Assembly (NCBI RefSeq): GCF_029909975.1
Contig: NZ_CP094516.1
Span: 6,138,001-6,202,000 of the forward strand
Direction of reading: 5' to 3'
Origin: Bradyrhizobium sp. ISRA430
Lineage (GTDB): Bacteria; Pseudomonadota; Alphaproteobacteria; Rhizobiales; Xanthobacteraceae
DNA length: 64,000 nt
The notes under the pieces were generated by a model. The model saw only the letters and a program-made list of their open reading frames with translations, ran no database searches and was not told the DNA's origin. Below, piece after piece: positions 1-64,000 of the stretch; position 1 is the stretch's first letter; every line of letters starts with the position of its first letter. A program made the position numbers and the translations under genes.

Positions 1-372
1 ATCGAGCAAAACCTGTTCGCGCCTGATGGCGCCGACGGACAGGGCCCGTTCACACTGCATATCGGCATCACAGGCAACCGGCTGATGTTCGACATCCGCC
101 GCGAGGACGGCACGCCGGTGGTCGCGCATCTTTTGTCGCTGACGCCGTTCCGCCGGATCGTGAAGGACTATTTCATGATCTGCGACAGCTACTACCAGGC
201 GATCCGCACGGCGACGCCGGACAAGATCGAGGCCATCGACATGGGCCGCCGCGGCATCCATGACGAGGGCTCGCGCACGCTCCAGGAGCGGCTGAAGGGC
301 AAGGTGCGGGTCGACTTCGAGACCTCGCGCCGCCTGTTCACGCTCATCACCGTCCTGCACTGGAAAGGATAA
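1..372 (+). CDS. UPF0262 family protein (3' part)
   Basis: The reading frame is open from the first base, so the gene starts upstream and 123 C-terminal codons are visible. The sequence has the conserved body of the alphaproteobacterial UPF0262 family, including the segments [19 protein letters not shown] and [10 protein letters not shown]. The family is usually a little over 150 residues, so about a quarter is missing. No biochemical role is established. It lies 6 bp before the phosphatase gene and probably shares its transcript. Confidence 0.85.
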
Positions 373-378
373 ACGCGG

Positions 379-846
379 ATGGCTGCGCCCGCACGCGCAC
401 GCGATCCGCAGTCGGTGCTGTTCGCCTGCGCGCTGAACAGCGTGCGCTCGCCGATGGCCGAGAGCCTGCTTAGGCACATGTTTCCGCAAGGCCTCTACGT
501 CAAATCCGCCGGCGCCAGGAAGGGCGAACTCGATCCGTTCGCCGTCACCGTGATGGCCGAGCTGGGGCAGGACATCTCCACCCACAAGCCGATGACTTTC
601 GAGGAGCTGGAGGATTGGGAGGGGTTGAACTTTGACCTCATCATCACGCTCTCGCCCGAGGCGCACCACAAGGCGCTGGAGCTGACGCGGACGCTCGCCG
701 CCGATGTCGAATACTGGCCGACGCAGGATCCGACCGGCGCCGAAGGCAGTCGCGACCAGAAGCTCGCCGCCTATCGCGACGTCTGCGACCAGCTCCTGCT
801 GCGCATCCGCCGCCGCTTTGCCAAGGTGGGGGCGGCGAGCGGGTAA
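379..846 (+). CDS. Low-molecular-weight phosphotyrosine phosphatase / arsenate-reductase-like protein
   Basis: This 155-residue protein starts with a beta strand leading into CALNSVRS (Cys17, Arg23, Ser24), the C-x5-R-S phosphate-binding loop of the LMW phosphatase superfamily. A later QDPTG segment supplies the expected general-acid Asp. The family covers protein-tyrosine phosphatases and thioredoxin-linked arsenate reductases, and the substrate cannot be decided here. It sits between UPF0262 and maf, a typical alphaproteobacterial housekeeping setting, and has no ars genes nearby, so a phosphatase role seems likelier than arsenate detoxification. Confidence 0.85.
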   Translation: MAAPARARDPQSVLFACALNSVRSPMAESLLRHMFPQGLYVKSAGARKGELDPFAVTVMAELGQDISTHKPMTFEELEDWEGLNFDLIITLSPEAHHKALELTRTLAADVEYWPTQDPTGAEGSRDQKLAAYRDVCDQLLLRIRRRFAKVGAASG

Positions 847-1031
847 CTCTCGCCCCTGGATGCGCCGGGTCCGCGACAGACACCGCCGTAACACCCCCGT
901 CACAGACCGCAGGCACACGCATCCTGGCAGCCTCGAATCAGTAAAGTCCGGGTTCCCGGGTTGTGAAATCAGCCCCCTTCCGATAGGTTCCGCGCGCAAT
1001 TCACCCTGCTTCGTCCCCTCAAAATCACCTG

Positions 1032-1661
1032 ATGCTTGGCCGCCCCAAATTCGTTCTTGCCTCCGGTTCGCCGCGCCGCCTGTCGCTGCTCAACCAGGCC
1101 GGCATTGAGCCGGACGCGCTCAGGCCCGCCGACGTCGACGAGACGCCGAGGCGGGGCGAGCTGCCGCGCGCCTGCGCCAACCGCCTCGCGCGGGCGAAGG
1201 CCGACGCGGCGCTGAAGTCGGTGCAGCTCGACGATGAGCTGCGCGGCGCCTTCATCCTTTCCGCCGACACGGTGGTGGCGGTCGGCCGCCGCATCCTGCC
1301 CAAGGCCAACCTGGTGGATGAAGCCGCGCAGTGCCTGCGCCTCCTCTCGGGCCGCAACCACCGCGTCTACACCGCGATCACGCTGGTGACGCCGCGCGAG
1401 GCCTTCCGCCAGCGCCTGGTCGAGACCCGCGTCCGCTTCAAGCGCCTGTCGGAGGACGACATCCAGGCCTATATCGGCTCCGGCGAATGGCGCGGCAAAG
1501 CCGGCGGCTACGCCGTGCAGGGCATCGCTGGCTCCTTCGTGGTGAAGATGGTCGGCTCCTATACCAACGTTGTCGGCCTGCCGCTCTACGAGACCACGGC
1601 GCTGCTCGGCGGCGAAGGTTTTCCGATCCGCTTCGGCTGGCTCAACGCCGCCGGCATGTGA
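1032..1661 (+). CDS. maf: Maf family nucleoside triphosphate pyrophosphatase
   Basis: This 209-residue protein has the Maf signature ASGSPRR (residues 10-16) that binds the nucleotide phosphates, SADT with metal-ligand Asp79, and the [14 protein letters not shown] segment near residues 151-164. Maf proteins hydrolyse non-canonical or methylated nucleoside triphosphates and act as a septum or housecleaning factor. The ATG at 1032 gives the standard N-terminus. The 185-bp gap before it is not coding and does not hold infA. yacG follows on the same strand. Confidence 0.93.
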
Positions 1662-1814
1662 GCGCGACGGCGGCGCCGGCCGCGCCGACAAAAATCTCGA
1701 AAACAACCCCATGCAAAGTAGAATCGCCCCTACGGGATACGTGCGCGTGCGCCGGAGGAACCCGTTTGCCGACAGGCGCTTGAACTCCCTCACCTTGTGG
1801 AAGTTGCCGCGACC

Positions 1815-1994
1815 ATGAACGACCACGTCAAAAACCCCGCCCCGCAGCGAAAATGCCCGATCTGCGGCAAGCCCGCCGAGCATGCGACCCGCCCGTTCTG
1901 CTCCTCGCGCTGCCGCGACGTCGACCTGAACCGCTGGCTGAAGGGCGCCTACGTCATCCCCGGCCGTGACGACGAGGAAGACGACGTCGAATAG
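1815..1994 (+). CDS. yacG: DNA gyrase inhibitor YacG
   Basis: This small zinc-binding protein of 59 residues has ligands Cys14, Cys17, Cys29 and Cys33 (CPICG and CSSRC), then a [16 protein letters not shown] segment and an acidic tail, all typical of YacG. In E. coli YacG binds GyrB and inhibits gyrase. I chose ATG 1815 because a GGAAG sequence lies about 11 bp upstream. An in-frame GTG at 1797 would add six residues but has no visible ribosome-binding site. Confidence 0.92.
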
Positions 1995-2181
1995 ATGAAT
2001 ATTATCAAGTATTTATATAGATAGAGCGTCGCGCCCGGCTGCTGCATCCCGGCCCAGTCCCACCTTGTGCACAGCCGGGCCGCCCCCCCGCGACGCCTTC
2101 AGGCGAAGCCGGGTGGACAGGCCGCTCCGAGCCCACTATAAACCGCCCGCTCGATGGGCCTTGGCCCCTCTCTTGGAGCAC

Positions 2182-2257
2182 GCCCAGGTAGCTCAGTTGG
2201 TAGAGCATGCGACTGAAAATCGCAGTGTCGGTGGTTCGATTCCGCCCCTGGGCACCA
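2182..2257 (+). tRNA. tRNA-Phe (GAA anticodon), CCA encoded
   Basis: A 76-nt cloverleaf. The acceptor stem GCCCAGG pairs with CCTGGGC and is followed by encoded A-CCA. The D arm contains AGCTCAGTTGGTAGAGC, the anticodon stem TGCGA/TCGCA encloses loop CTGAAAA with anticodon GAA at 2215-2217, and the T loop is TTCGATT. The final 12 nt (2246-2257) recur at 8149-8160 and 22040-22051, so this tRNA looks like an integration target. Confidence 0.97.
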
Positions 2258-2265
2258 AAGCTACG

Positions 2266-2305
2266 CTTTTCCGCGCCCGAGCACGATCCTGTACGCCGCG
2301 AGCGA
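2266..2305. repeat. Left-end-like repeat L1 downstream of tRNA-Phe
   Basis: The sequence starting CTTTTCCGCGCCC after the tRNA is related to L2 (from 8169) and L3 (from 17836). A 17-nt stretch, GAGCACGATCCTGTACG at 2279-2295, is identical to 17847-17863 in L3. I read these as related element ends. No gene is present here, and the region up to 2384 has no other feature. Confidence 0.6.
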
Positions 2306-2384
2306 TTGCACGAACGAAGCTGTTCTCCTGTTGGCGGAGAAACGACCCGTTCAGAACAACAAATGATCTGCTCCACCCAAGCGA

Positions 2385-3506
2385 TCAGGTCGAGACGACC
2401 CCAGCCAGACGTGTGACCACATCATCGATCTCGTCCGATTTGGTGGTCCTTCCTAAGCTGAAGCGGATCGCTCCCATGCCGATCCTCTCCGGCACGCCCA
2501 TCGCGGCAAGGACGGGCGAGAGCTCGATCCGTCCCGAGTGGCACGCCGAACCAGTCGATGCCGCGACGTCGCTGAGTTGTCCCAGGATATCCGAACCGAT
2601 CTTGCGGACAAATGATACGTTGAGGGTGTTGGGCAAACGATGTGTCGCGTGGCCATTGAGCACGACGTGATCGCCGAAACGATCTTGCAGTGCATGCCAG
2701 AATCTATCACGCAGAGCCCGGACGCGTTCCATGGGAGCGAGGTCCTGCCCTAATGCGGATGCTGCTCCGAGCCCAGCAGCGAGCAATGCGCTCTCCGTCC
2801 CGGCACGGCGGCCCAGCTCATGACCAGCGCCGTGAATCAACGGCTCCAATTCGAGGCCGCCGCGCACGTAGAGTGCACCGACGCCTTTCGGCGCATAGAG
2901 CTTGTGACCAGCGATCGACAACAGGTCGACGCCGAGTTCGTCGACCTTGGTCGAGATCTTGCCGACTGACTGCGCCGCGTCGGTATGAAAACGGATGCCG
3001 TGCTCCCGCGCGATCTCGCTGATCTCCCGGATCGGCTGGATGGTGCCGACCTCGTTGTTGGCATGCATGATGCTGATGAGGGTCGTCTGCGGAGTGATCG
3101 CGCGACGGACGTCCTCCGGATCGACGCGGCCTGTTCGGTCCACCGGGACATGAGTAATCAAGGCGCCGAACCGCTCGAGAAATCGGCAGGGAGCAAGAAC
3201 AGCCGGATGCTCGATTGCCGACGTGATGATGTGCGCCCCTTGGCGGTTCGGCGCGAAGAACGTGCCTTTGATCGCCAGATTGTTTGCTTCGCTGCCGCCG
3301 CTGGTGAACACGATCTCGTCGGGCGCGGCGCCGATCAGCGCGGCGACTTGAACGCGGGCGCGCTCCAGGGCGGCCTTGGTCGGCGTGCTCGCCCAGTGGC
3401 CGCTGGAGGGATTGCCGAAAGCCTCCTTCAGGAAGCGTTGCATCGCCGCCGCGACCGCTGGATCGATTGGCGTGCTCGCGTTGTAGTCGAGATAAATCGG
3501 CGGCAA
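2385..3506 (-). CDS. Cysteine desulfurase, NifS/IscS-type class V aminotransferase
   Basis: This 373-residue PLP enzyme removes sulfur from L-cysteine to form an enzyme persulfide. Visible residues are the SIEH-like His100, HTDAAQ with PLP-contact Asp176, the PLP lysine in AGHKLYAPKG (Lys202) and the persulfide-bearing Cys322 in STGSACHSG. No IscU, SufE or nif partner is adjacent. It is the last gene of an operon with DsrE, SHOCT, MFS and persulfide-dioxygenase-like genes, only 18 bp after the DsrE gene. This suggests a role in handling persulfide sulfur rather than bulk Fe-S assembly. The latter point is inference. Confidence 0.9.
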   Translation of the reverse strand: MPPIYLDYNASTPIDPAVAAAMQRFLKEAFGNPSSGHWASTPTKAALERARVQVAALIGAAPDEIVFTSGGSEANNLAIKGTFFAPNRQGAHIITSAIEHPAVLAPCRFLERFGALITHVPVDRTGRVDPEDVRRAITPQTTLISIMHANNEVGTIQPIREISEIAREHGIRFHTDAAQSVGKISTKVDELGVDLLSIAGHKLYAPKGVGALYVRGGLELEPLIHGAGHELGRRAGTESALLAAGLGAASALGQDLAPMERVRALRDRFWHALQDRFGDHVVLNGHATHRLPNTLNVSFVRKIGSDILGQLSDVAASTGSACHSGRIELSPVLAAMGVPERIGMGAIRFSLGRTTKSDEIDDVVTRLAGVVST

Positions 3507-3524
3507 TGCCAGCTCCTCGGTGGT

Positions 3525-3875
3525 TCAAAATACCAGTACCTTCTCGGCGGAAGCGGTAAGGGTCGCGAGTTCGGCCATGGTGCTGCGTCTCGCGCCATTG
3601 ATCATCTCGGCATCAGTGAGCCCGCGGGCGTCCATGCAGGTGCCGCAAAGCAGGACTTGCCCTTTGCCCGCGAGAACGCCCTTCAGCATGCGCTCCACGT
3701 TGTAGTAGCCGTCTGGCGTCTTCTGGCCCAACTTCGCGGCCACTACCGCGTCAGCCATCAAGAAGACCGTCACCGTGATCGCAGGATCGCTCTTTGCGAG
3801 AGCGAGGGAGAGGCGCAAGGCGTTGTAGGTCCGCTCGGTGCCGTAGGGCGGATCGTTCAGTATCAGCAGAATCAC
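3525..3875 (-). CDS. DsrE/YchN family sulfur-relay protein
   Basis: This 116-residue small alpha/beta protein opens with the strand MILLILNDPPYG and carries Cys77 and Cys80 in LLCGTCMDARG, the position of the sulfur-carrier cysteine in DsrE/YchN proteins. Such proteins accept and pass persulfide sulfur. It lies directly upstream of the cysteine desulfurase, so it may be a sulfur acceptor or donor for it. The family is certain. The partner is inferred from spacing. Confidence 0.85.
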   Translation of the reverse strand: MILLILNDPPYGTERTYNALRLSLALAKSDPAITVTVFLMADAVVAAKLGQKTPDGYYNVERMLKGVLAGKGQVLLCGTCMDARGLTDAEMINGARRSTMAELATLTASAEKVLVF

Positions 3876-3917
3876 GTTCCCTCCTCCGACTAAGCGAGCT
3901 CGAGGCGGCGCGCCGAG

Positions 3918-4280
3918 TTATTCGCCGAGGACGCGTCGCCGGTCCTCGAATTCCGTCTTGTCGATCTCGCCACGCGCAAAGCGCTCCTTGAGAATATCGA
4001 GCGGCGTGCGGGCAGGCGGCAATTGGTTTGGCGGATATGTCCCTGGCCACGGGCCGCCCAGCCAGCGAGCAAGTACAACCGCGAGGGCAACAAGGAGCCC
4101 GAGAAAGAGGATCATGAACAACGGACCGAAGATCATGGCGTACCAGCCTCCGCCCCAGCCCATCATGTGTGGACCCCAACCATAGTAACGTTCGGCATCT
4201 GACGGTCCCTGAACCTGCGCCCACACTGCCCCCGGTAGGAGACAGAGAGCAGCGACCGTTTGGACCAAGACTTTCTTCAT
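3918..4280 (-). CDS. Small membrane protein with C-terminal SHOCT domain
   Basis: I chose the ATG at 4280, which gives 120 residues beginning with a signal-like MKKVLVQTVAALCLLPGAVWA and has a GGAGC upstream. A glycine/tryptophan/methionine-rich stretch (YYGWGPHMMGWGGG) is followed by one hydrophobic helix and a C-terminal SHOCT motif with PLDILKERFARGEIDKTEFE. SHOCT modules are short oligomerisation tails of unknown function. The gene lies within the persulfide operon, 31 bp after the MFS gene. Confidence 0.75.
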   Translation of the reverse strand: MKKVLVQTVAALCLLPGAVWAQVQGPSDAERYYGWGPHMMGWGGGWYAMIFGPLFMILFLGLLVALAVVLARWLGGPWPGTYPPNQLPPARTPLDILKERFARGEIDKTEFEDRRRVLGE

Positions 4281-4311
4281 GGGCTTGCTCCAGCATTGAA
4301 GAACCCAAACT

Positions 4312-5604
4312 CTACTCCGCCGGTCGGCCCGCGTTTTGCGCCAGGTCAACCGAGCCAGCCGCACGTTCGCGCATCAAGACAGCCACGGCGGCGCCGGAGA
4401 TGAACGTCAGGGCGGCGATCGAAACGATCGCTGCTGCAAGTCCAAATCTGTCCGCGATAATGCCCGCCGACAGCGCCCCGATCGCGTAGCCGAGATCGCG
4501 CCAGAAGCGGTAGACGCTGAGCGAGCGCGCCCGCCAGCTCGGATGCGAGGCATCGGACACCGCGGCGATCAGGCTCGGATACACCATGGCCGTACCGACA
4601 CCGAGCAGCAGGCTGCCGACCAGCCACCACTCGAAGTGACTGGTCGCGGCCGTCAGGAACAGGCCGGCGGCCTGAATCCACATGCCGGCTGCGATCAGGC
4701 CCTTGCGGCCCCAGCGGTCGGACAGAGGACCCGTGGCGACCTGCAGGATGCCCCAGACTGCCGGGTAGACCGCCTTCAGGACCCCGATGCGTTCGACCGA
4801 AAGACCAAAGGACACGAAGAACAGCGGGAAGATGCCCCAGCTCATGCCGTCGTTGAGGTTGTTGACGAGGCCGGCCTGGGACGCCGCGAACAGGTTGCGA
4901 TCCCTGAAGGAGGTGAGGAGGAATATCTCCTTGAAGCTGATTGGAGCGGCCTGCCGGGCGTGCCCCGCCGTCTCCAACCGCACATGCTCGCGCGTGTCGC
5001 GCACCAGCAGAATGGAGAGGGCCAAGCCGAGGATCGCGTAGGCAACGCCGAGGTAGATCGGCGCCGGCCGCAGCCCGTATTCCGACGCAATGTACCCGGT
5101 GAGATAGGCGGTCACGCCGACCGCGAGATAGCCGGCGAACTCGTTCAGGCCGACAGCGAGTCCGCGCGACTTCGGCCCAACCAGATCGATCTTCATGATC
5201 ACGGTCATCGACCAGGCAAAACCCTGGTTGATGCCGAGAAGCGCGTTTGCGGCAATGACCCACGTCCAGCTCGGCGCCCAAATGATCATGAACGGCACCG
5301 GCAGCCCGGCGAGCCAGCCCAGGACGAGGACACGCTTGCGCCCCCAGTTGTCGGCGAGTTGCCCGGACACCAGATTGGCGCACGCCTTCACGACGCCGAA
5401 GCTGACGATGAAGGACATGACAAACGTGGTCGTCTCGACCCTGAATTCCTCGGCACCGATCAGCGGCACGACGGTGCGCTCGATCCCGACCATGCCGCCG
5501 ACGAAAGCGTTGATGAGGACGAGTAGCGCGAATTGCGGCCAGTTCTCCTTCAGTCCCAGCCTGACCGATGTGGCCGCTTGTGACGCGGATACGGCTTCGC
5601 TCAT
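4312..5604 (-). CDS. MFS transporter of the persulfide operon
   Basis: This 430-residue integral membrane protein has about 12 hydrophobic segments. The MFS A-motif appears between helices 2 and 3 as GQLADNWGRKRVL and again in the second half as GPLSDRWGRKGLI. It starts 4 bp after the stop of the metallo-hydrolase gene, so the two are almost surely co-transcribed. Substrate is unknown. Given the sulfur genes around it, export of sulfite, thiosulfate or another sulfur species is a reasonable guess but not shown. Confidence 0.85.
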   Translation of the reverse strand: MSEAVSASQAATSVRLGLKENWPQFALLVLINAFVGGMVGIERTVVPLIGAEEFRVETTTFVMSFIVSFGVVKACANLVSGQLADNWGRKRVLVLGWLAGLPVPFMIIWAPSWTWVIAANALLGINQGFAWSMTVIMKIDLVGPKSRGLAVGLNEFAGYLAVGVTAYLTGYIASEYGLRPAPIYLGVAYAILGLALSILLVRDTREHVRLETAGHARQAAPISFKEIFLLTSFRDRNLFAASQAGLVNNLNDGMSWGIFPLFFVSFGLSVERIGVLKAVYPAVWGILQVATGPLSDRWGRKGLIAAGMWIQAAGLFLTAATSHFEWWLVGSLLLGVGTAMVYPSLIAAVSDASHPSWRARSLSVYRFWRDLGYAIGALSAGIIADRFGLAAAIVSIAALTFISGAAVAVLMRERAAGSVDLAQNAGRPAE

Positions 5605-5608
5605 GGCG

Positions 5609-6349
5609 TCAGGCCGCAGCAGCAGTGACGCCTGAATTGGCGGCTCTGATCTTCGCGGCCTCCGGCGGGGCCGGTGGAATCTCGGCGACCATGAACCGGA
5701 CGAATTCGGCCTCGTCCGCGATCACTAAGGCCTGGTTGTGCCGCTTCTCGAAGCCGATCGTGGACCACGGCTTGCCGCTCAGCCGACGGCCGCAAACCGA
5801 ACCCGCATAGGCGCCGGGCAGTACCTCGACGTAATCAGGCAAGCCCTTCAGCTTGCGCACGCTGCGGAACAGTTGCTTGGCGCCTTCTTCGGCGCTGGCG
5901 GCGAGCTCGGTACGGCCGAGATCGCCGACCATCAGAGTGTGGCCGGTCAGGACGAACCAGGGCTCGTTCGCGCGCGTCCGGTCGGTCACAAGAATGCAGA
6001 TGTGCTCGGGTGTGTGACCCGGCGTGTGGAGAACGGTCGCCGTGACGTTGCCAAGCGTAAGGACGTCGCCGTCGCCAACCCCCTTGAACGGAAACAACAC
6101 ACCCGCGTTCGATGAGAGCACGTAGGACGCCCCCGCTGCGTCCGCGAGAGCCCGTCCCGCCGAGAGGTGGTCGGCATGAACATGCGTGTCGATGACGAAG
6201 TGAATGCGCATGCCGGCATTGTCGGCGGCTTGCAGATAGGGCTGGATGTCGCCGACAGGGTCGACGACCGCGCCGGCCGCCTTGCCGCCGCAGCCGAAGA
6301 GGTAGGAAATGCCGATGGGCTCGCTATGCAAGAACTGGCGGAGGATCAT
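5609..6349 (-). CDS. MBL-fold hydrolase, persulfide-dioxygenase (ETHE1/Blh)-like
   Basis: This 246-residue metallo-beta-lactamase fold protein has the metal motif THVHADH (His56, His58, Asp60, His61) and TPGHTPEH with His112. The family includes ETHE1 and bacterial Blh, iron enzymes oxidising glutathione persulfide to sulfite. The TGD motif that carries the third iron ligand in ETHE1 reads TGH here (136-137), followed by an Asp in VGDLGR (Asp143), so activity should be tested rather than assumed. It is the first gene of a five-gene operon divergent from an ArsR-rhodanese regulator, the same logic as bigR/blh loci. Confidence 0.82.
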   Translation of the reverse strand: MILRQFLHSEPIGISYLFGCGGKAAGAVVDPVGDIQPYLQAADNAGMRIHFVIDTHVHADHLSAGRALADAAGASYVLSSNAGVLFPFKGVGDGDVLTLGNVTATVLHTPGHTPEHICILVTDRTRANEPWFVLTGHTLMVGDLGRTELAASAEEGAKQLFRSVRKLKGLPDYVEVLPGAYAGSVCGRRLSGKPWSTIGFEKRHNQALVIADEAEFVRFMVAEIPPAPPEAAKIRAANSGVTAAAA

Positions 6350-6388
6350 GGACTTGCACTCCTCTCAAAGAGCGGCTAGTGATATTCA

Positions 6389-6406
6389 ATCAATCTGCTG
6401 ATTGAT
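6389..6406. promoter_or_regulatory. Candidate operator for the ArsR-rhodanese regulator
   Basis: The intergenic region between the divergent hydrolase and regulator genes holds an AT-rich inverted repeat, ATCAAT-CTGCTG-ATTGAT, inside a longer AT-rich tract (6382-6412). An AT-rich palindrome in a divergent promoter is where an ArsR-family repressor would be expected to bind. It ends 16 bp before the chosen GTG start of the regulator. Confidence 0.5.
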
Positions 6407-6422
6407 ATATTCAGGAGCTGCC

Positions 6423-7091
6423 GTGTCAAGTGCCGGACCGAAACACGCGATTTATGAGAACCTCGCCGAGGTGGCGCAGGCGTTGGGCCATCCGCATCGG
6501 CTTGAATTATTGGAGCATCTCGCCCAGCGGGTGCGCAGCGTCGAGGAGCTGTCGGCCCGCGCCCATCTGACGTTCGCCAACACCTCGCGCCACCTGCAGA
6601 TCCTCAGGCGTGCACGCCTCGTCGAGACGGAGCGTCGCGGTAAACATGTTCTCTATCGCCTGGCCGGCGATACCGAAGTGGTCGCGCTGATGAAGGCGCT
6701 AGGTCGGGTCGGCGAGCGGAATGTCGCCGAGATCGGCCGCGTCGTGACCGACTACTTCCACGCCCGCGACGCGCTCGAACCGGTCTCGCGAGATGATCTG
6801 GTCGCAAGATTGCACGACGATCTGGTCACCGTGCTCGATGTCCGTCCTGATGACGAGTTCGCTCTTGGCCATCTGCCGGGCGCGCTCAACATCCCGCTTG
6901 GCGAACTGGAACGACGGCTCGGCGAACTTCCGAAGGGGCGCGAGGTGGTCGCCTACTGCCGCGGCCCCTACTGCGTCCTTTCGTTCGAAGCGGTCGCAAC
7001 GCTCCGGGCCCAAGGCTATCGCGTCCGCCGGCTCGAGGACGGCTATCCCGAATGGAAAGCCGCCGGCCTGCCGGTCGAAGCCCTCGCTTGA
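6423..7091 (+). CDS. ArsR-family regulator fused to a rhodanese domain
   Basis: The 222-residue product has an N-terminal winged helix (about 8-95, with recognition region FANTSRHLQILRRARLVE) and a C-terminal rhodanese domain (about 125-218) with CRGPYC, catalytic Cys179 and Cys184. The fusion is a known architecture for sensing reactive sulfur through cysteine persulfidation. I chose GTG 6423 because AGGAG sits 5 bp upstream. An upstream TTG at 6402 lies within the palindrome and lacks a ribosome site. It probably represses both itself and the divergent persulfide operon. Confidence 0.85.
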   Translation: MSSAGPKHAIYENLAEVAQALGHPHRLELLEHLAQRVRSVEELSARAHLTFANTSRHLQILRRARLVETERRGKHVLYRLAGDTEVVALMKALGRVGERNVAEIGRVVTDYFHARDALEPVSRDDLVARLHDDLVTVLDVRPDDEFALGHLPGALNIPLGELERRLGELPKGREVVAYCRGPYCVLSFEAVATLRAQGYRVRRLEDGYPEWKAAGLPVEALA

Positions 7092-7112
7092 GACAAGCCG
7101 ATCAGGTGCATC

Positions 7113-7946
7113 ATGGATGATAAGCCTCATCGCGCAGAAGCCGCGTGGCCGATTGTCGGCCTCAAGGACCACAACGCGCCCTCGGTCTTTCGGCCCGAAG
7201 CGCTGTTGAGGGAGGCGCGCCGGCAGAGGCAATTGCCGCTCGCCACTGTCCCGGAGCTTTGCGTCCTCGATCCGGACGGTGACGTCGTCCGTCACCTCAA
7301 GCGGACCGGCGCCGGCCGTGTCCATGAAGGCTGGGCCTGCTATCACACGGAGCTTCTTGCCTTCGATCTCGACGGCTTGGGCGAGGTTGGGATCGTCGGC
7401 TGCGCCGTGGGCGCGCCGTTCGCCGTGCTGGTCGCCGAGCAACTTTTCGCGTCCGGCTGCCGGCTGCTCGTCAGCGTCACGTCAGCCGGACAAATCACTC
7501 CGATCGGGCCGACGCCGTACTTCGTGCTCATCGACCGCGCGCTGCGCGACGAGGGGACGAGCTATCATTACCTACCGGGCTCGACCTTCGCCGAAGCACC
7601 TGACGCGTCGCTACTCACGAATGTCGAGCAGGCCGGGTGGGCTCTGCCGGGCATCACGATGCATCGGGGCGCAACGTGGACGACCGATGCCCCCTATCGC
7701 GAGACCGAGGCCGCCATCTCGCGAGCGCGGGATCTGGGCGCGCTCGCCGTCGAGATGGAGGCCGCCGCTCTCTATGCCTTCAGCGCGAAGAGCGGCAGTC
7801 CCGTCGTCTGTTTTGCGCACGTCACGAATGCGATGGCGCAGACGGAAGGCGATTTCGAGAAGGGCGAGGCCGATGGCGCGAAGGCGACGCTTGCGGTTGT
7901 CGCTGCCGCGATTCGGGGATGGTCAGCTACTCCTAGGCCAAGTTGA
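7113..7946 (+). CDS. Nucleoside phosphorylase family protein (uridine phosphorylase-like)
   Basis: This 277-residue protein resembles the PNP/UDP family. GRVHEGWACYHTE, the glycine-rich VGIVGCAVGAPFAVLVAEQL, and VEMEAAALYAFSA match the purine/uridine phosphorylase core, the last containing the Met-Glu pair that binds the ribose. It would cleave a nucleoside or a related thio-nucleoside with phosphate. It lies 21 bp after the ArsR-rhodanese gene, so it may be co-regulated. A link to methylthioadenosine-type sulfur recycling is possible but speculative. Confidence 0.75.
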   Translation: MDDKPHRAEAAWPIVGLKDHNAPSVFRPEALLREARRQRQLPLATVPELCVLDPDGDVVRHLKRTGAGRVHEGWACYHTELLAFDLDGLGEVGIVGCAVGAPFAVLVAEQLFASGCRLLVSVTSAGQITPIGPTPYFVLIDRALRDEGTSYHYLPGSTFAEAPDASLLTNVEQAGWALPGITMHRGATWTTDAPYRETEAAISRARDLGALAVEMEAAALYAFSAKSGSPVVCFAHVTNAMAQTEGDFEKGEADGAKATLAVVAAAIRGWSATPRPS

Positions 7947-7972
7947 ACCGCCAGGGGAGGGGACAAGGGGCG

Positions 7973-8148
7973 GCTTCAGCAGGCTATAAAGACGCTTTCC
8001 AGCGGGCCAGCCTGCCCCGGCGATGAGAAAAGCTCCCGCAATTGTGGGGTTTCGCGGCAGCAAAACTCCGCCACCCTCCCGGGGACTCAGGCCACCATAT
8101 TAAGGACAAACAGCAGCTTGTCTTGTCGGTGATTACGTATGTTCCCCT
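7973..8148. repeat. Right-end repeat block R1
   Basis: This non-coding block is clearly related to R2 at 21845-22039. Shared landmarks in the same order are TTCAGCAGGCTATAA versus TTCAGGCAGGCCATAA, CTTTCCAGCG versus CTTCCCAGCG, ATTGTGG followed by TTTCGCG, CCACCCT, AGGACAAACAG versus AGGACCAAACAG, and ATTACGTATG versus ATTGCGTATG, and both end in CCTCCCTGGGCACCA. The stretch 7947-8330 contains no gene that I can support. Confidence 0.7.
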
Positions 8149-8160
8149 CCCTGGGCACCA
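8149..8160 (+). other. Second copy of the tRNA-Phe 3' end (attachment-like core)
   Basis: CCCTGGGCACCA is identical to the last 12 nt of tRNA-Phe, and the match continues into the flank (AAA-CT-CGCTTTTCC with two mismatches). It ends block R1 and is followed at once by L2. No other part of a tRNA is present upstream, as expected for a distal att copy. Confidence 0.7.
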
Positions 8161-8168
8161 AAACTGCG

Positions 8169-8243
8169 CTTTTCCACGCTGAAGCACGATGTTGTACGAT
8201 CATGCTCGCCAAATGATCGCGGGAAGAGTTCGCGGATTTATCT
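8169..8243. repeat. Left-end-like repeat L2
   Basis: The sequence beginning CTTTTCCACGCTGAAGCACGA resembles L1 (from 2266). It matches L3 (17836-17911) over a longer range, sharing TTTCCACGCTG, AGCACGAT, TGTACGATC, TGATCG and TTCGCGGATTT-like landmarks. It directly follows the second tRNA-Phe 3' end copy. No coding function is visible. Confidence 0.6.
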
Positions 8244-8330
8244 TCCTGGTAGTGCGCGAGTTTCCGTATGTTCGAATCCGGGCCCGCAACCGCCGTTCTA
8301 GCGATGTCCGCGCGACCAATAAGCGCTCCC

Positions 8331-9311
8331 TTACGACGGCAAATCGCGTGGCCTTCGTTTTTTTGGCCGCCCGGAACGATGTAGACCCCGCACTTCCTGC
8401 TGTTGAAAGAGCTCACCGCACACGTCACGCAACCATTGGCTTGCCGGGTCGTGATGGAAGCGGGCGTGCCAATATTGCTTCACCGTAAAGCCGGCGATCG
8501 CCAGCGGACAGTCGAGCACGCGCAGTCCGTAATAGTGAGCCAACGTTTCGCCGATGTGCCTTGGAAGGGTGGCGATCAGGTCAGTCGTGCCGATGATTGC
8601 GGGTAACCCCAAAAAGCCCGGTAGCTCGAGCGCAACGTCAAGGACTATCCGCTGCTCCTGTAGGGCGTCCGCGAGCAACTGATGTCCGGTGCCGGAGCGA
8701 ATGACGACGTGCGCCTCACGCCTGAAATCACTTGCGGTGATGCGGTCGCGGATCCGGGCATGTTTTGCATTCGCCAGGCAGACCCAATCCTGCGGAAAGA
8801 GCGCTTGTTGGAAGTGCCCGGCGTCGAGGTCCGAGATGTAGCCGAGCGCCAGATCGGCCTCGCCAGACTGCAGCATTCGTGGGGTATCGCCGCCGATCTG
8901 CGCCGCCTCGATTCGGATGCCCGGCGCAACACGACGAACGTAGGCGAGGATGGCCGGAAGCAGCGTGATGTGGCTCGCATCCGTCATGCAGATCACAAAG
9001 TGCCGCTTTGCCGTCGCCGGATCAAACTCGGGACGAAGCTCCGCCAGACGCCGCAGCATCTCCAACGCCTGTCTGGCCGTGCCGATGAGCGCCTCGGCGC
9101 GCGGGGTCGGCAGCATTCCCTCCGCCGACCGAGTGAAGAGCGGGTCGTCCAACTCCTTGCGCAGGCGGGCCAGCCAGATCGAAATGGTCGGCTGACTTTG
9201 ACCGAGCTTCTCGGCCGCCTTGGTAACGCTGCCCGTGGCGAACAATGCGTCGAAGAGCCGGAGCAGGCGCGGCTCCAGCAGGTTCGTCTCGGAGGCGTCT
9301 TGGTGCTTCAT
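8331..9311 (-). CDS. LysR-type transcriptional regulator
   Basis: The 326-residue protein has an N-terminal winged helix (LLRLFDALFATGSVTKAAEK, then LGQSQPTISIWLARLRKEL) typical of LysR regulators, followed by a ligand-binding domain. I chose ATG 9311. A TTG at 9323 would add four residues. It is divergent from the hydroaromatic/CoA gene cluster, with a perfect palindrome between them, so it is the likely activator of 9414-17693. The inducer is probably a pathway substrate, not identified. Confidence 0.9.
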   Translation of the reverse strand: MKHQDASETNLLEPRLLRLFDALFATGSVTKAAEKLGQSQPTISIWLARLRKELDDPLFTRSAEGMLPTPRAEALIGTARQALEMLRRLAELRPEFDPATAKRHFVICMTDASHITLLPAILAYVRRVAPGIRIEAAQIGGDTPRMLQSGEADLALGYISDLDAGHFQQALFPQDWVCLANAKHARIRDRITASDFRREAHVVIRSGTGHQLLADALQEQRIVLDVALELPGFLGLPAIIGTTDLIATLPRHIGETLAHYYGLRVLDCPLAIAGFTVKQYWHARFHHDPASQWLRDVCGELFQQQEVRGLHRSGRPKKRRPRDLPS

Positions 9312-9326
9312 TGCGATCTGCAATAA

Positions 9327-9352
9327 TGGATATAAGGATCATAGCATATCCA
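9327..9352. promoter_or_regulatory. Candidate LysR operator
   Basis: A perfect inverted repeat with 7-bp arms, TGGATAT at 9327-9333 and ATATCCA at 9346-9352, separated by 12 bp. It lies in the 102-bp gap between the divergent LysR gene and the first cluster gene. Size, symmetry and position fit a LysR recognition site. Confidence 0.55.
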
Positions 9353-9413
9353 AATACCAGGCGGCCTGCTAGCACGCTTCCAACACCAAAATGGGTGAGG
9401 GAGAAGCGTTCGG

Positions 9414-10358
9414 ATGAGGATCTGCTTTATCGGAGCAGGAGCCCTGGGCTCGACCATCGGCGGCACGCTGGCGCGCGGCGGTGCCGAGGTCTGGTTGATC
9501 GATCCGTTTCAGGCCCATGTCGACGCGATCAATGCCAGTGGTCTGCGGATGCTCGAAGGTGACGCCGAGACCGTCGTGAAGGTCTCTGCCTGCACCTCCC
9601 CGAGCCAGGTCGGCATCGTGGCGGACCTCGTCATCGTCCTCGTCAAATCCTATCACACGCGGGATGCGATCCGGACGGCAGCGCCGATCATCGGGCCGCA
9701 GACGGTCGTGATGTCGCTTCAGAACGGGCTTGGTCACGAAGACATCCTTTCGGAGGAAGTCGGCCGTGACAGGGTCATGGCAGGTAAGACCTACGTCGGC
9801 GGCGTGCTGCTCGGCCCCGGTCATGTGCGCTCCGGGGTCATCGGCAAGGAAACCATCATCGGCGAGTTCGATGGACGCTTGACGGAACGCGCACAGCGAA
9901 TCTCCGAGACGTTCAATCGTGCCGGCATTCTCACGCTGCTCAGCGACAACATCCTGGGCACGATGTGGGACAAGTTGTTCATCAACGTCGCTGGAGGAGG
10001 GATTACCGCCGTTACCGGGCTGACTTACGGCGGTCTCTATTCGCTACCGATCCTGGAAGATTGCGCGCTGGCCGCGATCTCGGAGGGCATCGCGGTCGCG
10101 CAGGCGGCCGGCGTGAAGATCTCGATCGCCGATCCGCGCCGAGCCTGGACGATGGCGTCTGCCGGACTGCCGCCCGAGTTCAAGACGTCGATGTTGCAGA
10201 GCTTGCAGTCCGGCAATCTGACCGAGGTCGACTACATCCACGGCTCTGTCGTGCGTTGGGGCGCCAAGCTCAACGTGCCGACCCCCGTCAACTCGACCCT
10301 CGTCGCGCTCGTCAAAGGGCTCGAATACGCCCGCAGCGACTATCCGGGAAAGGCCTGA
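9414..10358 (+). CDS. Ketopantoate-reductase-like (ApbA/PanE family) dehydrogenase
   Basis: This 314-residue protein opens with the Rossmann motif ICFIGAGALGSTIGGTLARGG, here with several core glycines, and has SLQNGLGHED, MWDKLFINV and MLQSLQSGNLTEVDYIHG. These match the PanE family, including the active-site Lys and Asn regions. It should reduce a 2-keto acid with NAD(P)H. As the first gene of a LysR-controlled catabolic cluster, and not next to panB, it more likely acts on a pathway intermediate than in pantothenate synthesis. Confidence 0.85.
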   Translation: MRICFIGAGALGSTIGGTLARGGAEVWLIDPFQAHVDAINASGLRMLEGDAETVVKVSACTSPSQVGIVADLVIVLVKSYHTRDAIRTAAPIIGPQTVVMSLQNGLGHEDILSEEVGRDRVMAGKTYVGGVLLGPGHVRSGVIGKETIIGEFDGRLTERAQRISETFNRAGILTLLSDNILGTMWDKLFINVAGGGITAVTGLTYGGLYSLPILEDCALAAISEGIAVAQAAGVKISIADPRRAWTMASAGLPPEFKTSMLQSLQSGNLTEVDYIHGSVVRWGAKLNVPTPVNSTLVALVKGLEYARSDYPGKA

Positions 10359-10362
10359 GACG

Positions 10363-10749
10363 ATGTCGTTGCCCCGCGCGTACATTGAACACGTCGCGAT
10401 CCGCGTGGCGGATGTCGATCATCACGTCGGCTTCTTTCGTGAGGTGCTTGGTCTTGCCATTCGCGACGAGCAACCCGCCGACGGCGCGCGCCCGCGTCAG
10501 GTATGGGTGCTCGGAAGCGTGCAACTCATCGAGGATCCGCATTTTGTCGGGCCGGAGGGGCGTCTCGCCCATCTCGGCATCATGGTCGACGATTACGCAG
10601 GCGTGCTCGCCCGTGCCGCCGCCTGGGGCGCCAAGGCGCTACCCGCCGGGCCGAACTGGCTCGAGCTTCCGGGCGGGCTCAACGTCGAAATCTTGCAAGC
10701 GAGCGCCGGCGCTGTGGAAGCCGCCCTGGCGATTAATCCTCGTGCCTAG
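10363..10749 (+). CDS. VOC (glyoxalase/dioxygenase-fold) family protein
   Basis: This 128-residue protein has the paired beta-alpha-beta-beta-beta modules of the VOC superfamily. Putative metal ligands are His10 (IEHVAI), His70 (RLAHLGI) and Glu109 (LNVEIL). The superfamily includes glyoxalases, epimerases and ring-cleavage dioxygenases, so the reaction cannot be fixed from sequence. It starts 4 bp after the preceding gene and is inside the operon. A dehydroshikimate-dehydratase-type role is not supported by its small size. Confidence 0.75.
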   Translation: MSLPRAYIEHVAIRVADVDHHVGFFREVLGLAIRDEQPADGARPRQVWVLGSVQLIEDPHFVGPEGRLAHLGIMVDDYAGVLARAAAWGAKALPAGPNWLELPGGLNVEILQASAGAVEAALAINPRA

Positions 10750-10768
10750 AGTTAGAGGAAGACGCGAC

Positions 10769-11239
10769 ATGACCGATGAGCGCTACTGGGATGATGCCAA
10801 GGTCGGTGACGAATGCGTCACCCCCTCTGTGACGGTCACCGAAGCGATGGTGAATGCCTATGCCGAACTGACGGGTGATTTCACGCCGGTCCATGTCGAC
10901 GAGGAATACGCCAAGACCACACCATTCGGCACGCGCGTCGCGCACGGGCTGTTTGGTCTGTCGCTGGCCGACGGTTTGAAGACCCGTGCCGACTACCGCT
11001 TCCTTCCGGGAATGTCGCTGGGCTGGACGTGGGATTTCAAGCTGCCGATCAAGCTCGGCGACACCGTGCACGTGAAGTTCCGCGTCGGCTCGATGCGCAC
11101 CACCAAGCGTGAGGGGTGGGGCATCGTGGTGCTGCCCTCGGAGCTGATTAATCAGCGCGGCGAAGTGGTGCAGCTCGGTGAGCATCGGCTGATGATTCCG
11201 ATGCGCCCGAAGAACAATGCCGTAGGAGAGCAGGCATGA
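10769..11239 (+). CDS. MaoC-like (R)-hydratase/dehydratase
   Basis: I chose ATG 10769 (AGAGGAAGACG upstream), giving 156 residues. The hot-dog fold hydratase motif is AELTGDFTPVHVDEEYA with the catalytic pair Asp37 and His42, followed by FGTRVAHGLF. MaoC proteins hydrate 2-enoyl-CoA thioesters. The stop overlaps the start of the CoA-transferase gene (ATGA), so a CoA-thioester step is likely coupled with that transferase. Confidence 0.87.
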   Translation: MTDERYWDDAKVGDECVTPSVTVTEAMVNAYAELTGDFTPVHVDEEYAKTTPFGTRVAHGLFGLSLADGLKTRADYRFLPGMSLGWTWDFKLPIKLGDTVHVKFRVGSMRTTKREGWGIVVLPSELINQRGEVVQLGEHRLMIPMRPKNNAVGEQA

Positions 11240-12462
11240 CGGGGCAAGATCTGCCGCTCAAAGGCGTTCGCGTCATCGACTACAGCCATTTTCTGGCAGG
11301 CCCGTTCATGGGCCGTTGCCTCGCCGCGATGGGCGCGGAAGTCATCAAAGTGGAGCGTCCGAAGGAAGGCGATGCGGGCCGCGCCCACGGCTATTTCAAG
11401 GACGGACAATCCGGCTACTTCCTGCAGCAGAACATGGGCAAGCAGGGCTTGTGCATCGATCTGCGCGACACGCGTGGTCTCGACATGATGATGAAGCTGG
11501 TCGACACAGCCGACGTCTTCATCGAGAACTACCGCCCCGGCGCACTTGAGCGCCTCGGGCTCGGTTACAAGGCGCTGTCGGCGCGGAATCCCAGACTGAT
11601 CTACTGCTCAGTCTCCGCCTATGGCCACACCGGTCCCTATGCTGACCGCCCAGGCTTCGGCCTGATCGCAGAGGCGATGTCGGGCGCTCTGGCGCAACTT
11701 GGCTCCCCCGGTGAAGCGCCGCCGCTGCTGCGGATGCCACTGGCCGACATGTATACCGGCATTCACGGTGTGGCTGCCATCAATGCAGCGCTGGTCGGCC
11801 GCGCGTCGTCCGGGCGCGGTCAGCATATCGATCTGGCGTTGTACGACTGCATGGTCTCGATGCACGACTATGCGGTTCAGCGGTACTTCCTCTCCGGCGG
11901 TACCGACCTGCCGAAGCAAACCGGAAGCGGTCAGCCGGATTCCACCGTCTACGGCGTCTTTCCGGCCAAGGACGGCAATCTTGTTATCGCCGCGCAAGTC
12001 GATGATGCCTGGCGACGATTGGCGACGCTGATCGGAGGAAGCAGTTTGTTATCCGACGAGCGCTTCACCACGCCTGCCGCGCGCAACGCCCACTATGCCG
12101 AAGCGATGGACGTCGTGCGCAACTGGACGCTGTCGCAGCCGTCCCGGGATGCTTGTCTTGCCGCACTCGATGAAGCAGGTGTGCCGTCCGCTCCCGTGCA
12201 GACCATTGAAGAGGTCGTGAAGGACCCGCAGATCCACGCGCGCGGCATGCTGGTCGAGCAGGAACATGCTGTGCTCGGCAAGGTGACGTTGCCGAACCTG
12301 CCATTCCGTTTCTCCGATTGCGACACCACGGTGCGCACTCCGGCACCACTGCTCGGCCAGGACAATCGCCGCATTGCCGCCTCGTTGGGGCTGTCGGCCG
12401 AGCTCGTCGAGGCGATGGTGCGCGACGGCGTCCTCTACAACGAATCCGCCGTGCAGGAGTGA
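11236..12462 (+). CDS. CaiB/BaiF family CoA-transferase (class III)
   Basis: The 408-residue protein begins LPLKGVRVIDYSHFLAGP, has EVIKVERPKEGD and FIENYRPGALERLGLGY, and carries the probable catalytic Asp in MPLADMYTG, all hallmarks of family III CoA-transferases. It moves CoA between carboxylic acids. The start overlaps the MaoC stop by 4 nt. In this cluster it probably activates an organic acid that the ABC transporter imports or that the dehydrogenases produce. The acid is unknown. Confidence 0.9.
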   Translation: MTGQDLPLKGVRVIDYSHFLAGPFMGRCLAAMGAEVIKVERPKEGDAGRAHGYFKDGQSGYFLQQNMGKQGLCIDLRDTRGLDMMMKLVDTADVFIENYRPGALERLGLGYKALSARNPRLIYCSVSAYGHTGPYADRPGFGLIAEAMSGALAQLGSPGEAPPLLRMPLADMYTGIHGVAAINAALVGRASSGRGQHIDLALYDCMVSMHDYAVQRYFLSGGTDLPKQTGSGQPDSTVYGVFPAKDGNLVIAAQVDDAWRRLATLIGGSSLLSDERFTTPAARNAHYAEAMDVVRNWTLSQPSRDACLAALDEAGVPSAPVQTIEEVVKDPQIHARGMLVEQEHAVLGKVTLPNLPFRFSDCDTTVRTPAPLLGQDNRRIAASLGLSAELVEAMVRDGVLYNESAVQE

Positions 12463-12465
12463 ACC

Positions 12466-13293
12466 ATGAGCGATCGTTATGCGGTGATTGGCAACCCGAT
12501 CGGCTTCAGCAAATCACCCCTCATCCACGGCACTTTCGCCAAGATGACGGGACAAGACCTCGTCTATGAGGCGATCGAGGGGCCACTCAATGGCTTCAAC
12601 GAACGGGTCGATCAATTCCGGGCCGAGGGCGCCAAGGGGCTGAACATCACCGCCCCATTCAAGCTCGATGCCTTCGCCTATGCAAACGAGCTTTCAGAGA
12701 GCGCCAAACGAGCAGGCGCCGCAAATTGCCTGAAATTCGACGGCGATCGGATCATTGCCGAGAATTTCGACGGGATCGGCCTGGTGCGTGACATCGCGGT
12801 CAATCTCGGCGTCAAAATGGCCGGCCGGCGCGTCCTGATGCTCGGCGCTGGGGGAGCAGCGCGTGGTGCGCTGCTGCCGTTCCTGCGCCAGGAGCCGTCT
12901 GAGCTTGTTCTCGTCAACCGTACGCTGTCGAAAGCGGTGGCATTGGTCGAAGAGTTTGCCGGCTGTGGTCCCCTGATTGTCAGCGGCTATGCTGAACTGG
13001 CCGATCTCGCCGAGGGTTATGACGTCGTGGTCAACGCGACATCGGCCAGCCTGCGAGGTGAAATGCCTCCGCTTCCGGGCAATGTCTTCCAGGGCGCGGA
13101 GCTGGCGTACGAACTTGCCTATGGGAAAGGATTGACCCCTTTTCTAAAGGCTGCCCGCGCAGAAGGCGTAGCCAAGCTGGCCGACGGCGTCGGCATGCTG
13201 GTCGAGCAGGCGGCGGAAGCTTTTGCCTGGTGGCGCGGCGTTCGACCGAATACTGCTCAGGTCATCGCCGAACTGACCGTCTCATTGAGCTGA
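12466..13293 (+). CDS. aroE: Shikimate dehydrogenase, AroE-like (predicted NADP type)
   Basis: This 275-residue protein has the substrate motif IGNPIGFSKSPLIH, the catalytic Lys in NITAPFK, the catalytic Asp in ENFDG, GAGGAARG for the nucleotide, and LVNRT, whose basic residue marks NADP preference. It interconverts 3-dehydroshikimate and shikimate. The biosynthetic pathway normally has its own aroE elsewhere, and this copy is in a LysR-linked catabolic operon next to a second family member, so a peripheral role is likely. Confidence 0.87.
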   Translation: MSDRYAVIGNPIGFSKSPLIHGTFAKMTGQDLVYEAIEGPLNGFNERVDQFRAEGAKGLNITAPFKLDAFAYANELSESAKRAGAANCLKFDGDRIIAENFDGIGLVRDIAVNLGVKMAGRRVLMLGAGGAARGALLPFLRQEPSELVLVNRTLSKAVALVEEFAGCGPLIVSGYAELADLAEGYDVVVNATSASLRGEMPPLPGNVFQGAELAYELAYGKGLTPFLKAARAEGVAKLADGVGMLVEQAAEAFAWWRGVRPNTAQVIAELTVSLS

Positions 13294-13297
13294 CGTG

Positions 13298-14161
13298 ATG
13301 CCGAGCATGCATCCGAAGTCCAGCTTTCTCGTCGGCCTGATCGGCAGCGGCATCGCTGCGTCCCGCACCCCGCCCATGCACGAAGCGGCCGCCGACGCCG
13401 CCGGCATTCGCTATCTCTACAAGAAGATCGATCTGGCCGAGTTGAAGCTCGGCGTCGAAGCCTTGCCCGAATTGCTCACCGCCGCGAAGCGGATGGGTTT
13501 CAGCGGATTGAACGTGACGCATCCGTGCAAGCAGGTGATCCTTCCACTCTTGGACGAGCTCTCGTCGGATGCAGAAGCGCTTGGTGCGGTGAATACCGTG
13601 GTCATCAGGAATGGCCGAATGACCGGCCACAACACCGACTGGTTCGGCTTCGCCGAGAACTTTCGCCGCAACATGGGGGGTGCGCCGCTCGGCCGCGTTG
13701 TCCAATTCGGCGCGGGTGGTGCAGGCGCGGCGGCAGCTTTCGCGCTCATGAAGCTCGGCGTGAAGGAACTGACCATCATAGACCTCGACTCCGCCAAGGC
13801 GCAGGGCGTGGTCGACGGATTGTCCCCCCGATTTGCAGAAGCGCGCTTAGGGGTCGGCCAGGATGTTGCAGCGGCAGTGGCTGCCGCAGACGGAATTGTC
13901 AACGCAACGCCGATCGGCATGGACAAGTATCCGGGCACGCCGCTGCCGACGGCCCTGCTGCGTCCCGATTTGTGGGTCGCTGAGATCGTCTACTTCCCAC
14001 TGGAAACTGCACTGCTGCGGGCGGCACGTGCCCTCGGCTGCCGCACCGTCGATGGCGGTGGCATGGCGATCTTCCAGGGCACCGAAGCATTCCGCCTGTT
14101 CACGGGCATCTCACCTGATCCAGACGTCTTCTTCGCCACTTTTGCATCCCTGGGAGGGTGA
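13298..14161 (+). CDS. Quinate/shikimate dehydrogenase-like protein (predicted NAD type)
   Basis: About 287 residues. The family motifs are IGSGIAASRTPPMHE, NVTHPCKQ with the catalytic Lys, GHNTDWFGF with the catalytic Asp and GAGGAGAA. The strand after the glycine loop ends in IIDLDSAKA, where the acidic residue in place of NRT indicates NAD rather than NADP, as in catabolic quinate/shikimate dehydrogenases. A GTG three bases upstream is an alternative start. It follows the AroE-like gene within a few bases. Together they suggest oxidation of quinate or shikimate. Confidence 0.85.
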   Translation: MPSMHPKSSFLVGLIGSGIAASRTPPMHEAAADAAGIRYLYKKIDLAELKLGVEALPELLTAAKRMGFSGLNVTHPCKQVILPLLDELSSDAEALGAVNTVVIRNGRMTGHNTDWFGFAENFRRNMGGAPLGRVVQFGAGGAGAAAAFALMKLGVKELTIIDLDSAKAQGVVDGLSPRFAEARLGVGQDVAAAVAAADGIVNATPIGMDKYPGTPLPTALLRPDLWVAEIVYFPLETALLRAARALGCRTVDGGGMAIFQGTEAFRLFTGISPDPDVFFATFASLGG

Positions 14162-14212
14162 CACCCGGCCGATGGGCGAGCGGCACGCACAACGCCCGAG
14201 AGGAAACGCAAG

Positions 14213-14881
14213 ATGGGCTACACGCTCGATTTCTCGGTGGTTTGGCATGCAATGCCCGCGCTACTGTGGGGGTGCGTGGGTACGTTGGGCCTGGCGCTTG
14301 CCGGAATGACGCTCGCAATGATTATCGGTGTCGCCGGCGTCGCGGCACGCGATGCGAGGGCGGCCTGGTTGCGTGCCAGCGTGATCGGCTTCGTCGAGAT
14401 CGTGCGAAACACGCCTTTCCTGGTGCAGATCTTCTTTCTGTTCTTTGCTCTGCCGCTCATCGGATTGAAGCTCAATCCGACTGCCACCGCCATTATCGCA
14501 CTTGGTGTCAATGGCGGCGCCTACGCCATCGAGATCATCCGCGGCGGGGTACAGTCTATTCATAAGGGACAGGTAGAGGCCGGCTACGCGCTCGGACTGC
14601 ATAAATGGCAGGTATTCCGGTTCATCGTGCTCAAGCCCGCACTTCGCGCGATCTACCCCTCGCTCACGGGGCAGTTCATCATGCTGACGCTGACCTCATC
14701 GATCTGTTCGGCCGTATCGGCTTACGAATTGACCTCGGTTGCGCAGCGCATCGAAAGCGACACATTCCGCAGCTTCGAGGTCTATTTTTCCGTAACCTTC
14801 CTGTATCTCGCGATCTCCTGGCTGTTGATGCTGGGCTTCTCGGTCGTCTCTCACCGCTTCTTCTCATATCCGACACGCTGA
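14213..14881 (+). CDS. Polar amino acid-type ABC transporter permease 1
   Basis: This 222-residue inner membrane permease of the His/Glu/Gln type has several hydrophobic helices and the EAA loop EAGYALGLHKWQVFRFIVLKP that contacts the ATPase. A strong GAGGAAA precedes the start. With the second permease, the binding protein and the ATPase (14892-17230) it forms a complete importer. Members of this type usually take up amino acids, but some serve organic acids. Here the cargo is probably the hydroaromatic substrate. Confidence 0.9.
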   Translation: MGYTLDFSVVWHAMPALLWGCVGTLGLALAGMTLAMIIGVAGVAARDARAAWLRASVIGFVEIVRNTPFLVQIFFLFFALPLIGLKLNPTATAIIALGVNGGAYAIEIIRGGVQSIHKGQVEAGYALGLHKWQVFRFIVLKPALRAIYPSLTGQFIMLTLTSSICSAVSAYELTSVAQRIESDTFRSFEVYFSVTFLYLAISWLLMLGFSVVSHRFFSYPTR

Positions 14882-14891
14882 GGGGGAGATC

Positions 14892-15548
14892 ATGGCACCG
14901 CATTTTGGTCCTCCTGAGTTCGGTTTCCTGCTGCGTGGGTTGCAATGGACGATGCTGCTTACGCTGGTCGCGTTTGCAGGCGGCTGCACGGTGGGGCTAG
15001 CTGTCGCATTGCTGCGCACCTGTGGTCATAAGGGGGTAGAGCGGGTCATCCGCATTTACATCGGGATATTCCAGGGCACTCCGCTGCTGCTGCAGCTTTT
15101 CGTCGTGTACTACGGATTGGCGCTAACCGGGCTGAAGCTCGACGCCTTCGTCGCGGTGGCGATCGGTTTCACCGTGAACGCCTCCGCCTTCCTTGGTGAG
15201 ATTTGGCGCGGAGCGATACAGGCCGTGCCGCGCGGCCAGACCGAGGCGGCGATGGCGCTTGGACTGCACTATTCGTCCCGCATGCGCGACATCGTGCTGC
15301 CGCAGGCGATCCGCATCTCGCTGCCGGCGACCATCGGCTATCTCGTACAGCTCATCAAGGGCACTTCGCTCGCCGCCATCGTTGGTTTCATCGAACTCGC
15401 CCGCGCCGGTCAAATCGTATCGAACCAAACCTTCCAGCCGTTGCTCGTCTTCGGCGTGGTCGGCGCAATGTACTTCATCCTCTGCTGGCCACTCTCATGG
15501 TGGGGCAGTCGCATGGAGGCCAGGCTCGCCCTGGCCAATCAAAGGTAG
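14892..15548 (+). CDS. Polar amino acid-type ABC transporter permease 2
   Basis: This 218-residue permease is paired with the one 10 bp upstream. The EAA loop reads TEAAMALGLHYSSRMRDIVLP, followed by LVQLIKGTSLAAIVGFIEL, the typical C-terminal half. The two permeases would make a heterodimeric membrane channel. The gene order permease, permease, binding protein, ATPase is complete without gaps. Confidence 0.9.
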   Translation: MAPHFGPPEFGFLLRGLQWTMLLTLVAFAGGCTVGLAVALLRTCGHKGVERVIRIYIGIFQGTPLLLQLFVVYYGLALTGLKLDAFVAVAIGFTVNASAFLGEIWRGAIQAVPRGQTEAAMALGLHYSSRMRDIVLPQAIRISLPATIGYLVQLIKGTSLAAIVGFIELARAGQIVSNQTFQPLLVFGVVGAMYFILCWPLSWWGSRMEARLALANQR

Positions 15549-15596
15549 GAACGGGCGCACCTGCTCAATCACATACAGCCATCATCGGGAGGAGAT

Positions 15597-16424
15597 ATGT
15601 TGTTTTCACTCAATCGTCGCCAGTTCGGCATTGCGCTGCTGACGCTGGGGGCTATCGCCGTCGCAAGTAAATCGCAGGCGGGCACTCTGGAAGACGTTAA
15701 GAAGAAGGGCGTCGTCGTCATCGGCATTCAGGGCGATAATCCTCCTTGGGGCTATGTCGATAGCTCGGGGAAGCAGGACGGCATCGATGCCGATATGGGG
15801 CGCGCCTTCGCTGACTATCTCGGCGTGAAGGCCGAGTTCGTCCCGCTGGCGGTGGCCAATCGTATTCCGGCGCTGACCACAGGCCGCGTAGACATTCTGT
15901 TCGCAACCATGGCCATGCTGCCCGAGCGCGCGAAGGCGGTGCAATATTCCAAGCCGTATGTCGCCAACGAGATCACGCTTGTCGCTGCCCAGGCGACCCC
16001 GATCAATAGCAATGCCGATATGGGCAAGTACGTTATTGGCGTTCCGAGGTCCTCGACGCAGGACACCCAGGTCACCAATAGCGCTCCAGCAGGCACCGAA
16101 ATCCGCAGGTTTGATGATGACGCGGCCACGATCCAGGCGCTGCTCTCCGGTCAGGTGCAGGCCGTCGGCGCGAACAGCTTCTACCCCCAGCGTCTGAACG
16201 CCGCAAAGCCTGAACTTGGGTTCGAGCCCAAGCTTCACTTCACTGCTCTGTACAACGGGGCCTGCACGCGCCTCGGAGAGAAGGAGTGGAACGAGACGGC
16301 CAACGAATTCATCGACCAGATCAAATCTAACGGCAAGTTGGCCGCCTTTTACGCCAAATGGATGAAGGCGCCCGTGCCGATCTTCCCTGATTCGGTCCCA
16401 GGCGTTCCTTTCACAGTCCAGTAG
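15597..16424 (+). CDS. ABC transporter substrate-binding protein (family 3)
   Basis: This 275-residue exported protein starts [18 protein letters not shown], a twin-arginine-like or Sec leader ending near SQA. A GGAGGAG site sits just before ATG 15597. Mature-part motifs [25 protein letters not shown]-like [11 protein letters not shown] and [12 protein letters not shown] follow the family 3 periplasmic binding fold. It captures the solute for the adjacent permeases. The ligand cannot be read from sequence. Context suggests quinate, shikimate or a related acid. Confidence 0.9.
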
Positions 16425-16483
16425 CCACTGCGAGCGGCCGACGCGCGATCCGCGTTGGCCGCCGCCCGATAGCGGAGACCAGC

Positions 16484-17230
16484 ATGCGGGACCAGATCCT
16501 GATCGAAATGAAGAGCGTGCAGAAGCGGTACGGCGGGTACCAAGCTCTCCGCAACGTCGATCTCACCGTGCGCAAGGGCGAAAAGATCGTGCTCTGCGGT
16601 CCGTCCGGTTCGGGCAAGTCGACGCTGATCCGCTGTATCAACCGCCTGGAGGAGATCCAGCAGGGCAGCATTGTAGTGAATGGTCATCGCCTGGACGACA
16701 GCATCAAGGCTATCGATGTCGTACGTCAGGACATCGGAATGGTCTTTCAGAGCTTCAACCTTTTTCCGCATATGACGGTCTTGCAGAACTGTACACTCGC
16801 GCCTATTCGCGCGCGCCGCATCAGCAAGACCGAGGCGGAAGAGACCGCACGAAAATACCTTGAGCGCGTGCGCATCGGTGATCAGGCCGAGAAGTATCCA
16901 GCCCAACTTTCGGGCGGCCAGCAACAGCGCGTCGCGATTGCGCGTGCGCTCTGCATGCAGCCCAAGGTGATGCTGTTTGACGAGCCGACCTCGGCTCTCG
17001 ATCCCGAAATGGTCAAGGAGGTACTCGATACGATGATAGGCCTCGCCAACGACGGCATGACCATGATCTGCGTCACCCACGAGATGGGCTTTGCCCGCCA
17101 GGTTGCTGATCGTGTGATTTTCATGGCCGAAGGCCAGATCATCGAAGAAGGCGCGCCCGACGCTTTCTTCCGCAATCCACAGCACGCCCGCACCAAGCAG
17201 TTCCTTGGTGAGATCCTCGCCCATCACTGA
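16484..17230 (+). CDS. ABC transporter ATP-binding protein (amino acid type)
   Basis: This 248-residue ATPase has Walker [11 protein letters not shown]-loop [17 protein letters not shown], signature [15 protein letters not shown], Walker [13 protein letters not shown] and the switch His in VTHEMGFAR. It powers the two permeases at 14213-15548. The aroQ gene begins 13 bp after its stop. Confidence 0.93.
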
Positions 17231-17243
17231 ACGGAGTTCTTCT

Positions 17244-17693
17244 ATGAGTCGTCTTGTCTACGTCCTCAACGGGCCAAATCTCAATTTGCTTGGCAAGCGC
17301 CAGCCCCACATCTACGGTCACGAGACGCTTGCGGATGTGGAGCGGGATTGCCGAGCGCTAGCCAAGGAGCTTGGCCTGGAGATTCGCTTTCATCAATCCA
17401 ACAGAGAATACGAGCTGATCGACTGGATCCACGAGGCGCGCGAGACGGCTGCCGGCATCGTAATGAATCCCGCGGCTTTCACCCATACGTCGGTCGCCAT
17501 CCTGGATGCTTTGAACACGTTCGAGGGGACAATGATCGAGGTGCACATTTCCAACGTGCACAAACGCGAGGAATTCCGCCACCACTCGTTTGTCTCCAAA
17601 CGAGCTGATGGGGTCATCGCAGGCTTCGGCACTCAGGGTTATCTGCTCGGCTTGCGTCGTGTGGCCAAGCTGCTTGATGAGAAGAAGGGATAG
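17244..17693 (+). CDS. aroQ: Type II 3-dehydroquinate dehydratase
   Basis: This 149-residue protein has [18 protein letters not shown] with the active-site Tyr, [13 protein letters not shown] with the catalytic His, and [17 protein letters not shown], all diagnostic for type II dehydroquinase. It converts 3-dehydroquinate to 3-dehydroshikimate. I chose ATG 17244, with ACGGAG upstream. In this operon it would link quinate dehydrogenase to dehydroshikimate. No dehydroshikimate dehydratase is present in the window. Confidence 0.95.
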
Positions 17694-17699
17694 CATCGT

Positions 17700-17835
17700 A
17701 TGAGTGCACCCGTCCCCCTGTCAGTGATGGGAGCGGGTCTCATCGGCAAGCGGCACATCGAACACGTTCTCGCGCGGCCGGAGGCGATATTGTCGTCGAT
17801 CGTCGATCCGACGCCGGTGGCCCGAGAGTTGGCGG
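17700..17835 (+). pseudogene. Truncated Gfo/Idh/MocA-type oxidoreductase
   Basis: The first 45 codons encode a Rossmann start, SVMGAGLIGKRHIEHVLARP and IVDPTPVARELA, as in Gfo/Idh/MocA dehydrogenases of about 330 residues. The homology stops at about 17835, where repeat L3 begins, and the frame then runs into unrelated sequence ending at 17978. It follows aroQ by 7 bp, so the cluster originally continued into this gene and was cut by insertion or recombination. Confidence 0.75.
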
Positions 17836-17911
17836 TTTCCACGCTGGAGCACGATCCTGTACGATCGCGTTCGCTGGATGATCGGCGCGAAGGGCGCTCG
17901 CGGATTTCTCC
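17836..17911. repeat. Left-end-like repeat L3 at the truncation point
   Basis: The sequence TTTCCACGCTGGAGCACGAT onward matches L2 (8171-8242) with landmarks TGTACGATC, GGATGATCG and CGCGGATTT. It shares an identical 17 nt with L1 (17847-17863 and 2279-2295). It begins exactly where the oxidoreductase gene stops being recognisable. Unlike L1 and L2 it is not preceded by a copy of the tRNA end. Confidence 0.6.
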
Positions 17912-17978
17912 GCTTGGGGTTCAGAGATCGACGACACTGCTCGGCAACCTGCGCCCCCGTGGCGACGGCGAGTCATGA

Positions 17979-18893
17979 TCAAAGCGAATCGGCGAACTCG
18001 ATCATTCGACGGCGCTGATCGGGATCGGGCAACGGGCCACGCATCGCGCCAGCGTTGTCCGTCATGTGGCTGGGATCGCCGGTCCCGGGGATCACGGCGG
18101 TCACACGCGAGTCGGCGAGCAGATATTTCAGGAAGAACTGTCCCCACGAGTTCGCGAACACTCGCGCCCAGTCCGGCAATTCCTTGCCGCGCACCGCCTT
18201 GAACAATCTGCCATTGCCGTAAGGCAAGGCCGTCAACACGCCGGCTCTGATTTCGGCCGCCAGTGGCAGGATGGCTTTTTCAGCCCCGCGGTTGTCGAGT
18301 GAATAGTCGATCTGGACGAAATCAGGTTTCTCCCGTTCCAGCACGGCCTCGAGCGCGGGATAGTCGCGGCGGAACGTCGAAGTGATGCCGACATAGCGGC
18401 ATAGGCCTTGTTTCTTCCACTCCCTGAAGCGTTCGAGAGATTGTTGCTTGCTCCTGACGTTGTGGAGCTGCAGCAGATCAACGCTTGCGGTCTTCAGTCG
18501 AGCCAGGGATCGCTTGAGTTCCCGGGCGTCGGGCGACTCGAGCTTGGTGGCGAGGAAGAGCTTGTCGCGCAGTCCTGCCGTTGCCGTGACCTGGCCCAGC
18601 ACGCTCTCCGCGTCGCCGTAGGTTGACGCCGTGTCGATCAGCCGTCCGCCATTCTTGATCAGCGCCTGCACGATCGCATCGGCCTTGCTGCGGGTCGCTT
18701 CGTTGTTATCATCGAAAACATAGGCGGTGCCTAGTCCAACGGCGGGAATGCGCTCGCCGCTGGTGGGAATCGCACGGGTGAGGGGCTGTGTCTCCGTTTG
18801 GGTTTGGGCAACGGCTCTGGTCGATACCAGAAATCCGCCGGTGAGTGCAGCAAGGTCGCGGCGGGTCACTTGGCGGGTCATTCGGATCGGCAT
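17979..18893 (-). CDS. Aldo/keto reductase with twin-arginine-like leader
   Basis: This 304-residue AKR-fold protein has the catalytic set visible: Asp and Tyr in LIDTASTYGDAE, Lys in ATKLE and His in LQLHN. The N-terminus, VTRRDLAALTGGFLVSTRA, has a twin-arginine motif, a hydrophobic stretch and an Ala-x-Ala-like end, suggesting export. Most AKRs are cytosolic NADPH enzymes. Its start overlaps the upstream transporter gene by 16 nt, so they are one operon. The leader may be a vestigial anchor. Protein localisation has to decide. Confidence 0.82.
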   Translation of the reverse strand: MPIRMTRQVTRRDLAALTGGFLVSTRAVAQTQTETQPLTRAIPTSGERIPAVGLGTAYVFDDNNEATRSKADAIVQALIKNGGRLIDTASTYGDAESVLGQVTATAGLRDKLFLATKLESPDARELKRSLARLKTASVDLLQLHNVRSKQQSLERFREWKKQGLCRYVGITSTFRRDYPALEAVLEREKPDFVQIDYSLDNRGAEKAILPLAAEIRAGVLTALPYGNGRLFKAVRGKELPDWARVFANSWGQFFLKYLLADSRVTAVIPGTGDPSHMTDNAGAMRGPLPDPDQRRRMIEFADSL

Positions 18894-20188
18894 GCCGGCG
18901 CTCCTTCGTCATCTGCTTTCGTCGAAAGACGCTCCTGCGTTCGCCCCAGCGCGGTCGAGAGAAGGACCCAGCCCGCTGCGATCGGCAGCGCGCAGAGCGC
19001 GATGGCGCCAAGCTTGAGTCCCAGCGCCTGCAGGCTGTGATAGACCCAGCCATACAGCGCGTCGGAGCCGCGGTAGATCACCACGTCGATCAGGTTCTTG
19101 GCCTTGTACTTTTCCTCGCGTCCAACCACGGTGAAGAAGACCTGCCGCGCCGGATTTGCGATTGCAAAATTCATCCAGCGCTGTGCGACCTGGAGTGCCA
19201 CCACGACCGACAGGCTCGGCGCAATCGCCAGCGCGCCGAAGCCCACGACATAGATGGCGGGCAAAGCCGCGGCCGAAATGCCAGTGCCGAAGCGCTCGAG
19301 GAATGCGGCGGTGGCGAAAACCTGTGTTGCCAGGCTCAAGAGGCCCACCGCGAGATCGATAGCTGCAAACAGGCGGGTTTGCGCTGCCGCGTCGTGCATC
19401 GTTGCCGACACGATGTTGGCCTGCGCGAAATACGCAATCGTCGCGCCAAACGAAAGCAAGCTGACCCAGCCGGCCACACCCACGAGATAGGGCGAGCGTA
19501 TCAGTTCGGACAAGCCTGCGAACGCGCTGCCGCCAATGCGCTGCTGTGGAGCATCTACTTCCGCCGGTGGTTCGGCCACGCGCTCAATTCGCTGAACGCA
19601 GAGCACAGCCAGTTCAAGCAAGATGGCGGCCGCGATCAAGAGGTTGATCGGACCGAGCGGCCCGGACAGCCAGATCGTGATGATGGGACCCAGAAGCCCG
19701 CCAGCCGTCCCTCCAGCACCGATGAACCCGAACAGGCGCTTGCCCTGCTCCGACGTAAAGAGATCAGCCATGAACGACCAGAACACCGCGACCGCAAACA
19801 GGTTGAAGACGCTGACCCAGACGAAGAACACGCGCGCCACGATAACTTTTTCGACGTCCAGGAACAGCAACAGCCAAAACAGAAGGAGGTTGGCGACGAA
19901 GAAGTGGTAGACGATCGGAATAAACCTGATCCGCGGCAACCTCGCCACCAGCGCTCCGTAGATCGGTTGTGCGACGAGCAGGCTGACAAAGGTGGCCGTG
20001 AACAGCCAGGGCAGGTTTTTGGTCCCGCCCGCAATGCCCATCTGATCGCGCAGCGGACGCAGCACGTAGTATGCGGCGAGCAAGGTGAAGAAATACGCGA
20101 ACGACCACAGCGCCGTTTGCCGCTCTCGCGCGGTACCGGGCACCGTGCGCTGCAGCCAGTCGCCGAGAGCCGCTGCGGAAGCCATCAT
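18878..20188 (-). CDS. Nucleotide-translocase-like (Npt/TlcA family) MFS transporter
   Basis: This 436-residue, about 12-helix protein resembles the ATP/ADP translocase-like group within the MFS: YFFTLLAAYYVLRPLRDQMG near the start, FWSFMADLFTSEQGKRLFGFIGAGGTAGG in the middle, and KYKAKNLIDVVIYRGSDALYGW near the end. Members exchange nucleotides in intracellular bacteria, but most free-living homologs are uncharacterised. It sits between two oxidoreductases with export-like leaders and overlaps both, by 4 nt upstream and 16 nt downstream. Confidence 0.78.
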   Translation of the reverse strand: MMASAAALGDWLQRTVPGTARERQTALWSFAYFFTLLAAYYVLRPLRDQMGIAGGTKNLPWLFTATFVSLLVAQPIYGALVARLPRIRFIPIVYHFFVANLLLFWLLLFLDVEKVIVARVFFVWVSVFNLFAVAVFWSFMADLFTSEQGKRLFGFIGAGGTAGGLLGPIITIWLSGPLGPINLLIAAAILLELAVLCVQRIERVAEPPAEVDAPQQRIGGSAFAGLSELIRSPYLVGVAGWVSLLSFGATIAYFAQANIVSATMHDAAAQTRLFAAIDLAVGLLSLATQVFATAAFLERFGTGISAAALPAIYVVGFGALAIAPSLSVVVALQVAQRWMNFAIANPARQVFFTVVGREEKYKAKNLIDVVIYRGSDALYGWVYHSLQALGLKLGAIALCALPIAAGWVLLSTALGRTQERLSTKADDEGAPACRSE

Positions 20189-20934
20189 GGTGCCAGCGAC
20201 AGCTTCTGCCTGAGCTCCGCGGCGCTCACATTCTGACCATATCCCGGCGCGCCGCGCTGAAAGCGGCTCGCATCGGCCAGTTTGCCGACCTCCACCGGAT
20301 CAAAGCCGGCGTCGCGCACCAGTTGCGCTGCGACCTGGACTGCCTCCTGATCATCGCCCGCAATCGGCACCGCGAGCCTGGGGGCGGGCCGCTTCGCTTC
20401 CTGTTCAAAGATCCTGTAGTTGAGCGTGTTGAAGGCGCGCACCAGCCTCGCGCCGGGCAGATACTTCTGCGATGTAACACCGATGCCGCTGCGCTCGACC
20501 TCGTCGGCAATGGCGCCGTCGCGGCTGGCCACGGCGTTGTTGGCATCGAGCACGATCTTCCCCGCCAGCGATTTGCCGTAATCCCTGCTGATCTGCGGCA
20601 GCGCGCCGTAAGGCACGGCAATGAAGACGACATCGCCAAATGCAATGGCCTGATCGACTGTGCCGGCCTGTGCAAGTGGGCCGAGGCGCGCGACGAGGTC
20701 CCGCAACTCCTCCGGATGACGCGATGAAAAGAAGACGGGATGGCCTGCCCCGATCCAAAGGCTGCCGATCGTGCTGCCGACGTGACCCGCGCCGATAATG
20801 CCGATTTTCATCTTCGGACCAGCAGCGTCCTGACCCGATGCGGTCGTCGGTCGGAGCGCCGCCTGGAGGATCAGCGCTCCTGCAGCGCCCAACAGTCCGC
20901 GGCGACCGCGATCAATAGTGACATGCTTGAACAT
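20185..20934 (-). CDS. NADPH-dependent F420 reductase-like oxidoreductase with twin-arginine-like leader
   Basis: I chose ATG 20934 (249 residues). The leader contains RGRRGLLGAAGALILQAAL and ends near TASG. The Rossmann domain begins MKIGIIGAGHVGSTIGSLW, with SSRHPEEL after the second strand suggesting NADP binding, and FNTLNYRIF and PIAGDDQEAV further on. These match the NADPH-F420 reductase-like domain, often an NADP-binding protein without F420. It is the first gene of the three-gene operon. Confidence 0.8.
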   Translation of the reverse strand: MFKHVTIDRGRRGLLGAAGALILQAALRPTTASGQDAAGPKMKIGIIGAGHVGSTIGSLWIGAGHPVFFSSRHPEELRDLVARLGPLAQAGTVDQAIAFGDVVFIAVPYGALPQISRDYGKSLAGKIVLDANNAVASRDGAIADEVERSGIGVTSQKYLPGARLVRAFNTLNYRIFEQEAKRPAPRLAVPIAGDDQEAVQVAAQLVRDAGFDPVEVGKLADASRFQRGAPGYGQNVSAAELRQKLSLAP

Positions 20935-21090
20935 CAGCACACCAGTCGCAAATGACAGCAAACTCGTCGCTAACGTTTCACAGCGCGAAACGTGACATAA
21001 ACTAGCCGTCAGGTATTGGCGGCTCGCGCAGAGTTGATCATTTGCCCCGGATTTCGAACGCTTGCCGCTACTGGCTAGCGGCCGGCGGAT

Positions 21091-21396
21091 CTATCTGGGG
21101 CGGCTCGAGGGAGCGGCATTCGTCTTCGGTTCGGGAATAGGTGGCACGTCATCCTTTACGCTGCACTGTTTGACATAGGACTCTTCCGTCATATCGCGTT
21201 TCATCATCGCTTCCCGATCGGCCCTCCACTCCTCCTCGCAATCCTCAACTGTCTTCGAGCTCTGTCCGTCTGTCTTGTCGGGTGCGGATCTGGGAGCAGT
21301 AGCCGGGTTTGGCTTGGCAGTCTCCGCAAGTGCGGTGCAGTGCAGGATCGTTATCCCAGCAAGTGCGCAAGAGATCAAAAGAAGGTGCCTTTTCAC
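21091..21396 (-). CDS. Small exported hypothetical protein
   Basis: This 101-residue protein has a leader HLLLISCALAGITILHCTAL and a likely cleavage after ALA. The mature part is Pro/Thr/Ser-rich at both ends, with a central helix CEEEWRADREAMMKRDMTEE and a second Cys in VKQC. Small exported proteins of this form are common in rhizobia and have no known function. It is not clearly part of the operon ending at 17979. Confidence 0.65.
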   Translation of the reverse strand: MKRHLLLISCALAGITILHCTALAETAKPNPATAPRSAPDKTDGQSSKTVEDCEEEWRADREAMMKRDMTEESYVKQCSVKDDVPPIPEPKTNAAPSSRPR

Positions 21397-21844
21397 CCTT
21401 CGACTCCTGTCGCCGTATCGCGAAGAACTTTCCTAAACGCTGGGCCAGTCGTGATATCGCCCAAAGCCAATTCGAACTTTTCGCGCCTGTTCCTCCAACG
21501 AACTGTCAGTTGCTGAAACTTGATCGATATTTCTTCATGGCCCACTTCCGACCAAACCAATTTGGACTCGCGTCGGCTCGTTGGGCCAGACCGCGACTGG
21601 TCTATAGGGGGCGGGATCGCGCCCGCTGAGTTAGTTGGCAACCGGCGCCGCGTCTCCGCTTACGTGTTGGAGGTGCTGGTCCAACACCGTCGTGGATCTT
21701 CCGCTTATGCAATGAACCTCGGAATTTCCTGATCGATCAATCGCAAGAAGCGTGTGTTGCGTGCCTCCGCAACCACCGATACTTGTGATATCGGCGCAGG
21801 CGACCCGGAAGGCTCTCCTTTTGCGCTTTGGGAACCAGTTTGCA

Positions 21845-22039
21845 GCGGGTTCAGGCAGGCCATAAGGATGCTTCCCAGCGAGCTGGGCCGCGAGCCAATA
21901 ACGAGCCAATAATAAGGCGGGCTCTCGCGATTGTGGATTTCGCGATGCAGCGAACCTCCACCACCGTGCCAAGCGCTCGCCACCCTGCGAAGGACCAAAC
22001 AGTCGTTCGTCGTGTCCGTAATTGCGTATGATATTCCCT
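21845..22039. repeat. Right-end repeat block R2
   Basis: Related to R1 (7973-8148) along its length, ending in ATTGCGTATGATATTCCCT before the tRNA-end copy. R2 is slightly longer because of an internal duplication: GAGCCAATAA is repeated at about 21892-21912. The similarity of two blocks 14 kb apart, both ending in the same tRNA fragment, suggests the right ends of two related integrated elements. Confidence 0.7.
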
Positions 22040-22051
22040 CCCTGGGCACCA
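22040..22051 (+). other. Third copy of the tRNA-Phe 3' end (attachment-like core)
   Basis: CCCTGGGCACCA is identical to 2246-2257. It is preceded by R2 but, unlike the copy at 8149, is not followed by left-end-like sequence, so it may be the distal boundary of the array. Confidence 0.68.
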
Positions 22052-22337
22052 TTCCGCTGATTTTGCCCAATCTTCTGGCGCGCAACGGCGGAGCTCCGCC
22101 GGTGACGCCGCTCCCGCCCATCGAGGCAGCGTCTCACTGTACGCCCCGGGCGGCGGCTGATATGCTTTTTTCATTGGGACAGTAGATTGCAGTCCGCACG
22201 ACAGACTTCGCGAGCTGGCTTTTCTGATCGACGATCGATCGCGCTCGCAGTTTCCTGGCTAAACGAATTCAACGCTCAACGTCATTGTTACAATTATCAA
22301 GCGGCTGCCTCGTCCTGCTCATATTGGGAGATGTGCC

Positions 22338-22970
22338 ATGGCTGCACCGGACTGGCGTCTCGAAGGCGAATGGATCAAGAATTGCAATTGTGCATTTGGC
22401 TGTCCCTGCGATTTCAATGCCCGGCCGACGCACGGCTTTTGCAAAGGGCTGGTCGGCATGAGGATCACCAAAGGGCATTTCGAGGGCACCAAGCTCGACG
22501 GCCTCTGTTTCGCGGCCACGGTCGACTTCCCGGGAGCGCTGCATGAAGGCAACGGGAAGATGCAGCCCATCATCGATGAGCGCGCGAGCCCAGAGCAGCG
22601 CCAGGCGCTGTTCAACATTTTCTCCGGCAAGTATTCGGCCGAAGGCACGCTGTTCCAGATTCTCAGCCTGATCGTGACCACCGTTCACGATCCGCTGTTT
22701 GTGCCGTTCGAATTTTCCTTCGACAAGAACGGACGCGTCGCGAGGCTCGTCGCCAAGGGCGTGCTGGAGACGGAGGTCGAGCCGATCAAGAATCCGGTGA
22801 CGGGCGCTCCTCATCGAATTCAGGTCGTGATGCCCGAAGGCTTCGAACACCGCGGCGCCGAGGTCGCCTCTGCCAACATCAGCTCGACCGGCGCGATCAA
22901 GTTCGAAACGAAGGGCACGCACAGCTCGCTCGCCACCATCGCGCAGACGCCGGAGGGTGTTGCCGCCTGA
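22338..22970 (+). CDS. DUF1326 protein
   Basis: This 210-residue protein has the Cys-rich start of DUF1326: EWIKNCNCAFGCPCDFNARP, then GFCKG, giving five closely spaced cysteines that may bind a metal. No signal peptide is visible, so it is probably cytosolic. Function is unknown. It is followed by a DUF2182 membrane gene, its usual partner, and the stop lies 49 bp before the chosen start of that gene. Confidence 0.85.
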   Translation: MAAPDWRLEGEWIKNCNCAFGCPCDFNARPTHGFCKGLVGMRITKGHFEGTKLDGLCFAATVDFPGALHEGNGKMQPIIDERASPEQRQALFNIFSGKYSAEGTLFQILSLIVTTVHDPLFVPFEFSFDKNGRVARLVAKGVLETEVEPIKNPVTGAPHRIQVVMPEGFEHRGAEVASANISSTGAIKFETKGTHSSLATIAQTPEGVAA

Positions 22971-23019
22971 TCGGCTGAATTCGCTGTCCGATTTGCCGCG
23001 CTGTCAGTCAGGTGGCCTC

Positions 23020-23796
23020 ATGACCGAGCTGAGACTGCTCGAACACGTGCTGCGCCGCGATCGCCTGGTCGTTGCGATCGGGCTTGTCGCGGTGGTGGCG
23101 CTGGCCTGGACCTACCTGGCCGTCGGCGCCGGCATGGATATCGAGATGATGGCCGAGATGCCGGACATGGAGCCGATGCCATGGACGCCTGTCTATGCCG
23201 CGCTCTTGTTCGCCATGTGGTGGGTGATGATGATCGCGATGATGGTGCCGAGTGCGGCGCCCACCGTGCTGTTGTACGCGGCCGTCAAGCGCAAGGAGCG
23301 CACCCCCTCTGCTGCAATCGAAGCCTGGGTCTTTCTCGCCGGCTATCTCGCGATATGGGCCGGGTTCAGCCTCGTTGCTGTCCTGGCACAATGGCTGCTC
23401 GAGCACGCCGGGCTCCTGTCAATGGCGATGGCAAGCACAAGCGCGGTGTTGGGCGGCGTCATCCTGCTGGCCGCAGGGCTCTACCAGTTCACGCCGCTCA
23501 AGGCCGCCTGCCTTCGCTACTGTCAGAGCCCGCTATTGTTCCTCAGCCAGCACTGGCGCCCCGGCGCGATGGGCGCGTTCGGCATGGGGATTCGCCACGG
23601 CGGCTATTGTGCCGGCTGCTGCTGGTTTCTGATGGCTCTGCTGTTCGTCAGCGGCGTGATGAATCTGATCTGGATCATCGGCATTGCGCTCTATGTCGCC
23701 TGCGAGAAATTGCTGCCGCTCGGCCGCAGGCTGAGCCAGGCGGCCGGCGTGGCCCTCATCCTGTCCGGCGCGGTCGCGCTTGCGCGCGGGATGTGA
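23020..23796 (+). CDS. DUF2182 integral membrane protein
   Basis: I chose ATG 23020 (AGGTGG 5 bp upstream), giving 258 residues. The protein has about six to seven hydrophobic helices, a Met-rich segment (MDIEMMAEMPDMEPMPW), WWVMMIAMMVPSAAP, and the motif GGYCAGCCWFLM with three cysteines in or near a helix. The Met and Cys clusters suggest metal binding or transfer, possibly with the Cys-rich DUF1326 protein. That is inference from residues and pairing. Confidence 0.85.
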   Translation: MTELRLLEHVLRRDRLVVAIGLVAVVALAWTYLAVGAGMDIEMMAEMPDMEPMPWTPVYAALLFAMWWVMMIAMMVPSAAPTVLLYAAVKRKERTPSAAIEAWVFLAGYLAIWAGFSLVAVLAQWLLEHAGLLSMAMASTSAVLGGVILLAAGLYQFTPLKAACLRYCQSPLLFLSQHWRPGAMGAFGMGIRHGGYCAGCCWFLMALLFVSGVMNLIWIIGIALYVACEKLLPLGRRLSQAAGVALILSGAVALARGM

Positions 23797-23945
23797 GATG
23801 CGAAAGGACGCGGCATCAACCGGATCGACTGCCATTGCGGCGGTTTCAGTGATTGAGAGGGGGTGACGTCACGAATTTGAGAACGCGAGCATTTTGAAAA
23901 TTCATCGAGCAACCCATCGCATTCCATTTCCCAAGGAGCAGGTTC

Positions 23946-24344
23946 ATGGCATCCAATCTTGAGATTGCAAAAAGGGGCTACGAGCTTTTCCAGCAGGGCG
24001 ACATTCCGACCCTCGTCAACGACCTTATCGATGACGGCTGCACCTGGATAACACCCGGTCCGAGGGACAAGTTGCTGTGGGCTGGTCATTTCAAGGGCAA
24101 GCAGGAGATTGCCGGCTTCTTCGCGAAGGTCGCCGAGAATGTCGACTTCAGCGAGTTTGCGCCGCGCGAAATGATCGAGCAGGGCGATACCGTCGTTGTG
24201 CTCGGCGTATCGTCCGGGCGAATGAAAAAGACGGGCAAGGTCAGCAAGAACGAATGGGCCCATGTGCTGAAATACAGCCAGGGAAAGCTGGTGTTTTTCC
24301 AGGAATATTACGACACCGCTGCGGAAGTCGCCGCAATGTCGTAA
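23946..24344 (+). CDS. SnoaL-like / ketosteroid isomerase-fold protein
   Basis: This 132-residue protein has the cone-shaped NTF2-like fold pattern: the N-terminal helix LEIAKRGYELFQQGDIPTL, then WITPGP, the GKQEIAGFFAKVAE helix, and FFQEYYDTA at the end. The fold serves many small-molecule isomerases, hydrolases and binding proteins. No specific reaction can be named. It is preceded by AAGGAGCAGG and stands alone. Confidence 0.78.
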   Translation: MASNLEIAKRGYELFQQGDIPTLVNDLIDDGCTWITPGPRDKLLWAGHFKGKQEIAGFFAKVAENVDFSEFAPREMIEQGDTVVVLGVSSGRMKKTGKVSKNEWAHVLKYSQGKLVFFQEYYDTAAEVAAMS

Positions 24345-24361
24345 CATGCGGCGAGATCGGA

Positions 24362-24379
24362 GGGCGCCGCGTGGCGCCC
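24362..24379 (+). terminator. Possible terminator after the SnoaL gene
   Basis: Inverted repeat GGGCGCC-GCGT-GGCGCCC, 18 bp after the stop, followed by a pyrimidine-rich CTTCGGTTTCCC. The T tract is weak. Confidence 0.4.
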
Positions 24380-24541
24380 CTTCGGTTTCCCAGGACGTGT
24401 GCTCCCAAATCGGGGATGTCTGCCTTCGAAGGCCAAGCGGAGATGCGGCTCCGATCACGGAATGTCGCCTTGTGGACCCTGAGCGGCCATGCACACGAAT
24501 GGCGCGTCGTCGCGCGCCATCCGCTCCTACCATCAACTCTT

Positions 24542-24575
24542 GCAAAAGAAACGGACCTTAAGCCTTCAGGTCCGT
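24542..24575 (-). terminator. Rho-independent terminator overlapping the cupin-like gene end
   Basis: On the minus strand the hairpin ACGGACCT-(9 nt)-AGGTCCGT is followed by TTTCTTTTGC. The stem includes the stop codon region of the gene at 24558-24965, so termination is very tight. Confidence 0.6.
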
Positions 24576-24965
24576 GATCCGCATAATCGCGACCACACTC
24601 CCGTCGTTGTGCGCCTGTTCTTTTGTTTCCTTGTTGCAGGTCCAGACAAAGTTCTTCTTGCCCGTAAAAGTCTTTCCGTCCTGCTCAAGCCGAAGCTCCC
24701 CTTCGGTGATGTGGCAGACCATGGCATTCATCATCGGAGGCCCCATGGTCTTCGACCCCGGCTGTATAATGATATCGCGCATTGAGACGGTCTTAAAACC
24801 TGGGATCAGGGATGGTGTCTCGCCTTCATATTCACGCACCACGACACCTGGCCAAGGCGTCGTATCCTTGTAGCCTGTGGCTTGAGCGGCGGCTGGCTTG
24901 ATCATGGCAGCCGAAGCTGCTGCCAACCCGATTCCCAGTGCGGATCTTCGATCGACTTTGGTCAT
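24558..24965 (-). CDS. Exported cupin-like protein with twin-arginine-like leader
   Basis: I chose ATG 24965 (GGGAGA upstream), giving 135 residues. The leader VDRRSALGIGLAAASAAMIK ends near AQA. The mature part resembles a small cupin: MRDIIIQPGSKTMGPPM, then CHITEGELRLEQDGKTF and VVAIMRITDL. The usual double-His metal motif is absent, so a catalytic role is doubtful. No functional neighbour. Confidence 0.65.
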   Translation of the reverse strand: MTKVDRRSALGIGLAAASAAMIKPAAAQATGYKDTTPWPGVVVREYEGETPSLIPGFKTVSMRDIIIQPGSKTMGPPMMNAMVCHITEGELRLEQDGKTFTGKKNFVWTCNKETKEQAHNDGSVVAIMRITDLKA

Positions 24966-25294
24966 CGCTTTTCTCCCGACATACCGAACAAGCCGCTGCA
25001 AAAGCAGCGCGCAAAGTTCGTGGTGAACGGTGGTGCGAAACCGAAAAAAGAAACGGTCTCTAGGAGAGCGTGCCTGCCGATAGCACCAGTGCTGCTCGTT
25101 TGCCCGGACGGTGATGTCGGCACGTCCCGCTTCAAGGGCCGTGACATTCTACGTCACCTGATGCATTCGGGAAACAAGCGGGTCGCACGAGAACACTGCG
25201 CCCCTTTGGAAGGTACGGAATTGCCCCCAAAGCGCACATTGACCCGGCATGGATCGACAATACACTTCCGGTAGTTCAATCCCGGAGCGATGTC

Positions 25295-26230
25295 ATGGCG
25301 AGCTTCGTTCAGTTCTTGCAGCATTCTGGTGTGTACGCCGCGCAAAGCTTCATGATCGTCCCTCGGGGAGGCTTCAACCTGGTTTGCCTCCGCGACAGCA
25401 AGGACGTTCGCCTATCGTATGATCGCGATCGGTTACAGATCGACGATGTGCGCCTCGAGCACGTCGAACGCGTCGCTCAGGAATACATCGACACTCGCTT
25501 CAGGAAGCAAAGAAGCCAGGAGCGCGAAGATCAGTTGCTGCGACTGCGTACAGCGCTCTATGCCGCCGCACGGCCAGAGGGCCTTGCGCGCGCCCTCAAG
25601 GTCTCGGCCAAAGGTGTCGGTATTCCAGAACTCAAAGCCATGCGCGGCAACACAGGCATCAAGTTGGAGGTCGCCATTCTGCCACGCAAAGAGTTCAAGA
25701 TCGCGTTCAAATTCCTCAAGCACCTCGATCATTCGGGCAAAGTGATCAACGCCACGAAATGGACGCCGGATGATGTGCCCTGGCTTCTCACCAAGCTGAA
25801 CTGGACGTTCGGGGCTCAGGCGAACATCTTTTTCACCCTTGTCGATGCGACATGGTTTACGGTCCAGAAAGCCCTGGAGCCAAAAATATCGCGGGATGTC
25901 TTTCGAAAAGATATCGTGCCGTTCAAGAGGCGCGACGCCGATCTCACGTGCTTTCTCGTCGGCGACTATGATGCAATGGACAATGAGGCGGCGGGCGAGT
26001 TTCTGCCTGATCAGCAGGTATGCGTGGTTGTCGATCAGGGCAATCCACCCGTGTTCGATTACGGCGAAGCGTTCATCGGCGTCATGGCGCACGAGGTCGG
26101 TCACTTTTTGCACCACAAACGGAACATGCCCGGGAGTGGACACCATGACCGAAGCGGTATTTTGCTTTCCAGCGGCATGGAAGGCCTATCTCTGGACAAG
26201 CAGCTCGTCAGCGACCTCAACGCGTGGTGA
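25295..26230 (+). CDS. Putative zinc metalloprotease (metzincin-like)
   Basis: This 311-residue protein has no recognised family over its N-terminal 240 residues, which include an AQEYIDTRFRKQRSQERE helix and an acidic/basic mixed region. Near the C-terminus, MAHEVGHFLHH gives an HExxH zinc motif (His266, Glu267, His270), then GSGHHD (His283, His284, Asp285) and SSGMEG with Met295. Zinc motif, downstream His/Asp and a Met-turn-like segment fit a metzincin with an insertion. No signal peptide. GGAG lies 8 bp before the ATG. Confidence 0.6.
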   Translation: MASFVQFLQHSGVYAAQSFMIVPRGGFNLVCLRDSKDVRLSYDRDRLQIDDVRLEHVERVAQEYIDTRFRKQRSQEREDQLLRLRTALYAAARPEGLARALKVSAKGVGIPELKAMRGNTGIKLEVAILPRKEFKIAFKFLKHLDHSGKVINATKWTPDDVPWLLTKLNWTFGAQANIFFTLVDATWFTVQKALEPKISRDVFRKDIVPFKRRDADLTCFLVGDYDAMDNEAAGEFLPDQQVCVVVDQGNPPVFDYGEAFIGVMAHEVGHFLHHKRNMPGSGHHDRSGILLSSGMEGLSLDKQLVSDLNAW

Positions 26231-26364
26231 GAGCGCTCGATCTCGACTTCCTTTCGGCACGTTGAGGCCACGGTCAGCGAAAACAGGGCGGACCTTGTGA
26301 TAGCGAGAGCGGAGCTCCGGAAGTGGCATGAGCCAATCCGGGCCCCGCTGTGCACCCGGCAATT

Positions 26365-28164
26365 TCAGGCCTTGTGATGAACAGTCTGCAGGCCGTAGAC
26401 CGGCGTCGGGATGCTCTCGTAGCGCGCCTTCAACTGCAGGGATAGGAATTGCGAGTAATGCCGCGACTGATGCAGATTGCCGCCGTGGAACCAAAGTCCT
26501 TCCTGCTGCGTCGGTTTCCACATGTTGCGCTGCTCACCTTCCCATGGACCGGGGTCCTTTGTCGTATTCGAGCCGAGGCCCCAGACCTTGCCGACTTTGT
26601 CGGCCATTTCCCGACTCACGAGATCGGCGACAAAGCCATTCATCGAGCTGTAGCCGGTGGCATAGACGATCACGTCCGCTGGCAATTCCTTGCCGTTGTC
26701 GAGCCTGACGCCGTTGGGCGTGATTTCCTCGACCTGGCCAGCGAACAGTTTGATTTTGCCGTCAATGATGAGCTGCGAGGCGCCGACGTCGATGTAATAG
26801 CCCGAGCCGCGGCGCAGATACTTCATGAATAGCCCGGAATCGTCGTCACCGAAGTCGAGCCTGAAGCCTGCCTTCTCGAGCCCGGCATAGAAGGCGGCGT
26901 CGTCCTGGCGGATCTTGTCGTAGACCGGCTTTTGAAACTGATTCAAGATCCGGTATGGCAGCGAGGCGAAGAGCAGATCGGCCTTCGCCGTCGTCATTCC
27001 GCTGCGGACGGCACGTTCGGAATAAAGATCGCCAAGGGTCTCCATCAGCGTATCCGAGCGCACAATGTGCGTCGTCGAGCGCTGCACCATCGTTACGTCG
27101 ATGCCGGCCTCGTACAGTGCAGCACAGATGTCATGGGCCGAATTGTTCGAGCCGATCACCACCACCGTCTTGCCTTTGCAGCCGTCGGAACCGGGATGGC
27201 GTGAGGAATGGTGTTGCTCGCCCTTGAAGGTTTCCATGCCTTTGATTTTCGGCATGTTCGGCTTGGCCGACATCCCGGTTGCGAACACAAGCTGCTTGGG
27301 TCGCAGCGTGATCTCCTTGCCATCGCGTTCGACGACGACGGTCCATTCCTTCCTGGTGTCGTCCCAACTGGCGCGTTTGGCCGTGGTGTTCGTCCAGTAG
27401 TTCAGCTCCATGACCTTGGTGTACATTTCCAGCCAGTCGCCGATCTTGTCCTTGGGCGAGAACACCGGCCAGTTCTTGGGGAAATCAATATACGGCAGAT
27501 GATCGTACCAGACAGGGTCGTGCAGGCAGAGCGACTTGTAGCGGTTGCGCCAGGAATCGCCGGCGCGTGCGTTTTTCTCGGCGATGATCGTCGGCACTCC
27601 GAGCTGGCGCAGCCGCGCCCCGAGCGCAATGCCGCCTTGTCCGCCGCCGATGATAAGCACGTAGGGCTGGGTCTTGAAGCCGAGTTGCTCGACTTCTTCG
27701 TCACGCAGTTCCTTCCAGGTCTTGGCGCCGGGATTGACGCCGTGCCTGGCGCCGAGCGGTCGGCTGAAGCCAGCCTTTTCCTCATGGCCTTTGAGTTCGG
27801 ACATGGTCGTCAAGAGCGTCCAGATGTCGCCGTTCTGCAGGCGGAGGAGGCCATATCCGCGCGCGACCGCGGTCTCGAACGAGATCCAAGACTCGGTCAC
27901 GCCGCCAGTCTCGGTTGGCACTTCACCCTCGGCGATTTTCCAGTTGCGCGGCTTCACGTGCGCAAGGCAATGCGCGAGCATGTCGCGGATCTGATCGCGG
28001 CCTTCCATTGTCTTTATGTTCCAGGTGAAGGCAGCAAGGTCGCGCCAGTAGCATTCCGGAGCGAACATCCCCACGGCGGCGTCGAGATCGCCCGCCGCAA
28101 GCGCGGCTTCAAACTTGTCGAGGAAAACCTGGACGCGCGCGCTAAGCGTGGTGTCGAGCATCAC
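26365..28164 (-). CDS. SnoaL-flavin monooxygenase fusion (FMO/YUCCA-like)
   Basis: This 599-residue protein has a SnoaL/NTF2-like domain at about 5-125 followed by a flavin-containing monooxygenase. FAD binding is seen in IIGGGQGG (173-178), then LVFATG, the NADPH site VVIGSNNSAHDI and IVYATGYSS. Such enzymes insert oxygen into heteroatoms or ketones, and plant YUCCA relatives make auxin. Substrate is unknown. It stands alone, with no divergent regulator. Confidence 0.85.
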   Translation of the reverse strand: MMLDTTLSARVQVFLDKFEAALAAGDLDAAVGMFAPECYWRDLAAFTWNIKTMEGRDQIRDMLAHCLAHVKPRNWKIAEGEVPTETGGVTESWISFETAVARGYGLLRLQNGDIWTLLTTMSELKGHEEKAGFSRPLGARHGVNPGAKTWKELRDEEVEQLGFKTQPYVLIIGGGQGGIALGARLRQLGVPTIIAEKNARAGDSWRNRYKSLCLHDPVWYDHLPYIDFPKNWPVFSPKDKIGDWLEMYTKVMELNYWTNTTAKRASWDDTRKEWTVVVERDGKEITLRPKQLVFATGMSAKPNMPKIKGMETFKGEQHHSSRHPGSDGCKGKTVVVIGSNNSAHDICAALYEAGIDVTMVQRSTTHIVRSDTLMETLGDLYSERAVRSGMTTAKADLLFASLPYRILNQFQKPVYDKIRQDDAAFYAGLEKAGFRLDFGDDDSGLFMKYLRRGSGYYIDVGASQLIIDGKIKLFAGQVEEITPNGVRLDNGKELPADVIVYATGYSSMNGFVADLVSREMADKVGKVWGLGSNTTKDPGPWEGEQRNMWKPTQQEGLWFHGGNLHQSRHYSQFLSLQLKARYESIPTPVYGLQTVHHKA

Positions 28165-28488
28165 TTCCTCCCGGATGTCGTCGCAATTTTTTGCAAGTTT
28201 TTCTGCACAGGCGGCGTGAGCTTACCCGAAATATCGCGGGAATCCAGACTGCGCGGCCTGCGGCAGGGTACAACGGTCAAGGCGCTGAAAGGGCTTCGTC
28301 TTTCAGAGCCTTGAAGTCAGTCACTCGTGAGCGACGAGCGCGGCGCCGCCGGTCGCTCATGACCTCAAAGCAGTCCCAGCCTGGCGGTGCGATTTTTTCC
28401 GAAGTCGCATAGTCGGGCGTCGCAAGCGTCCATAGGCTACCGCCAGACGTGGCGTGTTGCGCCACGGTCCAACCGCAAGGAGCAAGCC
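28165..28488. other. Intergenic stretch without a supported gene
   Basis: It holds the upstream region of the FMO gene and of the small exported protein. A frame on the minus strand (about 28277-28432) has no start or family feature and is not called. A ribosome site AAGGAGC precedes 28489. Confidence 0.5.
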
Positions 28489-28881
28489 ATGATGAACCTG
28501 AAAGTTCTTGGCGCGGTCGTGATTGCAGCATCCGCCCTGTCCAGCTCTGCTGCACTGGCGCAGGCCGCCCTCGCCAATCCGGACACCTGTGAAGCAGAAT
28601 TTGCCAATTGCACGGGTCTTGGAACCGGGAATGCCTACACCGGCGGCTATGGATATCGGAAGTCATCTCGGCGAACAGCTCAGCGCCAGCCCGCGGCGGC
28701 CGGCGCTGCTGTAGGAACTGCGGGTGCTGCCGTCGGCGGCTGGGGCAATTCCTACGCCATGTACGGCGGCGAATACGGCTGGAGCGGCAACTGGAATACG
28801 TATGCCGCCCGCAACGGCATCGTCTGCAGGCCCGGCACCTATTTCAAGGGTGCTGGCGGTGTCCGGCAACTCTGCCAATAG
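28489..28881 (+). CDS. Small exported Gly/Tyr-rich protein
   Basis: I chose ATG 28489, with AAGGAGC upstream, giving 130 residues with leader VLGAVVIAASALSSSAALAQ. The mature part has paired cysteines (CEAEFANC near the start, CRPGTYFKGAGGVRQLC at the end) and a central Ala/Gly/Tyr-rich region. No homolog with a known role is recognised. Probably a secreted or envelope protein. Confidence 0.65.
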   Translation: MMNLKVLGAVVIAASALSSSAALAQAALANPDTCEAEFANCTGLGTGNAYTGGYGYRKSSRRTAQRQPAAAGAAVGTAGAAVGGWGNSYAMYGGEYGWSGNWNTYAARNGIVCRPGTYFKGAGGVRQLCQ

Positions 28882-28900
28882 ATCATCCGCTCTGAGGCTA

Positions 28901-28930
28901 AATCAGGCGGCCCCAAAGGGCCGCCTGATT
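28901..28930 (+). terminator. Perfect 13-bp hairpin after the Gly/Tyr-rich gene
   Basis: AATCAGGCGGCCC-CAAA-GGGCCGCCTGATT is a perfect inverted repeat starting 19 bp after the stop. It has no T tract but is strong enough to serve as a terminator or transcript end, perhaps for both strands. Confidence 0.55.
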
Positions 28931-29034
28931 CATGCCGGACTGTGGCGTCCGGAGTAGGTCAGCATCGACGCTGCCGGGTTACGGCACGTGCGAGCACGCT
29001 GCGGCATCTCGATCGGACTCAACCGAAAATAACG

Positions 29035-30126
29035 TCAGATTGCCGCTTGCGACACACCGTCAAAGAAGTACAGCCGGTCGGGATTCAGCGCGAGGCGAAG
29101 GCTGTCATGCACTTTCGCTTTGACGGTCGGCTCCACTGCCGCCACCATCGTGGTGGGGCCCACCTTCACGTCCAGGAGAATCTGAGAGCCGAGTTTCTCG
29201 ATGACTTCGACCACGGCATTGAAGCTCTGGTCCGCCATATCGCTGCCAGATGCGACGTGTAGATCCTCCGGCCTGATCCCGAGCGTGACATTTTCTCCCA
29301 TGCGCCGCCGGAGCCGGCCCGCGATCCCGTCCGGCAGCTTGATGCGGATGCCCTCATGGCGGGCCCAGAGGGCGCCCTCGGCATCGGCTATTTCCACCGT
29401 CGCGAAGTTCATGGCTGGGGAGCCGATGAAGCCTGCGACGAAGCGGTTGGCGGGCTCGTTGTAGAGCTCGAGCGGCTCGCCCACCTGCTGAACCAAACCG
29501 TCCTTCATGACGACGACGCGATCGCCGAGCGTCATCGCTTCGACCTGATCGTGGGTCACGTAGATTGCGGTGGTGCCGAGGCGGTCGTGAATCTTCTTGA
29601 TCTCCACCCGCATCTGGATGCGCAGCTTGGCGTCGAGGTTCGATAGCGGCTCGTCGAACAGGAACACCTGCGGATGCCGCACGATGGCGCGGCCCAGAGC
29701 GACGCGCTGCCGCTGGCCGCCGGACAACTGCCGCGGCTTGCGTTTCAGGTGTTCCTGGATGCCAAGGATTTCGGCCGCGGCCTGCACGCGTTTTGCGATC
29801 TCGACGTGATCGAACCCCCGCATCTTCAGGCCGAAGGCCATGTTGTCGTAGACGCTCATGTGCGGGTAAAGCGCGTAGTTCTGGAACACCATGGCGATGT
29901 CACGGTCCATCGGGGGCAGTTCGTTGACGACCCTGTCGCCGATCAAGATCTCGCCCGACGTGATCGATTCGAGTCCGGCCACCATGCGGAGCGTCGTCGT
30001 TTTGCCGCAGCCCGAGGGACCGACAAGAACCACGAATTCCTTGTCGCGAATCTCGAGACTCACGTCCTTAACGGCATGGACCCCGTCAAACTTCTTGTTC
30101 AAGTTCCGTATGATGACCCGCGCCAT
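29035..30126 (-). CDS. Sugar-type ABC transporter ATPase (MalK/UgpC family)
   Basis: This 363-residue ATPase has Walker [11 protein letters not shown]-loop [14 protein letters not shown], signature [15 protein letters not shown], Walker [13 protein letters not shown] and switch [13 protein letters not shown]-terminal TOBE-type regulatory region follows ([17 protein letters not shown]). It powers the permeases at 30165-31957. Carbohydrate or polyol import is likely. Confidence 0.93.
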
Positions 30127-30164
30127 GGCTCACCCTTCGACGGATTTGTGGTCACCCTTTGCGG

Positions 30165-31016
30165 TCACCCTTTGACGGAGCCGGTGATCCCGGCGACGTA
30201 GTACTCGACGAAGAAAGAATAAATCAGGGCCACCGGCACCGAACCGAGAAGGGCCCCCGCCATCAGCGAGCCCCAGTAGAACACGTCGCCGCGGACAAGC
30301 TCCGAAGTGATGCCGACGGAGACCGTCTTCTGCTCAGGCGACGACAGGAAGACGAGGGCATAGATGAACTCGTTCCACGACAGGGTGAAGGCGAAGATTC
30401 CGGCCGAGAGAATGCCCGGCACGGCGACCGGGAAGACGATGTAGACCATCGCTTGCCAGCGCGTCGCGCCGTCGATGCGCGCACATTCCTCGAGCTCGCG
30501 CGGGATCGCCTTGAAGTAGCCCATCAGCAGCCAGGTGCAGAACGGGATGAGGAAGGTGGGGTATGTGAGGATGAGCGCCCAGGGCGTATCGCCGAGGCGA
30601 AAGTTGCGGATGATATCGGCGAGCGGAATGAACAGCAGCGTTTGCGGCACAAGATAGGTGATGAAGATGCCGGTGCCGAGGCTGCCGGCAAACGGAAATT
30701 TGAGCCGGGAGAGAGCATAGCCGGCGAGGAGCCCGCAGAAGAGCGAGATCGCGGTGGCAGCTACGGAGATGAAGAAGGTGTTCAGCATCCACCTGCTGAA
30801 CAGTGTCTCGTCCAGGAGATAGCGGATATGGTCAAGGGTCGGATGGAGCGTCCAGAACGGCGTGTAGTTCGGCGCCATCCACGGCCGATAGAGCTCGGCG
30901 TCCGGCCGCACCGTCGTCACCATCATCCAATAGAAGGGGAAAAGCAGCCCGAGCACGAACAGCGCGAGCGGCAGATTGAAGAAGACCCAACGACGCCAGC
31001 GCGCACCTTCTATCAT
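30165..31016 (-). CDS. Sugar-type ABC transporter permease 2 (MalG-like)
   Basis: The start is ATG 31016, overlapping the stop of permease 1 by one base (TGATG), and gives 283 residues. Six helices are predicted by eye, with the EAA loop ELEECARIDGATRWQAMVYI and the ending EYYVAGITGSVKG that is typical of MalG-family permeases. It pairs with permease 1. Confidence 0.92.
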   Translation of the reverse strand: MIEGARWRRWVFFNLPLALFVLGLLFPFYWMMVTTVRPDAELYRPWMAPNYTPFWTLHPTLDHIRYLLDETLFSRWMLNTFFISVAATAISLFCGLLAGYALSRLKFPFAGSLGTGIFITYLVPQTLLFIPLADIIRNFRLGDTPWALILTYPTFLIPFCTWLLMGYFKAIPRELEECARIDGATRWQAMVYIVFPVAVPGILSAGIFAFTLSWNEFIYALVFLSSPEQKTVSVGITSELVRGDVFYWGSLMAGALLGSVPVALIYSFFVEYYVAGITGSVKG

Positions 31017-31957
31017 CAGTGTGTCTCCACGCGGCGGATATAGAGGAGCTGCACGACGACGACGACGAGCAACACCGGGAACATGGCGAGCGATATCGCC
31101 GCGCCTTCGCCGAGCAGACCCGTGCCGACGCCGATCTGATAGGCATATGTGGCGAAGAGCTGCGTGGCGTTGGCCGGCCCGCCGCCGGTCAAGACATAGA
31201 CGAGCTGGAAATCGGCGAATGTCTGGATCACCGAGAACAGCACAACGACCATGGTGACCGGCAGCAGCAGGGGCCAGGTGATGTAGCGGAAGCGTTGCCA
31301 GGGCCGCGCTCCATCGATCGCGGCCGCCTCGGCCAGCTCCGGGCTGATGGTCTGCAAGCCAGCGAGCAGGCTGATTGCGTAGAACGGCACGCCGCGCCAG
31401 ACATTGACGATCATCACGGAGATGAGCGCAAGTCCGGGGTCGCCCAGCCAATTGATGCGGGTGCGGATGATGCCGAGGTGAAACAGCGTCCAGTTGATGA
31501 CGCTGAAGGTCGGATCGAACATCCACTTCCAGGCAAAGGTCGAGAGCACGGTCGGGATGATGAAGGGCAACAGGACGAAGGCGCGGGTCAAGGCCTTGGC
31601 CCTGAAATGGCGGTTGAGCAGCAGAGCAAGCCACAAGCCGAGCGCCAGCTTGAAGACGGTCGTTACCGCCGTGTAGAGGATGGTGTTCCAGACAGCGATG
31701 CGGAAGATGCTGTCATTCATCAGCACCGCGAAATTCTGCAGTCCGACGAAGTTTCCGGGCACGCCGACCTTGGCGTCGGTCACGGCCAGCAGCACGCCCT
31801 TGATGAAGGGATAGGCGATGAAGAGGCCGAGCAGCACCGCCGTCGGCAGCAGCAGGAAGAAAGCGAACCAGGGCTCGTGCTCGAGAACCCGCGTGATCGG
31901 CCCGCGCCGCGGCGCGGCCACATAGGGTCTTGCAGCGGCGACGGAGTCGACGGCCAT
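31016..31957 (-). CDS. Sugar-type ABC transporter permease 1 (MalF-like)
   Basis: This 313-residue inner-membrane protein has six hydrophobic helices and the EAA loop ELAEAAAIDGARPWQRFRYI. It begins 91 bp after the stop of the binding protein and overlaps permease 2 by one base, so the four transporter genes form one transcriptional unit in the order binding protein, permease, permease, ATPase. Confidence 0.92.
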   Translation of the reverse strand: MAVDSVAAARPYVAAPRRGPITRVLEHEPWFAFFLLLPTAVLLGLFIAYPFIKGVLLAVTDAKVGVPGNFVGLQNFAVLMNDSIFRIAVWNTILYTAVTTVFKLALGLWLALLLNRHFRAKALTRAFVLLPFIIPTVLSTFAWKWMFDPTFSVINWTLFHLGIIRTRINWLGDPGLALISVMIVNVWRGVPFYAISLLAGLQTISPELAEAAAIDGARPWQRFRYITWPLLLPVTMVVVLFSVIQTFADFQLVYVLTGGGPANATQLFATYAYQIGVGTGLLGEGAAISLAMFPVLLVVVVVQLLYIRRVETH

Positions 31958-32048
31958 CGAGCGAATCTCCGAACGGCTGCCGGAGCGCTGCGGCCCACGG
32001 GCCGCAGCGCCGAGGCGAAAGCAAACCTAGCGCGCCGAACAAGCGGCT

Positions 32049-33383
32049 TCAAGCGGCATAAATCCTGGCGACCTCGTCGTGCGCCCATTTCACCGCGTCC
32101 TGTGCCGGCATGCCCTGGATCGCCTTTGCAGTCATGTCGACCACGATGTACTTGCTCAGTACCTCGGCCGCGCGGCGGTCGGCCGGTCCGGCGTAGCCAG
32201 GGAAGCGTCCGGCCCGCGCGGCCGTCCGGAAGGGCAGCATCACGGGGTCCTTGTCCCAGAGCTTGTCCTGCTCCCAAACCGTGGTCGCCCCGACGGAATA
32301 GCCCTGCTGCGAATCGAACCATGCCTGATAGACCGGTTTCGAGGTGATCCAGCGCAGGAACTCCTTGCCGGCCTTGGGGTCCTTCACATACTTCATCAGC
32401 ATGTTCGACATCGGCAAATGATAGCCGAACTGGCCGGCGGTGCCCTTGGGTAGCGGCGCGTGCAGGATGTCCTGCCAGAGCGGGGCGCCGGTTTCGGTCA
32501 GATAGACCGCGGGCTTGCGCTTGGCCTCGAGATAGATCGAGGCGCCGTTCAACGTGGAGCTGATCGTGCCCGCGAGGAAGGCCCGGTTGTTGCTGCTGTC
32601 GTCCCAGGCGAGCCCGCCCTCATCGTAAGCGTCGTTCCAGAAGCCGACGGCGAACTTGACGGAATCGACCGTTGCGTTGGAGTTCAACACGACCGTCTTG
32701 CCGTCCGCTTCGACCTCCTTGCCGCCCCATGACCAAAGATAGGGATAGGCATAAGTCGGCGGGTCGCCGAAGCTGTGGCCGACCGTTTGCCCGAGGGGGC
32801 GGCCCTTCGCCTTGAGCTTCTTGCCGGCCTCGCGATATTCCTCCCAGGTTTGCGGGAACTTTGGAGCGTCGTATCCGATCTCCGCGAACCAGGACTTGCG
32901 GTATGCCAATTGCGCGCCGAGCACGCACCAGGGGACTGCGATCCATTTCTTGCCGTCATTGGCGACGACACGTGATTCCTCGTAGAAGCCGCCCTGCGCC
33001 TTGCCTATCTCCTCGGCTACGTCGCTGACGTCGGCGACGCTCTCGGGGTAGAGCTGCGCCCAGTTGTTGAGCGCGCAGATCACGTCGGGTCCGGTGCCGG
33101 ACTGAATCGCCGAGGTGGTGCGTGCCTGGATGTCGTTGCCGTTGATCATTTCAATGTTGAGCTTGATGCCGAGTGCCTTGCTGCATTCGGGAACGATCAC
33201 CTTGCGCAGCACCTCGTCCGAGGCAGGAACGAAATCGTTCCAGCGAAGCCAATGAATCGTCGTTGCCTGGGCGTAGGCGGGTGCCTGTTTCAGCGCAAGA
33301 ATTGAGGCTATTCCACCGGCCCTTGCCGCGACCGCACCGCCGCCAGAAAGCTTGAGCATCTCACGCCGACTTATGCGAGCCAT
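32049..33383 (-). CDS. Sugar-type ABC transporter substrate-binding protein
   Basis: This 444-residue family 1 extracellular binding protein starts with a twin-arginine leader ISRREMLKLSGGGAVAARAG and cleaves near AYA. The mature part has IHWLRWNDFVPASDE, TTSAIQSGTGPDV and a hinge region with PWCVLGAQLAYRKSWFAEIG. The ligand is not identifiable from sequence. Probably a sugar, polyol or glycerol derivative. Confidence 0.9.
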   Translation of the reverse strand: MARISRREMLKLSGGGAVAARAGGIASILALKQAPAYAQATTIHWLRWNDFVPASDEVLRKVIVPECSKALGIKLNIEMINGNDIQARTTSAIQSGTGPDVICALNNWAQLYPESVADVSDVAEEIGKAQGGFYEESRVVANDGKKWIAVPWCVLGAQLAYRKSWFAEIGYDAPKFPQTWEEYREAGKKLKAKGRPLGQTVGHSFGDPPTYAYPYLWSWGGKEVEADGKTVVLNSNATVDSVKFAVGFWNDAYDEGGLAWDDSSNNRAFLAGTISSTLNGASIYLEAKRKPAVYLTETGAPLWQDILHAPLPKGTAGQFGYHLPMSNMLMKYVKDPKAGKEFLRWITSKPVYQAWFDSQQGYSVGATTVWEQDKLWDKDPVMLPFRTAARAGRFPGYAGPADRRAAEVLSKYIVVDMTAKAIQGMPAQDAVKWAHDEVARIYAA

Positions 33384-34031
33384 GGTCTTCCCTCCCTGTT
33401 GTCTTGTGAGCTGGGCTGAATTCTCCTCTCCTGGAAGTCCGTAAGAAATTTGGGCGTAGCGGGCTCGAGATTCAACGTGCTGGTCACGCCGCTGGAAGGA
33501 TTACTCCTTCGGGGGCGATCCTGGCCCTTCGCAATCGCGTGCGATTGGGCAAGACGGATGGTTGCAACGCAGCGCCAAGCTCGCCCACTTCGGCAAGGCT
33601 CGCCCGCTTCGGGAAGAAGCTCCGGCAAGAGCGTGCAGCGCGATTTGTGGGCCGGTGAATCTGGCCCGTTGCGATTCTACCGGGCGGGTCGGCGATCAAG
33701 ATTATAAAGCAGTTTCAATGATATATGTGTTCGTGGCTCTGCCGGAGGCCCTTTGAGGGCTGAAAGAACACAAGACGCCCTCCTCGACGTCGTCCTGGTG
33801 AACCGTCTGGATCCCGCGCGGGCGCTTGCGCTCGTCGCGATTGCCCAAGGGAGTGGTTTGGGGAAGACTCGCTGTCCGGTACTGCTACCGATCCCCACGG
33901 CCGGATTGCGCGGCATGGATCCTGGCCTTTCGCCAGGACGACATCGGAGATGTGGTCAGGGCCGTAGCGGGGATGAGCGAAGCGACCATGCGGAGCCCGT
34001 TACCCCATCCACAGGCGCTGCCACAACTTCC
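33384..34031. other. Long intergenic stretch without a supported gene
   Basis: About 650 bp before the palindromic repeat. No ribosome site, family motif or conserved frame was found. Frames on either strand are short or low-complexity. It may contain the promoter of the transporter operon next to 33384 and old, decayed DNA. Confidence 0.5.
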
Positions 34032-34115
34032 GTCATTGCGAGCGCAGCGAAGCAATCCAGAATCCCACCGCGGAGAGACTCTGGATTGCTTCGTCGCTGC
34101 GCTCCTCGCAATGAC
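34032..34115. repeat. REP-like palindromic repeat, copy 1
   Basis: GTCATTGCGAGCGCAGCGAA and CAATCCAG at the left are mirrored at the right as CTGGATTG, GCTGCGCTC and CGCAATGAC. The same family occurs at 43696-43774. These fold into a long hairpin. Confidence 0.75.
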
Positions 34116-34188
34116 GACGTTGAGAGAGCACTGGTTAGGGCTGTAGCAGGGATCAGCGACCTGTCCGCCGACATCACAAAGAGGCGGG

Positions 34189-34657
34189 TCATCGAATTGA
34201 GCAGTTGACCCGCTCCAACGTCGATTCCCCGTAGACTGCCTCGACGCCTAACTCAGTCGAATATGCTTTGTGTTCGGTCTGCCCTTTGGGCAACTCGGAT
34301 TTGACGTCGGCGAAGCAGCCTTGGCCATTCACTGAAACGATGCGTGTCTCATCCCCTGCGTGATAAGTTCGCCGAATGGTCTGCCGGTCCACGACGCGAT
34401 ACTTGCCGACGCCCAGCCGTTGCTGACTCGTGGTCGGGGATTTTGCGCGCTGCCCGTAGGTTCGGTGCTCATCGCTAACCGTTCCATCTGGGTGGAGCAC
34501 GATGTGTGTTGTGTTACGCCCATGCTTCAGCATGGGAGACGGTCGAATGCGTTGATGCCGCACCACGAAGTCGACAGTAATTAAAGTATCCCGCTCTTGC
34601 CGTACCCGGCGACATCGGTCCCGCCGCCAAAACCAAGACCATCATCAATCCACGCAT
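34189..34657 (-). pseudogene. Small exported protein split by a frameshift
   Basis: From ATG 34657 one frame encodes a clear signal peptide (LMMVLVLAAGPMSPGTARAG) but stops at 34514. The neighbouring frame carries on without a start from about 34590 to 34189 and encodes a plausible mature domain: TTHIVLHPDGTVSDEHRTYG, then GKYRVVDRQTIRRTYHAGDE, with two cysteines. Joining the frames near 34580-34590 would give a normal secreted protein, so a one-base indel or sequencing error is likely. Confidence 0.5.
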
Positions 34658-34758
34658 CGTGGCCAGCCCCCTCTGGCGATCCAATTCTATTCGATCCTGG
34701 AGCCACGCACACCTCCCTTGTGCTATTGCTGCTCCCACTCCCCCCGCGAGGCCGCCCC

Positions 34759-35421
34759 ATGCTCCCCGTTCCCGCCGACATCTTCACCGAACCCGACGAC
34801 GTCTCTCCCGACGGGCTCGCCAATCTTGGACCGCTCCGCCGTCTCGCCGGGATCTGGCAGGCCGACAAGGGGATCGACATCAATCCCAAGGCCGAGGGGC
34901 CGGAGCGGCGGACCTTCATCGAGCATATCCGGATGGACCCGATCGATCCGCAGGCCAACGGGCCGCAGCTCTTTTACGGGCTGCGCTATCACATCCACAT
35001 CAACACGCCCGAAGAAGACATCACCTTCCACGACCAGGTTGGCTACTGGCTGTGGGAGCCGGCGACCGGGCTCGTCATGCAGACGCTGGCTATACCGCGC
35101 GGGCAGGTGCTGCTGGCGTCGGGCACGGCCGGGCCGGATGACAAGAAACTCTCCGTCACGGCGAAGCGTGGCGAGACCGCCTACGGGATCTGTTCGACCG
35201 AATTTTTGGAACGGGCCTTCCGCACCGACAGTTACCGCTGCGACATCACATTCAACGATGATGGAAGCTGGACCTACCTCATTCAGACCGAGCTTTTCGT
35301 GAGAGGCGCGCCGTTCAATCATCACGACACCAACACGCTCAAGCTCGTGGCGCCGCCTAAACTCAATCCGCTGGCGGTGATCCTGAAAGATCGCGCCAAG
35401 CGCGGCGGACCGGCGGCTTGA
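34759..35421 (+). CDS. FABP-like / heme-binding beta-barrel protein
   Basis: I chose ATG 34759, which gives 220 residues. The sequence matches the heme-binding beta-barrel (formerly DUF1794) family: LRRLAGIWQADKG, FIEHIRMDPIDPQANGPQLF, GYWLWEPATGLVMQTLAIPRG and TLKLV near the end. Related proteins (nitrobindins) bind heme, and some isomerise peroxynitrite. It precedes a RibD-like gene by 19 bp. Confidence 0.75.
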   Translation: MLPVPADIFTEPDDVSPDGLANLGPLRRLAGIWQADKGIDINPKAEGPERRTFIEHIRMDPIDPQANGPQLFYGLRYHIHINTPEEDITFHDQVGYWLWEPATGLVMQTLAIPRGQVLLASGTAGPDDKKLSVTAKRGETAYGICSTEFLERAFRTDSYRCDITFNDDGSWTYLIQTELFVRGAPFNHHDTNTLKLVAPPKLNPLAVILKDRAKRGGPAA

Positions 35422-35440
35422 GAGTATCCCGGAGTTTTGC

Positions 35441-36166
35441 ATGAAACCGCATGTCATCTGCCTGATGGCTTCGAGTGTCGATGGTCGCACACATCACAGC
35501 CGCTGGCGGCCGAAGGGAGCGGGGTCGGAGTGGTTCGAGCGGATCCATGACGAACTCGGCGGCGACGCCTGGCTGATCGGTCGCGTCACCGGCTCGGAGT
35601 TCGCCAAGGGTAAGCCGTATCCCGTGGCGACGACCGCGACGTTCCCGCGCGAAAACTGGTTCGCGCAGCGCGATGCCAAAACCTCCGAGAGCAAGGCCTA
35701 TGGCGTCGTGCTCGACGCCCGCGGCAAGATCGGTTGGGGCCGTTCGGACATCGGCGGCGATCCGATCGTGGTGGTGCTGACCGAGAGCGTGCCGGACGCG
35801 CATCTCGCCGGGCTGCGGGGCGAGGGCGTGTCCTACATCTTTGCCGGCAAATCGGAGATCGATCTGGCGCTGACGCTCGAGATTCTCAATCGCGAGCTTG
35901 GGGTGAAGCGTCTCCTGCTCGAAGGCGGTGGTACTGCCAATGGCGCGTTCCTGCGCGCCGGCCTGGTCGACGAACTCAACCTGATCCTGTGTCCCGCGGT
36001 GGATGGCGCCAGGGGCGCGCCGATCGTGTTCGACTCGACGGACGCCGAGAGCGAGCAGCGCGCGCCCGTCACCGCAATGACGCTTGAGAGCACGCGGCCG
36101 CTCGGCGGCGGCGTCCTGCTGCTGCGCTATCTGATCCAGAACGATCCGCAAGCCGTGGCCAGGTAA
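35441..36166 (+). CDS. RibD C-terminal / dihydrofolate reductase-fold protein
   Basis: This 241-residue protein has the DHFR-like reductase features of the RibD C-terminal family: VICLMASSVDGRTHHSRW, AWLIGRVTGSEFAK, VKRLLLEGGGTANGAFL and LVDELNLILCPAVDG. It likely reduces a small substrate with NADPH. No riboflavin genes are near, so a role in riboflavin synthesis is unlikely. Confidence 0.82.
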   Translation: MKPHVICLMASSVDGRTHHSRWRPKGAGSEWFERIHDELGGDAWLIGRVTGSEFAKGKPYPVATTATFPRENWFAQRDAKTSESKAYGVVLDARGKIGWGRSDIGGDPIVVVLTESVPDAHLAGLRGEGVSYIFAGKSEIDLALTLEILNRELGVKRLLLEGGGTANGAFLRAGLVDELNLILCPAVDGARGAPIVFDSTDAESEQRAPVTAMTLESTRPLGGGVLLLRYLIQNDPQAVAR

Positions 36167-36175
36167 AGCGCCGGC

Positions 36176-37450
36176 ATGTCGCGAAGATCATCAAAGCACG
36201 TTGTCATCGTCGGTGCCGGCGCGGCCGGCCTGATGGTGGCCCGCGAGCTGGCGCGCGCAGGAACGCACGTGACGATCCTGGAGGCGCGCGAGCGCTGCGG
36301 CGGGCGCATCCACCCGCTGCCCGCATCGGAGTTCGGGTACGCCGCCGATGGCGGCGCCGAATTCGTCCATGGCGAGGCGCCGGTCACGCGCGGTCTCGTG
36401 CGCGAGGCGAAGCTGTCGCTCGAGGAGATCGCAGGCACGCAATGGACGTTTGACGGCCAGACGCTCATCCGCGAGGGCCGCCTCGATCCGCATGAGGCGG
36501 AGCTTCAAGCGGTGTTGCGCGAGCTCAAGGACGATATGACCGTCGCCGACTTCCTGCGCCGCCATTTTGCCGGGGATGAATACGAGCGGCTGCGGCACGC
36601 CATCGGGCGGATGGTCCAGGGCTACGACGCCGCCGACCCCGAGCGCGCCAGCGTGCTGGCGCTGCGCGACGAATGGATGGGTGGTGGGCACCGCCCGCAG
36701 GGGCGGATCGTCGGCGGCTATGGCACGCTCGTCGACTATCTCACGGCAGAGTGCCGCAAGCATGGCGCTGCGATCCGTTTCGGCTCCGTCGTCTCGGCGA
36801 TCGAGGAGCGAGGACGTGCAGTGGGCGTCCGCTGCGTCAATGGCGAGGTGCACGCCTGCGATACCGTGATTCTCACCGTGCCGCTGCCGCTGTTGCAGGG
36901 AATCGCGCTTCCGCCACGCGCGCGCAGCAAGGCGGCGGCCGCAGCCGACATCGGCTTCGGCAACGTCGTCAAGATCCTCTTGCGCTTCGAGCGGCCATGG
37001 TGGCGCGACAGGAAGGAGGACCTCGGCAATCTCACCTTCCTGTTGTCGAATGAGACGATCCCGGTGTGGTGGACGCAGCGTCCTTCGATGCGTCCCGTAC
37101 TGACCGGCTGGTTCGGCGGCCCGCGGACGGCAGAACTCTCTAGCCTCGATCCGCAGGCTCTGATCGACGCGGGGCTGGATTCGCTCGCAACCATCTTCGG
37201 CCTGTCGCGCCAGGATATCGCGCGCGGCCTTGTGGCGGGTGTTGCGATCAACTGGGCGCAGGATCCGTTTGCGCGGGGCGCCTATTCCTGGGCGACACCG
37301 CGGACGCGCGATGCGCAGGCGATACTGTCGCGCGCTGATGGCGCGGTCCTCTTCTCCGGCGAAGCACTCTATCGCGGCCGCGACATGGGAACGGTCGAGG
37401 CGGCGCTGGCGAGCGGCCTCGAGACGGCGCGGATGATTTTGCTCGGGTAG
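36176..37450 (+). CDS. Flavin-dependent amine oxidase family protein
   Basis: This 424-residue protein has the FAD-binding start VVIVGAGAAGLMVARELARA with the acidic residue and GGR after strand 2 (ILEARERCGGRIHPL). The C-terminal FAD segment includes VLFSGEALYRGRDMGTVEAAL. It belongs to the monoamine/polyamine oxidase superfamily and oxidises a primary or secondary amine. It starts 9 bp after the RibD-like gene and probably shares its transcript. Confidence 0.85.
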   Translation: MSRRSSKHVVIVGAGAAGLMVARELARAGTHVTILEARERCGGRIHPLPASEFGYAADGGAEFVHGEAPVTRGLVREAKLSLEEIAGTQWTFDGQTLIREGRLDPHEAELQAVLRELKDDMTVADFLRRHFAGDEYERLRHAIGRMVQGYDAADPERASVLALRDEWMGGGHRPQGRIVGGYGTLVDYLTAECRKHGAAIRFGSVVSAIEERGRAVGVRCVNGEVHACDTVILTVPLPLLQGIALPPRARSKAAAAADIGFGNVVKILLRFERPWWRDRKEDLGNLTFLLSNETIPVWWTQRPSMRPVLTGWFGGPRTAELSSLDPQALIDAGLDSLATIFGLSRQDIARGLVAGVAINWAQDPFARGAYSWATPRTRDAQAILSRADGAVLFSGEALYRGRDMGTVEAALASGLETARMILLG

Positions 37451-37467
37451 AAACTCGTACGTAGATA

Positions 37468-37494
37468 AGAAAAAGGCCCGCATTCCTGCGGGCC
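37468..37494 (-). terminator. Rho-independent terminator
   Basis: Read on the minus strand, GGCCCGC-AGGAAT-GCGGGCC is followed by TTTTTCTT. It ends the transcript of the His/Tyr-rich gene at 37501-37842 and also lies just after the amine oxidase stop, so it may act on both strands. Confidence 0.75.
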
Positions 37495-37500
37495 CTCCGT

Positions 37501-37842
37501 CTACCAGCGATAGCCGCCGGTGCCGAAGCTGAACGTCACGCCGGGACCGCCGCCGTAATAGCCATACGGTCCGCCTCCATAATAGCCGCGCCGCGGATAG
37601 TAGCCGTAGCTGCGATAGTGCGGACGATAATAGCCGTGATGGCGCCAGTGATGACCATAGTGGTGCCCGCGCCAGTGATGGTGATAGTGCCGGTGTTGCG
37701 CGCTGATGTCGGTTGATTGGCTGCGTTGTGATTGGTTGCCTTGCGCGTTCTGCGTGGCCTTGCCGTTATTGGCCGCGTGAGCCACAGAACCGCCAGCCAA
37801 CGCCGCGGCACCAACAGCCATCGCGACAAAGAGATACTTCAT
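37501..37842 (-). CDS. Exported His/Gly/Tyr-rich protein
   Basis: I chose ATG 37842, giving 113 residues with a signal peptide (YLFVAMAVGAAALAGGSVAHA). The mature part has Gln-rich sequence, then HRHYHHHWRGHHYGHHWRHH and Tyr/Gly repeats (YGYYPRRGYYGGGPYGYYGG). The His clusters suggest metal or proton binding, and this type is common in rhizobial genomes. Function unknown. Confidence 0.72.
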   Translation of the reverse strand: MKYLFVAMAVGAAALAGGSVAHAANNGKATQNAQGNQSQRSQSTDISAQHRHYHHHWRGHHYGHHWRHHGYYRPHYRSYGYYPRRGYYGGGPYGYYGGGPGVTFSFGTGGYRW

Positions 37843-38005
37843 GTCATCACTCCAGTTGAGAAGTCGTGTGATAACAGACATGCGTCCGCAACGTTCCGGC
37901 GTCGAAACGACGCAGAGCTCAGTTCCGATCAACGCGTGTGAATGACTGAGTCCCGCGCGATTTATTGTCGCATGATGGCGTGTCCGCCTCGCAATCGCTT
38001 CATTG

Positions 38006-38581
38006 TCATGCCGCGGCGAGCGCCGCGATGACGTCATCCGTGGAGGCGATGCGGGCAAACTCGCCGTTGAGGTTCGACAACGTCATCGCATGGATCGCCT
38101 CGGCCGAATGCGCATCGCCATCGGGCCCGATCCGGTCGAACGTCCACGTCGCATCGCGCACGAGGCAAGTGTCGAAGCCGAGATTGCCGGCCATCCGCGT
38201 CGTCGTCTCGACGCAATGATTGGTGGTGGCGCCGCAGATGATGAGCGTGGTGATGCCGGCGGCGCGTAAGCGGTTCTCGAGGTCGGTGCCGATGAAGGCG
38301 CTGTTGACGCGCTTCACGATGACGGGTTCGCCCGGCGCTTCGCGCGCCTCCTCCTTGACTTTGTAGCCGGAACTCTCTGGGCGAAAGGACGAGGTCGGCC
38401 GCGTGCCCTCATGGCGGATATGGAAGATGGGCGCGCCGTTCACCCTGAACGCTTTCAGAAGATCGGCGATCCGCGCCACCGCATCCGGATTGTTGCGCCG
38501 CTTCCCCGCCGCCTCCCATTCGTCGAACGCGCACTGGACGTCGATGACGATGAGAGCGGTGAGCGATGGCGGGCTGGGCAT
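38006..38581 (-). CDS. Isochorismatase-like cysteine hydrolase
   Basis: This 191-residue protein has the catalytic triad of the family: Asp in LIVIDVQCAFDEW, Lys in VIVKRVNSAFIGT and Cys in ICGATTNHCVETTTRMA. Members hydrolyse isochorismate, nicotinamide, ureidoacrylate or other amides. No substrate is suggested by neighbours. The start at 38581 is chosen by the usual family N-terminus. A longer in-frame start exists. Confidence 0.85.
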   Translation of the reverse strand: MPSPPSLTALIVIDVQCAFDEWEAAGKRRNNPDAVARIADLLKAFRVNGAPIFHIRHEGTRPTSSFRPESSGYKVKEEAREAPGEPVIVKRVNSAFIGTDLENRLRAAGITTLIICGATTNHCVETTTRMAGNLGFDTCLVRDATWTFDRIGPDGDAHSAEAIHAMTLSNLNGEFARIASTDDVIAALAAA

Positions 38582-38968
38582 GGATGAGAGCTTTGCGGAG
38601 ACGTTGTTGAGGCGAGTATGCGGGGTGCCGACAGGCGCAGGCAACGCGGATTTTCCCTCGTTTCGGGACGGAGGCGTTTGAAGATTGAATCGGCCGTGCG
38701 ATTGCAATGACACGAAGCCCTGCCACAGAGCACACCGCGCTCCCTCCCCCTTGCGGGGGAGGGCTGGCGAGGGGGGCAGCCCAGGAAATGGTCTGCCCGA
38801 AGCCCGCGATGCGAAGCGCCGTTGCTCGAATCGAGAGAGTGTGCCGTGCGGCCCCCCTCCCTGACCCTCCCCCGCAAGGGGGGAGGGAACGTAGCGGTGC
38901 GTGTGGATAGAACAATCCCGTAGCCGGGATTTCGTTGTGCTCCATCCGGGCTACAGGTGCGAACGCCG
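38582..38968. repeat. Intergenic repeats between the isochorismatase and secreted-protein genes
   Basis: This holds a pair of inverted poly-purine/pyrimidine segments: TCCCCCTTGCGGGGGAGGG near 38745 and CTCCCCCGCAAGGGGGGAGG near 38868. They enclose about 100 bp. A second hairpin at 38920-38955 (TAGCCGGGAT ... ATCCGGGCTA) resembles 51606-51638. No gene is supported here. Confidence 0.65.
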
Positions 38969-39547
38969 TTACTTGAACGGATCCTGGATCGATGGCGCCG
39001 ACTGCCTGATCCGGCGCACGCTCACCGGCGTGCCGTCGGAGACGAACAGCAGCTCGTATCTGCGGCCCTCGGTGTCGGTTGCCGAGCAGGTGATGTCGGA
39101 GACTTTCCTGGCGGCGAAATTGCCGGTCTGGCGGCAGATGCCGGTGGAGGCTTGCTCGGCCGGCACCGGCAGGCCGTCGACCCTGGGCCGGTGCTTGGAG
39201 TTGAGCAGCATGCGGTCGACCGGCAGCTCGTAGGAATTGTCGTCGGCGCGCTTGCCATTCTCGCCGGAGAACGACACCACATGGCTGTCATCGCTGGGAT
39301 CGTCGACCGCGACCGAGAAATTGACCCGGCCCTTGTCGCCATGGGCGTAGGCCACCGTCCTGCAGGCGAACGTGCGGCCCGCAATCTTCAGCGTTTTGCA
39401 TTTGCCGGACATCAGCGCCAAGAGGTCGATCAGAGCGTTCTGCTGCGCCGGCGCGTTGTTGACTGCGATTGGGGTGGAAGAGTCGGCAAAACAGGGGCTT
39501 GCGAAAGCTACGAGGGTCGCGGCGAGAACCGATCGGCGGAAGCGCAT
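38969..39547 (-). CDS. Exported hypothetical protein
   Basis: I chose ATG 39547, giving 192 residues with signal FRRSVLAATLVAFASPCFAD. The mature protein has cysteines in MSGKCKTLKIAGRTFACRT and later GICRQTGNF and ITCSATDTE, probably two disulfides. Beta-rich pattern. No recognised family. It stands alone. Confidence 0.7.
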   Translation of the reverse strand: MRFRRSVLAATLVAFASPCFADSSTPIAVNNAPAQQNALIDLLALMSGKCKTLKIAGRTFACRTVAYAHGDKGRVNFSVAVDDPSDDSHVVSFSGENGKRADDNSYELPVDRMLLNSKHRPRVDGLPVPAEQASTGICRQTGNFAARKVSDITCSATDTEGRRYELLFVSDGTPVSVRRIRQSAPSIQDPFK

Positions 39548-39708
39548 CGTCAGGCTCGCTTGCCAAGGTTGCGATCCCATTGTCTCCGCCAAGCCTGTCT
39601 GAAATACCACCGCACCACCTATCGGCGATTCGTCCGATCGCCCCAACCTGCGCCGGCGGGCACTTGCCGCCAGCCCCATGTTTTTTTCGTGGCAGAGGCG
39701 GGTGCGAA

Positions 39709-40452
39709 CTATGCAGCCCGCTTCATCGTCCGTGCGAAGGCCGGATAAGTCTCGGCAAGCTCATCGAGAATCCGTCCGCGCAGCAGCGCCAGCGTCGCGG
39801 TATCGGGCTGCGGCGTCTCGCGCACGACATCCGGCTCTTCATAGGCGAAGCCGGTGTTCTCGCGGATATCGGCCGGCGTGAAGGGCGGATGCACCGAGCG
39901 CAGCGAGAAGCCGCCTGCCTCGCGGTCGAAGTCGAACAGCGCCATGTTGGTCAGGAGCGCATAGGGGCCGCCGCGGCGCGGGACCTCCGGCGTGATCGCC
40001 CGTGCGCTGACGAAATCGACCTTCGGCACGAACACACGGGACGAGTGCTCCTCGCGAAACAGGATCACGCGCGGGATGAGGTGATAGAGAAAAGCCGAGC
40101 CGAACGAGCCGGGCCAGCGCACGTCGGTTTTCGGATAGTCGCCGGTGCCGACCAGATTGATGTTGCCCTCGCCGTCGATCTGGCCGCCGCCGAGGAAGAA
40201 GGCATCGACGCGGCCCTGCGCCGCGCAGTCGAACAGCTCGATGCCGCCATTGGTGAAGAAGTTGTGCTGCTGCGATCCCAAAATGGAAATGCGCACCGGC
40301 GGCTTGCCGTCGCGCTCGTTGCGCGCGCGCAGCAGCATCGCGCCGGCCGCGGGGATCGGCGAGGATGCGCCGACCGCGACGTGACTGATACCGTCGAGCA
40401 GATCGGCGATGGTGGCGATCAGGATCTCGCGCCGCTCGCGTTCGGATGACAT
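39709..40452 (-). CDS. CoA-transferase beta subunit (family I, glutaconate/IpdB-like)
   Basis: This 247-residue subunit has ISHVAVGASSPIPAAGAMLL, SILGSQQHNFFTNGG, DAFFLGGGQIDGEGNIN and ANL-like GTGDYPKT. It starts 3 bp after the alpha subunit. The Ser-Glu-Asn-Gly motif with the catalytic Glu of classic family I transferases is not seen, which resembles IpdAB-type enzymes that act as ring-opening hydrolases. The exact reaction is open. Confidence 0.82.
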   Translation of the reverse strand: MSSERERREILIATIADLLDGISHVAVGASSPIPAAGAMLLRARNERDGKPPVRISILGSQQHNFFTNGGIELFDCAAQGRVDAFFLGGGQIDGEGNINLVGTGDYPKTDVRWPGSFGSAFLYHLIPRVILFREEHSSRVFVPKVDFVSARAITPEVPRRGGPYALLTNMALFDFDREAGGFSLRSVHPPFTPADIRENTGFAYEEPDVVRETPQPDTATLALLRGRILDELAETYPAFARTMKRAA

Positions 40453-40455
40453 CGT

Positions 40456-41274
40456 TCACGCCACCTGCTTGCGATGCGACAGGAAGGCCGAGAGGTAGGC
40501 GCGAAAGCCCTCGTCGCTGCGCGCCATCGCTGCGTAGCGGGCGATCTCGGCCTCGTCGGCCGGATATTCGTCCCACAGCGCGAGCGGCCAGGCGCCGCGC
40601 TCGGCGACTGCGATGGCGTCGACATAGAGCGAGGGCAGCACGCCGGCGGCGGAGTCTTCCGTTTCCAGCAAGTTGCGGTCGACGATGCGCTCGACGGTGA
40701 CCAGCGTTTTCCGCGCGGCATAGGCCATGGTTGCGAGCTCGCGGAAGCGGCCGATCCTGACGTTGCCGGCACGGTCGGCCTCCGGTGCATGGAACAGCGC
40801 GACGTCGGGCGTAATCGCCGGCACCACGACCACCTTGCGCGCCTCGCCGACCGGACTGTCGATCACCTTCCAGTCGGGGCGTACGTTGAGCAGGTCGCTG
40901 CCGATGATGCCGGCGATCGGCATGAAGGGGACGCCGTGCTGTGCCGCCATGAGACCTGCATGAATCGCGGGGCAGGTGGCATCGCGCAAGGTCACGGAGC
41001 CGGCCCGCACGGCGGCGCAGAAACGTGGCGCGCCGCCGGCTTCGCCGAGCGATATGGCACTGGTCTCGAGCGTGGCGACCGCGCCGGCACCGATCAGAAG
41101 ATCGGCCTGTAGGCCGCTGATGGGGACGCAGACCAGATGGAGGTTGTCGATGCCGGCCTCGATGAGGCCTGCGGTCGCGGCCATCGCAACGCCGGAGCGA
41201 TCGACGGGAACGGCCAGCGACTGCCCCCATGCGACGTGGGCGACCAGCGCCTCCAGTGCAACGATCTCGGTCAT
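40456..41274 (-). CDS. CoA-transferase alpha subunit (family I, glutaconate/IpdA-like)
   Basis: This 272-residue subunit includes VPVDRSGVAMAATAGLIEAG, IGAGAVATLETSAISLGEAG, FMPIAGIIGSDLL and ALFHAPEADRAGNVRIGR, the usual alpha-subunit features. It forms a heterodimer with the beta subunit. It starts 33 bp after the TPR38 gene stop, within a four-gene minus-strand operon. Confidence 0.83.
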   Translation of the reverse strand: MTEIVALEALVAHVAWGQSLAVPVDRSGVAMAATAGLIEAGIDNLHLVCVPISGLQADLLIGAGAVATLETSAISLGEAGGAPRFCAAVRAGSVTLRDATCPAIHAGLMAAQHGVPFMPIAGIIGSDLLNVRPDWKVIDSPVGEARKVVVVPAITPDVALFHAPEADRAGNVRIGRFRELATMAYAARKTLVTVERIVDRNLLETEDSAAGVLPSLYVDAIAVAERGAWPLALWDEYPADEAEIARYAAMARSDEGFRAYLSAFLSHRKQVA

Positions 41275-41307
41275 GGGCGTCCTCCGGTCTGTTTTCGTGA
41301 TCCTGCC

Positions 41308-42621
41308 TCAAGCCATCGCTGCCTGCCAGCGTGTATCGCGCAAGGATGGGCGGCGGTGCAAGCGGGCGTCGAGCAGGGTGCGGGCGCGGGGGAGATCGCC
41401 GCTGCGCATCAGCGCGACGATGAAAGTGTCCTCGATCAGCTCGCGCTGGGCATGGCTGCCGCCGATGCGCACGACCTCGGCGATGACGGGCGCGAGGATT
41501 TGCACGCAAGTCACATAGTCTTCTTCGGCGAAGGCCGTCATCGCGCGGCAGATCGCCGGCACCACGGGCCCGGCCGGCAGCTTGTCGTCGGCGAGCCGCT
41601 GCTCGATCACGGCAAGGCGTGCGGCGAGCGCCGCGCGGTTCTGCGTCGCCGCCGCGAACAGCGCTATGTGGACGTCGGCGAACGGGATGCTCGATTTCGG
41701 GAATAGCTTTTGCGCGGCGGCATCGGCCTCGGTCCAGAGCGTCGGCGGCACCGCGTGGCCGTAAGCCGCGAGGCGCCACAACAGCGAGGCGCCGTCGGTG
41801 ATCACGTTGAGCGGCGGCGCTTGCGTCACCCGCGGCTGCAGCACATCGGCATAGATCGCGAGCGCGCGCGTCGCATCGCCATGCTCGAGCGCGCCGAGCG
41901 CCTGGTGCCAGCGGATATGGCCGTGTAGGATGCCGGCGCGGCCGTAAGCGGGAATCCAGTCGTCGACGAGACGATCGGCCTCGTCGATCGAGCCGTCCTC
42001 GAACATCGCATGCAGCACCGCATGCGCAGCATGGGCGTTCTGCCGCCGGAGGCTGAAGCCGCGCTCGGTGACGGGGCGGCCACGGGCGACGTCGCCGTTC
42101 TCGGTCATGGCCCAGCCGTACAGCGTCAGGAACCACCAGTCCTCGCCATAATGCTTTGCGACGCGCTCGCACAGCTCCTGCCGCGCGCGGTCGTGATCGG
42201 CCATGCCGGAGAAGGCGAACAGGCCGAACGCGCCGAGCGGCAGCGACAGCACCACGGCATCGCGCGGCCAGCTCTCGATATGCTGCAGCGTCGCCGCCAG
42301 CGCCTCGGGCAGCCGGCCCTCGACAGAGAGCGCCAGCGTCTCGACATGCGAACGCTCGCGCTCCGTGCCGCGCTTTGCCACGAGCTCGCGCGCGACCGTC
42401 GCTTTTTGCCGTGCGAGATCGCCCTGCTGATAGAACGCGTGCAGCCGTGCCCGTGCGATGTGCGCCAGTGCGAAATCCGGATCGGCCGTGATCGCACGCT
42501 CCAGCGCCTCCGCCGTGCCGGTCCAGCCCGCGAGCATGAGGTCGACGCCTTCGCGATAGGCGGATGCTGCCGCGTCGGATGCGGTGGAGAGCGGCAGCCC
42601 GTAGCGATCCTCTTGCGTCAT
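41308..42621 (-). CDS. TPR protein related to TTC38
   Basis: This 437-residue, largely alpha-helical protein begins YREGVDLMLAGWTGTAEALER, then AITADPDFALAHIARARLHA, with repeated helix-turn-helix units of the TPR type. The overall length and helices match the TTC38-like family, whose role is unknown. It lies 14 bp after the AKR gene and before the CoA-transferase pair, so it may assist that enzyme. This is inference from position. Confidence 0.72.
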   Translation of the reverse strand: MTQEDRYGLPLSTASDAAASAYREGVDLMLAGWTGTAEALERAITADPDFALAHIARARLHAFYQQGDLARQKATVARELVAKRGTERERSHVETLALSVEGRLPEALAATLQHIESWPRDAVVLSLPLGAFGLFAFSGMADHDRARQELCERVAKHYGEDWWFLTLYGWAMTENGDVARGRPVTERGFSLRRQNAHAAHAVLHAMFEDGSIDEADRLVDDWIPAYGRAGILHGHIRWHQALGALEHGDATRALAIYADVLQPRVTQAPPLNVITDGASLLWRLAAYGHAVPPTLWTEADAAAQKLFPKSSIPFADVHIALFAAATQNRAALAARLAVIEQRLADDKLPAGPVVPAICRAMTAFAEEDYVTCVQILAPVIAEVVRIGGSHAQRELIEDTFIVALMRSGDLPRARTLLDARLHRRPSLRDTRWQAAMA

Positions 42622-42635
42622 CGTCGTCTCCCCCC

Positions 42636-43646
42636 TCAGGTGCTCCGCGCGCGCCGTCCCTCGATCGGATAGGCCGGGTCGTTGTAGCCCGGCGTCGACG
42701 GATGGCCCGGCGTCACCAGGGCATCGATCAACGCCTCGTCCTCGCCGCTGAAGCGATAGTCGAGCGCGCGGATATAGTCATCCCACTGCTCCTCGGTGCG
42801 AGGGCCGGCGATGACGGAGGTGACGAAGGCGGAGTTCAGCACCCAGGCGACCGCGAACTGGCCGGCGGTGATGCCCCGCTTTTCGGCGTGGCTCTTGATC
42901 TCCTGTGCGAGCTGGAGCGATTCCGGCCGCCATTCCGTCTGCATCATGCGGGTGTCGTTGCGGCCCGCGCGCGTCTCCTTGTCCGGTGCTGCGTCGGGGC
43001 GGTATTTGCCGGTGAGCACGCCGCGCGCCAGCGGGCTGTAGGGCACGATGCCGAGGCCGTAATAGCCGCAGGCCGGGAAGTGCTCGACCTCCGGCATGCG
43101 ATTCATCGCGTTGTAATAGGGCTGGCTCACCGCCGGCCTGTCGATCCCGAGCCGGTCGCAGATGTTGCAGATCTCGGCGACGCGCCAGGCACGGTAGTTC
43201 GAGACGCCGAAGTAGCGCACCTTGCCGGCGCGGATCAGGTCGCCCATTGCGCGCACCGTCTCCTCCATTGGCGTCGCGTGGTCTTCCTTGTGCAGATAGT
43301 AGACGTCGATGTGATCGGTGCCGAGCCGCATCAAGCTTTCATCCGCCGCCTGCAGCACCCAGCGCCGCGACAGCCCGCCGCGATTGGGATCCTCGCCCAT
43401 GGGATTGGCGAGCTTCGTTGCCAGCACCCAGGCCCGGCGATTGCTTGCAATGGCGCGTCCCACCACCTCCTCGGATGCGCCCTTCGAATAGGCATCCGCC
43501 GTATCGATGAAGTTGATGCCGGCCTCGTGCGCTTTCGCGATGATTCGTTTCGAGGCCGCCTCATCCGTCGGCCCGCCGAACATCATGCTGCCGAGACAGA
43601 TCGGCGACACCTTGAGGCCACTGCGGCCGAGCTGGCGGTATTGCAT
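42636..43646 (-). CDS. Aldo/keto reductase
   Basis: This 336-residue AKR has Asp48 and Tyr53 in FIDTADAYSKG, Lys78 in LATKLANP and His in VYYLHKED, the catalytic tetrad. It is cytosolic (no leader) and should reduce carbonyls with NADPH. It is the first gene of an operon with TTC38-like and CoA-transferase genes (ending at 39709). Confidence 0.88.
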   Translation of the reverse strand: MQYRQLGRSGLKVSPICLGSMMFGGPTDEAASKRIIAKAHEAGINFIDTADAYSKGASEEVVGRAIASNRRAWVLATKLANPMGEDPNRGGLSRRWVLQAADESLMRLGTDHIDVYYLHKEDHATPMEETVRAMGDLIRAGKVRYFGVSNYRAWRVAEICNICDRLGIDRPAVSQPYYNAMNRMPEVEHFPACGYYGLGIVPYSPLARGVLTGKYRPDAAPDKETRAGRNDTRMMQTEWRPESLQLAQEIKSHAEKRGITAGQFAVAWVLNSAFVTSVIAGPRTEEQWDDYIRALDYRFSGEDEALIDALVTPGHPSTPGYNDPAYPIEGRRARST

Positions 43647-43695
43647 AGGCGGATCCTTGCTGCTTCCTCAGACAGCAGCATAACCGCCTGACCCC

Positions 43696-43774
43696 GTCAT
43701 TGCGAGCGCAGTGAGCAATCCAGCAATGTCGCTTGCGGTGAGTTTTTGGATTGCTTCGCTGCGCTCGCAATGAC
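43696..43774. repeat. REP-like palindromic repeat, copy 2
   Basis: GTCATTGCGAGCGCAGTGAG with CAATCCA is mirrored as TGGATTGCTTCGCTGCGCTC with GCAATGAC. It is the same family as 34032-34115 but with a different central loop. Confidence 0.75.
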
Positions 43775-43805
43775 GAGTTTTGGGGGCGGCTCGCACCTTC
43801 TCAGT

Positions 43806-43910
43806 CGTCATCGCCCGACTTGATCGGGCGATCCAGTATTCCAGAGCCAGAGATGTGATACGGAGAAGCCGCAGCGTACTGGATTCCCCGCTTTCGCGGG
43901 GAATGACAGC
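43806..43910. repeat. Composite intergenic repeat (family A), copy 1
   Basis: A hairpin with GTCATCGCCCGACTTGATCG and GGGCGATCCAGTATTCCAGAG is followed by GGAGAAGCCGCAGCGTACTG and a second hairpin TCCCCGCTTTCGCGGGGAATG. Relatives are at 46634-46733 (inverted) and 59941-60042. Confidence 0.7.
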
Positions 43911-44021
43911 GGTGGTGTGGAAGCACTTTCCGCCACGACTTCCGGAGTGATGGGGTCCCGGCCTTCGCCGGGACGACAGGGGAGCATGTGGCTAACGGCC
44001 GTGGCTACTCTGAAGTCTGGC

Positions 44022-44459
44022 CTACTCCGGCCCCTTCAAAATCTTGAACACACCATTCGCCATCACGATGCAGCGGTCGTCGACCGTCACTTCGGTGCTC
44101 ATGAAGATGAGGCTGCGCGTGGTGCGCACCACGCGGGGGCGGGAGATCAGGATGTCGCCGATCTTGCCGGCCTCGACGAAATGCGTGTCGAGCTGCACCG
44201 TCGCCATGTACTGCTTGCCGGTCTCGTAGCGGGCCGTCATGCCGCAGGTGCGGTCGGCGAAGGTCATCATCACGCCGCCCTGGACCATGCCGCGGCGATT
44301 GTGGTGCTTGTCCTCCGTGGCCAGCGCGAACTCATAGTGGCCGTCGACCTTGCGCTCCCATAGCGGACCGATCAGGTGCATGAAGCCGGTGGTCTCGACG
44401 GTGGTCCAGCCGTCGTGCTTCAGCCTTGCGGCGGTCTTGTCGATCATGCCGGCGTCCAT
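44022..44459 (-). CDS. PaaI-like hot-dog thioesterase
   Basis: This protein of about 145 residues has the hot-dog fold motif HNRRGMVQGGVMMTFADRTC, equivalent to the PaaI/YbgC HGG-D region, then QLDTHFVEAGKIGDI. It hydrolyses acyl-CoA, probably aromatic or medium-chain. Start choice between 44459, 44489 and a TTG at 44513 is uncertain because no site is clearly best. It is divergent from the Nudix gene at 44519. Confidence 0.8.
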   Translation of the reverse strand: MDAGMIDKTAARLKHDGWTTVETTGFMHLIGPLWERKVDGHYEFALATEDKHHNRRGMVQGGVMMTFADRTCGMTARYETGKQYMATVQLDTHFVEAGKIGDILISRPRVVRTTRSLIFMSTEVTVDDRCIVMANGVFKILKGPE

Positions 44460-44518
44460 TTCCCCGAGGGCATTGCGAGCGCATTTCATCGGGGCCGGAC
44501 CTGGTGTAGTCAAGCACC

Positions 44519-45145
44519 ATGAGACCCTTCGATGATGCCACCAGGCGGAATATCGCGGCCGCCTGCGCCGCTTTCACGCGCCTGCCGGAGAATGGCGAGG
44601 CCTCAGTGCTGAAGCGCGCGGCGGTGGTCGTCGCGCTGACGAGAGCGCGCGAGGGCGGCGAGACCGCGTTCCTGCTGACACGGCGCGCATCACACCTGCG
44701 CGCGCATCGCGGCCAGTGGGCGCTGCCGGGTGGACGCTGCGACGCCGGCGAGACGCCGGTCGAAGCGGCGCTGCGCGAGCTCGACGAAGAGCTGAACCTC
44801 AAGCTCGGGGTGGGTGAGGTGCTCGGCCTGCTCGACGACTATCCGACCCGCTCGGGCTATCTGATCACGCCGGTCGTGGTCTGGGCTGCCGACGGTGCCG
44901 CGATCAGGCCGAATCCGGGTGAAGTCGCCTCAGTGCATCGCATCGCGCTCGCGACGATCGAGCGCGCGGAGGCCTTCGACTTCGTCGCAATTCCCGAAAG
45001 CACGCGCCGCGTGATCCGCTTCCATCAGCAGGAGAGGCTGATCCACGCGCCGACCGCGGCCCTGATCTATCAGTTCCGCGAGGTGCTGGCCGGGCGCCAG
45101 ACCCGCGTCACCGATCTGGAACAGCCGGTATTCGCCTGGAAGTGA
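44519..45145 (+). CDS. Nudix hydrolase, CoA pyrophosphatase-like
   Basis: This 208-residue protein has the full Nudix box GRCDAGETPVEAALRELDEE and an upstream RRASHLRAHRGQWALPGG segment resembling the CoA-pyrophosphatase signature. It cleaves CoA or related nucleotides to phosphopantetheine and 3',5'-ADP. The start lies close to the divergent thioesterase, so both may share a control region. Confidence 0.85.
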   Translation: MRPFDDATRRNIAAACAAFTRLPENGEASVLKRAAVVVALTRAREGGETAFLLTRRASHLRAHRGQWALPGGRCDAGETPVEAALRELDEELNLKLGVGEVLGLLDDYPTRSGYLITPVVVWAADGAAIRPNPGEVASVHRIALATIERAEAFDFVAIPESTRRVIRFHQQERLIHAPTAALIYQFREVLAGRQTRVTDLEQPVFAWK

Positions 45146-45200
45146 CGATGGTAAACGGCGCGTTAACGTGACGGTTACCGGAGGCTTGCTACAAGGAAGC

Positions 45201-46391
45201 ATGCATCACATCCCGATTCGACGTGTCTTGAGGCTGGTTCCATTCGCGCTCGTCCTGCTTGCGCCCGCAGCGCCTGCCCAGGATTCGGCCGCGCTGCCGC
45301 CAGCCGTCAGCAATGCCATGGCGCAAGCCTCGCCGCAGGCGATCGCCGAATATCGCCGCAAGCTCGCAGAGTATCTGGAGGCGCGCGCCGCCTTCGACGC
45401 CGAGGCCGGCGCCTATTGGAGCCAGATCGCCGAGAAGCGGCGCACCCGTAACGCCAAGCGTCGCAGCGGTCAGCAGGTGACGCTTGATGACTATGTGCTG
45501 GAGCATCCGCCGCTCTATACCGGGCCGAAGCGGCCAGTGAACCCGGAGCCGGAGGAGGCGCCGGAGCGCCCCGCCCGAAAGCCGATTCCCGTGGTTGCCG
45601 ATTTCCTGCGCGCGGCGCAGGAGCAATATCAGTTCACGCCGCAGCGTCCCGCCTCCGAGATCGAGTTCAAGCGCGCTTATGCCCGCTACGCGCTCGCCTC
45701 AGGGCTTACGCGCGAGCAGGCGGTGCGGGTCTATTCGTTCGAGACCGGCGGCACCGGCAGTTACGACGTGCAATCGGGAATTGAACATGGCGGCAAGCGC
45801 GCAATCTCGACCGCGGTCGGCTACAACCAGTTGCTGACGACCAACAGCGTCGAGCTGCTGGCCGAGCAGGGCCACGAATTCATCCGTGCGCTCGGTGAGA
45901 AGGTGGCGCAGAGCTCGGGGCCGGCGCGCAAAGCGCTGGAGTACAAGCTCAGCGTCCTGAAGCGCATGGTGGCATACGCGAAGTCGGTGCCCGACACCTG
46001 GTCGGAGCACGAGAAGATCGGCAACACCGCGCAGGGCTGGGCCATGCATGCGATGGTGCTCGACATCGATGTCGGGCCGATGCTGCAGACCCACAAGCTG
46101 TTGACCTCGGTGCTGTTCGCCCGGGCCAAGGGCTACACCCGTCCGCTCACCGCCGCCGAGCTCGAGATGATGAACCTCACCGGCGACGGCACCGGGCTCG
46201 ACATGGTGACGATGCCTTTGGCGATGCGCGGGCAGGTGCCGACCTCGAACTTCTTCCAGCGCGGCGGCTACGAGCGCAACCCGGTCGCGATCCGGCACAA
46301 TACGGTGGCAAAGCTGCTCGCGGTGACGGATGCGCGGATGGACAGCAACAGCAGCAATGCCGGTGCGCGGGAATTGGCGGGGGTGTTCTAG
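45201..46391 (+). CDS. Exported protein with lysozyme/transglycosylase-like segment
   Basis: I chose ATG 45201 (AAGGAAG just upstream), giving 396 residues with leader LRLVPFALVLLAPAAPAQ. After a coiled N-terminal part (IAEYRRKLAEYLEARAAFDA) and a Pro-rich linker, the domain at about 175-300 has VYSFETGGTGSYDVQSGIEH, GKRAISTAVGYNQLL. The Glu with Gly and GYNQL pattern recalls lysozyme-like glycan hydrolases. This is a resemblance by eye, not an established family. Confidence 0.6.
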   Translation: MHHIPIRRVLRLVPFALVLLAPAAPAQDSAALPPAVSNAMAQASPQAIAEYRRKLAEYLEARAAFDAEAGAYWSQIAEKRRTRNAKRRSGQQVTLDDYVLEHPPLYTGPKRPVNPEPEEAPERPARKPIPVVADFLRAAQEQYQFTPQRPASEIEFKRAYARYALASGLTREQAVRVYSFETGGTGSYDVQSGIEHGGKRAISTAVGYNQLLTTNSVELLAEQGHEFIRALGEKVAQSSGPARKALEYKLSVLKRMVAYAKSVPDTWSEHEKIGNTAQGWAMHAMVLDIDVGPMLQTHKLLTSVLFARAKGYTRPLTAAELEMMNLTGDGTGLDMVTMPLAMRGQVPTSNFFQRGGYERNPVAIRHNTVAKLLAVTDARMDSNSSNAGARELAGVF

Positions 46392-46761
46392 CCATTCGCG
46401 AGCTGCCGTAGGGTTGCGTTAGCCAACGGGTCCGCGCGAAGCGCGGCCCGATGACAGGCTCCGCGTAACCCACCAAGCATGTCTCCGCGAAAGCTAAAGC
46501 GGTGGGTTACGCCAGCGGACTGCGCTTCGCGCAGCCGCGGGGCTAACCCACCCAACGATTGCCTGTCATGCCCCGGCTTGCCGCCTTCGCTGAAGCTTTG
46601 GCGGCCGAGCACCCTTGTGGCCCGGCGTAGCCTTGGCGGAGCCGGGACCGGGGCATCCAGTACGCCGCGGCTTCTCCCTATCCCATCGCTGTCTCTGGAA
46701 TACTGGATCACCCGCTTTCGCGGGCGATGACACCGAGTGTGTGCGGCGGTCGCGCCGCCCC
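46392..46761. other. Repeat-filled intergenic region
   Basis: No gene is supported. It contains a hairpin at 46501-46552 (GGTGGGTTA ... TAACCCACC with an inner TGCGCTTCGCGCA) and related sequence just before it (46405-46473), then an inverted copy of composite repeat family A at 46634-46733. Confidence 0.7.
46634..46733. repeat. Composite intergenic repeat (family A), copy 2, inverted
   Basis: CCAGTACGCCGCGGCTTCTCC and CTCTGGAATACTGGAT are the reverse complement of the centre of the copies at 43806 and 59941, followed by ATCACCCGCTTTCGCGGGCGA. Confidence 0.7.
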
Positions 46762-47064
46762 TTACTGATCCGGCCCGAACTTGAACCGGCCGTCGCCTTC
46801 GAGATAGGGGCCGGTGCGCATGTAGAGCTGGCCGTTGTGGCCGATGAAGAACAGCGTGCCCCTCGGCACCTTCTTGGCGCCCTTCAAGAGCTCCCCGGCA
46901 TTGCTGGTGCCCATCTTGTAGGAAAAGGTCTTGCCCTCCTTGTCATAGGCATAGCCCATGTCGGGCTTGAGCTCCCACGGCGTCGCCGCTGTCTGCGCGA
47001 GCGCCGGCGCGGCGAGCGTGCCGAGCAAGGCTGCGATTGCAATTGCCTTCGTTGAAAATGCCAT
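46762..47064 (-). CDS. Small exported hypothetical protein
   Basis: I chose ATG 47064 (GGGGAGGA upstream), giving 100 residues with signal STKAIAIAALLGTLAAPALAQ. The mature part, about 75 residues, contains WELKPDMGYAYDKEGKTFSY and RGTLFFIGHNGQLYMRTGPY. Beta-rich and unassigned. It is conserved in style with other rhizobial secreted proteins. Confidence 0.7.
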   Translation of the reverse strand: MAFSTKAIAIAALLGTLAAPALAQTAATPWELKPDMGYAYDKEGKTFSYKMGTSNAGELLKGAKKVPRGTLFFIGHNGQLYMRTGPYLEGDGRFKFGPDQ

Positions 47065-47261
47065 CTTCCATCCTCCCCTTGAATCGGGGCGAGCAGGCTT
47101 GAACAAATCACGAACGGCGTTTCCGGGTCAATCCGCCATCGGCACAGCGGTGCATCACGTCTTGCCCAGCAGTTTGTGATTTTCCCTTCGTCCCCGCGCG
47201 ACTATGTTCCGCTTTCCGTTTAGAACGCAACTCGACAAAAAATTTGGTGGGGATGATTCGG

Positions 47262-47741
47262 ATGCGTCATGTCATTAAAATCTGCTCGGCTGCAGCGCTG
47301 TCGCTGGTGACGTTTGCGCCGGTGGCCAGTGCCGATGATTACCAGCTCAGCCACAACCAGAGGATTTCGTGCAGCCGCGGCCTTGCCCCAGGCAAGCTCA
47401 ACACCGCGACCTGCAAGTCCTACACCTACCTCTTCAACACCAAGACCTCGGAATATTTCCGCTGCCAGGTCTCGCTGGCACTGACCCGCGACAACAAGGA
47501 AGTGATCAACGTGCAGACCGACGGCGGCTGCACCAAGAAGCCGCGTATCTTCGAGGCCGACGGCCGTTATGATTTCGACGCGACCGAGACCGAGCCGCCG
47601 AACACCAACTCGTTCTTCGGGCCCGGCGGCTATTCGGTCTGGGCCGCCGACGTCACCGCGCAGAAAATCCGCGGCTGCATCATCATCTCCTCCGGCCTCG
47701 GCTCCGATATCTCCAAGTGCCTGGACATGACCTTCCAGTAA
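47262..47741 (+). CDS. Exported hypothetical protein with disulfides
   Basis: I chose ATG 47262 (GGGGA 8 bp upstream), giving 159 residues with leader VIKICSAAALSLVTFAPVAS. Six cysteines (ISCSRG, ATCKSY, FRCQVS, GGCTKKP, GCIIIS, KCLDM) could form three disulfides. No family recognised. It stands alone between two unrelated genes. Confidence 0.7.
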   Translation: MRHVIKICSAAALSLVTFAPVASADDYQLSHNQRISCSRGLAPGKLNTATCKSYTYLFNTKTSEYFRCQVSLALTRDNKEVINVQTDGGCTKKPRIFEADGRYDFDATETEPPNTNSFFGPGGYSVWAADVTAQKIRGCIIISSGLGSDISKCLDMTFQ

Positions 47742-47998
47742 GATCTGCCAGTAACGATGGTGCACGCCGAACCTGAGACGTTCGGGCGCGCCTCTTACGG
47801 GCCGGCTGCGCCACGTCGCCGCACCCCGGCAAAAGCGCGACGAGATTGATCACCTCTCCCTACACGAGAGGTGATCCACGCCCGGGGTTCGGTTCCCCAA
47901 AAACAGCCGCTTCCCGCAGCCCTGTTTTGCCTTTTGGATGGGTTGACCCGCTTCTCCCGTCCGGCCAATTTCGCCGCCGTTTGGGGAGTTCAAATATC

Positions 47999-48946
47999 AT
48001 GAAATTGAAGTTTTTCGGCGTGGCCGCGGCTCTTGCTCTGGCGGCGTCGGCACCTAGCGCGCATGCGCAGTCGTTCATCAACGTCCTGACCGGCGGCACC
48101 TCCGGCGTTTACTATCCGCTCGGGGTCGCGATCGGGAAGATCTACGGCGACAAGATTCCGAACGTGAAGACGCAGGTGCAAGCCACCAAGGCGTCGGTCG
48201 AAAATCTCATCCTGCTGCAGCAGGGCCGCGGCGAGCTGGCGTTCACGCTGGGTGACTCGCTCAAGGCCGCCTGGGAAGGCGACGAGGAAGCCGGGTTCAA
48301 GAACAAGCTCGACAAGCTGCGCACGATCGGCGCGATCTATCCGAACTACATCCAGATCGTCGCCACCGCCGACTCCGGCATCAAGACGCTGGCGGACCTC
48401 AAGGGCAAGAGCCTGTCGGTCGGCGCGCCGAAATCCGGAACCGAGCTCAATTCGCGCGCGATCCTCGCCGCCGCCGGCATGAGCTACAAGGATCTCGGCA
48501 AGGTGGAGTATCTGCCCTTCGCCGAATCCGTCGACCTCATGAAGAACCGGCAACTCAATGCGACGCTGCAATCGGCCGGCCTCGGCGTCGCCTCGCTGAA
48601 GGATCTCTCCACGTCGAGCCCGATCACGGTGGTGGCGGTGCCGAAGGAGACCGTCGACAAGATCGGTCCGCCCTTCATCTCGACGATCATTCCCGCCAAC
48701 ACCTATACCGGCCAGGACAAGGACGTGCCGACTGCGGCCGTGGTCAATTATCTCGTGACCAGCTCGGCGGTTTCGGATGATCTCGCCTATCAGATGACCA
48801 AGCTGGTCTATGAGTCGCTGCCGGAACTCGCCAACGCGCATGCGGCCGGCAAGGAGATCAAGCTCGAAACGGCCGCCAGCGGCAGCCCGGTTCCGCTCCA
48901 CCCCGGCGCGATCCGCTATTACAAGGAAAAGGGGCTGATCAAGTAG
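47999..48946 (+). CDS. TAXI-type TRAP solute-binding protein
   Basis: This 315-residue protein has leader LKFFGVAAALALAASAPSAH and the TAXI motif INVLTGGTSGVYYPLGVAIG. Further family segments are VQATKASVENLILLQQGRGE and GAPKSGTELNSRAILAAAG. TAXI proteins feed ion-gradient-driven TRAP permeases, usually with dicarboxylates or glutamate. The fused permease gene follows 179 bp later. Confidence 0.92.
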   Translation: MKLKFFGVAAALALAASAPSAHAQSFINVLTGGTSGVYYPLGVAIGKIYGDKIPNVKTQVQATKASVENLILLQQGRGELAFTLGDSLKAAWEGDEEAGFKNKLDKLRTIGAIYPNYIQIVATADSGIKTLADLKGKSLSVGAPKSGTELNSRAILAAAGMSYKDLGKVEYLPFAESVDLMKNRQLNATLQSAGLGVASLKDLSTSSPITVVAVPKETVDKIGPPFISTIIPANTYTGQDKDVPTAAVVNYLVTSSAVSDDLAYQMTKLVYESLPELANAHAAGKEIKLETAASGSPVPLHPGAIRYYKEKGLIK

Positions 48947-48961
48947 GCTCTATCCGTCGAC

Positions 48962-49064
48962 GTCATGCCCGGGCAGAAGCGCGTCTTCGCGCAGATGTCC
49001 CGGGCATGAACGTTCTTGGAAGCACCGTAAGCCGTGGATGGCCGGGACAAGCCCGGCCATGACG
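48962..49064. repeat. Intergenic repeat before the TRAP permease
   Basis: GTCATGCCCGGGCAGAAGCG with TCCCGGGCATGA forms a first hairpin. GGCCGGGACAAGCCCGGCCA forms a second and ends GACGG. It lies between the binding protein and its permease and may attenuate or process the transcript. Confidence 0.65.
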
Positions 49065-49125
49065 GTGTGGTGAGCGGGAGCTCAATGTTATAAGCGCCAC
49101 GGATGATGGGCGCGGGGACATATCG

Positions 49126-51234
49126 ATGTTGCAGGCAGAGGGCGCGGAAGCGCCCATCAAGGTTGAATTCGACAATTTCGAGCACGGCTTTCCGGAAGGG
49201 TTCGGCCCGGGCTGGTGGGGCAATCTCGCCTACTGGATCGGGATCGCCTTTGCCTGCTTCCAGCTCTATGTCGCCGCCTTCAACTACCTGCCGAGCCAGG
49301 TGGTGCGTGGCGTCCATGTCGGCTTCCTGCTGCTGCTCACCTTCGGCCTGATCGCCAATTTCACCGCGAAGAGCGATCTGGGCCGCGCCTTCGGCTGGCT
49401 GATCGGCGGCGCCGGCTTTCTCTGCGGTCTCTATCAATGGATCTTCTATGCCGACCTGATCGCGCGCGACGGCGATCCGACGCGGCTTGATCTCGCGGTC
49501 GGCACGCTGCTCGCGGTGCTGATCTTCGAGGGCACGCGGCGTCTTATGGGCGCGGCGCTGCCGCTGATGTGCGGCGCCTGTCTGGTCTACTGGTTCTTCG
49601 GCCAGTACCTGCCGTCGCCGCTCAACCATCGCGGCTACGACTTCGACCAGATCGTCACGCATTTGTCCTTCGGCACCGAAGGCTTTTACGGCGTGCCGAT
49701 CTACGTCTCGGCGACCTACATCTTCCTGTTCATCCTGTTCGGCTCGTTCCTGGAGCGCGCCGGCATGATCCAGCTCTTCACCGACGTCTCGCTCGGCCTG
49801 TTCGGGCGCACCCGCGGCGGTCCGGCGAAGGTCGCCGTGTTCGCCTCGGGCATGATGGGCACGATCTCCGGCTCGGGCGTCGCCAACGTCGTCACCGTCG
49901 GCCAGTTCACGATTCCGCTGATGATCAAGTTCGGCTACCGCCGCGCCTTCGCGGCCGGTGTCGAGGCCACGGCCTCGATGGGCGGACAGATCATGCCGCC
50001 GGTGATGGGCGCGGTCGCCTTCATCATGGCGGAGACGCTCGGCGTCGCATACTCGGAGATCGTCAAAGCCGCCGCGATCCCCGCCGTCCTCTATTTCGCC
50101 TCCGCCTTCTGGATGGTGCATCTGGAGGCCGGCAAGCATGGCCTCACCGGCATGAAGCGCTCGGAGATTCCGAGCGCCTGGAAGGCGCTGGTGACGCGCT
50201 GGTATCTCGTGCTGCCGCTCGCCGCCCTCGTCTATATGCTGTTCGAGGGCTTTACGCCGCTCTACGCCGGCAGCATGGGCCTCGCGCTGACGGTGGCGTT
50301 GATCCTGGGCGCCAGCATCACGGCGGGTCTCCCGGTCACGGCCATCCGCTACATCTTCTGGATCGGCCTCGCGCTCGTCGTCGCCGCGCTCTCGCGCGAC
50401 GGCCTGCAGATCGTGCCGGTCGCCAGCGTCGTCGTCGCGCTGATCGTGATCACCGCCTTCGTTCGCGGCGGCGTTGCGGCCTTGCGTGCCTGCCGCAACT
50501 CGCTGGCCGAGAGCGCGAAATCCGCCATCACCGTCGGCATGGCCTGCGCCATCGTTGGCGTCATCATCGGCATGATGTCGCAGACCGGCGTCGGCACCAT
50601 CTTCGGCGGCTGGGTGATCGGGCTTGGCGAGAAGAGCCTGTTCCTGGCGCTGATCATGACCATGCTGCTGTCGATCCTGCTCGGCACTGGCATTCCGACG
50701 ATCCCGACCTACATCATCACCGCTGCGCTCGCCGCCCCCGCGCTCGCCAAACTTGGCGTGCCACTGATCGCGAGCCACATGTTCGCCTTCTACTACGGCA
50801 TCATGGCTGATCTCTCGCCTCCGGTCGCGCTGGCCGCGCTTGCGGCGGCGCCGATCGCGAAGGAGAATCCCGACAAGATCGGCTGGGAAGCGATGCGCAT
50901 TGCGCTCGCCGGCTACGTCATTCCCTTCATCTTCGTCTATTCGCCCGCCCTGATGTTGCAGGCCGGCGATCCCATGGCCGCAAAGCTCGGCTTCTACGGC
51001 GCGGTGGCGCTCGCCAGCTTCAAGGCGCTGGTGTCGATCGCGCTGTTCGGGATGGTCGCGATCGGCTTCCTGTACACGCGGCTGACCTTGATCGAACGTC
51101 TGGTCGCGCTCGGCGCCGCGCTTTGCCTGCTCGGCGACTTCCCGTTCAGCGACACTGCGGGCTTCGTGCTCTGTGCTGCCCTCGTGCTGTGGCAATGGCG
51201 GCAGCGCCCACCGGCAGCGATCGAGGCGGTGTGA
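49126..51234 (+). CDS. TRAP transporter permease, 4TM/12TM fusion
   Basis: This 702-residue protein fuses the small DctQ-like subunit (helices before residue 150) and the large DctM-like subunit. Conserved features include FASGMMGTISGSGVANVVTVGQ-type sequence near residues 243-263, GGQIMPPVMGAVAFIMAETL and a later GTGIPTIPTYIITAALAAPAL. It is typical of TAXI-associated TRAP systems. It forms an operon with the SBP at 47999 and the DUF1850 gene that overlaps its end. Confidence 0.93.
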   Translation: MLQAEGAEAPIKVEFDNFEHGFPEGFGPGWWGNLAYWIGIAFACFQLYVAAFNYLPSQVVRGVHVGFLLLLTFGLIANFTAKSDLGRAFGWLIGGAGFLCGLYQWIFYADLIARDGDPTRLDLAVGTLLAVLIFEGTRRLMGAALPLMCGACLVYWFFGQYLPSPLNHRGYDFDQIVTHLSFGTEGFYGVPIYVSATYIFLFILFGSFLERAGMIQLFTDVSLGLFGRTRGGPAKVAVFASGMMGTISGSGVANVVTVGQFTIPLMIKFGYRRAFAAGVEATASMGGQIMPPVMGAVAFIMAETLGVAYSEIVKAAAIPAVLYFASAFWMVHLEAGKHGLTGMKRSEIPSAWKALVTRWYLVLPLAALVYMLFEGFTPLYAGSMGLALTVALILGASITAGLPVTAIRYIFWIGLALVVAALSRDGLQIVPVASVVVALIVITAFVRGGVAALRACRNSLAESAKSAITVGMACAIVGVIIGMMSQTGVGTIFGGWVIGLGEKSLFLALIMTMLLSILLGTGIPTIPTYIITAALAAPALAKLGVPLIASHMFAFYYGIMADLSPPVALAALAAAPIAKENPDKIGWEAMRIALAGYVIPFIFVYSPALMLQAGDPMAAKLGFYGAVALASFKALVSIALFGMVAIGFLYTRLTLIERLVALGAALCLLGDFPFSDTAGFVLCAALVLWQWRQRPPAAIEAV

Positions 51235-51608
51235 GCCTCTGCTTCGCCACGGCGGCAGGTGTGAAGGCGCTGGCGCTTACCGCCTTCACGCTGGTCTGGA
51301 CGCATTCGATCGCGAAGGTCGACTGGCAGGAGGACTGGCGCGTCACCGCCGCCGGCCTCGAACTGGTGCAGGCGAGGGTGAAAGGTACGGGCCCCGGCAT
51401 GGAGCCGCCGCCGGATGCGCGGCTCGTTGACGGCTGGTTTCAATGGCAGCCGAAACGCGCACCCGTGCAGGAAGTCGTGCTCGGCAATTCCGGCGCGGCC
51501 GGCGAATGGCGCTTGTGCCATGACGGCGCTTGCCGGACATTGTCGGAGATCATCGGTCATCCGATCGGTGCTAACGTCACCAAGATGAAGATCTGCAACG
51601 ATCCGTAG
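51231..51608 (+). CDS. DUF1850 protein of the TRAP operon
   Basis: This protein of about 125 residues (GTG 51231, overlapping the permease stop as GTGA) has an N-terminal hydrophobic stretch (AAGVKALALTAFTLVWTHSI), then VDWQEDWRVTA and VDGWFQWQPK, consistent with DUF1850, which frequently follows TAXI-TRAP permease genes. Function unknown. An earlier ATG at 51195 is possible. Confidence 0.78.
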   Translation: MSLCFATAAGVKALALTAFTLVWTHSIAKVDWQEDWRVTAAGLELVQARVKGTGPGMEPPPDARLVDGWFQWQPKRAPVQEVVLGNSGAAGEWRLCHDGACRTLSEIIGHPIGANVTKMKICNDP

Positions 51609-51639
51609 CCCGGATTACGCTGCGCTCCGTCCGGGCTAC
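51605..51639. repeat. Short palindromic repeat
   Basis: GTAGCCCGGATTACGCTGCG and CTCCGTCCGGGCTAC form a 35-bp hairpin at the stop of DUF1850. A related hairpin is at 38920-38955. It could end the TRAP transcript. Confidence 0.65.
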
Positions 51640-51665
51640 AATCACAACAACAAGGAGAAACGCGA

Positions 51666-52472
51666 ATGGATCGGCTCAAAGGCAAGGTTGCGATGGTGGT
51701 GGGGGCCGGCTCGATCGGACCCGGCTGGGGCAACGGCAAGGCGACCGCCGTGACCTTTGCGCGCGAGGGCGCGCAGGTGTTTTGCGTCGATCGCAACGGC
51801 GGCGCCGCCGAAGAGACCGCGAAGATCATCGTGGACGAGGGCGGCAAGGCTACCGCGTTCACCGCCGACGTCGCACGCGCGAGCGAGATCGAGGCGATGG
51901 TCGCGGCCTGCCTCAAGGCTTACGGCCGCATCGACGTGCTCGACAACAATGTCGGCATTGCCGAGATGGGCAGCGTGGTCGAGGTGACCGAGGAGAGCTG
52001 GGACCGCGTCTTCAGCGTCAACCTCAAGAGCGCTTATTTCGCCATGAAGCACGTGATCCCCGTGATGGTGAAGCAGGGCGGCGGCTCGATCATCAACATC
52101 TCCTCGATCGCCTCGATCCGCCACATGGGCATCTCCTACGTCACCTACGGCACCTCGAAGGCGGCGATGAACCAGATGACCCGCACCACCGCGATCGAGT
52201 TCGCGCGCCACCATGTGCGCGTCAATGCGATCCTGCCCGGCCTGATGAAGACGCCGATGGTCGCCCATTCCGCCGGCCTCGCCGCCAGCTACGCCAAGGG
52301 CGACGTCGAAGCGATGTGGCGCGCCCGCGACGCCCAGGTGCCGATGGGCCATATGGGCGACGCCTGGGACGTCGCCAACGCCGCGCTGTTCCTGGCCTCG
52401 GACGAGTCGAAATATGTGACGGGGATCGAGCTGGTGGTCGACGGAGGGATCACCTGCAAGGCGGGGGCGTAG
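51666..52472 (+). CDS. Short-chain dehydrogenase/reductase
   Basis: This 268-residue SDR has GKVAMVVGAGSIGPGWGNGK, LDNNVG, the catalytic Ser in NISSIASI and Tyr/Lys in YVTYGTSKAAMNQMT. It oxidises or reduces an alcohol/carbonyl with NAD(P). It starts 57 bp after the DUF1850 gene, so it may be co-transcribed, but a hairpin lies between. Confidence 0.9.
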   Translation: MDRLKGKVAMVVGAGSIGPGWGNGKATAVTFAREGAQVFCVDRNGGAAEETAKIIVDEGGKATAFTADVARASEIEAMVAACLKAYGRIDVLDNNVGIAEMGSVVEVTEESWDRVFSVNLKSAYFAMKHVIPVMVKQGGGSIINISSIASIRHMGISYVTYGTSKAAMNQMTRTTAIEFARHHVRVNAILPGLMKTPMVAHSAGLAASYAKGDVEAMWRARDAQVPMGHMGDAWDVANAALFLASDESKYVTGIELVVDGGITCKAGA

Positions 52473-52490
52473 ACGGCGCCGCACATTCTA

Positions 52491-52651
52491 TCGTCGTCCC
52501 GGGGCGCGCGTAGCGCGAGCCCGGGACCCATGACCCCAAGGAGCAGTTGTGGCGCGAGCTGACAACTACGAGTCTTCACCAAACCACGTCCTGTGGTTAT
52601 GGGGGGTCCCGGATCGGCGCTCCGCTTCGCTGCGCTTGTCCGGGACGACAG
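52491..52651. repeat. Inverted intergenic repeats
   Basis: CGTCGTCCCGGGGCGCGCGTAG with CGGGACC at 52491-52528 and GGTCCCGGATCGGCGCTCCG with GTCCGGGACGACAG at 52605-52651 form two hairpins facing each other. No gene is present. Confidence 0.65.
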
Positions 52652-52666
52652 CGGATTGCTTGCCGC

Positions 52667-53437
52667 CTACTGCGCCAGCGCCAGAATCCCGCCGGCGAAC
52701 GCGTGCCACGCTGTGCTTTCGCTGACCGGCCAGTTCAGCACCTTCACCGCCAGCAGCGCGAGCGTGCCGTAGATGTAGACCGGATGCACGCGGCCCTCGC
52801 TGCGCCAGTCGCGCACCATCGCGACGACGAGCAGGAGCGAGGCAACGACCGCCGGCGCGATGGTGACCGGCACCGGCGGCGGGCCGGGCGGTCCGGGTGG
52901 TGCTAGGAACGTGAGGAACCAGCGCGCGATCGCGGCATCGAGGATCGAGACCGCGGCGAGCAGCATCAACCGTTTGTGAATCTCCGGCTTGCGCGTGTTC
53001 ATGATCGCCAGCACGAAGACCACGGCGAAGAACGCGATCCCGCTCATCGGCACGATTGAGAAGGCGATGCCGGCCTCTCGCTGCCCGAGGGCGGCCGAGT
53101 GCTGCATCACATGCACCGAGGCGAGAAAGCCGAAGATCGTCATTGCGGTGGCAAGCGAGACGCCGGCAATGCCGAGCGAACGGTGGTTGACCACGCGGCC
53201 AGATGCCGCGAGCCAGGTCTGGAGCACGAAATAGAGCGACCAGGTGAAGAACAACAGGCCGTGGAAATGAATCACCGGGCTTGCGGTAAAAGTCCGGTGA
53301 GCGAGCGGCACCCAATAGGTTGGTGCGAAGCCGAGAAAGGCGGTGGCCGCGCAGGCCAGGGCCATGTGGAAATAAAAATATCGCGCAGGCGACGCAACGC
53401 GCGTGCGTGCGCGACGATCATCAGTCAAGGTTGTCAT
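52667..53437 (-). CDS. Integral membrane protein of unknown function
   Basis: This 256-residue protein has about seven hydrophobic helices. VIHFHGLLFFTWSLYFVLQT and NHRSLGIAGVSLATAMTIFG contain conserved-looking His and Asn residues, as in heme- or quinone-associated membrane proteins, and EIHKRLMLLAAVSILDAAIA follows. A Pro/Gly-rich loop (LAPPGPPGPPPVP) separates the last helices. Not assigned. Confidence 0.7.
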   Translation of the reverse strand: MTTLTDDRRARTRVASPARYFYFHMALACAATAFLGFAPTYWVPLAHRTFTASPVIHFHGLLFFTWSLYFVLQTWLAASGRVVNHRSLGIAGVSLATAMTIFGFLASVHVMQHSAALGQREAGIAFSIVPMSGIAFFAVVFVLAIMNTRKPEIHKRLMLLAAVSILDAAIARWFLTFLAPPGPPGPPPVPVTIAPAVVASLLLVVAMVRDWRSEGRVHPVYIYGTLALLAVKVLNWPVSESTAWHAFAGGILALAQ

Positions 53438-53521
53438 CAGGAATGAGTCTGAGAACGAGACGTTTGGTTCAATGGCGAGATATTGGAGATTTCGCGCTCA
53501 TTGCTTGGCCACTCTCCAGTG

Positions 53522-53545
53522 TCGTTCCGGCCTTCGCCGGGACGA
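53522..53545. repeat. Short hairpin repeat
   Basis: TCGTTCCGGCCTTCGCCGGGA plus CGA folds into a hairpin 28 bp beyond the CPA1 gene stop and 108 bp before the end of the opposite gene. The same core is at about 43957-43977. Confidence 0.6.
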
Positions 53546-53573
53546 CGGCGGAGTTTGCGGAGGCGTCGAGCGC

Positions 53574-55118
53574 CTATCCTCCTGCACTCAGCTCCGCGCG
53601 ATCGAGCTCCTCCTCGATCCGGTGGAACGCGTCGTCGCCGATCACCTCGGTGGCGCGGAGGTCGAAGATCGATTTTCGCGCCGCCTCGATGGCGCGGAGC
53701 CGCAGCGGATCGGCGGGTAATCGACCATCGGCGATGCCGCCATCCGGATCGTTGTCCGCCTGCATCAGGATCGCGCTGTATTCGAGCCTCAAGATTTCCG
53801 CCTCCTCCGACGGATCGTCCTCGATCGCATCGAGCGCGGCGCGATAGGCGATTGCGCGTGCCCGCGCGACCTCCTGGCCGACGGGATCGTCGTCCTTGAG
53901 TCCGAACGCCAGGATCAGCGGCCGCAGCGTCAGGCCTTGCACGAGCAGCGAGCCGAGCACGACCGCGAATGCGATGAAGACGATGAAATCGCGATAGGGA
54001 AAGCTCTCCGGCAGGGCGAAGGCGGTGGCGAGCGTCACGAGGCCGCGCATGCCGCACCATGAGATGACGAGGCCGCCCTTGGGACTGGCGACCGCCTTCG
54101 GATCCTTCGGACAATAGATCCCGTGCGCGATCAGCGCGCGCAGCGTCGCGCCGTAGAACATCACCCAGGCGAGCCGCACGAGGATCACCGTGAGCAGGAT
54201 CCAGGCTGCCGCCACGCAATATTCCCAGCGTACGTCCTGGTCGAGCCGCGACCAGATCGGACGCATCTGCATGCCGATCAGCATGAAGGCGAGCACGTTG
54301 AGCACGAACACCGCCGTGTCCCACACGGCATAGGACGGCACCCGCAGCCGCGCCGGCATGCGCGCCGGCGCGGTGCGCGCGATCGTGATGGCATAGACGA
54401 CGATGGTGAGGATGCCGGAGAGGCCGAGATGCTCGGCGGCGATCCAGATCAGGAAGGTGGTAGCGAACTGCACGATGATCGCGCTTGGCGCCTCCGTCAC
54501 CCGCTCCAGGAACAACGGGATGATGCGGGCTGCGAGATAGCCGGCGGCGACACTGCCGATCAATGCCAGCGCGATGATCGGCGTCACCTCGCTCCACTTC
54601 AGGTGCTCCATGGCGACCGCGCCGACCGCGATGCGATAGATCAAGAGCGCGCTCGCGTCGTTGAGCAGGCTTTCGCCCTCCAGCACTTTCACCATCCGGT
54701 AGGGCAGCTTCACCTGGCTCAGGATCGCGACCGCGGCCGCGGCATCAGGCGGCGCCACGATCGCGCCGAGCGCAACGGCGGCGGCCCAAGGCATGTCAGG
54801 CATCAACCGGTGTGCAACGAATGCCACGCCGGCGGTGGTGAGACCGACCGCGGCGACGACCAGGGTCGAGACCGGAACCCAGTTGTTGCGGAGATCGCGC
54901 AGCGAGGTGTCGTAGGCGGCATCCAGCAGCACCGGTGCGACAAAAAGGGCCAACGCCAGGTCGGGCTCCAGCGTCCATGACGGGCTCGACGGCACCAAGG
55001 CGATCAGCGCGCCGCCGATGGCGAGAAAGGTCGGGTAAGGGACCTTGATCCGCCGCGCCAGCGCCGATAATGCAACGGCGCCGAGCAGCAGTGCGATGAC
55101 CCATTCGAATGTCGACAC
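53574..55118 (-). CDS. Cation/proton antiporter (CPA1 family)
   Basis: This 514-residue protein has about 12 hydrophobic helices, then a cytosolic tail of about 100 residues. The transport region has GAIVAPPDAAAAVAILSQVK, with the family's Asp preceded by Pro-Pro, and VLEGESLLNDASALLIYR with conserved Glu and Asp. It exchanges Na+ or K+ for H+ across the inner membrane. The acidic tail likely regulates it. Confidence 0.87.
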   Translation of the reverse strand: MSTFEWVIALLLGAVALSALARRIKVPYPTFLAIGGALIALVPSSPSWTLEPDLALALFVAPVLLDAAYDTSLRDLRNNWVPVSTLVVAAVGLTTAGVAFVAHRLMPDMPWAAAVALGAIVAPPDAAAAVAILSQVKLPYRMVKVLEGESLLNDASALLIYRIAVGAVAMEHLKWSEVTPIIALALIGSVAAGYLAARIIPLFLERVTEAPSAIIVQFATTFLIWIAAEHLGLSGILTIVVYAITIARTAPARMPARLRVPSYAVWDTAVFVLNVLAFMLIGMQMRPIWSRLDQDVRWEYCVAAAWILLTVILVRLAWVMFYGATLRALIAHGIYCPKDPKAVASPKGGLVISWCGMRGLVTLATAFALPESFPYRDFIVFIAFAVVLGSLLVQGLTLRPLILAFGLKDDDPVGQEVARARAIAYRAALDAIEDDPSEEAEILRLEYSAILMQADNDPDGGIADGRLPADPLRLRAIEAARKSIFDLRATEVIGDDAFHRIEEELDRAELSAGG

Positions 55119-55176
55119 GGCGAAGCCCTGAGAGAGTTTGAGCGGTGCTACAGGCTAGCATCAATCCGGCCGTATA

Positions 55177-55989
55177 ATGGACAATATGGCGACAAGGCGA
55201 GACATTCCGATCACGACGGCGCTGCGTATCTCCGCTCTGATACGATGGTGCGGCGTTGCTGCGGTGCTCGGCGCACTGTCTTTGGGAATGGCCCATGCGG
55301 CGACGGGCGGCGAGCCGGTCGCGGTCACGCCGGTCGATATCGCGCCGTGCCTGGCTGCGGCGGCCGCCGATGACATGGACAAGGCGGCCTCGGCCTGCAC
55401 TGAGGTGATCGACAATGAGAAGACGGCCAAGCCCGACCTCGTCAAGGCGCTGATCGCACGGGCTGCGCTCTACGCGCGCCATGATCAGGTCGATCGTGCG
55501 ATCGCCGACGACAGCCGCGCATTGCAGCTCGACCCCACGCTCGCCGACATCTTCAATGCACGCGGCGAGCTGTGGCTGAAAAAGGGCGACCGGCCCAAGG
55601 CGGTGCAGGACTTTGGCGCGGCGCTGAAGCTCGATCCGAACCACGACAAGGCCAAGGCCAATCACCGGGCGATCGCACGCGAGCTCGAACGGATCGGAGC
55701 GCAGATGGCGGTTGCCGGCAAGCCGAGCTTCAATTGCGTCCGCGCCCGCCGCACCGTGGAGAAGGCGATCTGCGCCAACCGCGAGCTCGCCGACCTTGAT
55801 CGCGAGATCTATGCCTCGAATGCGCGCGTGTTGCGCGAAGCCCGCAATCCGGCCGAGGCCAAGGCGCTCCAGCGCGAGCAGGACGAGTTCATCGCCCGCC
55901 GCAACGCCGAGTTCGGCCGGCCGGGTTATGATTTGAAGAAGGCGATGCAGGACCGGCTGCAGCGGTTGAACGGGGCGGACGGGTATTGA
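55177..55989 (+). CDS. Exported TPR protein with C-terminal LprI-type (DUF1311) domain, paralog 1
   Basis: This 270-residue protein has a leader (VLGALSLGMAHAATGG), two to three TPR units (LVKALIARAALYARHDQVDR, AIADDSRALQLDPTLADIFN) and a C-terminal domain FNCVRARRTVEKAICANREL, with Cys pair and LADLDREIYASNARVL, as in lysozyme-inhibitor LprI-like domains. It resembles the gene at 56227 in layout and end sequence (GRPGYDLKKAMQDRLQRL), so the two are tandem paralogs. Confidence 0.8.
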   Translation: MDNMATRRDIPITTALRISALIRWCGVAAVLGALSLGMAHAATGGEPVAVTPVDIAPCLAAAAADDMDKAASACTEVIDNEKTAKPDLVKALIARAALYARHDQVDRAIADDSRALQLDPTLADIFNARGELWLKKGDRPKAVQDFGAALKLDPNHDKAKANHRAIARELERIGAQMAVAGKPSFNCVRARRTVEKAICANRELADLDREIYASNARVLREARNPAEAKALQREQDEFIARRNAEFGRPGYDLKKAMQDRLQRLNGADGY

Positions 55990-55998
55990 CGGTGGTCT

Positions 55999-56150
55999 TC
56001 GCCTCTCCCCGCGCGCGGGGAGAGGCCGGAACTCAAGCGGAGCTTGAATTCCGGGTGAGGGGGACTCTCCACGAATCCAACTGTCACCGTCCTTGCGGAA
56101 GCAGCCCCTCACCCCCTCCCTCTCCCCGTAAGAACGGGGAGAGGGAGGGT
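55999..56150. repeat. Inverted intergenic repeats between TPR-LprI paralogs
   Basis: CTCTCCCCGCGCGCGGGGAGAG and later CTCTCCCCGTAAGAACGGGGA with GAGGG enclose about 95 bp. The pair could fold together or separately. No gene is present before 56227. Confidence 0.65.
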
Positions 56151-56226
56151 GGACGGCGATCCGTCCCTCACGACCGGTTGCGGCTTGAACCCAATTCCTG
56201 CCCGCCGCGACAATGGTGAAAACCGG

Positions 56227-57642
56227 ATGTCACGGAGCCTTTTCATGTGTGGCGCGCATTCCTTCGCGCAAATACCCTCGTTTGCCAAATGCCCGCTGCG
56301 CGCTTGCTTCGGCGCTGCGATGAGCCTTTTCGTTGCGCTCGGCCCTGCTGCCGCGGGTGATGCGTCCGGCGCCGACTGTGTACTCGGCAGCCAAGCCGCA
56401 CCGGCCGAGCTGATCGCGGCTTGCAGCGCCATCATCGACCAGAACACAAATCCAAGTGCCGACCGTGCCGCGGCGCTCATCGTTCGTGCCGACGCCAATG
56501 CACAAAGCTCCGGCGGCCAGACCGCAGCACTGCGGGATCTCGACCGCGCCATCGCGCTCGACGCCAGGAACGCCCGCGCCTGGCGTGCGCGCGGCGATCT
56601 CTTGCGCCACGCCGGCGGCGATCTCAACCGCGCCGCCGCCGACCTCAGCAAGGCAATCGAGCTCGATTCGCAGGATGCCGAAGCCTATGAGCTCCGCGGC
56701 GTCGTCTACACCAACCAGCGTCGGCTCGACCGCGCGCTCGCCGACTACGACCAGGCGATCAAGCTGAAGCCGGACTATGCGCAGGCCTGGTCCGACCGCG
56801 GCGTGACCTTTTATCTCGGCGGCGACAACGAGAAGGCGATCCGGGATTTCGACGAGGCGCTGCGGTTGGATCCGAAGCGGCCGCGCACCTACACCAATCG
56901 TGGCGCCGCCTACAAGAAGCTCGGCCAGCTCGACAAGTCGGTCGCCGACGCCACTGAGGCGATCAGGCTCGATCCGAAGGTGCCGGAATATTATGACAAT
57001 CGCGGCCTTTCGCTGGCCGCGATGAGGGAGTACGACAAGGCGATCGCGGATTACGATCAGGCGCTGCGGCTGGCGCCGCGGCCGAACTTCTTCACCAACC
57101 GCGGCGATTCCTACCAGTTCAAGGGCGAGCTCGGCGCCGCGCTCAGCGACTACGAGTCCGCGCTCAAGCTTGATCCGAATTTCGCGCAGACCTATAACAA
57201 CCGCGCGGTGCTCTACAAGAAGATGGGCGAACGCAAGAAGGCGTTGGCCGACTACGAGACCGCGCTGCGGCTCGATCCCGGCAACGAGAATGCCGCTGCT
57301 GGCCGCCGCATCATGATGGCGGAGATCGCCAAGTTCGGCGCCGAACCGGCGCATCCCCTGGCCGCGAATTCCGGCAACGGCCCGTCCTTTGATTGCGCCA
57401 CGGCGAAGCGCGAAGTCGAGAAGGTGATCTGCGCCGATCCGCAGCTCGGGGTGCTCGACCGCCAGATTGCCGAGACCTATGAGCGCGTCCTGAAATCCGC
57501 AAACCGGCGCTCGGCCAGCGATCTGCGCAAGACCCAGCGCGATTTCCTCGCCACCCGCAATGCCAGCTTCGGCCGTCCCGGTTACGACCTGCGAAAGGTC
57601 ATGCAGGATCGCCTGCAGCGGCTGACTGGGATGGACAGTTAG
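56227..57642 (+). CDS. Exported TPR protein with C-terminal LprI-type (DUF1311) domain, paralog 2
   Basis: I chose ATG 56227, giving 471 residues. After a leader (CFGAAMSLFVALGPAAAGDA) come about eight TPR units, for example AYELRGVVYTNQRRLDRALA and TYNNRAVLYKKMGERKKALA. The C-terminal domain reads FDCATAKREVEKVICADPQL and ends GRPGYDLRKVMQDRLQRLTG. It is longer than paralog 1 by TPR expansion. The role is unknown. A periplasmic scaffold or lysozyme-inhibition function is a family-based guess. Confidence 0.8.
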   Translation: MSRSLFMCGAHSFAQIPSFAKCPLRACFGAAMSLFVALGPAAAGDASGADCVLGSQAAPAELIAACSAIIDQNTNPSADRAAALIVRADANAQSSGGQTAALRDLDRAIALDARNARAWRARGDLLRHAGGDLNRAAADLSKAIELDSQDAEAYELRGVVYTNQRRLDRALADYDQAIKLKPDYAQAWSDRGVTFYLGGDNEKAIRDFDEALRLDPKRPRTYTNRGAAYKKLGQLDKSVADATEAIRLDPKVPEYYDNRGLSLAAMREYDKAIADYDQALRLAPRPNFFTNRGDSYQFKGELGAALSDYESALKLDPNFAQTYNNRAVLYKKMGERKKALADYETALRLDPGNENAAAGRRIMMAEIAKFGAEPAHPLAANSGNGPSFDCATAKREVEKVICADPQLGVLDRQIAETYERVLKSANRRSASDLRKTQRDFLATRNASFGRPGYDLRKVMQDRLQRLTGMDS

Positions 57643-57981
57643 CTGCTTCCACGAGCGATGCTGCATTCCCTCCCCCTTGCGGGGGAGTGCCAGGGAAGGG
57701 GGAGCCACAAACTCGAGACCGAGTTCGTGGCTACCCCCTCTCCCGCTCTCCCCCGCAAAGGGGGGGAGAGGGCTTACCTTTGCTGCGGCTCTAGCCCGCC
57801 TCAATCGTGCTCTGCTGGCTCGTTGTCGCTTCGTCGTAAAGCTTCCTTTTCAGCTTGAACCGCGGCCCATTCCCGGGAAAATACCCGTCAAACAAGGCCG
57901 GCACTCGATCCGGGTCATGGCGGGACGCCTGTCCTGCCACAAGGTCGAGGCCAGGCGAATAAAGGGAACGGGAGCGCTTGT
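57643..57981. other. Repeat and leader region before prpE
   Basis: No gene is supported in 339 bp. Inverted repeats TCCCTCCCCCTTGCGGGGGAG near 57667 and CTCCCCCGCAAAGGGGGGGAG near 57747 enclose a nested palindrome (ACTCGAGACCGAGT around 57709-57722). The final part holds the leader of the acyl-CoA synthetase gene, with GGGAACGGGAG before the start. Confidence 0.65.
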
Positions 57982-59889
57982 ATGAACGTCCAGGGCAAGA
58001 GTCGTTATCACGAGGTCTATGCGCGCTCGCTCGCCGATCCCGAGGGCTTCTGGGCCGAAGCGGCCAAGGACATCGACTGGATCGAGCCGCCGCGAAAGAT
58101 CTTTGATCCCACCCAGGGAACCTATGGCCGCTGGTTCGCCGGCGGCGTCAACACCTGCTACAACGCGCTCGATCGCCACGTCGAACGCGGCCGCGCCGAT
58201 CAGGTCGCGTTGATCCATGACTCGCCGCTGACGGGCAGCATCAAGAAATTCACCTATGGCGAGCTGCTGGGCGAGGTGCAGGCGCTCGCCGCCATCATGC
58301 AGGATTTCGGCGTCACAAAAGGTGACCGTGTCATCCTGTATATGCCGATGGTACCGGAAGCCGTGGTCGCGATGCTCGCCTGCGCCCGCATCGGTGCGGT
58401 GCACAGCGTGGTGTTCGGCGGCTTTGCCGCCAAGGAGCTTGCCACTCGCATCGACGATGCCCAGCCCAAGCTGATCCTTTCGGCGAGCTGCGGCATCGAG
58501 CCCGGCCGCATCGTGCAATACAAGCCGCTGCTCGACGAGGCGATCAGGCTGGCCGGCGCAAAGCCGAAGGCGTGCATCGTTCTGCAACGTCCCCAGCACA
58601 TCTGCGAGCTGACGCCTCGGCGCGACTACGACTGGGCGAGCCTGCGCCGCAAGGCGATCAACGACGGCAAGCAAGCGCCGTGCGTGCCGGTCGCCGCCAC
58701 CGATCCGCTCTACATCCTCTACACCTCGGGCACGACCGGCATCCCCAAGGGCGTCGTGCGCGACAATGGCGGCCATCTCGTTGCGGTGAAATGGTCGATG
58801 TTCAACCTCTACGGTGTCAAGCCCGGCGAGGTCTGGTGGTGCGGCTCCGACATCGGCTGGGTGGTCGGCCACAGCTACATCATCTATGGGCCGCTGCTGC
58901 ACGGCGCGACCTCGATCATGTATGAGGGCAAGCCGGTCGGCACGCCCGATGCGGGCGCGTTCTGGCGCGTGATCTCAGAGCACAAGGCGGTCGCCTTCTT
59001 CACCGCCCCGACCGCGTTCCGCGCCATCAAGAAGGAAGATCCGGACGGCAAGTTCATCCGGCAATACGACCTCTCCAAATTCCGCACCCTGTTTCTCGCC
59101 GGCGAGCGCGCCGATCCGCCGACGGTGGAATGGGCGGAGCAGCACTTGAAGATTCCCGTGATCGACCACTGGTGGCAGACCGAGACGGGCTGGTGCATCG
59201 CCGGCAATCCGATCGGGCTCGGCATGTTGCCGGTGAAGCATGGCTCGCCGACTGTTCCGATGCCGGGCTACCAGGTCGATGTGGTGGACGAAGCGGCCAA
59301 GCCTGTCGCCGCCAACGTCATGGGATCGATCGTCATCAAGCTGCCGATGCCGCCGGGCTGCCTGCCCACGCTGTGGAATCAGGACCTGCGGTTCAAGGAA
59401 GCCTATCTCACCGAATTCCCCGGCTACTATAAAACCTCCGATGCCGGCTACAAGGACGAGGACGGCTATGTCTGGGTCATGGGCCGCACCGACGACATCA
59501 TCAACGTCGCCGGCCATCGCCTGTCGACCGGCGGCATGGAGGAGATTCTCGCCTCGCACCAGGATGTCGCCGAATGCGCCGTGCTCGGCATCAAGGATGC
59601 GATCAAGGGCGAGGTGCCCTGCGGCTTTCTGGTGCTGAAGGCCGGCGTGAAGCGGTCGCCTGCCGAGATCGAAAGAGAGATCGTCGCGCTGGTGCGTGAC
59701 AAGCTTGGGCCCGTCGCCGCCTTTAAGCTCGCCATCACCGTCGGCCGCCTGCCGAAGACGCGCTCCGGCAAAATACTGCGCGGCACCATCAAGAAGATCG
59801 CCGACGGCGAGCCCTGGGCGATGCCGGCAACGATCGAGGACCCGAAGGTGCTGGACGAGATTGGCGAGGCGCTGAAGGGCAGGGTGTGA
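57982..59889 (+). CDS. prpE: Propionyl-CoA synthetase
   Basis: This 635-residue acyl-CoA synthetase has the AMP-binding motif ILYTSGTTGIPKGVVRDNGG, RADPPTVEWAEQHLKIPVID and HWWQTETGW, the last two characteristic of PrpE, and the acetylation-sensitive Lys in KTRSGKILRGTI. It activates propionate to propionyl-CoA with ATP. No methylcitrate genes are nearby. It stands alone. Confidence 0.9.
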   Translation: MNVQGKSRYHEVYARSLADPEGFWAEAAKDIDWIEPPRKIFDPTQGTYGRWFAGGVNTCYNALDRHVERGRADQVALIHDSPLTGSIKKFTYGELLGEVQALAAIMQDFGVTKGDRVILYMPMVPEAVVAMLACARIGAVHSVVFGGFAAKELATRIDDAQPKLILSASCGIEPGRIVQYKPLLDEAIRLAGAKPKACIVLQRPQHICELTPRRDYDWASLRRKAINDGKQAPCVPVAATDPLYILYTSGTTGIPKGVVRDNGGHLVAVKWSMFNLYGVKPGEVWWCGSDIGWVVGHSYIIYGPLLHGATSIMYEGKPVGTPDAGAFWRVISEHKAVAFFTAPTAFRAIKKEDPDGKFIRQYDLSKFRTLFLAGERADPPTVEWAEQHLKIPVIDHWWQTETGWCIAGNPIGLGMLPVKHGSPTVPMPGYQVDVVDEAAKPVAANVMGSIVIKLPMPPGCLPTLWNQDLRFKEAYLTEFPGYYKTSDAGYKDEDGYVWVMGRTDDIINVAGHRLSTGGMEEILASHQDVAECAVLGIKDAIKGEVPCGFLVLKAGVKRSPAEIEREIVALVRDKLGPVAAFKLAITVGRLPKTRSGKILRGTIKKIADGEPWAMPATIEDPKVLDEIGEALKGRV

Positions 59890-59940
59890 GGCGAGATCTG
59901 TCCTCCTCACTGTACGCGAAACCGCTGTAGCAATCCTCGC

Positions 59941-60042
59941 TGTCATCACCCGCGAAGGCGGGTGATCCAGTATTCCAGAGGCGGTGAGGGATGCGGAGAA
60001 GCTGCGGCGTACTGGATTTCCCGGCCTTCGCGGGGAATGACA
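59941..60042. repeat. Composite intergenic repeat (family A), copy 3
   Basis: TGTCATCACCCGCGAAGGCGG with GTGATCCAGTATTCCAGAGG is followed by GGAGAAGCTGCGGCGTACTGG and TTTCCCGGCCTTCGCGGGGA. The central 60 bp closely match the copy at 43806. Confidence 0.72.
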
Positions 60043-60120
60043 GTGGGGAGAAACGGCACCTTGCCGACTTACAATTTCCGCATTCCGCGTTACACAGTGC
60101 CGGCCAACAGAGGATCCCTG

Positions 60121-60390
60121 ATGCCACCCGCCACCGCGTCGCGCCTTCTCACTACCGCTCTGCTCGCCATTGCTCTCTGCGGCTGCTCGGCGCGCTATCA
60201 GACGCCGGTGGCGATGGGCGGTGACGACGACGATGCGGTCTGCCAGAGCCGCGGCTATGCGCAGGGCTCGCCCGAATACGTCGCCTGCCGCAAGGACCGC
60301 GACGTGCAGCGTAACGCCGCCATCGCCCGCTCCGACCGCCGCCAGCGTGATCTCGGCGAGTACATGCTGAACCATCCGGAGCGGCCGTGA
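60121..60390 (+). CDS. Putative lipoprotein
   Basis: I chose ATG 60121, giving 89 residues. The hydrophobic leader LLTTALLAIALCGC ends in a lipobox-like LCGC, with Cys as the lipid-bearing residue. The mature part is Asp-rich (GGDDDDAVCQSRGYAQGSPE) and Arg-rich (CRKDRDVQRNAAIARSDRRQ). It is followed by an unrelated small gene. Function unknown. Confidence 0.65.
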   Translation: MPPATASRLLTTALLAIALCGCSARYQTPVAMGGDDDDAVCQSRGYAQGSPEYVACRKDRDVQRNAAIARSDRRQRDLGEYMLNHPERP

Positions 60391-60416
60391 GCCGCTTCCG
60401 ATCTACGGAGGCCACC

Positions 60417-60623
60417 ATGAACGAAGACCAGTTCAACACCAGCTTGCGCAAATTCCTGAAGCAAGTCGGTGTCACCTCGCAGCGCGAGATCGAGAAGGCC
60501 GTGCGCGACGCGATCGCGGCGGGCCGGATCAAGGGCCATGAGAAGCTCAACGCCAAGATGGTGCTGACGATCGACAGCGTCGGACTCGTCCACGAGGTCA
60601 ACGATACGATCGAGCTGGGCTGA
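60417..60623 (+). CDS. DUF6494-like small protein
   Basis: I chose ATG 60417 (CGGAGGCCACC upstream), giving 68 residues: DQFNTSLRKFLKQVGVTSQR, EIEKAVRDAIAAGRIKGHE and VLTIDSVGLVHEVNDTIELG. This matches a small alphaproteobacterial family with no known function. It begins 26 bp after the lipoprotein stop. Confidence 0.7.
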   Translation: MNEDQFNTSLRKFLKQVGVTSQREIEKAVRDAIAAGRIKGHEKLNAKMVLTIDSVGLVHEVNDTIELG

Positions 60624-60700
60624 TTGCCGTTCGCGCGAGCCGCACGTTGACGGCTTCCGCGCCGACGATGGGTGCGATCTTCATGACAAGTCCAAATAAA

Positions 60701-60726
60701 AACGCGGCGGGTTGGCCCGCCGCGTT
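60701..60726 (-). terminator. Rho-independent terminator of the TrcR-like gene
   Basis: AACGCGGCGGG-TTGG-CCCGCCGCGTT is a perfect 11-bp hairpin. On the minus strand it is followed by TTTATTTGG, which suits the gene at 60762-61457. It may also stop transcripts from the plus strand. Confidence 0.75.
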
Positions 60727-60761
60727 CAAACTGGCTTCGAAAGCGAACCGAGAGAGGAGTC

Positions 60762-61457
60762 TTACTCCTCCTCGTCCTGCTTCTTGCCGCCGAGCGTCTT
60801 CAGCTTGGCGAACACGGCGTCGACGTTGAGATCGTCGCTCGACTTCTCCGCGCCCTCGTATTCCGATTCCTTCTTGGTGGTCTCGGAGGCCGGCAGCAGG
60901 GTTGCGCCGCCATAGGCTGCGTCGATCGGCTTCTCCTTGGCCGCGCGCTGCACCTCGAAATCGAGCTCGATCTGCGAGCAGAGGCCGAGGGTGACGGGGT
61001 CGATCGGCGTCAGCGAGGACGTGTTCCAGTGGGTGCGGTCGCGCACGCTGGCGATCGTGCTCTTGGTCGTGCCGACCAGGCGCATGATCTGGGCGTCCTT
61101 GAGCTCCGGATGGTTGCGCAGTAGCCAGAGGATCGCGCTCGGCCGCTCATGACGGCGCGACACCGGGGTGTAGCGCGGGCCCTTGCGCTTGGGCTGGGGT
61201 GGCAGCACCACCTTGCTCTCCTGGAGGCGGAGCCGGTAATCCGGATTGTTCTCACCCTTCTCGATCTCCTCGCGGGTGAGCTGGCCGTTGGAAATGGGGT
61301 CCATGCCCTTGATGCCCTGGGCGGCGTCGCCGTCGGCGATCGCGCGCACCTCCAGCGGGTGCATCTTGGTGAAATCGGCGACCTGATCGAAGGTCAGCGC
61401 CGTGTTATCGAGCAGCCAGACGGCGGTCGCCTTGGGCATCAGAGGTGCGTTGCTCAT
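60762..61457 (-). CDS. trcR: TrcR-type (DUF1013) cell-cycle transcriptional regulator
   Basis: I chose ATG 61457, giving 231 residues. The sequence (ATAVWLLDNTALTFDQVADF, MHPLEVRAIADGDAAQGIKG, RPSAILWLLRNHPELKDAQI, MRLVGTTKSTIASVRDRTHW) matches the alphaproteobacterial DUF1013/TrcR family, with helix-turn-helix-like segments. The C-terminal part is acidic. It is regarded as a cell-cycle-linked regulator in other alphaproteobacteria. A CtrA-like site lies upstream. Confidence 0.85.
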   Translation of the reverse strand: MSNAPLMPKATAVWLLDNTALTFDQVADFTKMHPLEVRAIADGDAAQGIKGMDPISNGQLTREEIEKGENNPDYRLRLQESKVVLPPQPKRKGPRYTPVSRRHERPSAILWLLRNHPELKDAQIMRLVGTTKSTIASVRDRTHWNTSSLTPIDPVTLGLCSQIELDFEVQRAAKEKPIDAAYGGATLLPASETTKKESEYEGAEKSSDDLNVDAVFAKLKTLGGKKQDEEE

Positions 61458-61526
61458 GGCAAATCTCCTTTGTGCTTCGCCCACCCCTCTGGAGGCGAAA
61501 CCGGTGGTCATCAGCGATGACGGGAA

Positions 61527-61541
61527 TTAACGCCTATATAA
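61527..61541. promoter_or_regulatory. CtrA-box-like sequence upstream of the TrcR-like gene
   Basis: TTAA-CGCCTAT-ATAA matches the CtrA consensus TTAA-N7-TTAA with one change. It lies about 70 bp upstream of the start at 61457, within the divergent region shared with ispH (61713). Confidence 0.4.
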
Positions 61542-61712
61542 GCCGCGAGGGGGCAATTACGCAATGGTTCTGCTATAGATAGTGCCTTGACAGCGCCCGA
61601 AAGGGGGCCCAAGTCCCTGTAAGTCTGAGCAGACCGTACCTAAGCCCTATTCCATCCATAGACCGCGCCCCGGCCTTTTGCCCGAGGGGTGATTCGGTCC
61701 CGAGATCGCTTC

Positions 61713-62681
61713 ATGTCAGCCAAACCAGACCTCAAGATCGTGCTTTGTTCTCCCCGTGGCTTCTGCGCGGGCGTGGTGCGGGCCATCGACACCGTGGAGC
61801 GGGCGCTCGATAAATACGGCGCCCCGGTCTATGTTCGCCATGAGATTGTGCACAACAAGTATGTCGTGGATGGGTTGAAGAAGAAGGGCGCCATCTTCGT
61901 CGAGGAACTGGCCGAAATCCCGGAAAACACCACCGCGCCGGTGGTGTTTTCGGCCCATGGCGTGCCGAAGTCGGTTCCCGCCGACGCCCAGTCCCGCAAC
62001 CTGTTTTCGCTGGACGCGACCTGCCCGCTGGTGACCAAGGTGCATCGCGAGGCCGCGATCCACTTCAAGCGCGGCCGCGAGATCTTCCTGATTGGCCATT
62101 CCCATCACCCCGAGGTGGTCGGCACGCTCGGCCAGCTTCCGCCCGGCGCCGTGACCCTGATCGAGACCGCCGAGGACGCCAAGACCATCACGCCGAAGGA
62201 CCCGAACAATCTCGCCTTCGTGACCCAGACCACGCTGTCGATCGACGATACCGCGGAGATCGTCGCGCTCCTTAAGGAGCGCTTCCCGAACATCAATGGG
62301 CCGCACAAGGAAGACATCTGCTACGCCACCACCAACCGCCAGCTCGCGGTGAAGAAGGTGGCGCCGGTGGTGGATGCGCTGATCGTCGTCGGCGCGCCGA
62401 ACTCGTCGAACTCGCAGCGTCTGCGCGAGGTCGCCGAGCGCGAAGGCTGCAAGGTCGCGGTGCTGGCGCAGCGCGCCGCCGACATCGACTGGACCAAGTT
62501 CGGCAACATCAAGAGCCTCGGTATCACCGCGGGTGCGTCGGCACCCGAGGTGATCGTCGAGGAGATCATGGACGCCTTCGCCGAGCGCTACACGCTGCAT
62601 GTGGAGACGGTCTCGGCCGCGGAAGAGAACGAATTCTTCCCGCTGCCGCGCTCGGTGCGCCCCGAAGCTGCTGCCGAGTAG
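61713..62681 (+). CDS. ispH: 4-Hydroxy-3-methylbut-2-enyl diphosphate reductase
   Basis: I chose ATG 61713, giving 322 residues. The [4Fe-4S] ligands are Cys12 ([10 protein letters not shown]), Cys104 (DATCPLV) and Cys203 ([10 protein letters not shown]). Active-site His43 (RHEIVHN), His82 (SAHG) and His132 (HSHHPEV) are present. It makes IPP and DMAPP in the last step of the MEP pathway. It precedes thrB and rnhA in the usual order. Confidence 0.96.
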
Positions 62682-62687
62682 CTCTTT

Positions 62688-63671
62688 ATGGCGGTCTACA
62701 CCGACGTCGCCGCCGACGAGCTAGCGGAATTCTTGAGTCAATACGATCTCGGCGAATTGCTCTCCTACAAGGGCATTGCCGAGGGCGTCGAAAACTCCAA
62801 CTTCCTGCTGCACACGAGCAAGGGCTCGTTCATCCTCACGCTCTATGAGAAGCGCGTGGCGAAGAACGACTTGCCGTTCTTCCTCGCGCTGATGACGTAT
62901 CTCGCCGAGCACGGCATCACCTGTCCGCTGCCGGTGAAGGGCAGGGACGGCGAGGCGCTGCGCGAGCTCGCAGGCAGGCCAGCGGCGATCATCACGTTTC
63001 TCGAAGGCGTCTGGCCGCGCAAGCCGACCGCCACGCATTGCGCCGGGGTCGGCGAGGTGCTGGCGAAGATGCACCTGGCCGGCACCAACTTCACGGTTCG
63101 GCGCGCCAATGCACTCTCGGTCTCCGGCTGGCGGCCGCTGTTCGATTCTGCCGCCGCCCGCGCCGACGAGGTGCAGCCGGGCCTGCGCGGGTTTCTCGCC
63201 GCCGAGCTCGACTATCTCGAGAGCGGGGTCTGGCCGAAGCACCTTCCGGACGGCGTGATCCACGCCGACCTGTTCAACGACAACGTCTTCTTTCTCGGCG
63301 ACCAGCTCTCGGGCATCATCGACTTCACTTTCGCCTGCAACGACATGCTGGCCTATGACGTCGCGATCTGCCTGAACGCCTGGTGTTTCGAGGCGGATCA
63401 TTCCTTCAACGTCACCAAGGCGCGCGCTTTCCTGAATGCCTATGGCCGCGTGAGAAAACTGACCGAGGCGGAAGAGGCCGCGCTGCCGCTGCTGGCGCGC
63501 GGCGCTGCGATCCGCTTCCTGCTGACGCGGCTGGTCGACTGGCTCAACGTGCCGCCCGGCGCGCTGGTCAAGCCGAAGGATCCGCTGGAATATGTCCGCA
63601 AGCTGCGCTTCCACCAGAGCGTCTCAAGCGTGCGCGACTACGGGCTGATGCCGTCAGGACTCGTTGCGTGA
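62688..63671 (+). CDS. thrB: Homoserine kinase (aminoglycoside-phosphotransferase fold)
   Basis: This 327-residue protein starts [16 protein letters not shown], with [20 protein letters not shown] typical of the ThrB2 type. The catalytic loop [13 protein letters not shown] and the metal motif [11 protein letters not shown] are visible. It phosphorylates homoserine in threonine synthesis. It begins 6 bp after ispH, and its stop overlaps the rnhA start (GTGA). Confidence 0.95.
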
Positions 63672-64000
63672 GCGCGCTGCCCAACGTCACCATCTACACG
63701 GACGGCGCCTGCTCGGGAAATCCCGGGCCCGGCGGCTGGGGCGCGATCCTGAAGTTCGGCGACAAGGAGAAGGAGCTGAACGGCGGCGAGCGCCACACCA
63801 CCAACAACCAGATGGAGTTGATGGCGGCGATCTCGGCACTCGAAGCGCTGAAAAAGCCGTGCACCGTCGATCTCTACACCGACAGCCAATATGTCCGGCA
63901 GGGCATCACTGGCTGGATCCATGGCTGGAAGCGCAACGGCTGGCGCACCGCCGACAAGAAGCCGGTCAAGAATGTCGAGCTATGGCAGCGCCTCGATGCC
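63668..64000 (+). CDS. rnhA: Ribonuclease HI (5' part, continues beyond the window)
   Basis: The gene begins at GTG 63668, overlapping the thrB stop, and 111 codons are in the window. Catalytic carboxylates are Asp in [17 protein letters not shown], Glu in NNQMELMAA and Asp in LYTDSQYV. It degrades RNA in RNA-DNA hybrids. The last part, including the final catalytic Asp, lies beyond the window. Confidence 0.95.

Follow-up and report, generated by a model that had tools for sequence, protein, structure and literature searches.

The window, a stretch of 64,000 nucleotides of the Bradyrhizobium sp. ISRA430 genome (6138001-6202000), contains a tRNA-Phe gene whose last 12 nucleotides, CCCTGGGCACCA (2246-2257), form a core whose only occurrences in the window, all on the forward strand, start at 2246, 8149 and 22040. 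This confirms the exact repeats of the tRNA tail originally predicted at 8149-8160 and 22040-22051. The mean chance expectation of the core is 0.01 per window, three matches occurred in 0 of 100 shuffles, and together with the alignments of the adjoining ends (below) these values bear out the view that a chance origin of the repeats is unlikely. A search against Rfam of positions 1900-22400 returned tRNA and no other family. The features of the locus are listed below; other genomes are cited by G numbers.

2182-2257, +, tRNA-Phe (GAA), attachment gene (ARAGORN, Rfam)
2246-2390, +, L1, left end of E1, core plus L arm (alignment, HMM)
2258-8160, module E1, core to core
2385-3506, -, E1 cysteine desulfurase (Pfam, NCBIfam)
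3525-3875, -, E1 DsrE-like protein (Pfam, NCBIfam)
4312-5604, -, E1 MFS transporter (Pfam, NCBIfam)
5609-6349, -, E1 MBL-fold hydrolase (Pfam, NCBIfam)
6402-7091, +, E1 ArsR-rhodanese regulator (Pfam, NCBIfam)
7113-7946, +, E1 nucleoside phosphorylase (Pfam, NCBIfam)
7954-8160, +, R1, right end of E1, closing with core 8149-8160 (alignment, HMM)
8149-8293, +, L2, left end of E2 (alignment, HMM)
8161-17835, module E2, right end lost (Pfam; G215 copy)
8331-9323, -, E2 LysR regulator (Pfam)
Further E2 genes: ketopantoate-reductase-like, MaoC, CoA-transferase III, two shikimate-dehydrogenase-like (Pfam)
E2 transport genes: ABC permeases, SBP_bac_3, ABC ATPase (Pfam)
17205-17693, +, E2 type II dehydroquinase (Pfam)
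After the dehydroquinase, E2 truncated oxidoreductase-like ORF
17835-17836, E2/E3 fusion point (comparison with G215)
17836-22051, module E3, left core lost (Pfam; G215 copy)
17836-17934, +, L3, core-less left end of E3, L profile from position 23 (alignment, HMM)
17979-18893, -, E3 aldo/keto reductase (Pfam)
18878-20188, -, E3 MFS transporter (Pfam)
20185-20961, -, E3 F420-oxidoreductase-like Rossmann protein (Pfam)
21838-22051, +, R2, right end of E3, closing with core 22040-22051 (alignment, HMM)
22052-23796, right flank, joined directly to tRNA-Phe in six relatives
22338-22970, +, flank DUF1326 (Pfam)
22957-23796, +, flank PpoB2 copper-chaperone-like (Pfam)
23797-34596, further variable stretch with FMO-like, ABC sugar-type transporter and other genes
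34597-35421, +, gene with THAP4-like heme-binding domain (comparison with relatives)

The region 2258-22051 is supported as an array of three putative modules, E1, E2 and E3, stacked in tandem at tRNA-Phe, whose main ORFs have metabolic, regulatory or transport functions according to Pfam. The original prediction had recognised two att-bounded segments; the bounded array stands, and the number of modules becomes three, the second segment being composed of E2 and E3, which G215 possesses separately. Compared with G215, about 1.04 kb are absent at the right side of E2, including its R end and core, and the core-proximal first nucleotides of the E3 left end are also gone, from which we infer that E2 and E3 were fused by deletion.

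The accessory DNA had been predicted to extend to 22051. Judged from the sequence, this position is indeed the end of the att-bounded array, but not of the variable region, which reaches about 34.6 kb: the stretch 23797-34596 displays no R or L end and no core and lies outside the array, and positions 34697-35000 find a match on the tRNA-Phe contig in 12 of 12 relatives, at 5-87 kb from tRNA-Phe.

Left and right ends of the modules

The ends of the modules belong to a family that we call type A, defined by family-specific arms: an L arm that follows the core for at most ~150 bp, and an R arm that occupies the ~90-200 bp preceding it. R1 (7950-8160) and R2 (21830-22051) align with a local score of 99, against a best of 30 and a mean of 17 in 500 shuffles, with the best-supported limits at about 7954-8160 and 21838-22051; random stretches of the window gave higher maxima, which were put down to stretches overlapping the copies themselves. 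The relationship claimed for the two blocks is thus far above random, the outcome named as contrary to it being absent. The matching flanks L1 and L2 were also upheld (84% identity over 50 bp, score 60, shuffle maximum 26), the likeness being confined to the first ~50 nucleotides, with divergence beyond. In contrast, no L-type sequence follows the third core (22040), where the score of 24 is no better than shuffles (maxima 28 and 26); this core joins the right flank. A third L end lies at 17836-17910, is devoid of a core, and had been missed. HMMs built without the window copies recovered R1 (1.2e-42), R2 (3.3e-40), L2 (6e-27), L3 (2e-20) and L1 (1.7e-17), and the full R and L models gave zero matches when run over reversed sequence totalling 1.34 Mb. 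All 69 R and 64 L matches, which come from 74 sequences oriented individually by the matches that they contain, were co-oriented.

The R blocks had been described as unlike the tRNA. This holds in the window, where likeness to the T-arm is not significant (35 of 1000 shuffles as good for R1, 721 of 1000 for R2), but not for the family, since a diverged tRNA T-arm was found beside the core, with the core itself removed, in 14 of the 19 copies tested (no more than 10 of 1000 mononucleotide shuffles did as well). The ends are variable in other respects as well: the 5' half of R2 is absent from the homologous G215 module, the two aligning only at the 3' end, with 75 identities over 90 positions; L arms vary in length; some modules have one recognised end only; and some R ends are located a long way from tRNA-Phe and have no recognised L partner. 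A tail resembling the 3' end of tRNA-fMet closes 13 of 57 L arms, twice without mismatch and mostly ~126 bp from the Phe core (reversed pattern, 0 matches; 20 shuffled patterns, 0-2), and a degenerate version was seen by eye in L2 near 8270-8290, below the limit of the pattern match. R ends also repeatedly adjoin tRNA-Leu, tRNA-Arg or tRNA-Lys sequence together with its integrase or integrase fragments, an arrangement that a simple model of entry at tRNA-Phe does not explain.

Occupancy and distribution

Among 38 tRNA-Phe sites, that of the window included, 19 possess at least one type-A end and 13 are occupied by other DNA, and in six of the 37 relatives the site is empty, with a single core and tRNA-Phe located 241-249 bp from DUF1326. 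E1 is the first module after tRNA-Phe in three species: it lies by itself between two cores in G081 and heads a six-core array, followed by other modules, in G021 (88% identity in both). In G215 the order is E3 followed by E2, each with its own ends (94% identity over 3.7 kb and 91% over 9.7 kb, respectively). The DUF1326 right flank comes after R2 in the window; in G021 the right end preceding it is another one, which terminates in GCACCA. Across relatives, unrelated cargo is found between the same type-A ends, which can enclose as little as one gene: a Peripla_BP_6 gene (Pfam on the G048 copy) stands alone in small intervals of 1.8-1.9 kb with both ends (G234, G032) and of 1.6 kb with an R end and no L arm detected (G048, G008), and is present in an 8.3-kb interval with an R end only in G180. 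The empty or alternative occupancy foreseen for relatives was therefore observed, with no one fixed gene order, and because modules occur alone, in other company or reordered, they behave like movable cassettes.

Type-A modules range from 1.3 to about 50 kb. The R-core-L junction was matched in part or entirely in 61 of 265 Bradyrhizobium genomes, and the L arm in 39 of them. A further search matched 76 of 248 genomes, most of these matches covering 25-33 bp at one query terminus; such short matches were taken as tRNA-fMet genes and dropped for that reason, and outside Bradyrhizobium G328, G349, G425 (genus g26) and G356 (g43) were accepted. The exact R pattern gave seven matches on genome contigs, all of Bradyrhizobium, and type-A ends were found neither in viral contigs (exact patterns only) nor in plasmids or phages.

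Candidate recombinases

As the original prediction had noted, no integrase is visible: PF00589 has no match in the window. Relatives were searched with PF00589 (12 genomes, among the matches listed) and by phmmer with about 18 integrase queries, and the fully bounded type-A intervals examined, single-gene ones included, yielded no intact tyrosine recombinase. Clustering of 2346 ORFs from 54 type-A intervals, some one-ended and some open-ended at contig or sequence limits, revealed no recognisable recombinase-like cluster; representatives of some recurring clusters, checked by Pfam, were LysR, alpha/beta hydrolase, AraC-type regulator, autotransporter, MBL-fold and periplasmic binding protein.

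Integrase remains adjoin the R end of type-A intervals in G216 (IntL fragment) and G021 (IntA relic), and an IntA fragment lies in a G133 interval. In G199, a 358-aa ORF lies ~250 bp inward of an R end that is not at tRNA-Phe; it was set aside, as it adjoins sequence read as a tRNA-Lys fragment and its PF00589 match is cut short, ending at position 156 of 172. In G036, a 53.7-kb interval running from a type-A L match (877.9 kb) to a type-A R end (931.6 kb) contains two intact tyrosine-recombinase ORFs (IntA). They are 91% alike and adjoin sequence read as tRNA-Arg, although ARAGORN calls no tRNA there; they therefore look tRNA-Arg-specific, and IntA was set aside as the type-A recombinase. The G036 interval was read from 897.5 kb onward, and a parent element may lie at 877.9-897.5 kb.

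IntL, a P4-type integrase of 506 aa sited at tRNA-Leu(CAA), became a candidate through its neighbourhood: in G087, G110, G198 and G121 a type-A R end directly follows it, or what is left of it, on the 3' side, and in G223 and G132 the same is seen with an insertion or an int deletion. It was not accepted: only one of the 20 best IntL loci has an R match within about 1.5 kb either side, and the window's genome encodes no close relative (best E value 2.4e-23). At the same tRNA-Phe, 12 relatives have integrase genes, or what is left of such genes, together with other left arms, namely G193, G044, G045 and G077 (one group, with DUF6538 according to Pfam on G193 alone), G032, G260 and G094 (one group), G011, G038, G079 and G123 (P4-like), and G085 (a further one). 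Their left arms are unlike type A and the right arms visible (G193, G032, G260) look different by eye, and they too were rejected as the type-A recombinase.

Origin of the array

Repeated integration at a tRNA 3' end, with accessory cargo, was the core of the original prediction and is supported by the core copies, the R and L ends and the varied occupancy in relatives. Judged by sequence comparison, we consider it likely that E1, E2 and E3 entered successively at the tRNA-Phe 3' end through site-specific recombination, putatively with a tyrosine recombinase supplied in trans. Each module, which is or was bounded by type-A left and right arms, would have been recognised through these arms by the recombinase of a co-resident or passing element; strand exchange would take place within the shared core, each event thereby regenerating a complete tRNA-Phe and adding one core copy. 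Mobilisation in trans is plausible given that no intact tyrosine recombinase was found in the fully bounded modules examined. An ordinary deletion would then have removed the att site between E2 and E3, which, if they can still move, would as a consequence do so only together. Modules already in place could also have been exchanged between arrays by homologous recombination.

The modules might instead be decayed classical elements, autonomous ICEs or IMEs that lost their own tyrosine recombinase, are not now mobilised in trans and were later shuffled by homologous recombination, a history that we regard as possible but on balance doubtful. Tandem CIMEs are described in a review (PMC5704250), integrases or their remains with other left arms occupy the same tRNA-Phe in the 12 relatives from G193 to G085, and integrase remains are found in type-A intervals or beside R ends in G216, G021, G133 and G199, though none in the window. 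The two intact ORFs of G036 also fit such decay; however, they look tRNA-Arg-specific, the G199 ORF adjoins a tRNA-Lys-like fragment, and with no intact tyrosine recombinase in the fully bounded intervals examined, loss must have halted just short of the arms every time. That the ends are transposon-like or structured-RNA repeats with no tie to tRNA integration is highly improbable: some R ends do lie away from tRNA-Phe, but R ends finish at the tRNA core, L ends start there, T-arm sequence is present in 14 of 19 R ends, and Rfam recognised nothing besides tRNA. Hardly credible at all is a single old island, eroded differently per species and with chance or convergent core copies, for which the first position of E1 in three species could be cited; the chance expectation of the core, the unoccupied sites and the unrelated cargo between the same ends speak against it, and as a sole explanation it is already refuted by the swapped module order in G215.

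Successive entry at tRNA-Phe has precedents. CIMEs (cis-mobilizable elements of the ICESt1 type) are described as att-bounded units without integration or transfer genes, accreted in tandem where a target gene has its 3' end (PMC5704250). Here E1 is fully bounded, E2 is without its right end, the left core of E3 is missing, and no recombination or transfer genes were recognised (PF00589 on the window, Pfam on the main module ORFs); unlike the CIMEs described there, the Bradyrhizobium modules form a large family that has its ends in common, holds unrelated cargo and includes members of a single gene, and for which no autonomous parent was found. The Dehalococcoides ssrA islands, 16 of 31 with an integration module (PMC3146451), are likewise arranged in tandem at the 3' end of an RNA gene, whose direct repeat flanks them, with conserved non-gene sequence next to it; about half of those reported have a serine recombinase module, whereas the site here is tRNA-Phe and no recombinase was found in the bounded modules. 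A further precedent is provided by the additive flexible genomic islands reported for Methylophilaceae (PMC10872708) and Actinomarinales (PMC7771536), in which gene cassettes added at a tRNA leave repeats of its 3' end behind. In the window, too, variable cassettes at a tRNA gene are set apart by copies of that gene's 3' end, and the Bradyrhizobium case additionally documents conserved arms, module swapping and a genus-wide family of ends. ICEMlSymR7A of Mesorhizobium, integrated by IntS, also uses the tRNA-Phe 3' end as attB in a rhizobium (PMC8627217), a likeness of site, and is an autonomous conjugative element. Tycheposons are cargo islands anchored at tRNA genes that carry a tyrosine recombinase (PMC10872708, PMC11389934), of which none was found in the window and no intact one in the fully bounded type-A intervals examined in relatives.

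In its working only, the type-A family resembles integron cassettes, with recombinase-less modules in a shufflable, oriented array. An integron cassette array is composed of an integron integrase with attI and one attC per cassette, whereas type-A units measure 1.3-50 kb and reside at a tRNA. Tentatively, and with less conviction than doubt, we propose that the whole genus shares an integron-like system whose cassettes are as large as entire gene clusters, with tRNA-Phe as entry and modules of one to dozens of genes carrying only paired recognition ends, which a recombinase encoded elsewhere would insert, remove and reorder. Based on the fMet-like tails of L arms and the R ends beside tRNA-Leu, tRNA-Arg and tRNA-Lys, the ends may serve more than one tRNA.

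For Bradyrhizobium, this would be a concrete route by which gene clusters are exchanged, recognisable through ends that have been mapped, and R and L ends can now be looked for in any genome. How integrase-less islands are moved can be put to the test in harmless soil bacteria, with natural substrates of less than 2 kb.

Architecture of the tRNA-Phe array

The tRNA-Phe gene is the only tRNA detected by ARAGORN in the window. As originally predicted, its last 12 nt (the core) recur exactly at 8149-8160 and 22040-22051, on the strand of the tRNA-Phe tail and nowhere else in the window, against an expectation of 0.01 matches on average in dinucleotide shuffles of the window. The region is organized as follows, with R and L denoting the conserved ends before and after a core.

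2182-2257, tRNA-Phe, ending in the first core
2258-8160, same strand as tRNA-Phe for its core, module E1 (left end L1, right end R1, core 8149-8160)
8161-17835, module E2 (left end L2)
17836-22051, same strand for its core, module E3 (left end L3, right end R2, core 22040-22051)
from 22052, right flank (DUF1326/PpoB2)

The two blocks of approximately 200 bp preceding the distal cores, R1 and R2, proved homologous, with an alignment score of 99 versus 30 at best in 500 shuffles. L1 and L2 are likewise homologous, aligning at 84% over 50 bp, while the same comparison found no L-type sequence after the third core. An additional left end, at 17836, lacks a core. For this family (type A), profile HMMs were built from 19 R and 21 L ends. 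Across 74 sequences (1.34 Mb) the R profile matched 69 times and the L profile 64 times, always in one orientation once the matches within a sequence had been used to orient it, and never on reversed versions of the same sequences. When remade without the window copies, the profiles still recovered R1, R2, L1, L2 and L3 at 1e-42 to 1e-17.

The array is composed of three modules, rather than the two segments originally proposed between the three core copies. In the relative G215, the homologues of E2 (between the cores at 4318 and 15049; 91% over 9.7 kb) and E3 (between those at 341 and 4318; 94% over 3.7 kb) are separate units in reversed order, each with its own ends. Compared with G215, the window lacks about 1.04 kb between E2 and E3, comprising the remainder of an oxidoreductase ORF (a putative Gfo/Idh/MocA protein), an R end, a core and the core-proximal nucleotides of the E3 left arm. 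E1 is likewise an independent unit, being the sole occupant between tRNA-Phe and the right flank in G081 (88%) and heading an array of six cores over 73 kb in G021 (88%).

Based on Pfam (and, for E1, NCBIfam), the E1 genes are of sulfur-transfer and stress type, accompanied by an ArsR-rhodanese regulator. E2 encodes enzymes of the shikimate/dehydroquinate type together with a LysR regulator and an ABC transporter of the amino-acid type, and E3 encodes an MFS transporter and two enzymes, an aldo/keto reductase and a Rossmann oxidoreductase. Elsewhere, two-ended type-A intervals can be as short as 1.3 kb (G015), or 1.8-1.9 kb where a single periplasmic-binding-protein gene is carried (G234, G032), and as long as about 38 kb (G021), 43 kb (G216) and 50 kb (G328). 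Related 1.6-kb intervals in G048 and G008 have an R end and a tRNA core, with no L arm detected.

Site occupancy and distribution

Of the 265 genomes of the genus, 264 have a match to the tRNA-Phe left flank, and 167 to the DUF1326/PpoB2 flank, whole or in part and anywhere in the genome. A non-random selection of 37 sites, having both flanks on one contig among the matches listed, was fetched. An apparently empty site was found in six of these relatives (G069, G143, G025, G088, G114, G130), where tRNA-Phe lies 241-249 bp from DUF1326 with a single core. Counting the window, at least one type-A end is present at 19 of 38 sites, and other DNA occupies 13. The DUF1326/PpoB2 flank may itself be accessory, so the six sites are unoccupied at the tRNA-DUF1326 joint and not necessarily pristine; in G021 a further L end lies directly beyond this flank. 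For positions 34697-35000, each of the 12 relatives tested has a match on the contig that carries tRNA-Phe, at 5-87 kb from the gene; the matches listed for 23.8-34.6 kb, by contrast, lie elsewhere, with the exception of 23800-24385 in G021. The stretch 23797-34596 (FMO-like protein, ABC sugar-type transporter) is another variable stretch, before a conserved gene at 34597.

The R-core-L junction was matched, partly or fully, in 61 of the 265 genomes, the search scoring two candidates per genome so that copy numbers are lower bounds, and the L arm in 39. Outside Bradyrhizobium, type-A ends were accepted in four genomes of two genera, among 248 genomes that include some Bradyrhizobium.

Relationship of the ends to tRNA genes

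A typical R end reads GTGTCGGTGGTT-GCGTAT-GATTCC-CT-CCCTGGGCACCA, its tRNA counterpart being GTGTCGGTGGTTCGATTCCGCCCCTGGGCACCA. The R HMM also matches the tRNA-Phe T-arm plus core at 2222-2257 (2.5e-4), the core being part of that match. After removal of the core, 14 of 19 R copies resemble the tRNA (at most 10 of 1000 mononucleotide shuffles as good), whereas R1 (35/1000) and R2 (721/1000) are not significant on their own; the suggestion that R is unlike the tRNA body thus holds for the window and fails for the family. A second right-end type, ending in GCACCA without the full core, occurs in G112, G014, G244, G217, G147, G043 and at the distal end of G021. Their partners at the joint are type-A L arms or the chromosomal flank, which hints at strand exchange at or near GCACCA.

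R ends also adjoin sequence of tRNA-Leu, tRNA-Arg and tRNA-Lys. At tRNA-Leu(CAA), an inverted type-A R end and core lie just 3' of the P4-type integrase IntL at four loci (L119, L118, L086 and L227 of G110, G087, G198 and G121, respectively), IntL being present as remains only in G121; no L partner was found within 28-59 kb in G087, G110 and G198. In G021 (near 64.9 kb) and G253 (near 30.1 kb), ARAGORN places a tRNA-Arg gene just inside the R end. Reading by eye gave a tRNA-Arg fragment in G036 (near 33.7 kb; like the previous two, in coordinates of joined stretches) and a tRNA-Lys fragment in G199 near 9.7 kb. A tRNA-fMet-like 3' end closes 13 of 57 L arms (0 in reversed controls, 0-2 in 20 shuffles), mostly about 126 bp past the Phe core and in two cases without mismatch to the search consensus. 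These arms include G021, G234, G014 and G263, and the window L2 tail (8269-8290) is degenerate fMet-like.

Recombinases and possible mode of movement

Tandem accretion and CIMEs are established (PMC5704250). The ssrA islands of Dehalococcoides, 16 of 31 of which are described as carrying an integration module, have the same architecture as the window array (PMC3146451), and additive tRNA-anchored islands with tail repeats are reported from Methylophilaceae (PMC10872708) and Actinomarinales (PMC7771536). Bradyrhizobium cosmicum is described with a photosynthesis cluster between a tRNA and a partial tRNA copy, and ICEMlSymR7A of Mesorhizobium with tRNA-Phe as its site (PMC8627217). Among publications on Bradyrhizobium tRNA or tRNA-Phe islands, judged mostly by their titles, no description of such an array was found.

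In agreement with the original observation, the window encodes no tyrosine-recombinase domain, nor was an intact tyrosine recombinase detected in those type-A intervals examined that are bounded at both ends. Several other kinds of integrase use the same tRNA-Phe, with arms unlike type A. A 291-aa tyrosine-recombinase ORF is present in seven copies of equal score on contig C1 of the window's genome (G000:C1; e.g. 1358839-1359324) and perhaps belongs to an insertion-sequence-like element.

Integrase remains do occur within type-A intervals or next to R ends (IntL in G216, the integrase IntA in both G021 and G133, and a further integrase in G199), and in G036 two intact IntA copies have an L match on one side and an R end on the other, in an interval read in part. 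Plain decay of once-autonomous elements is a serious rival explanation, and the remains slightly lower our confidence, still high, in the explanation we prefer: judging from sequence, the modules were most likely moved by recombination in trans at the core, by an enzyme that would be encoded elsewhere than in the modules themselves.
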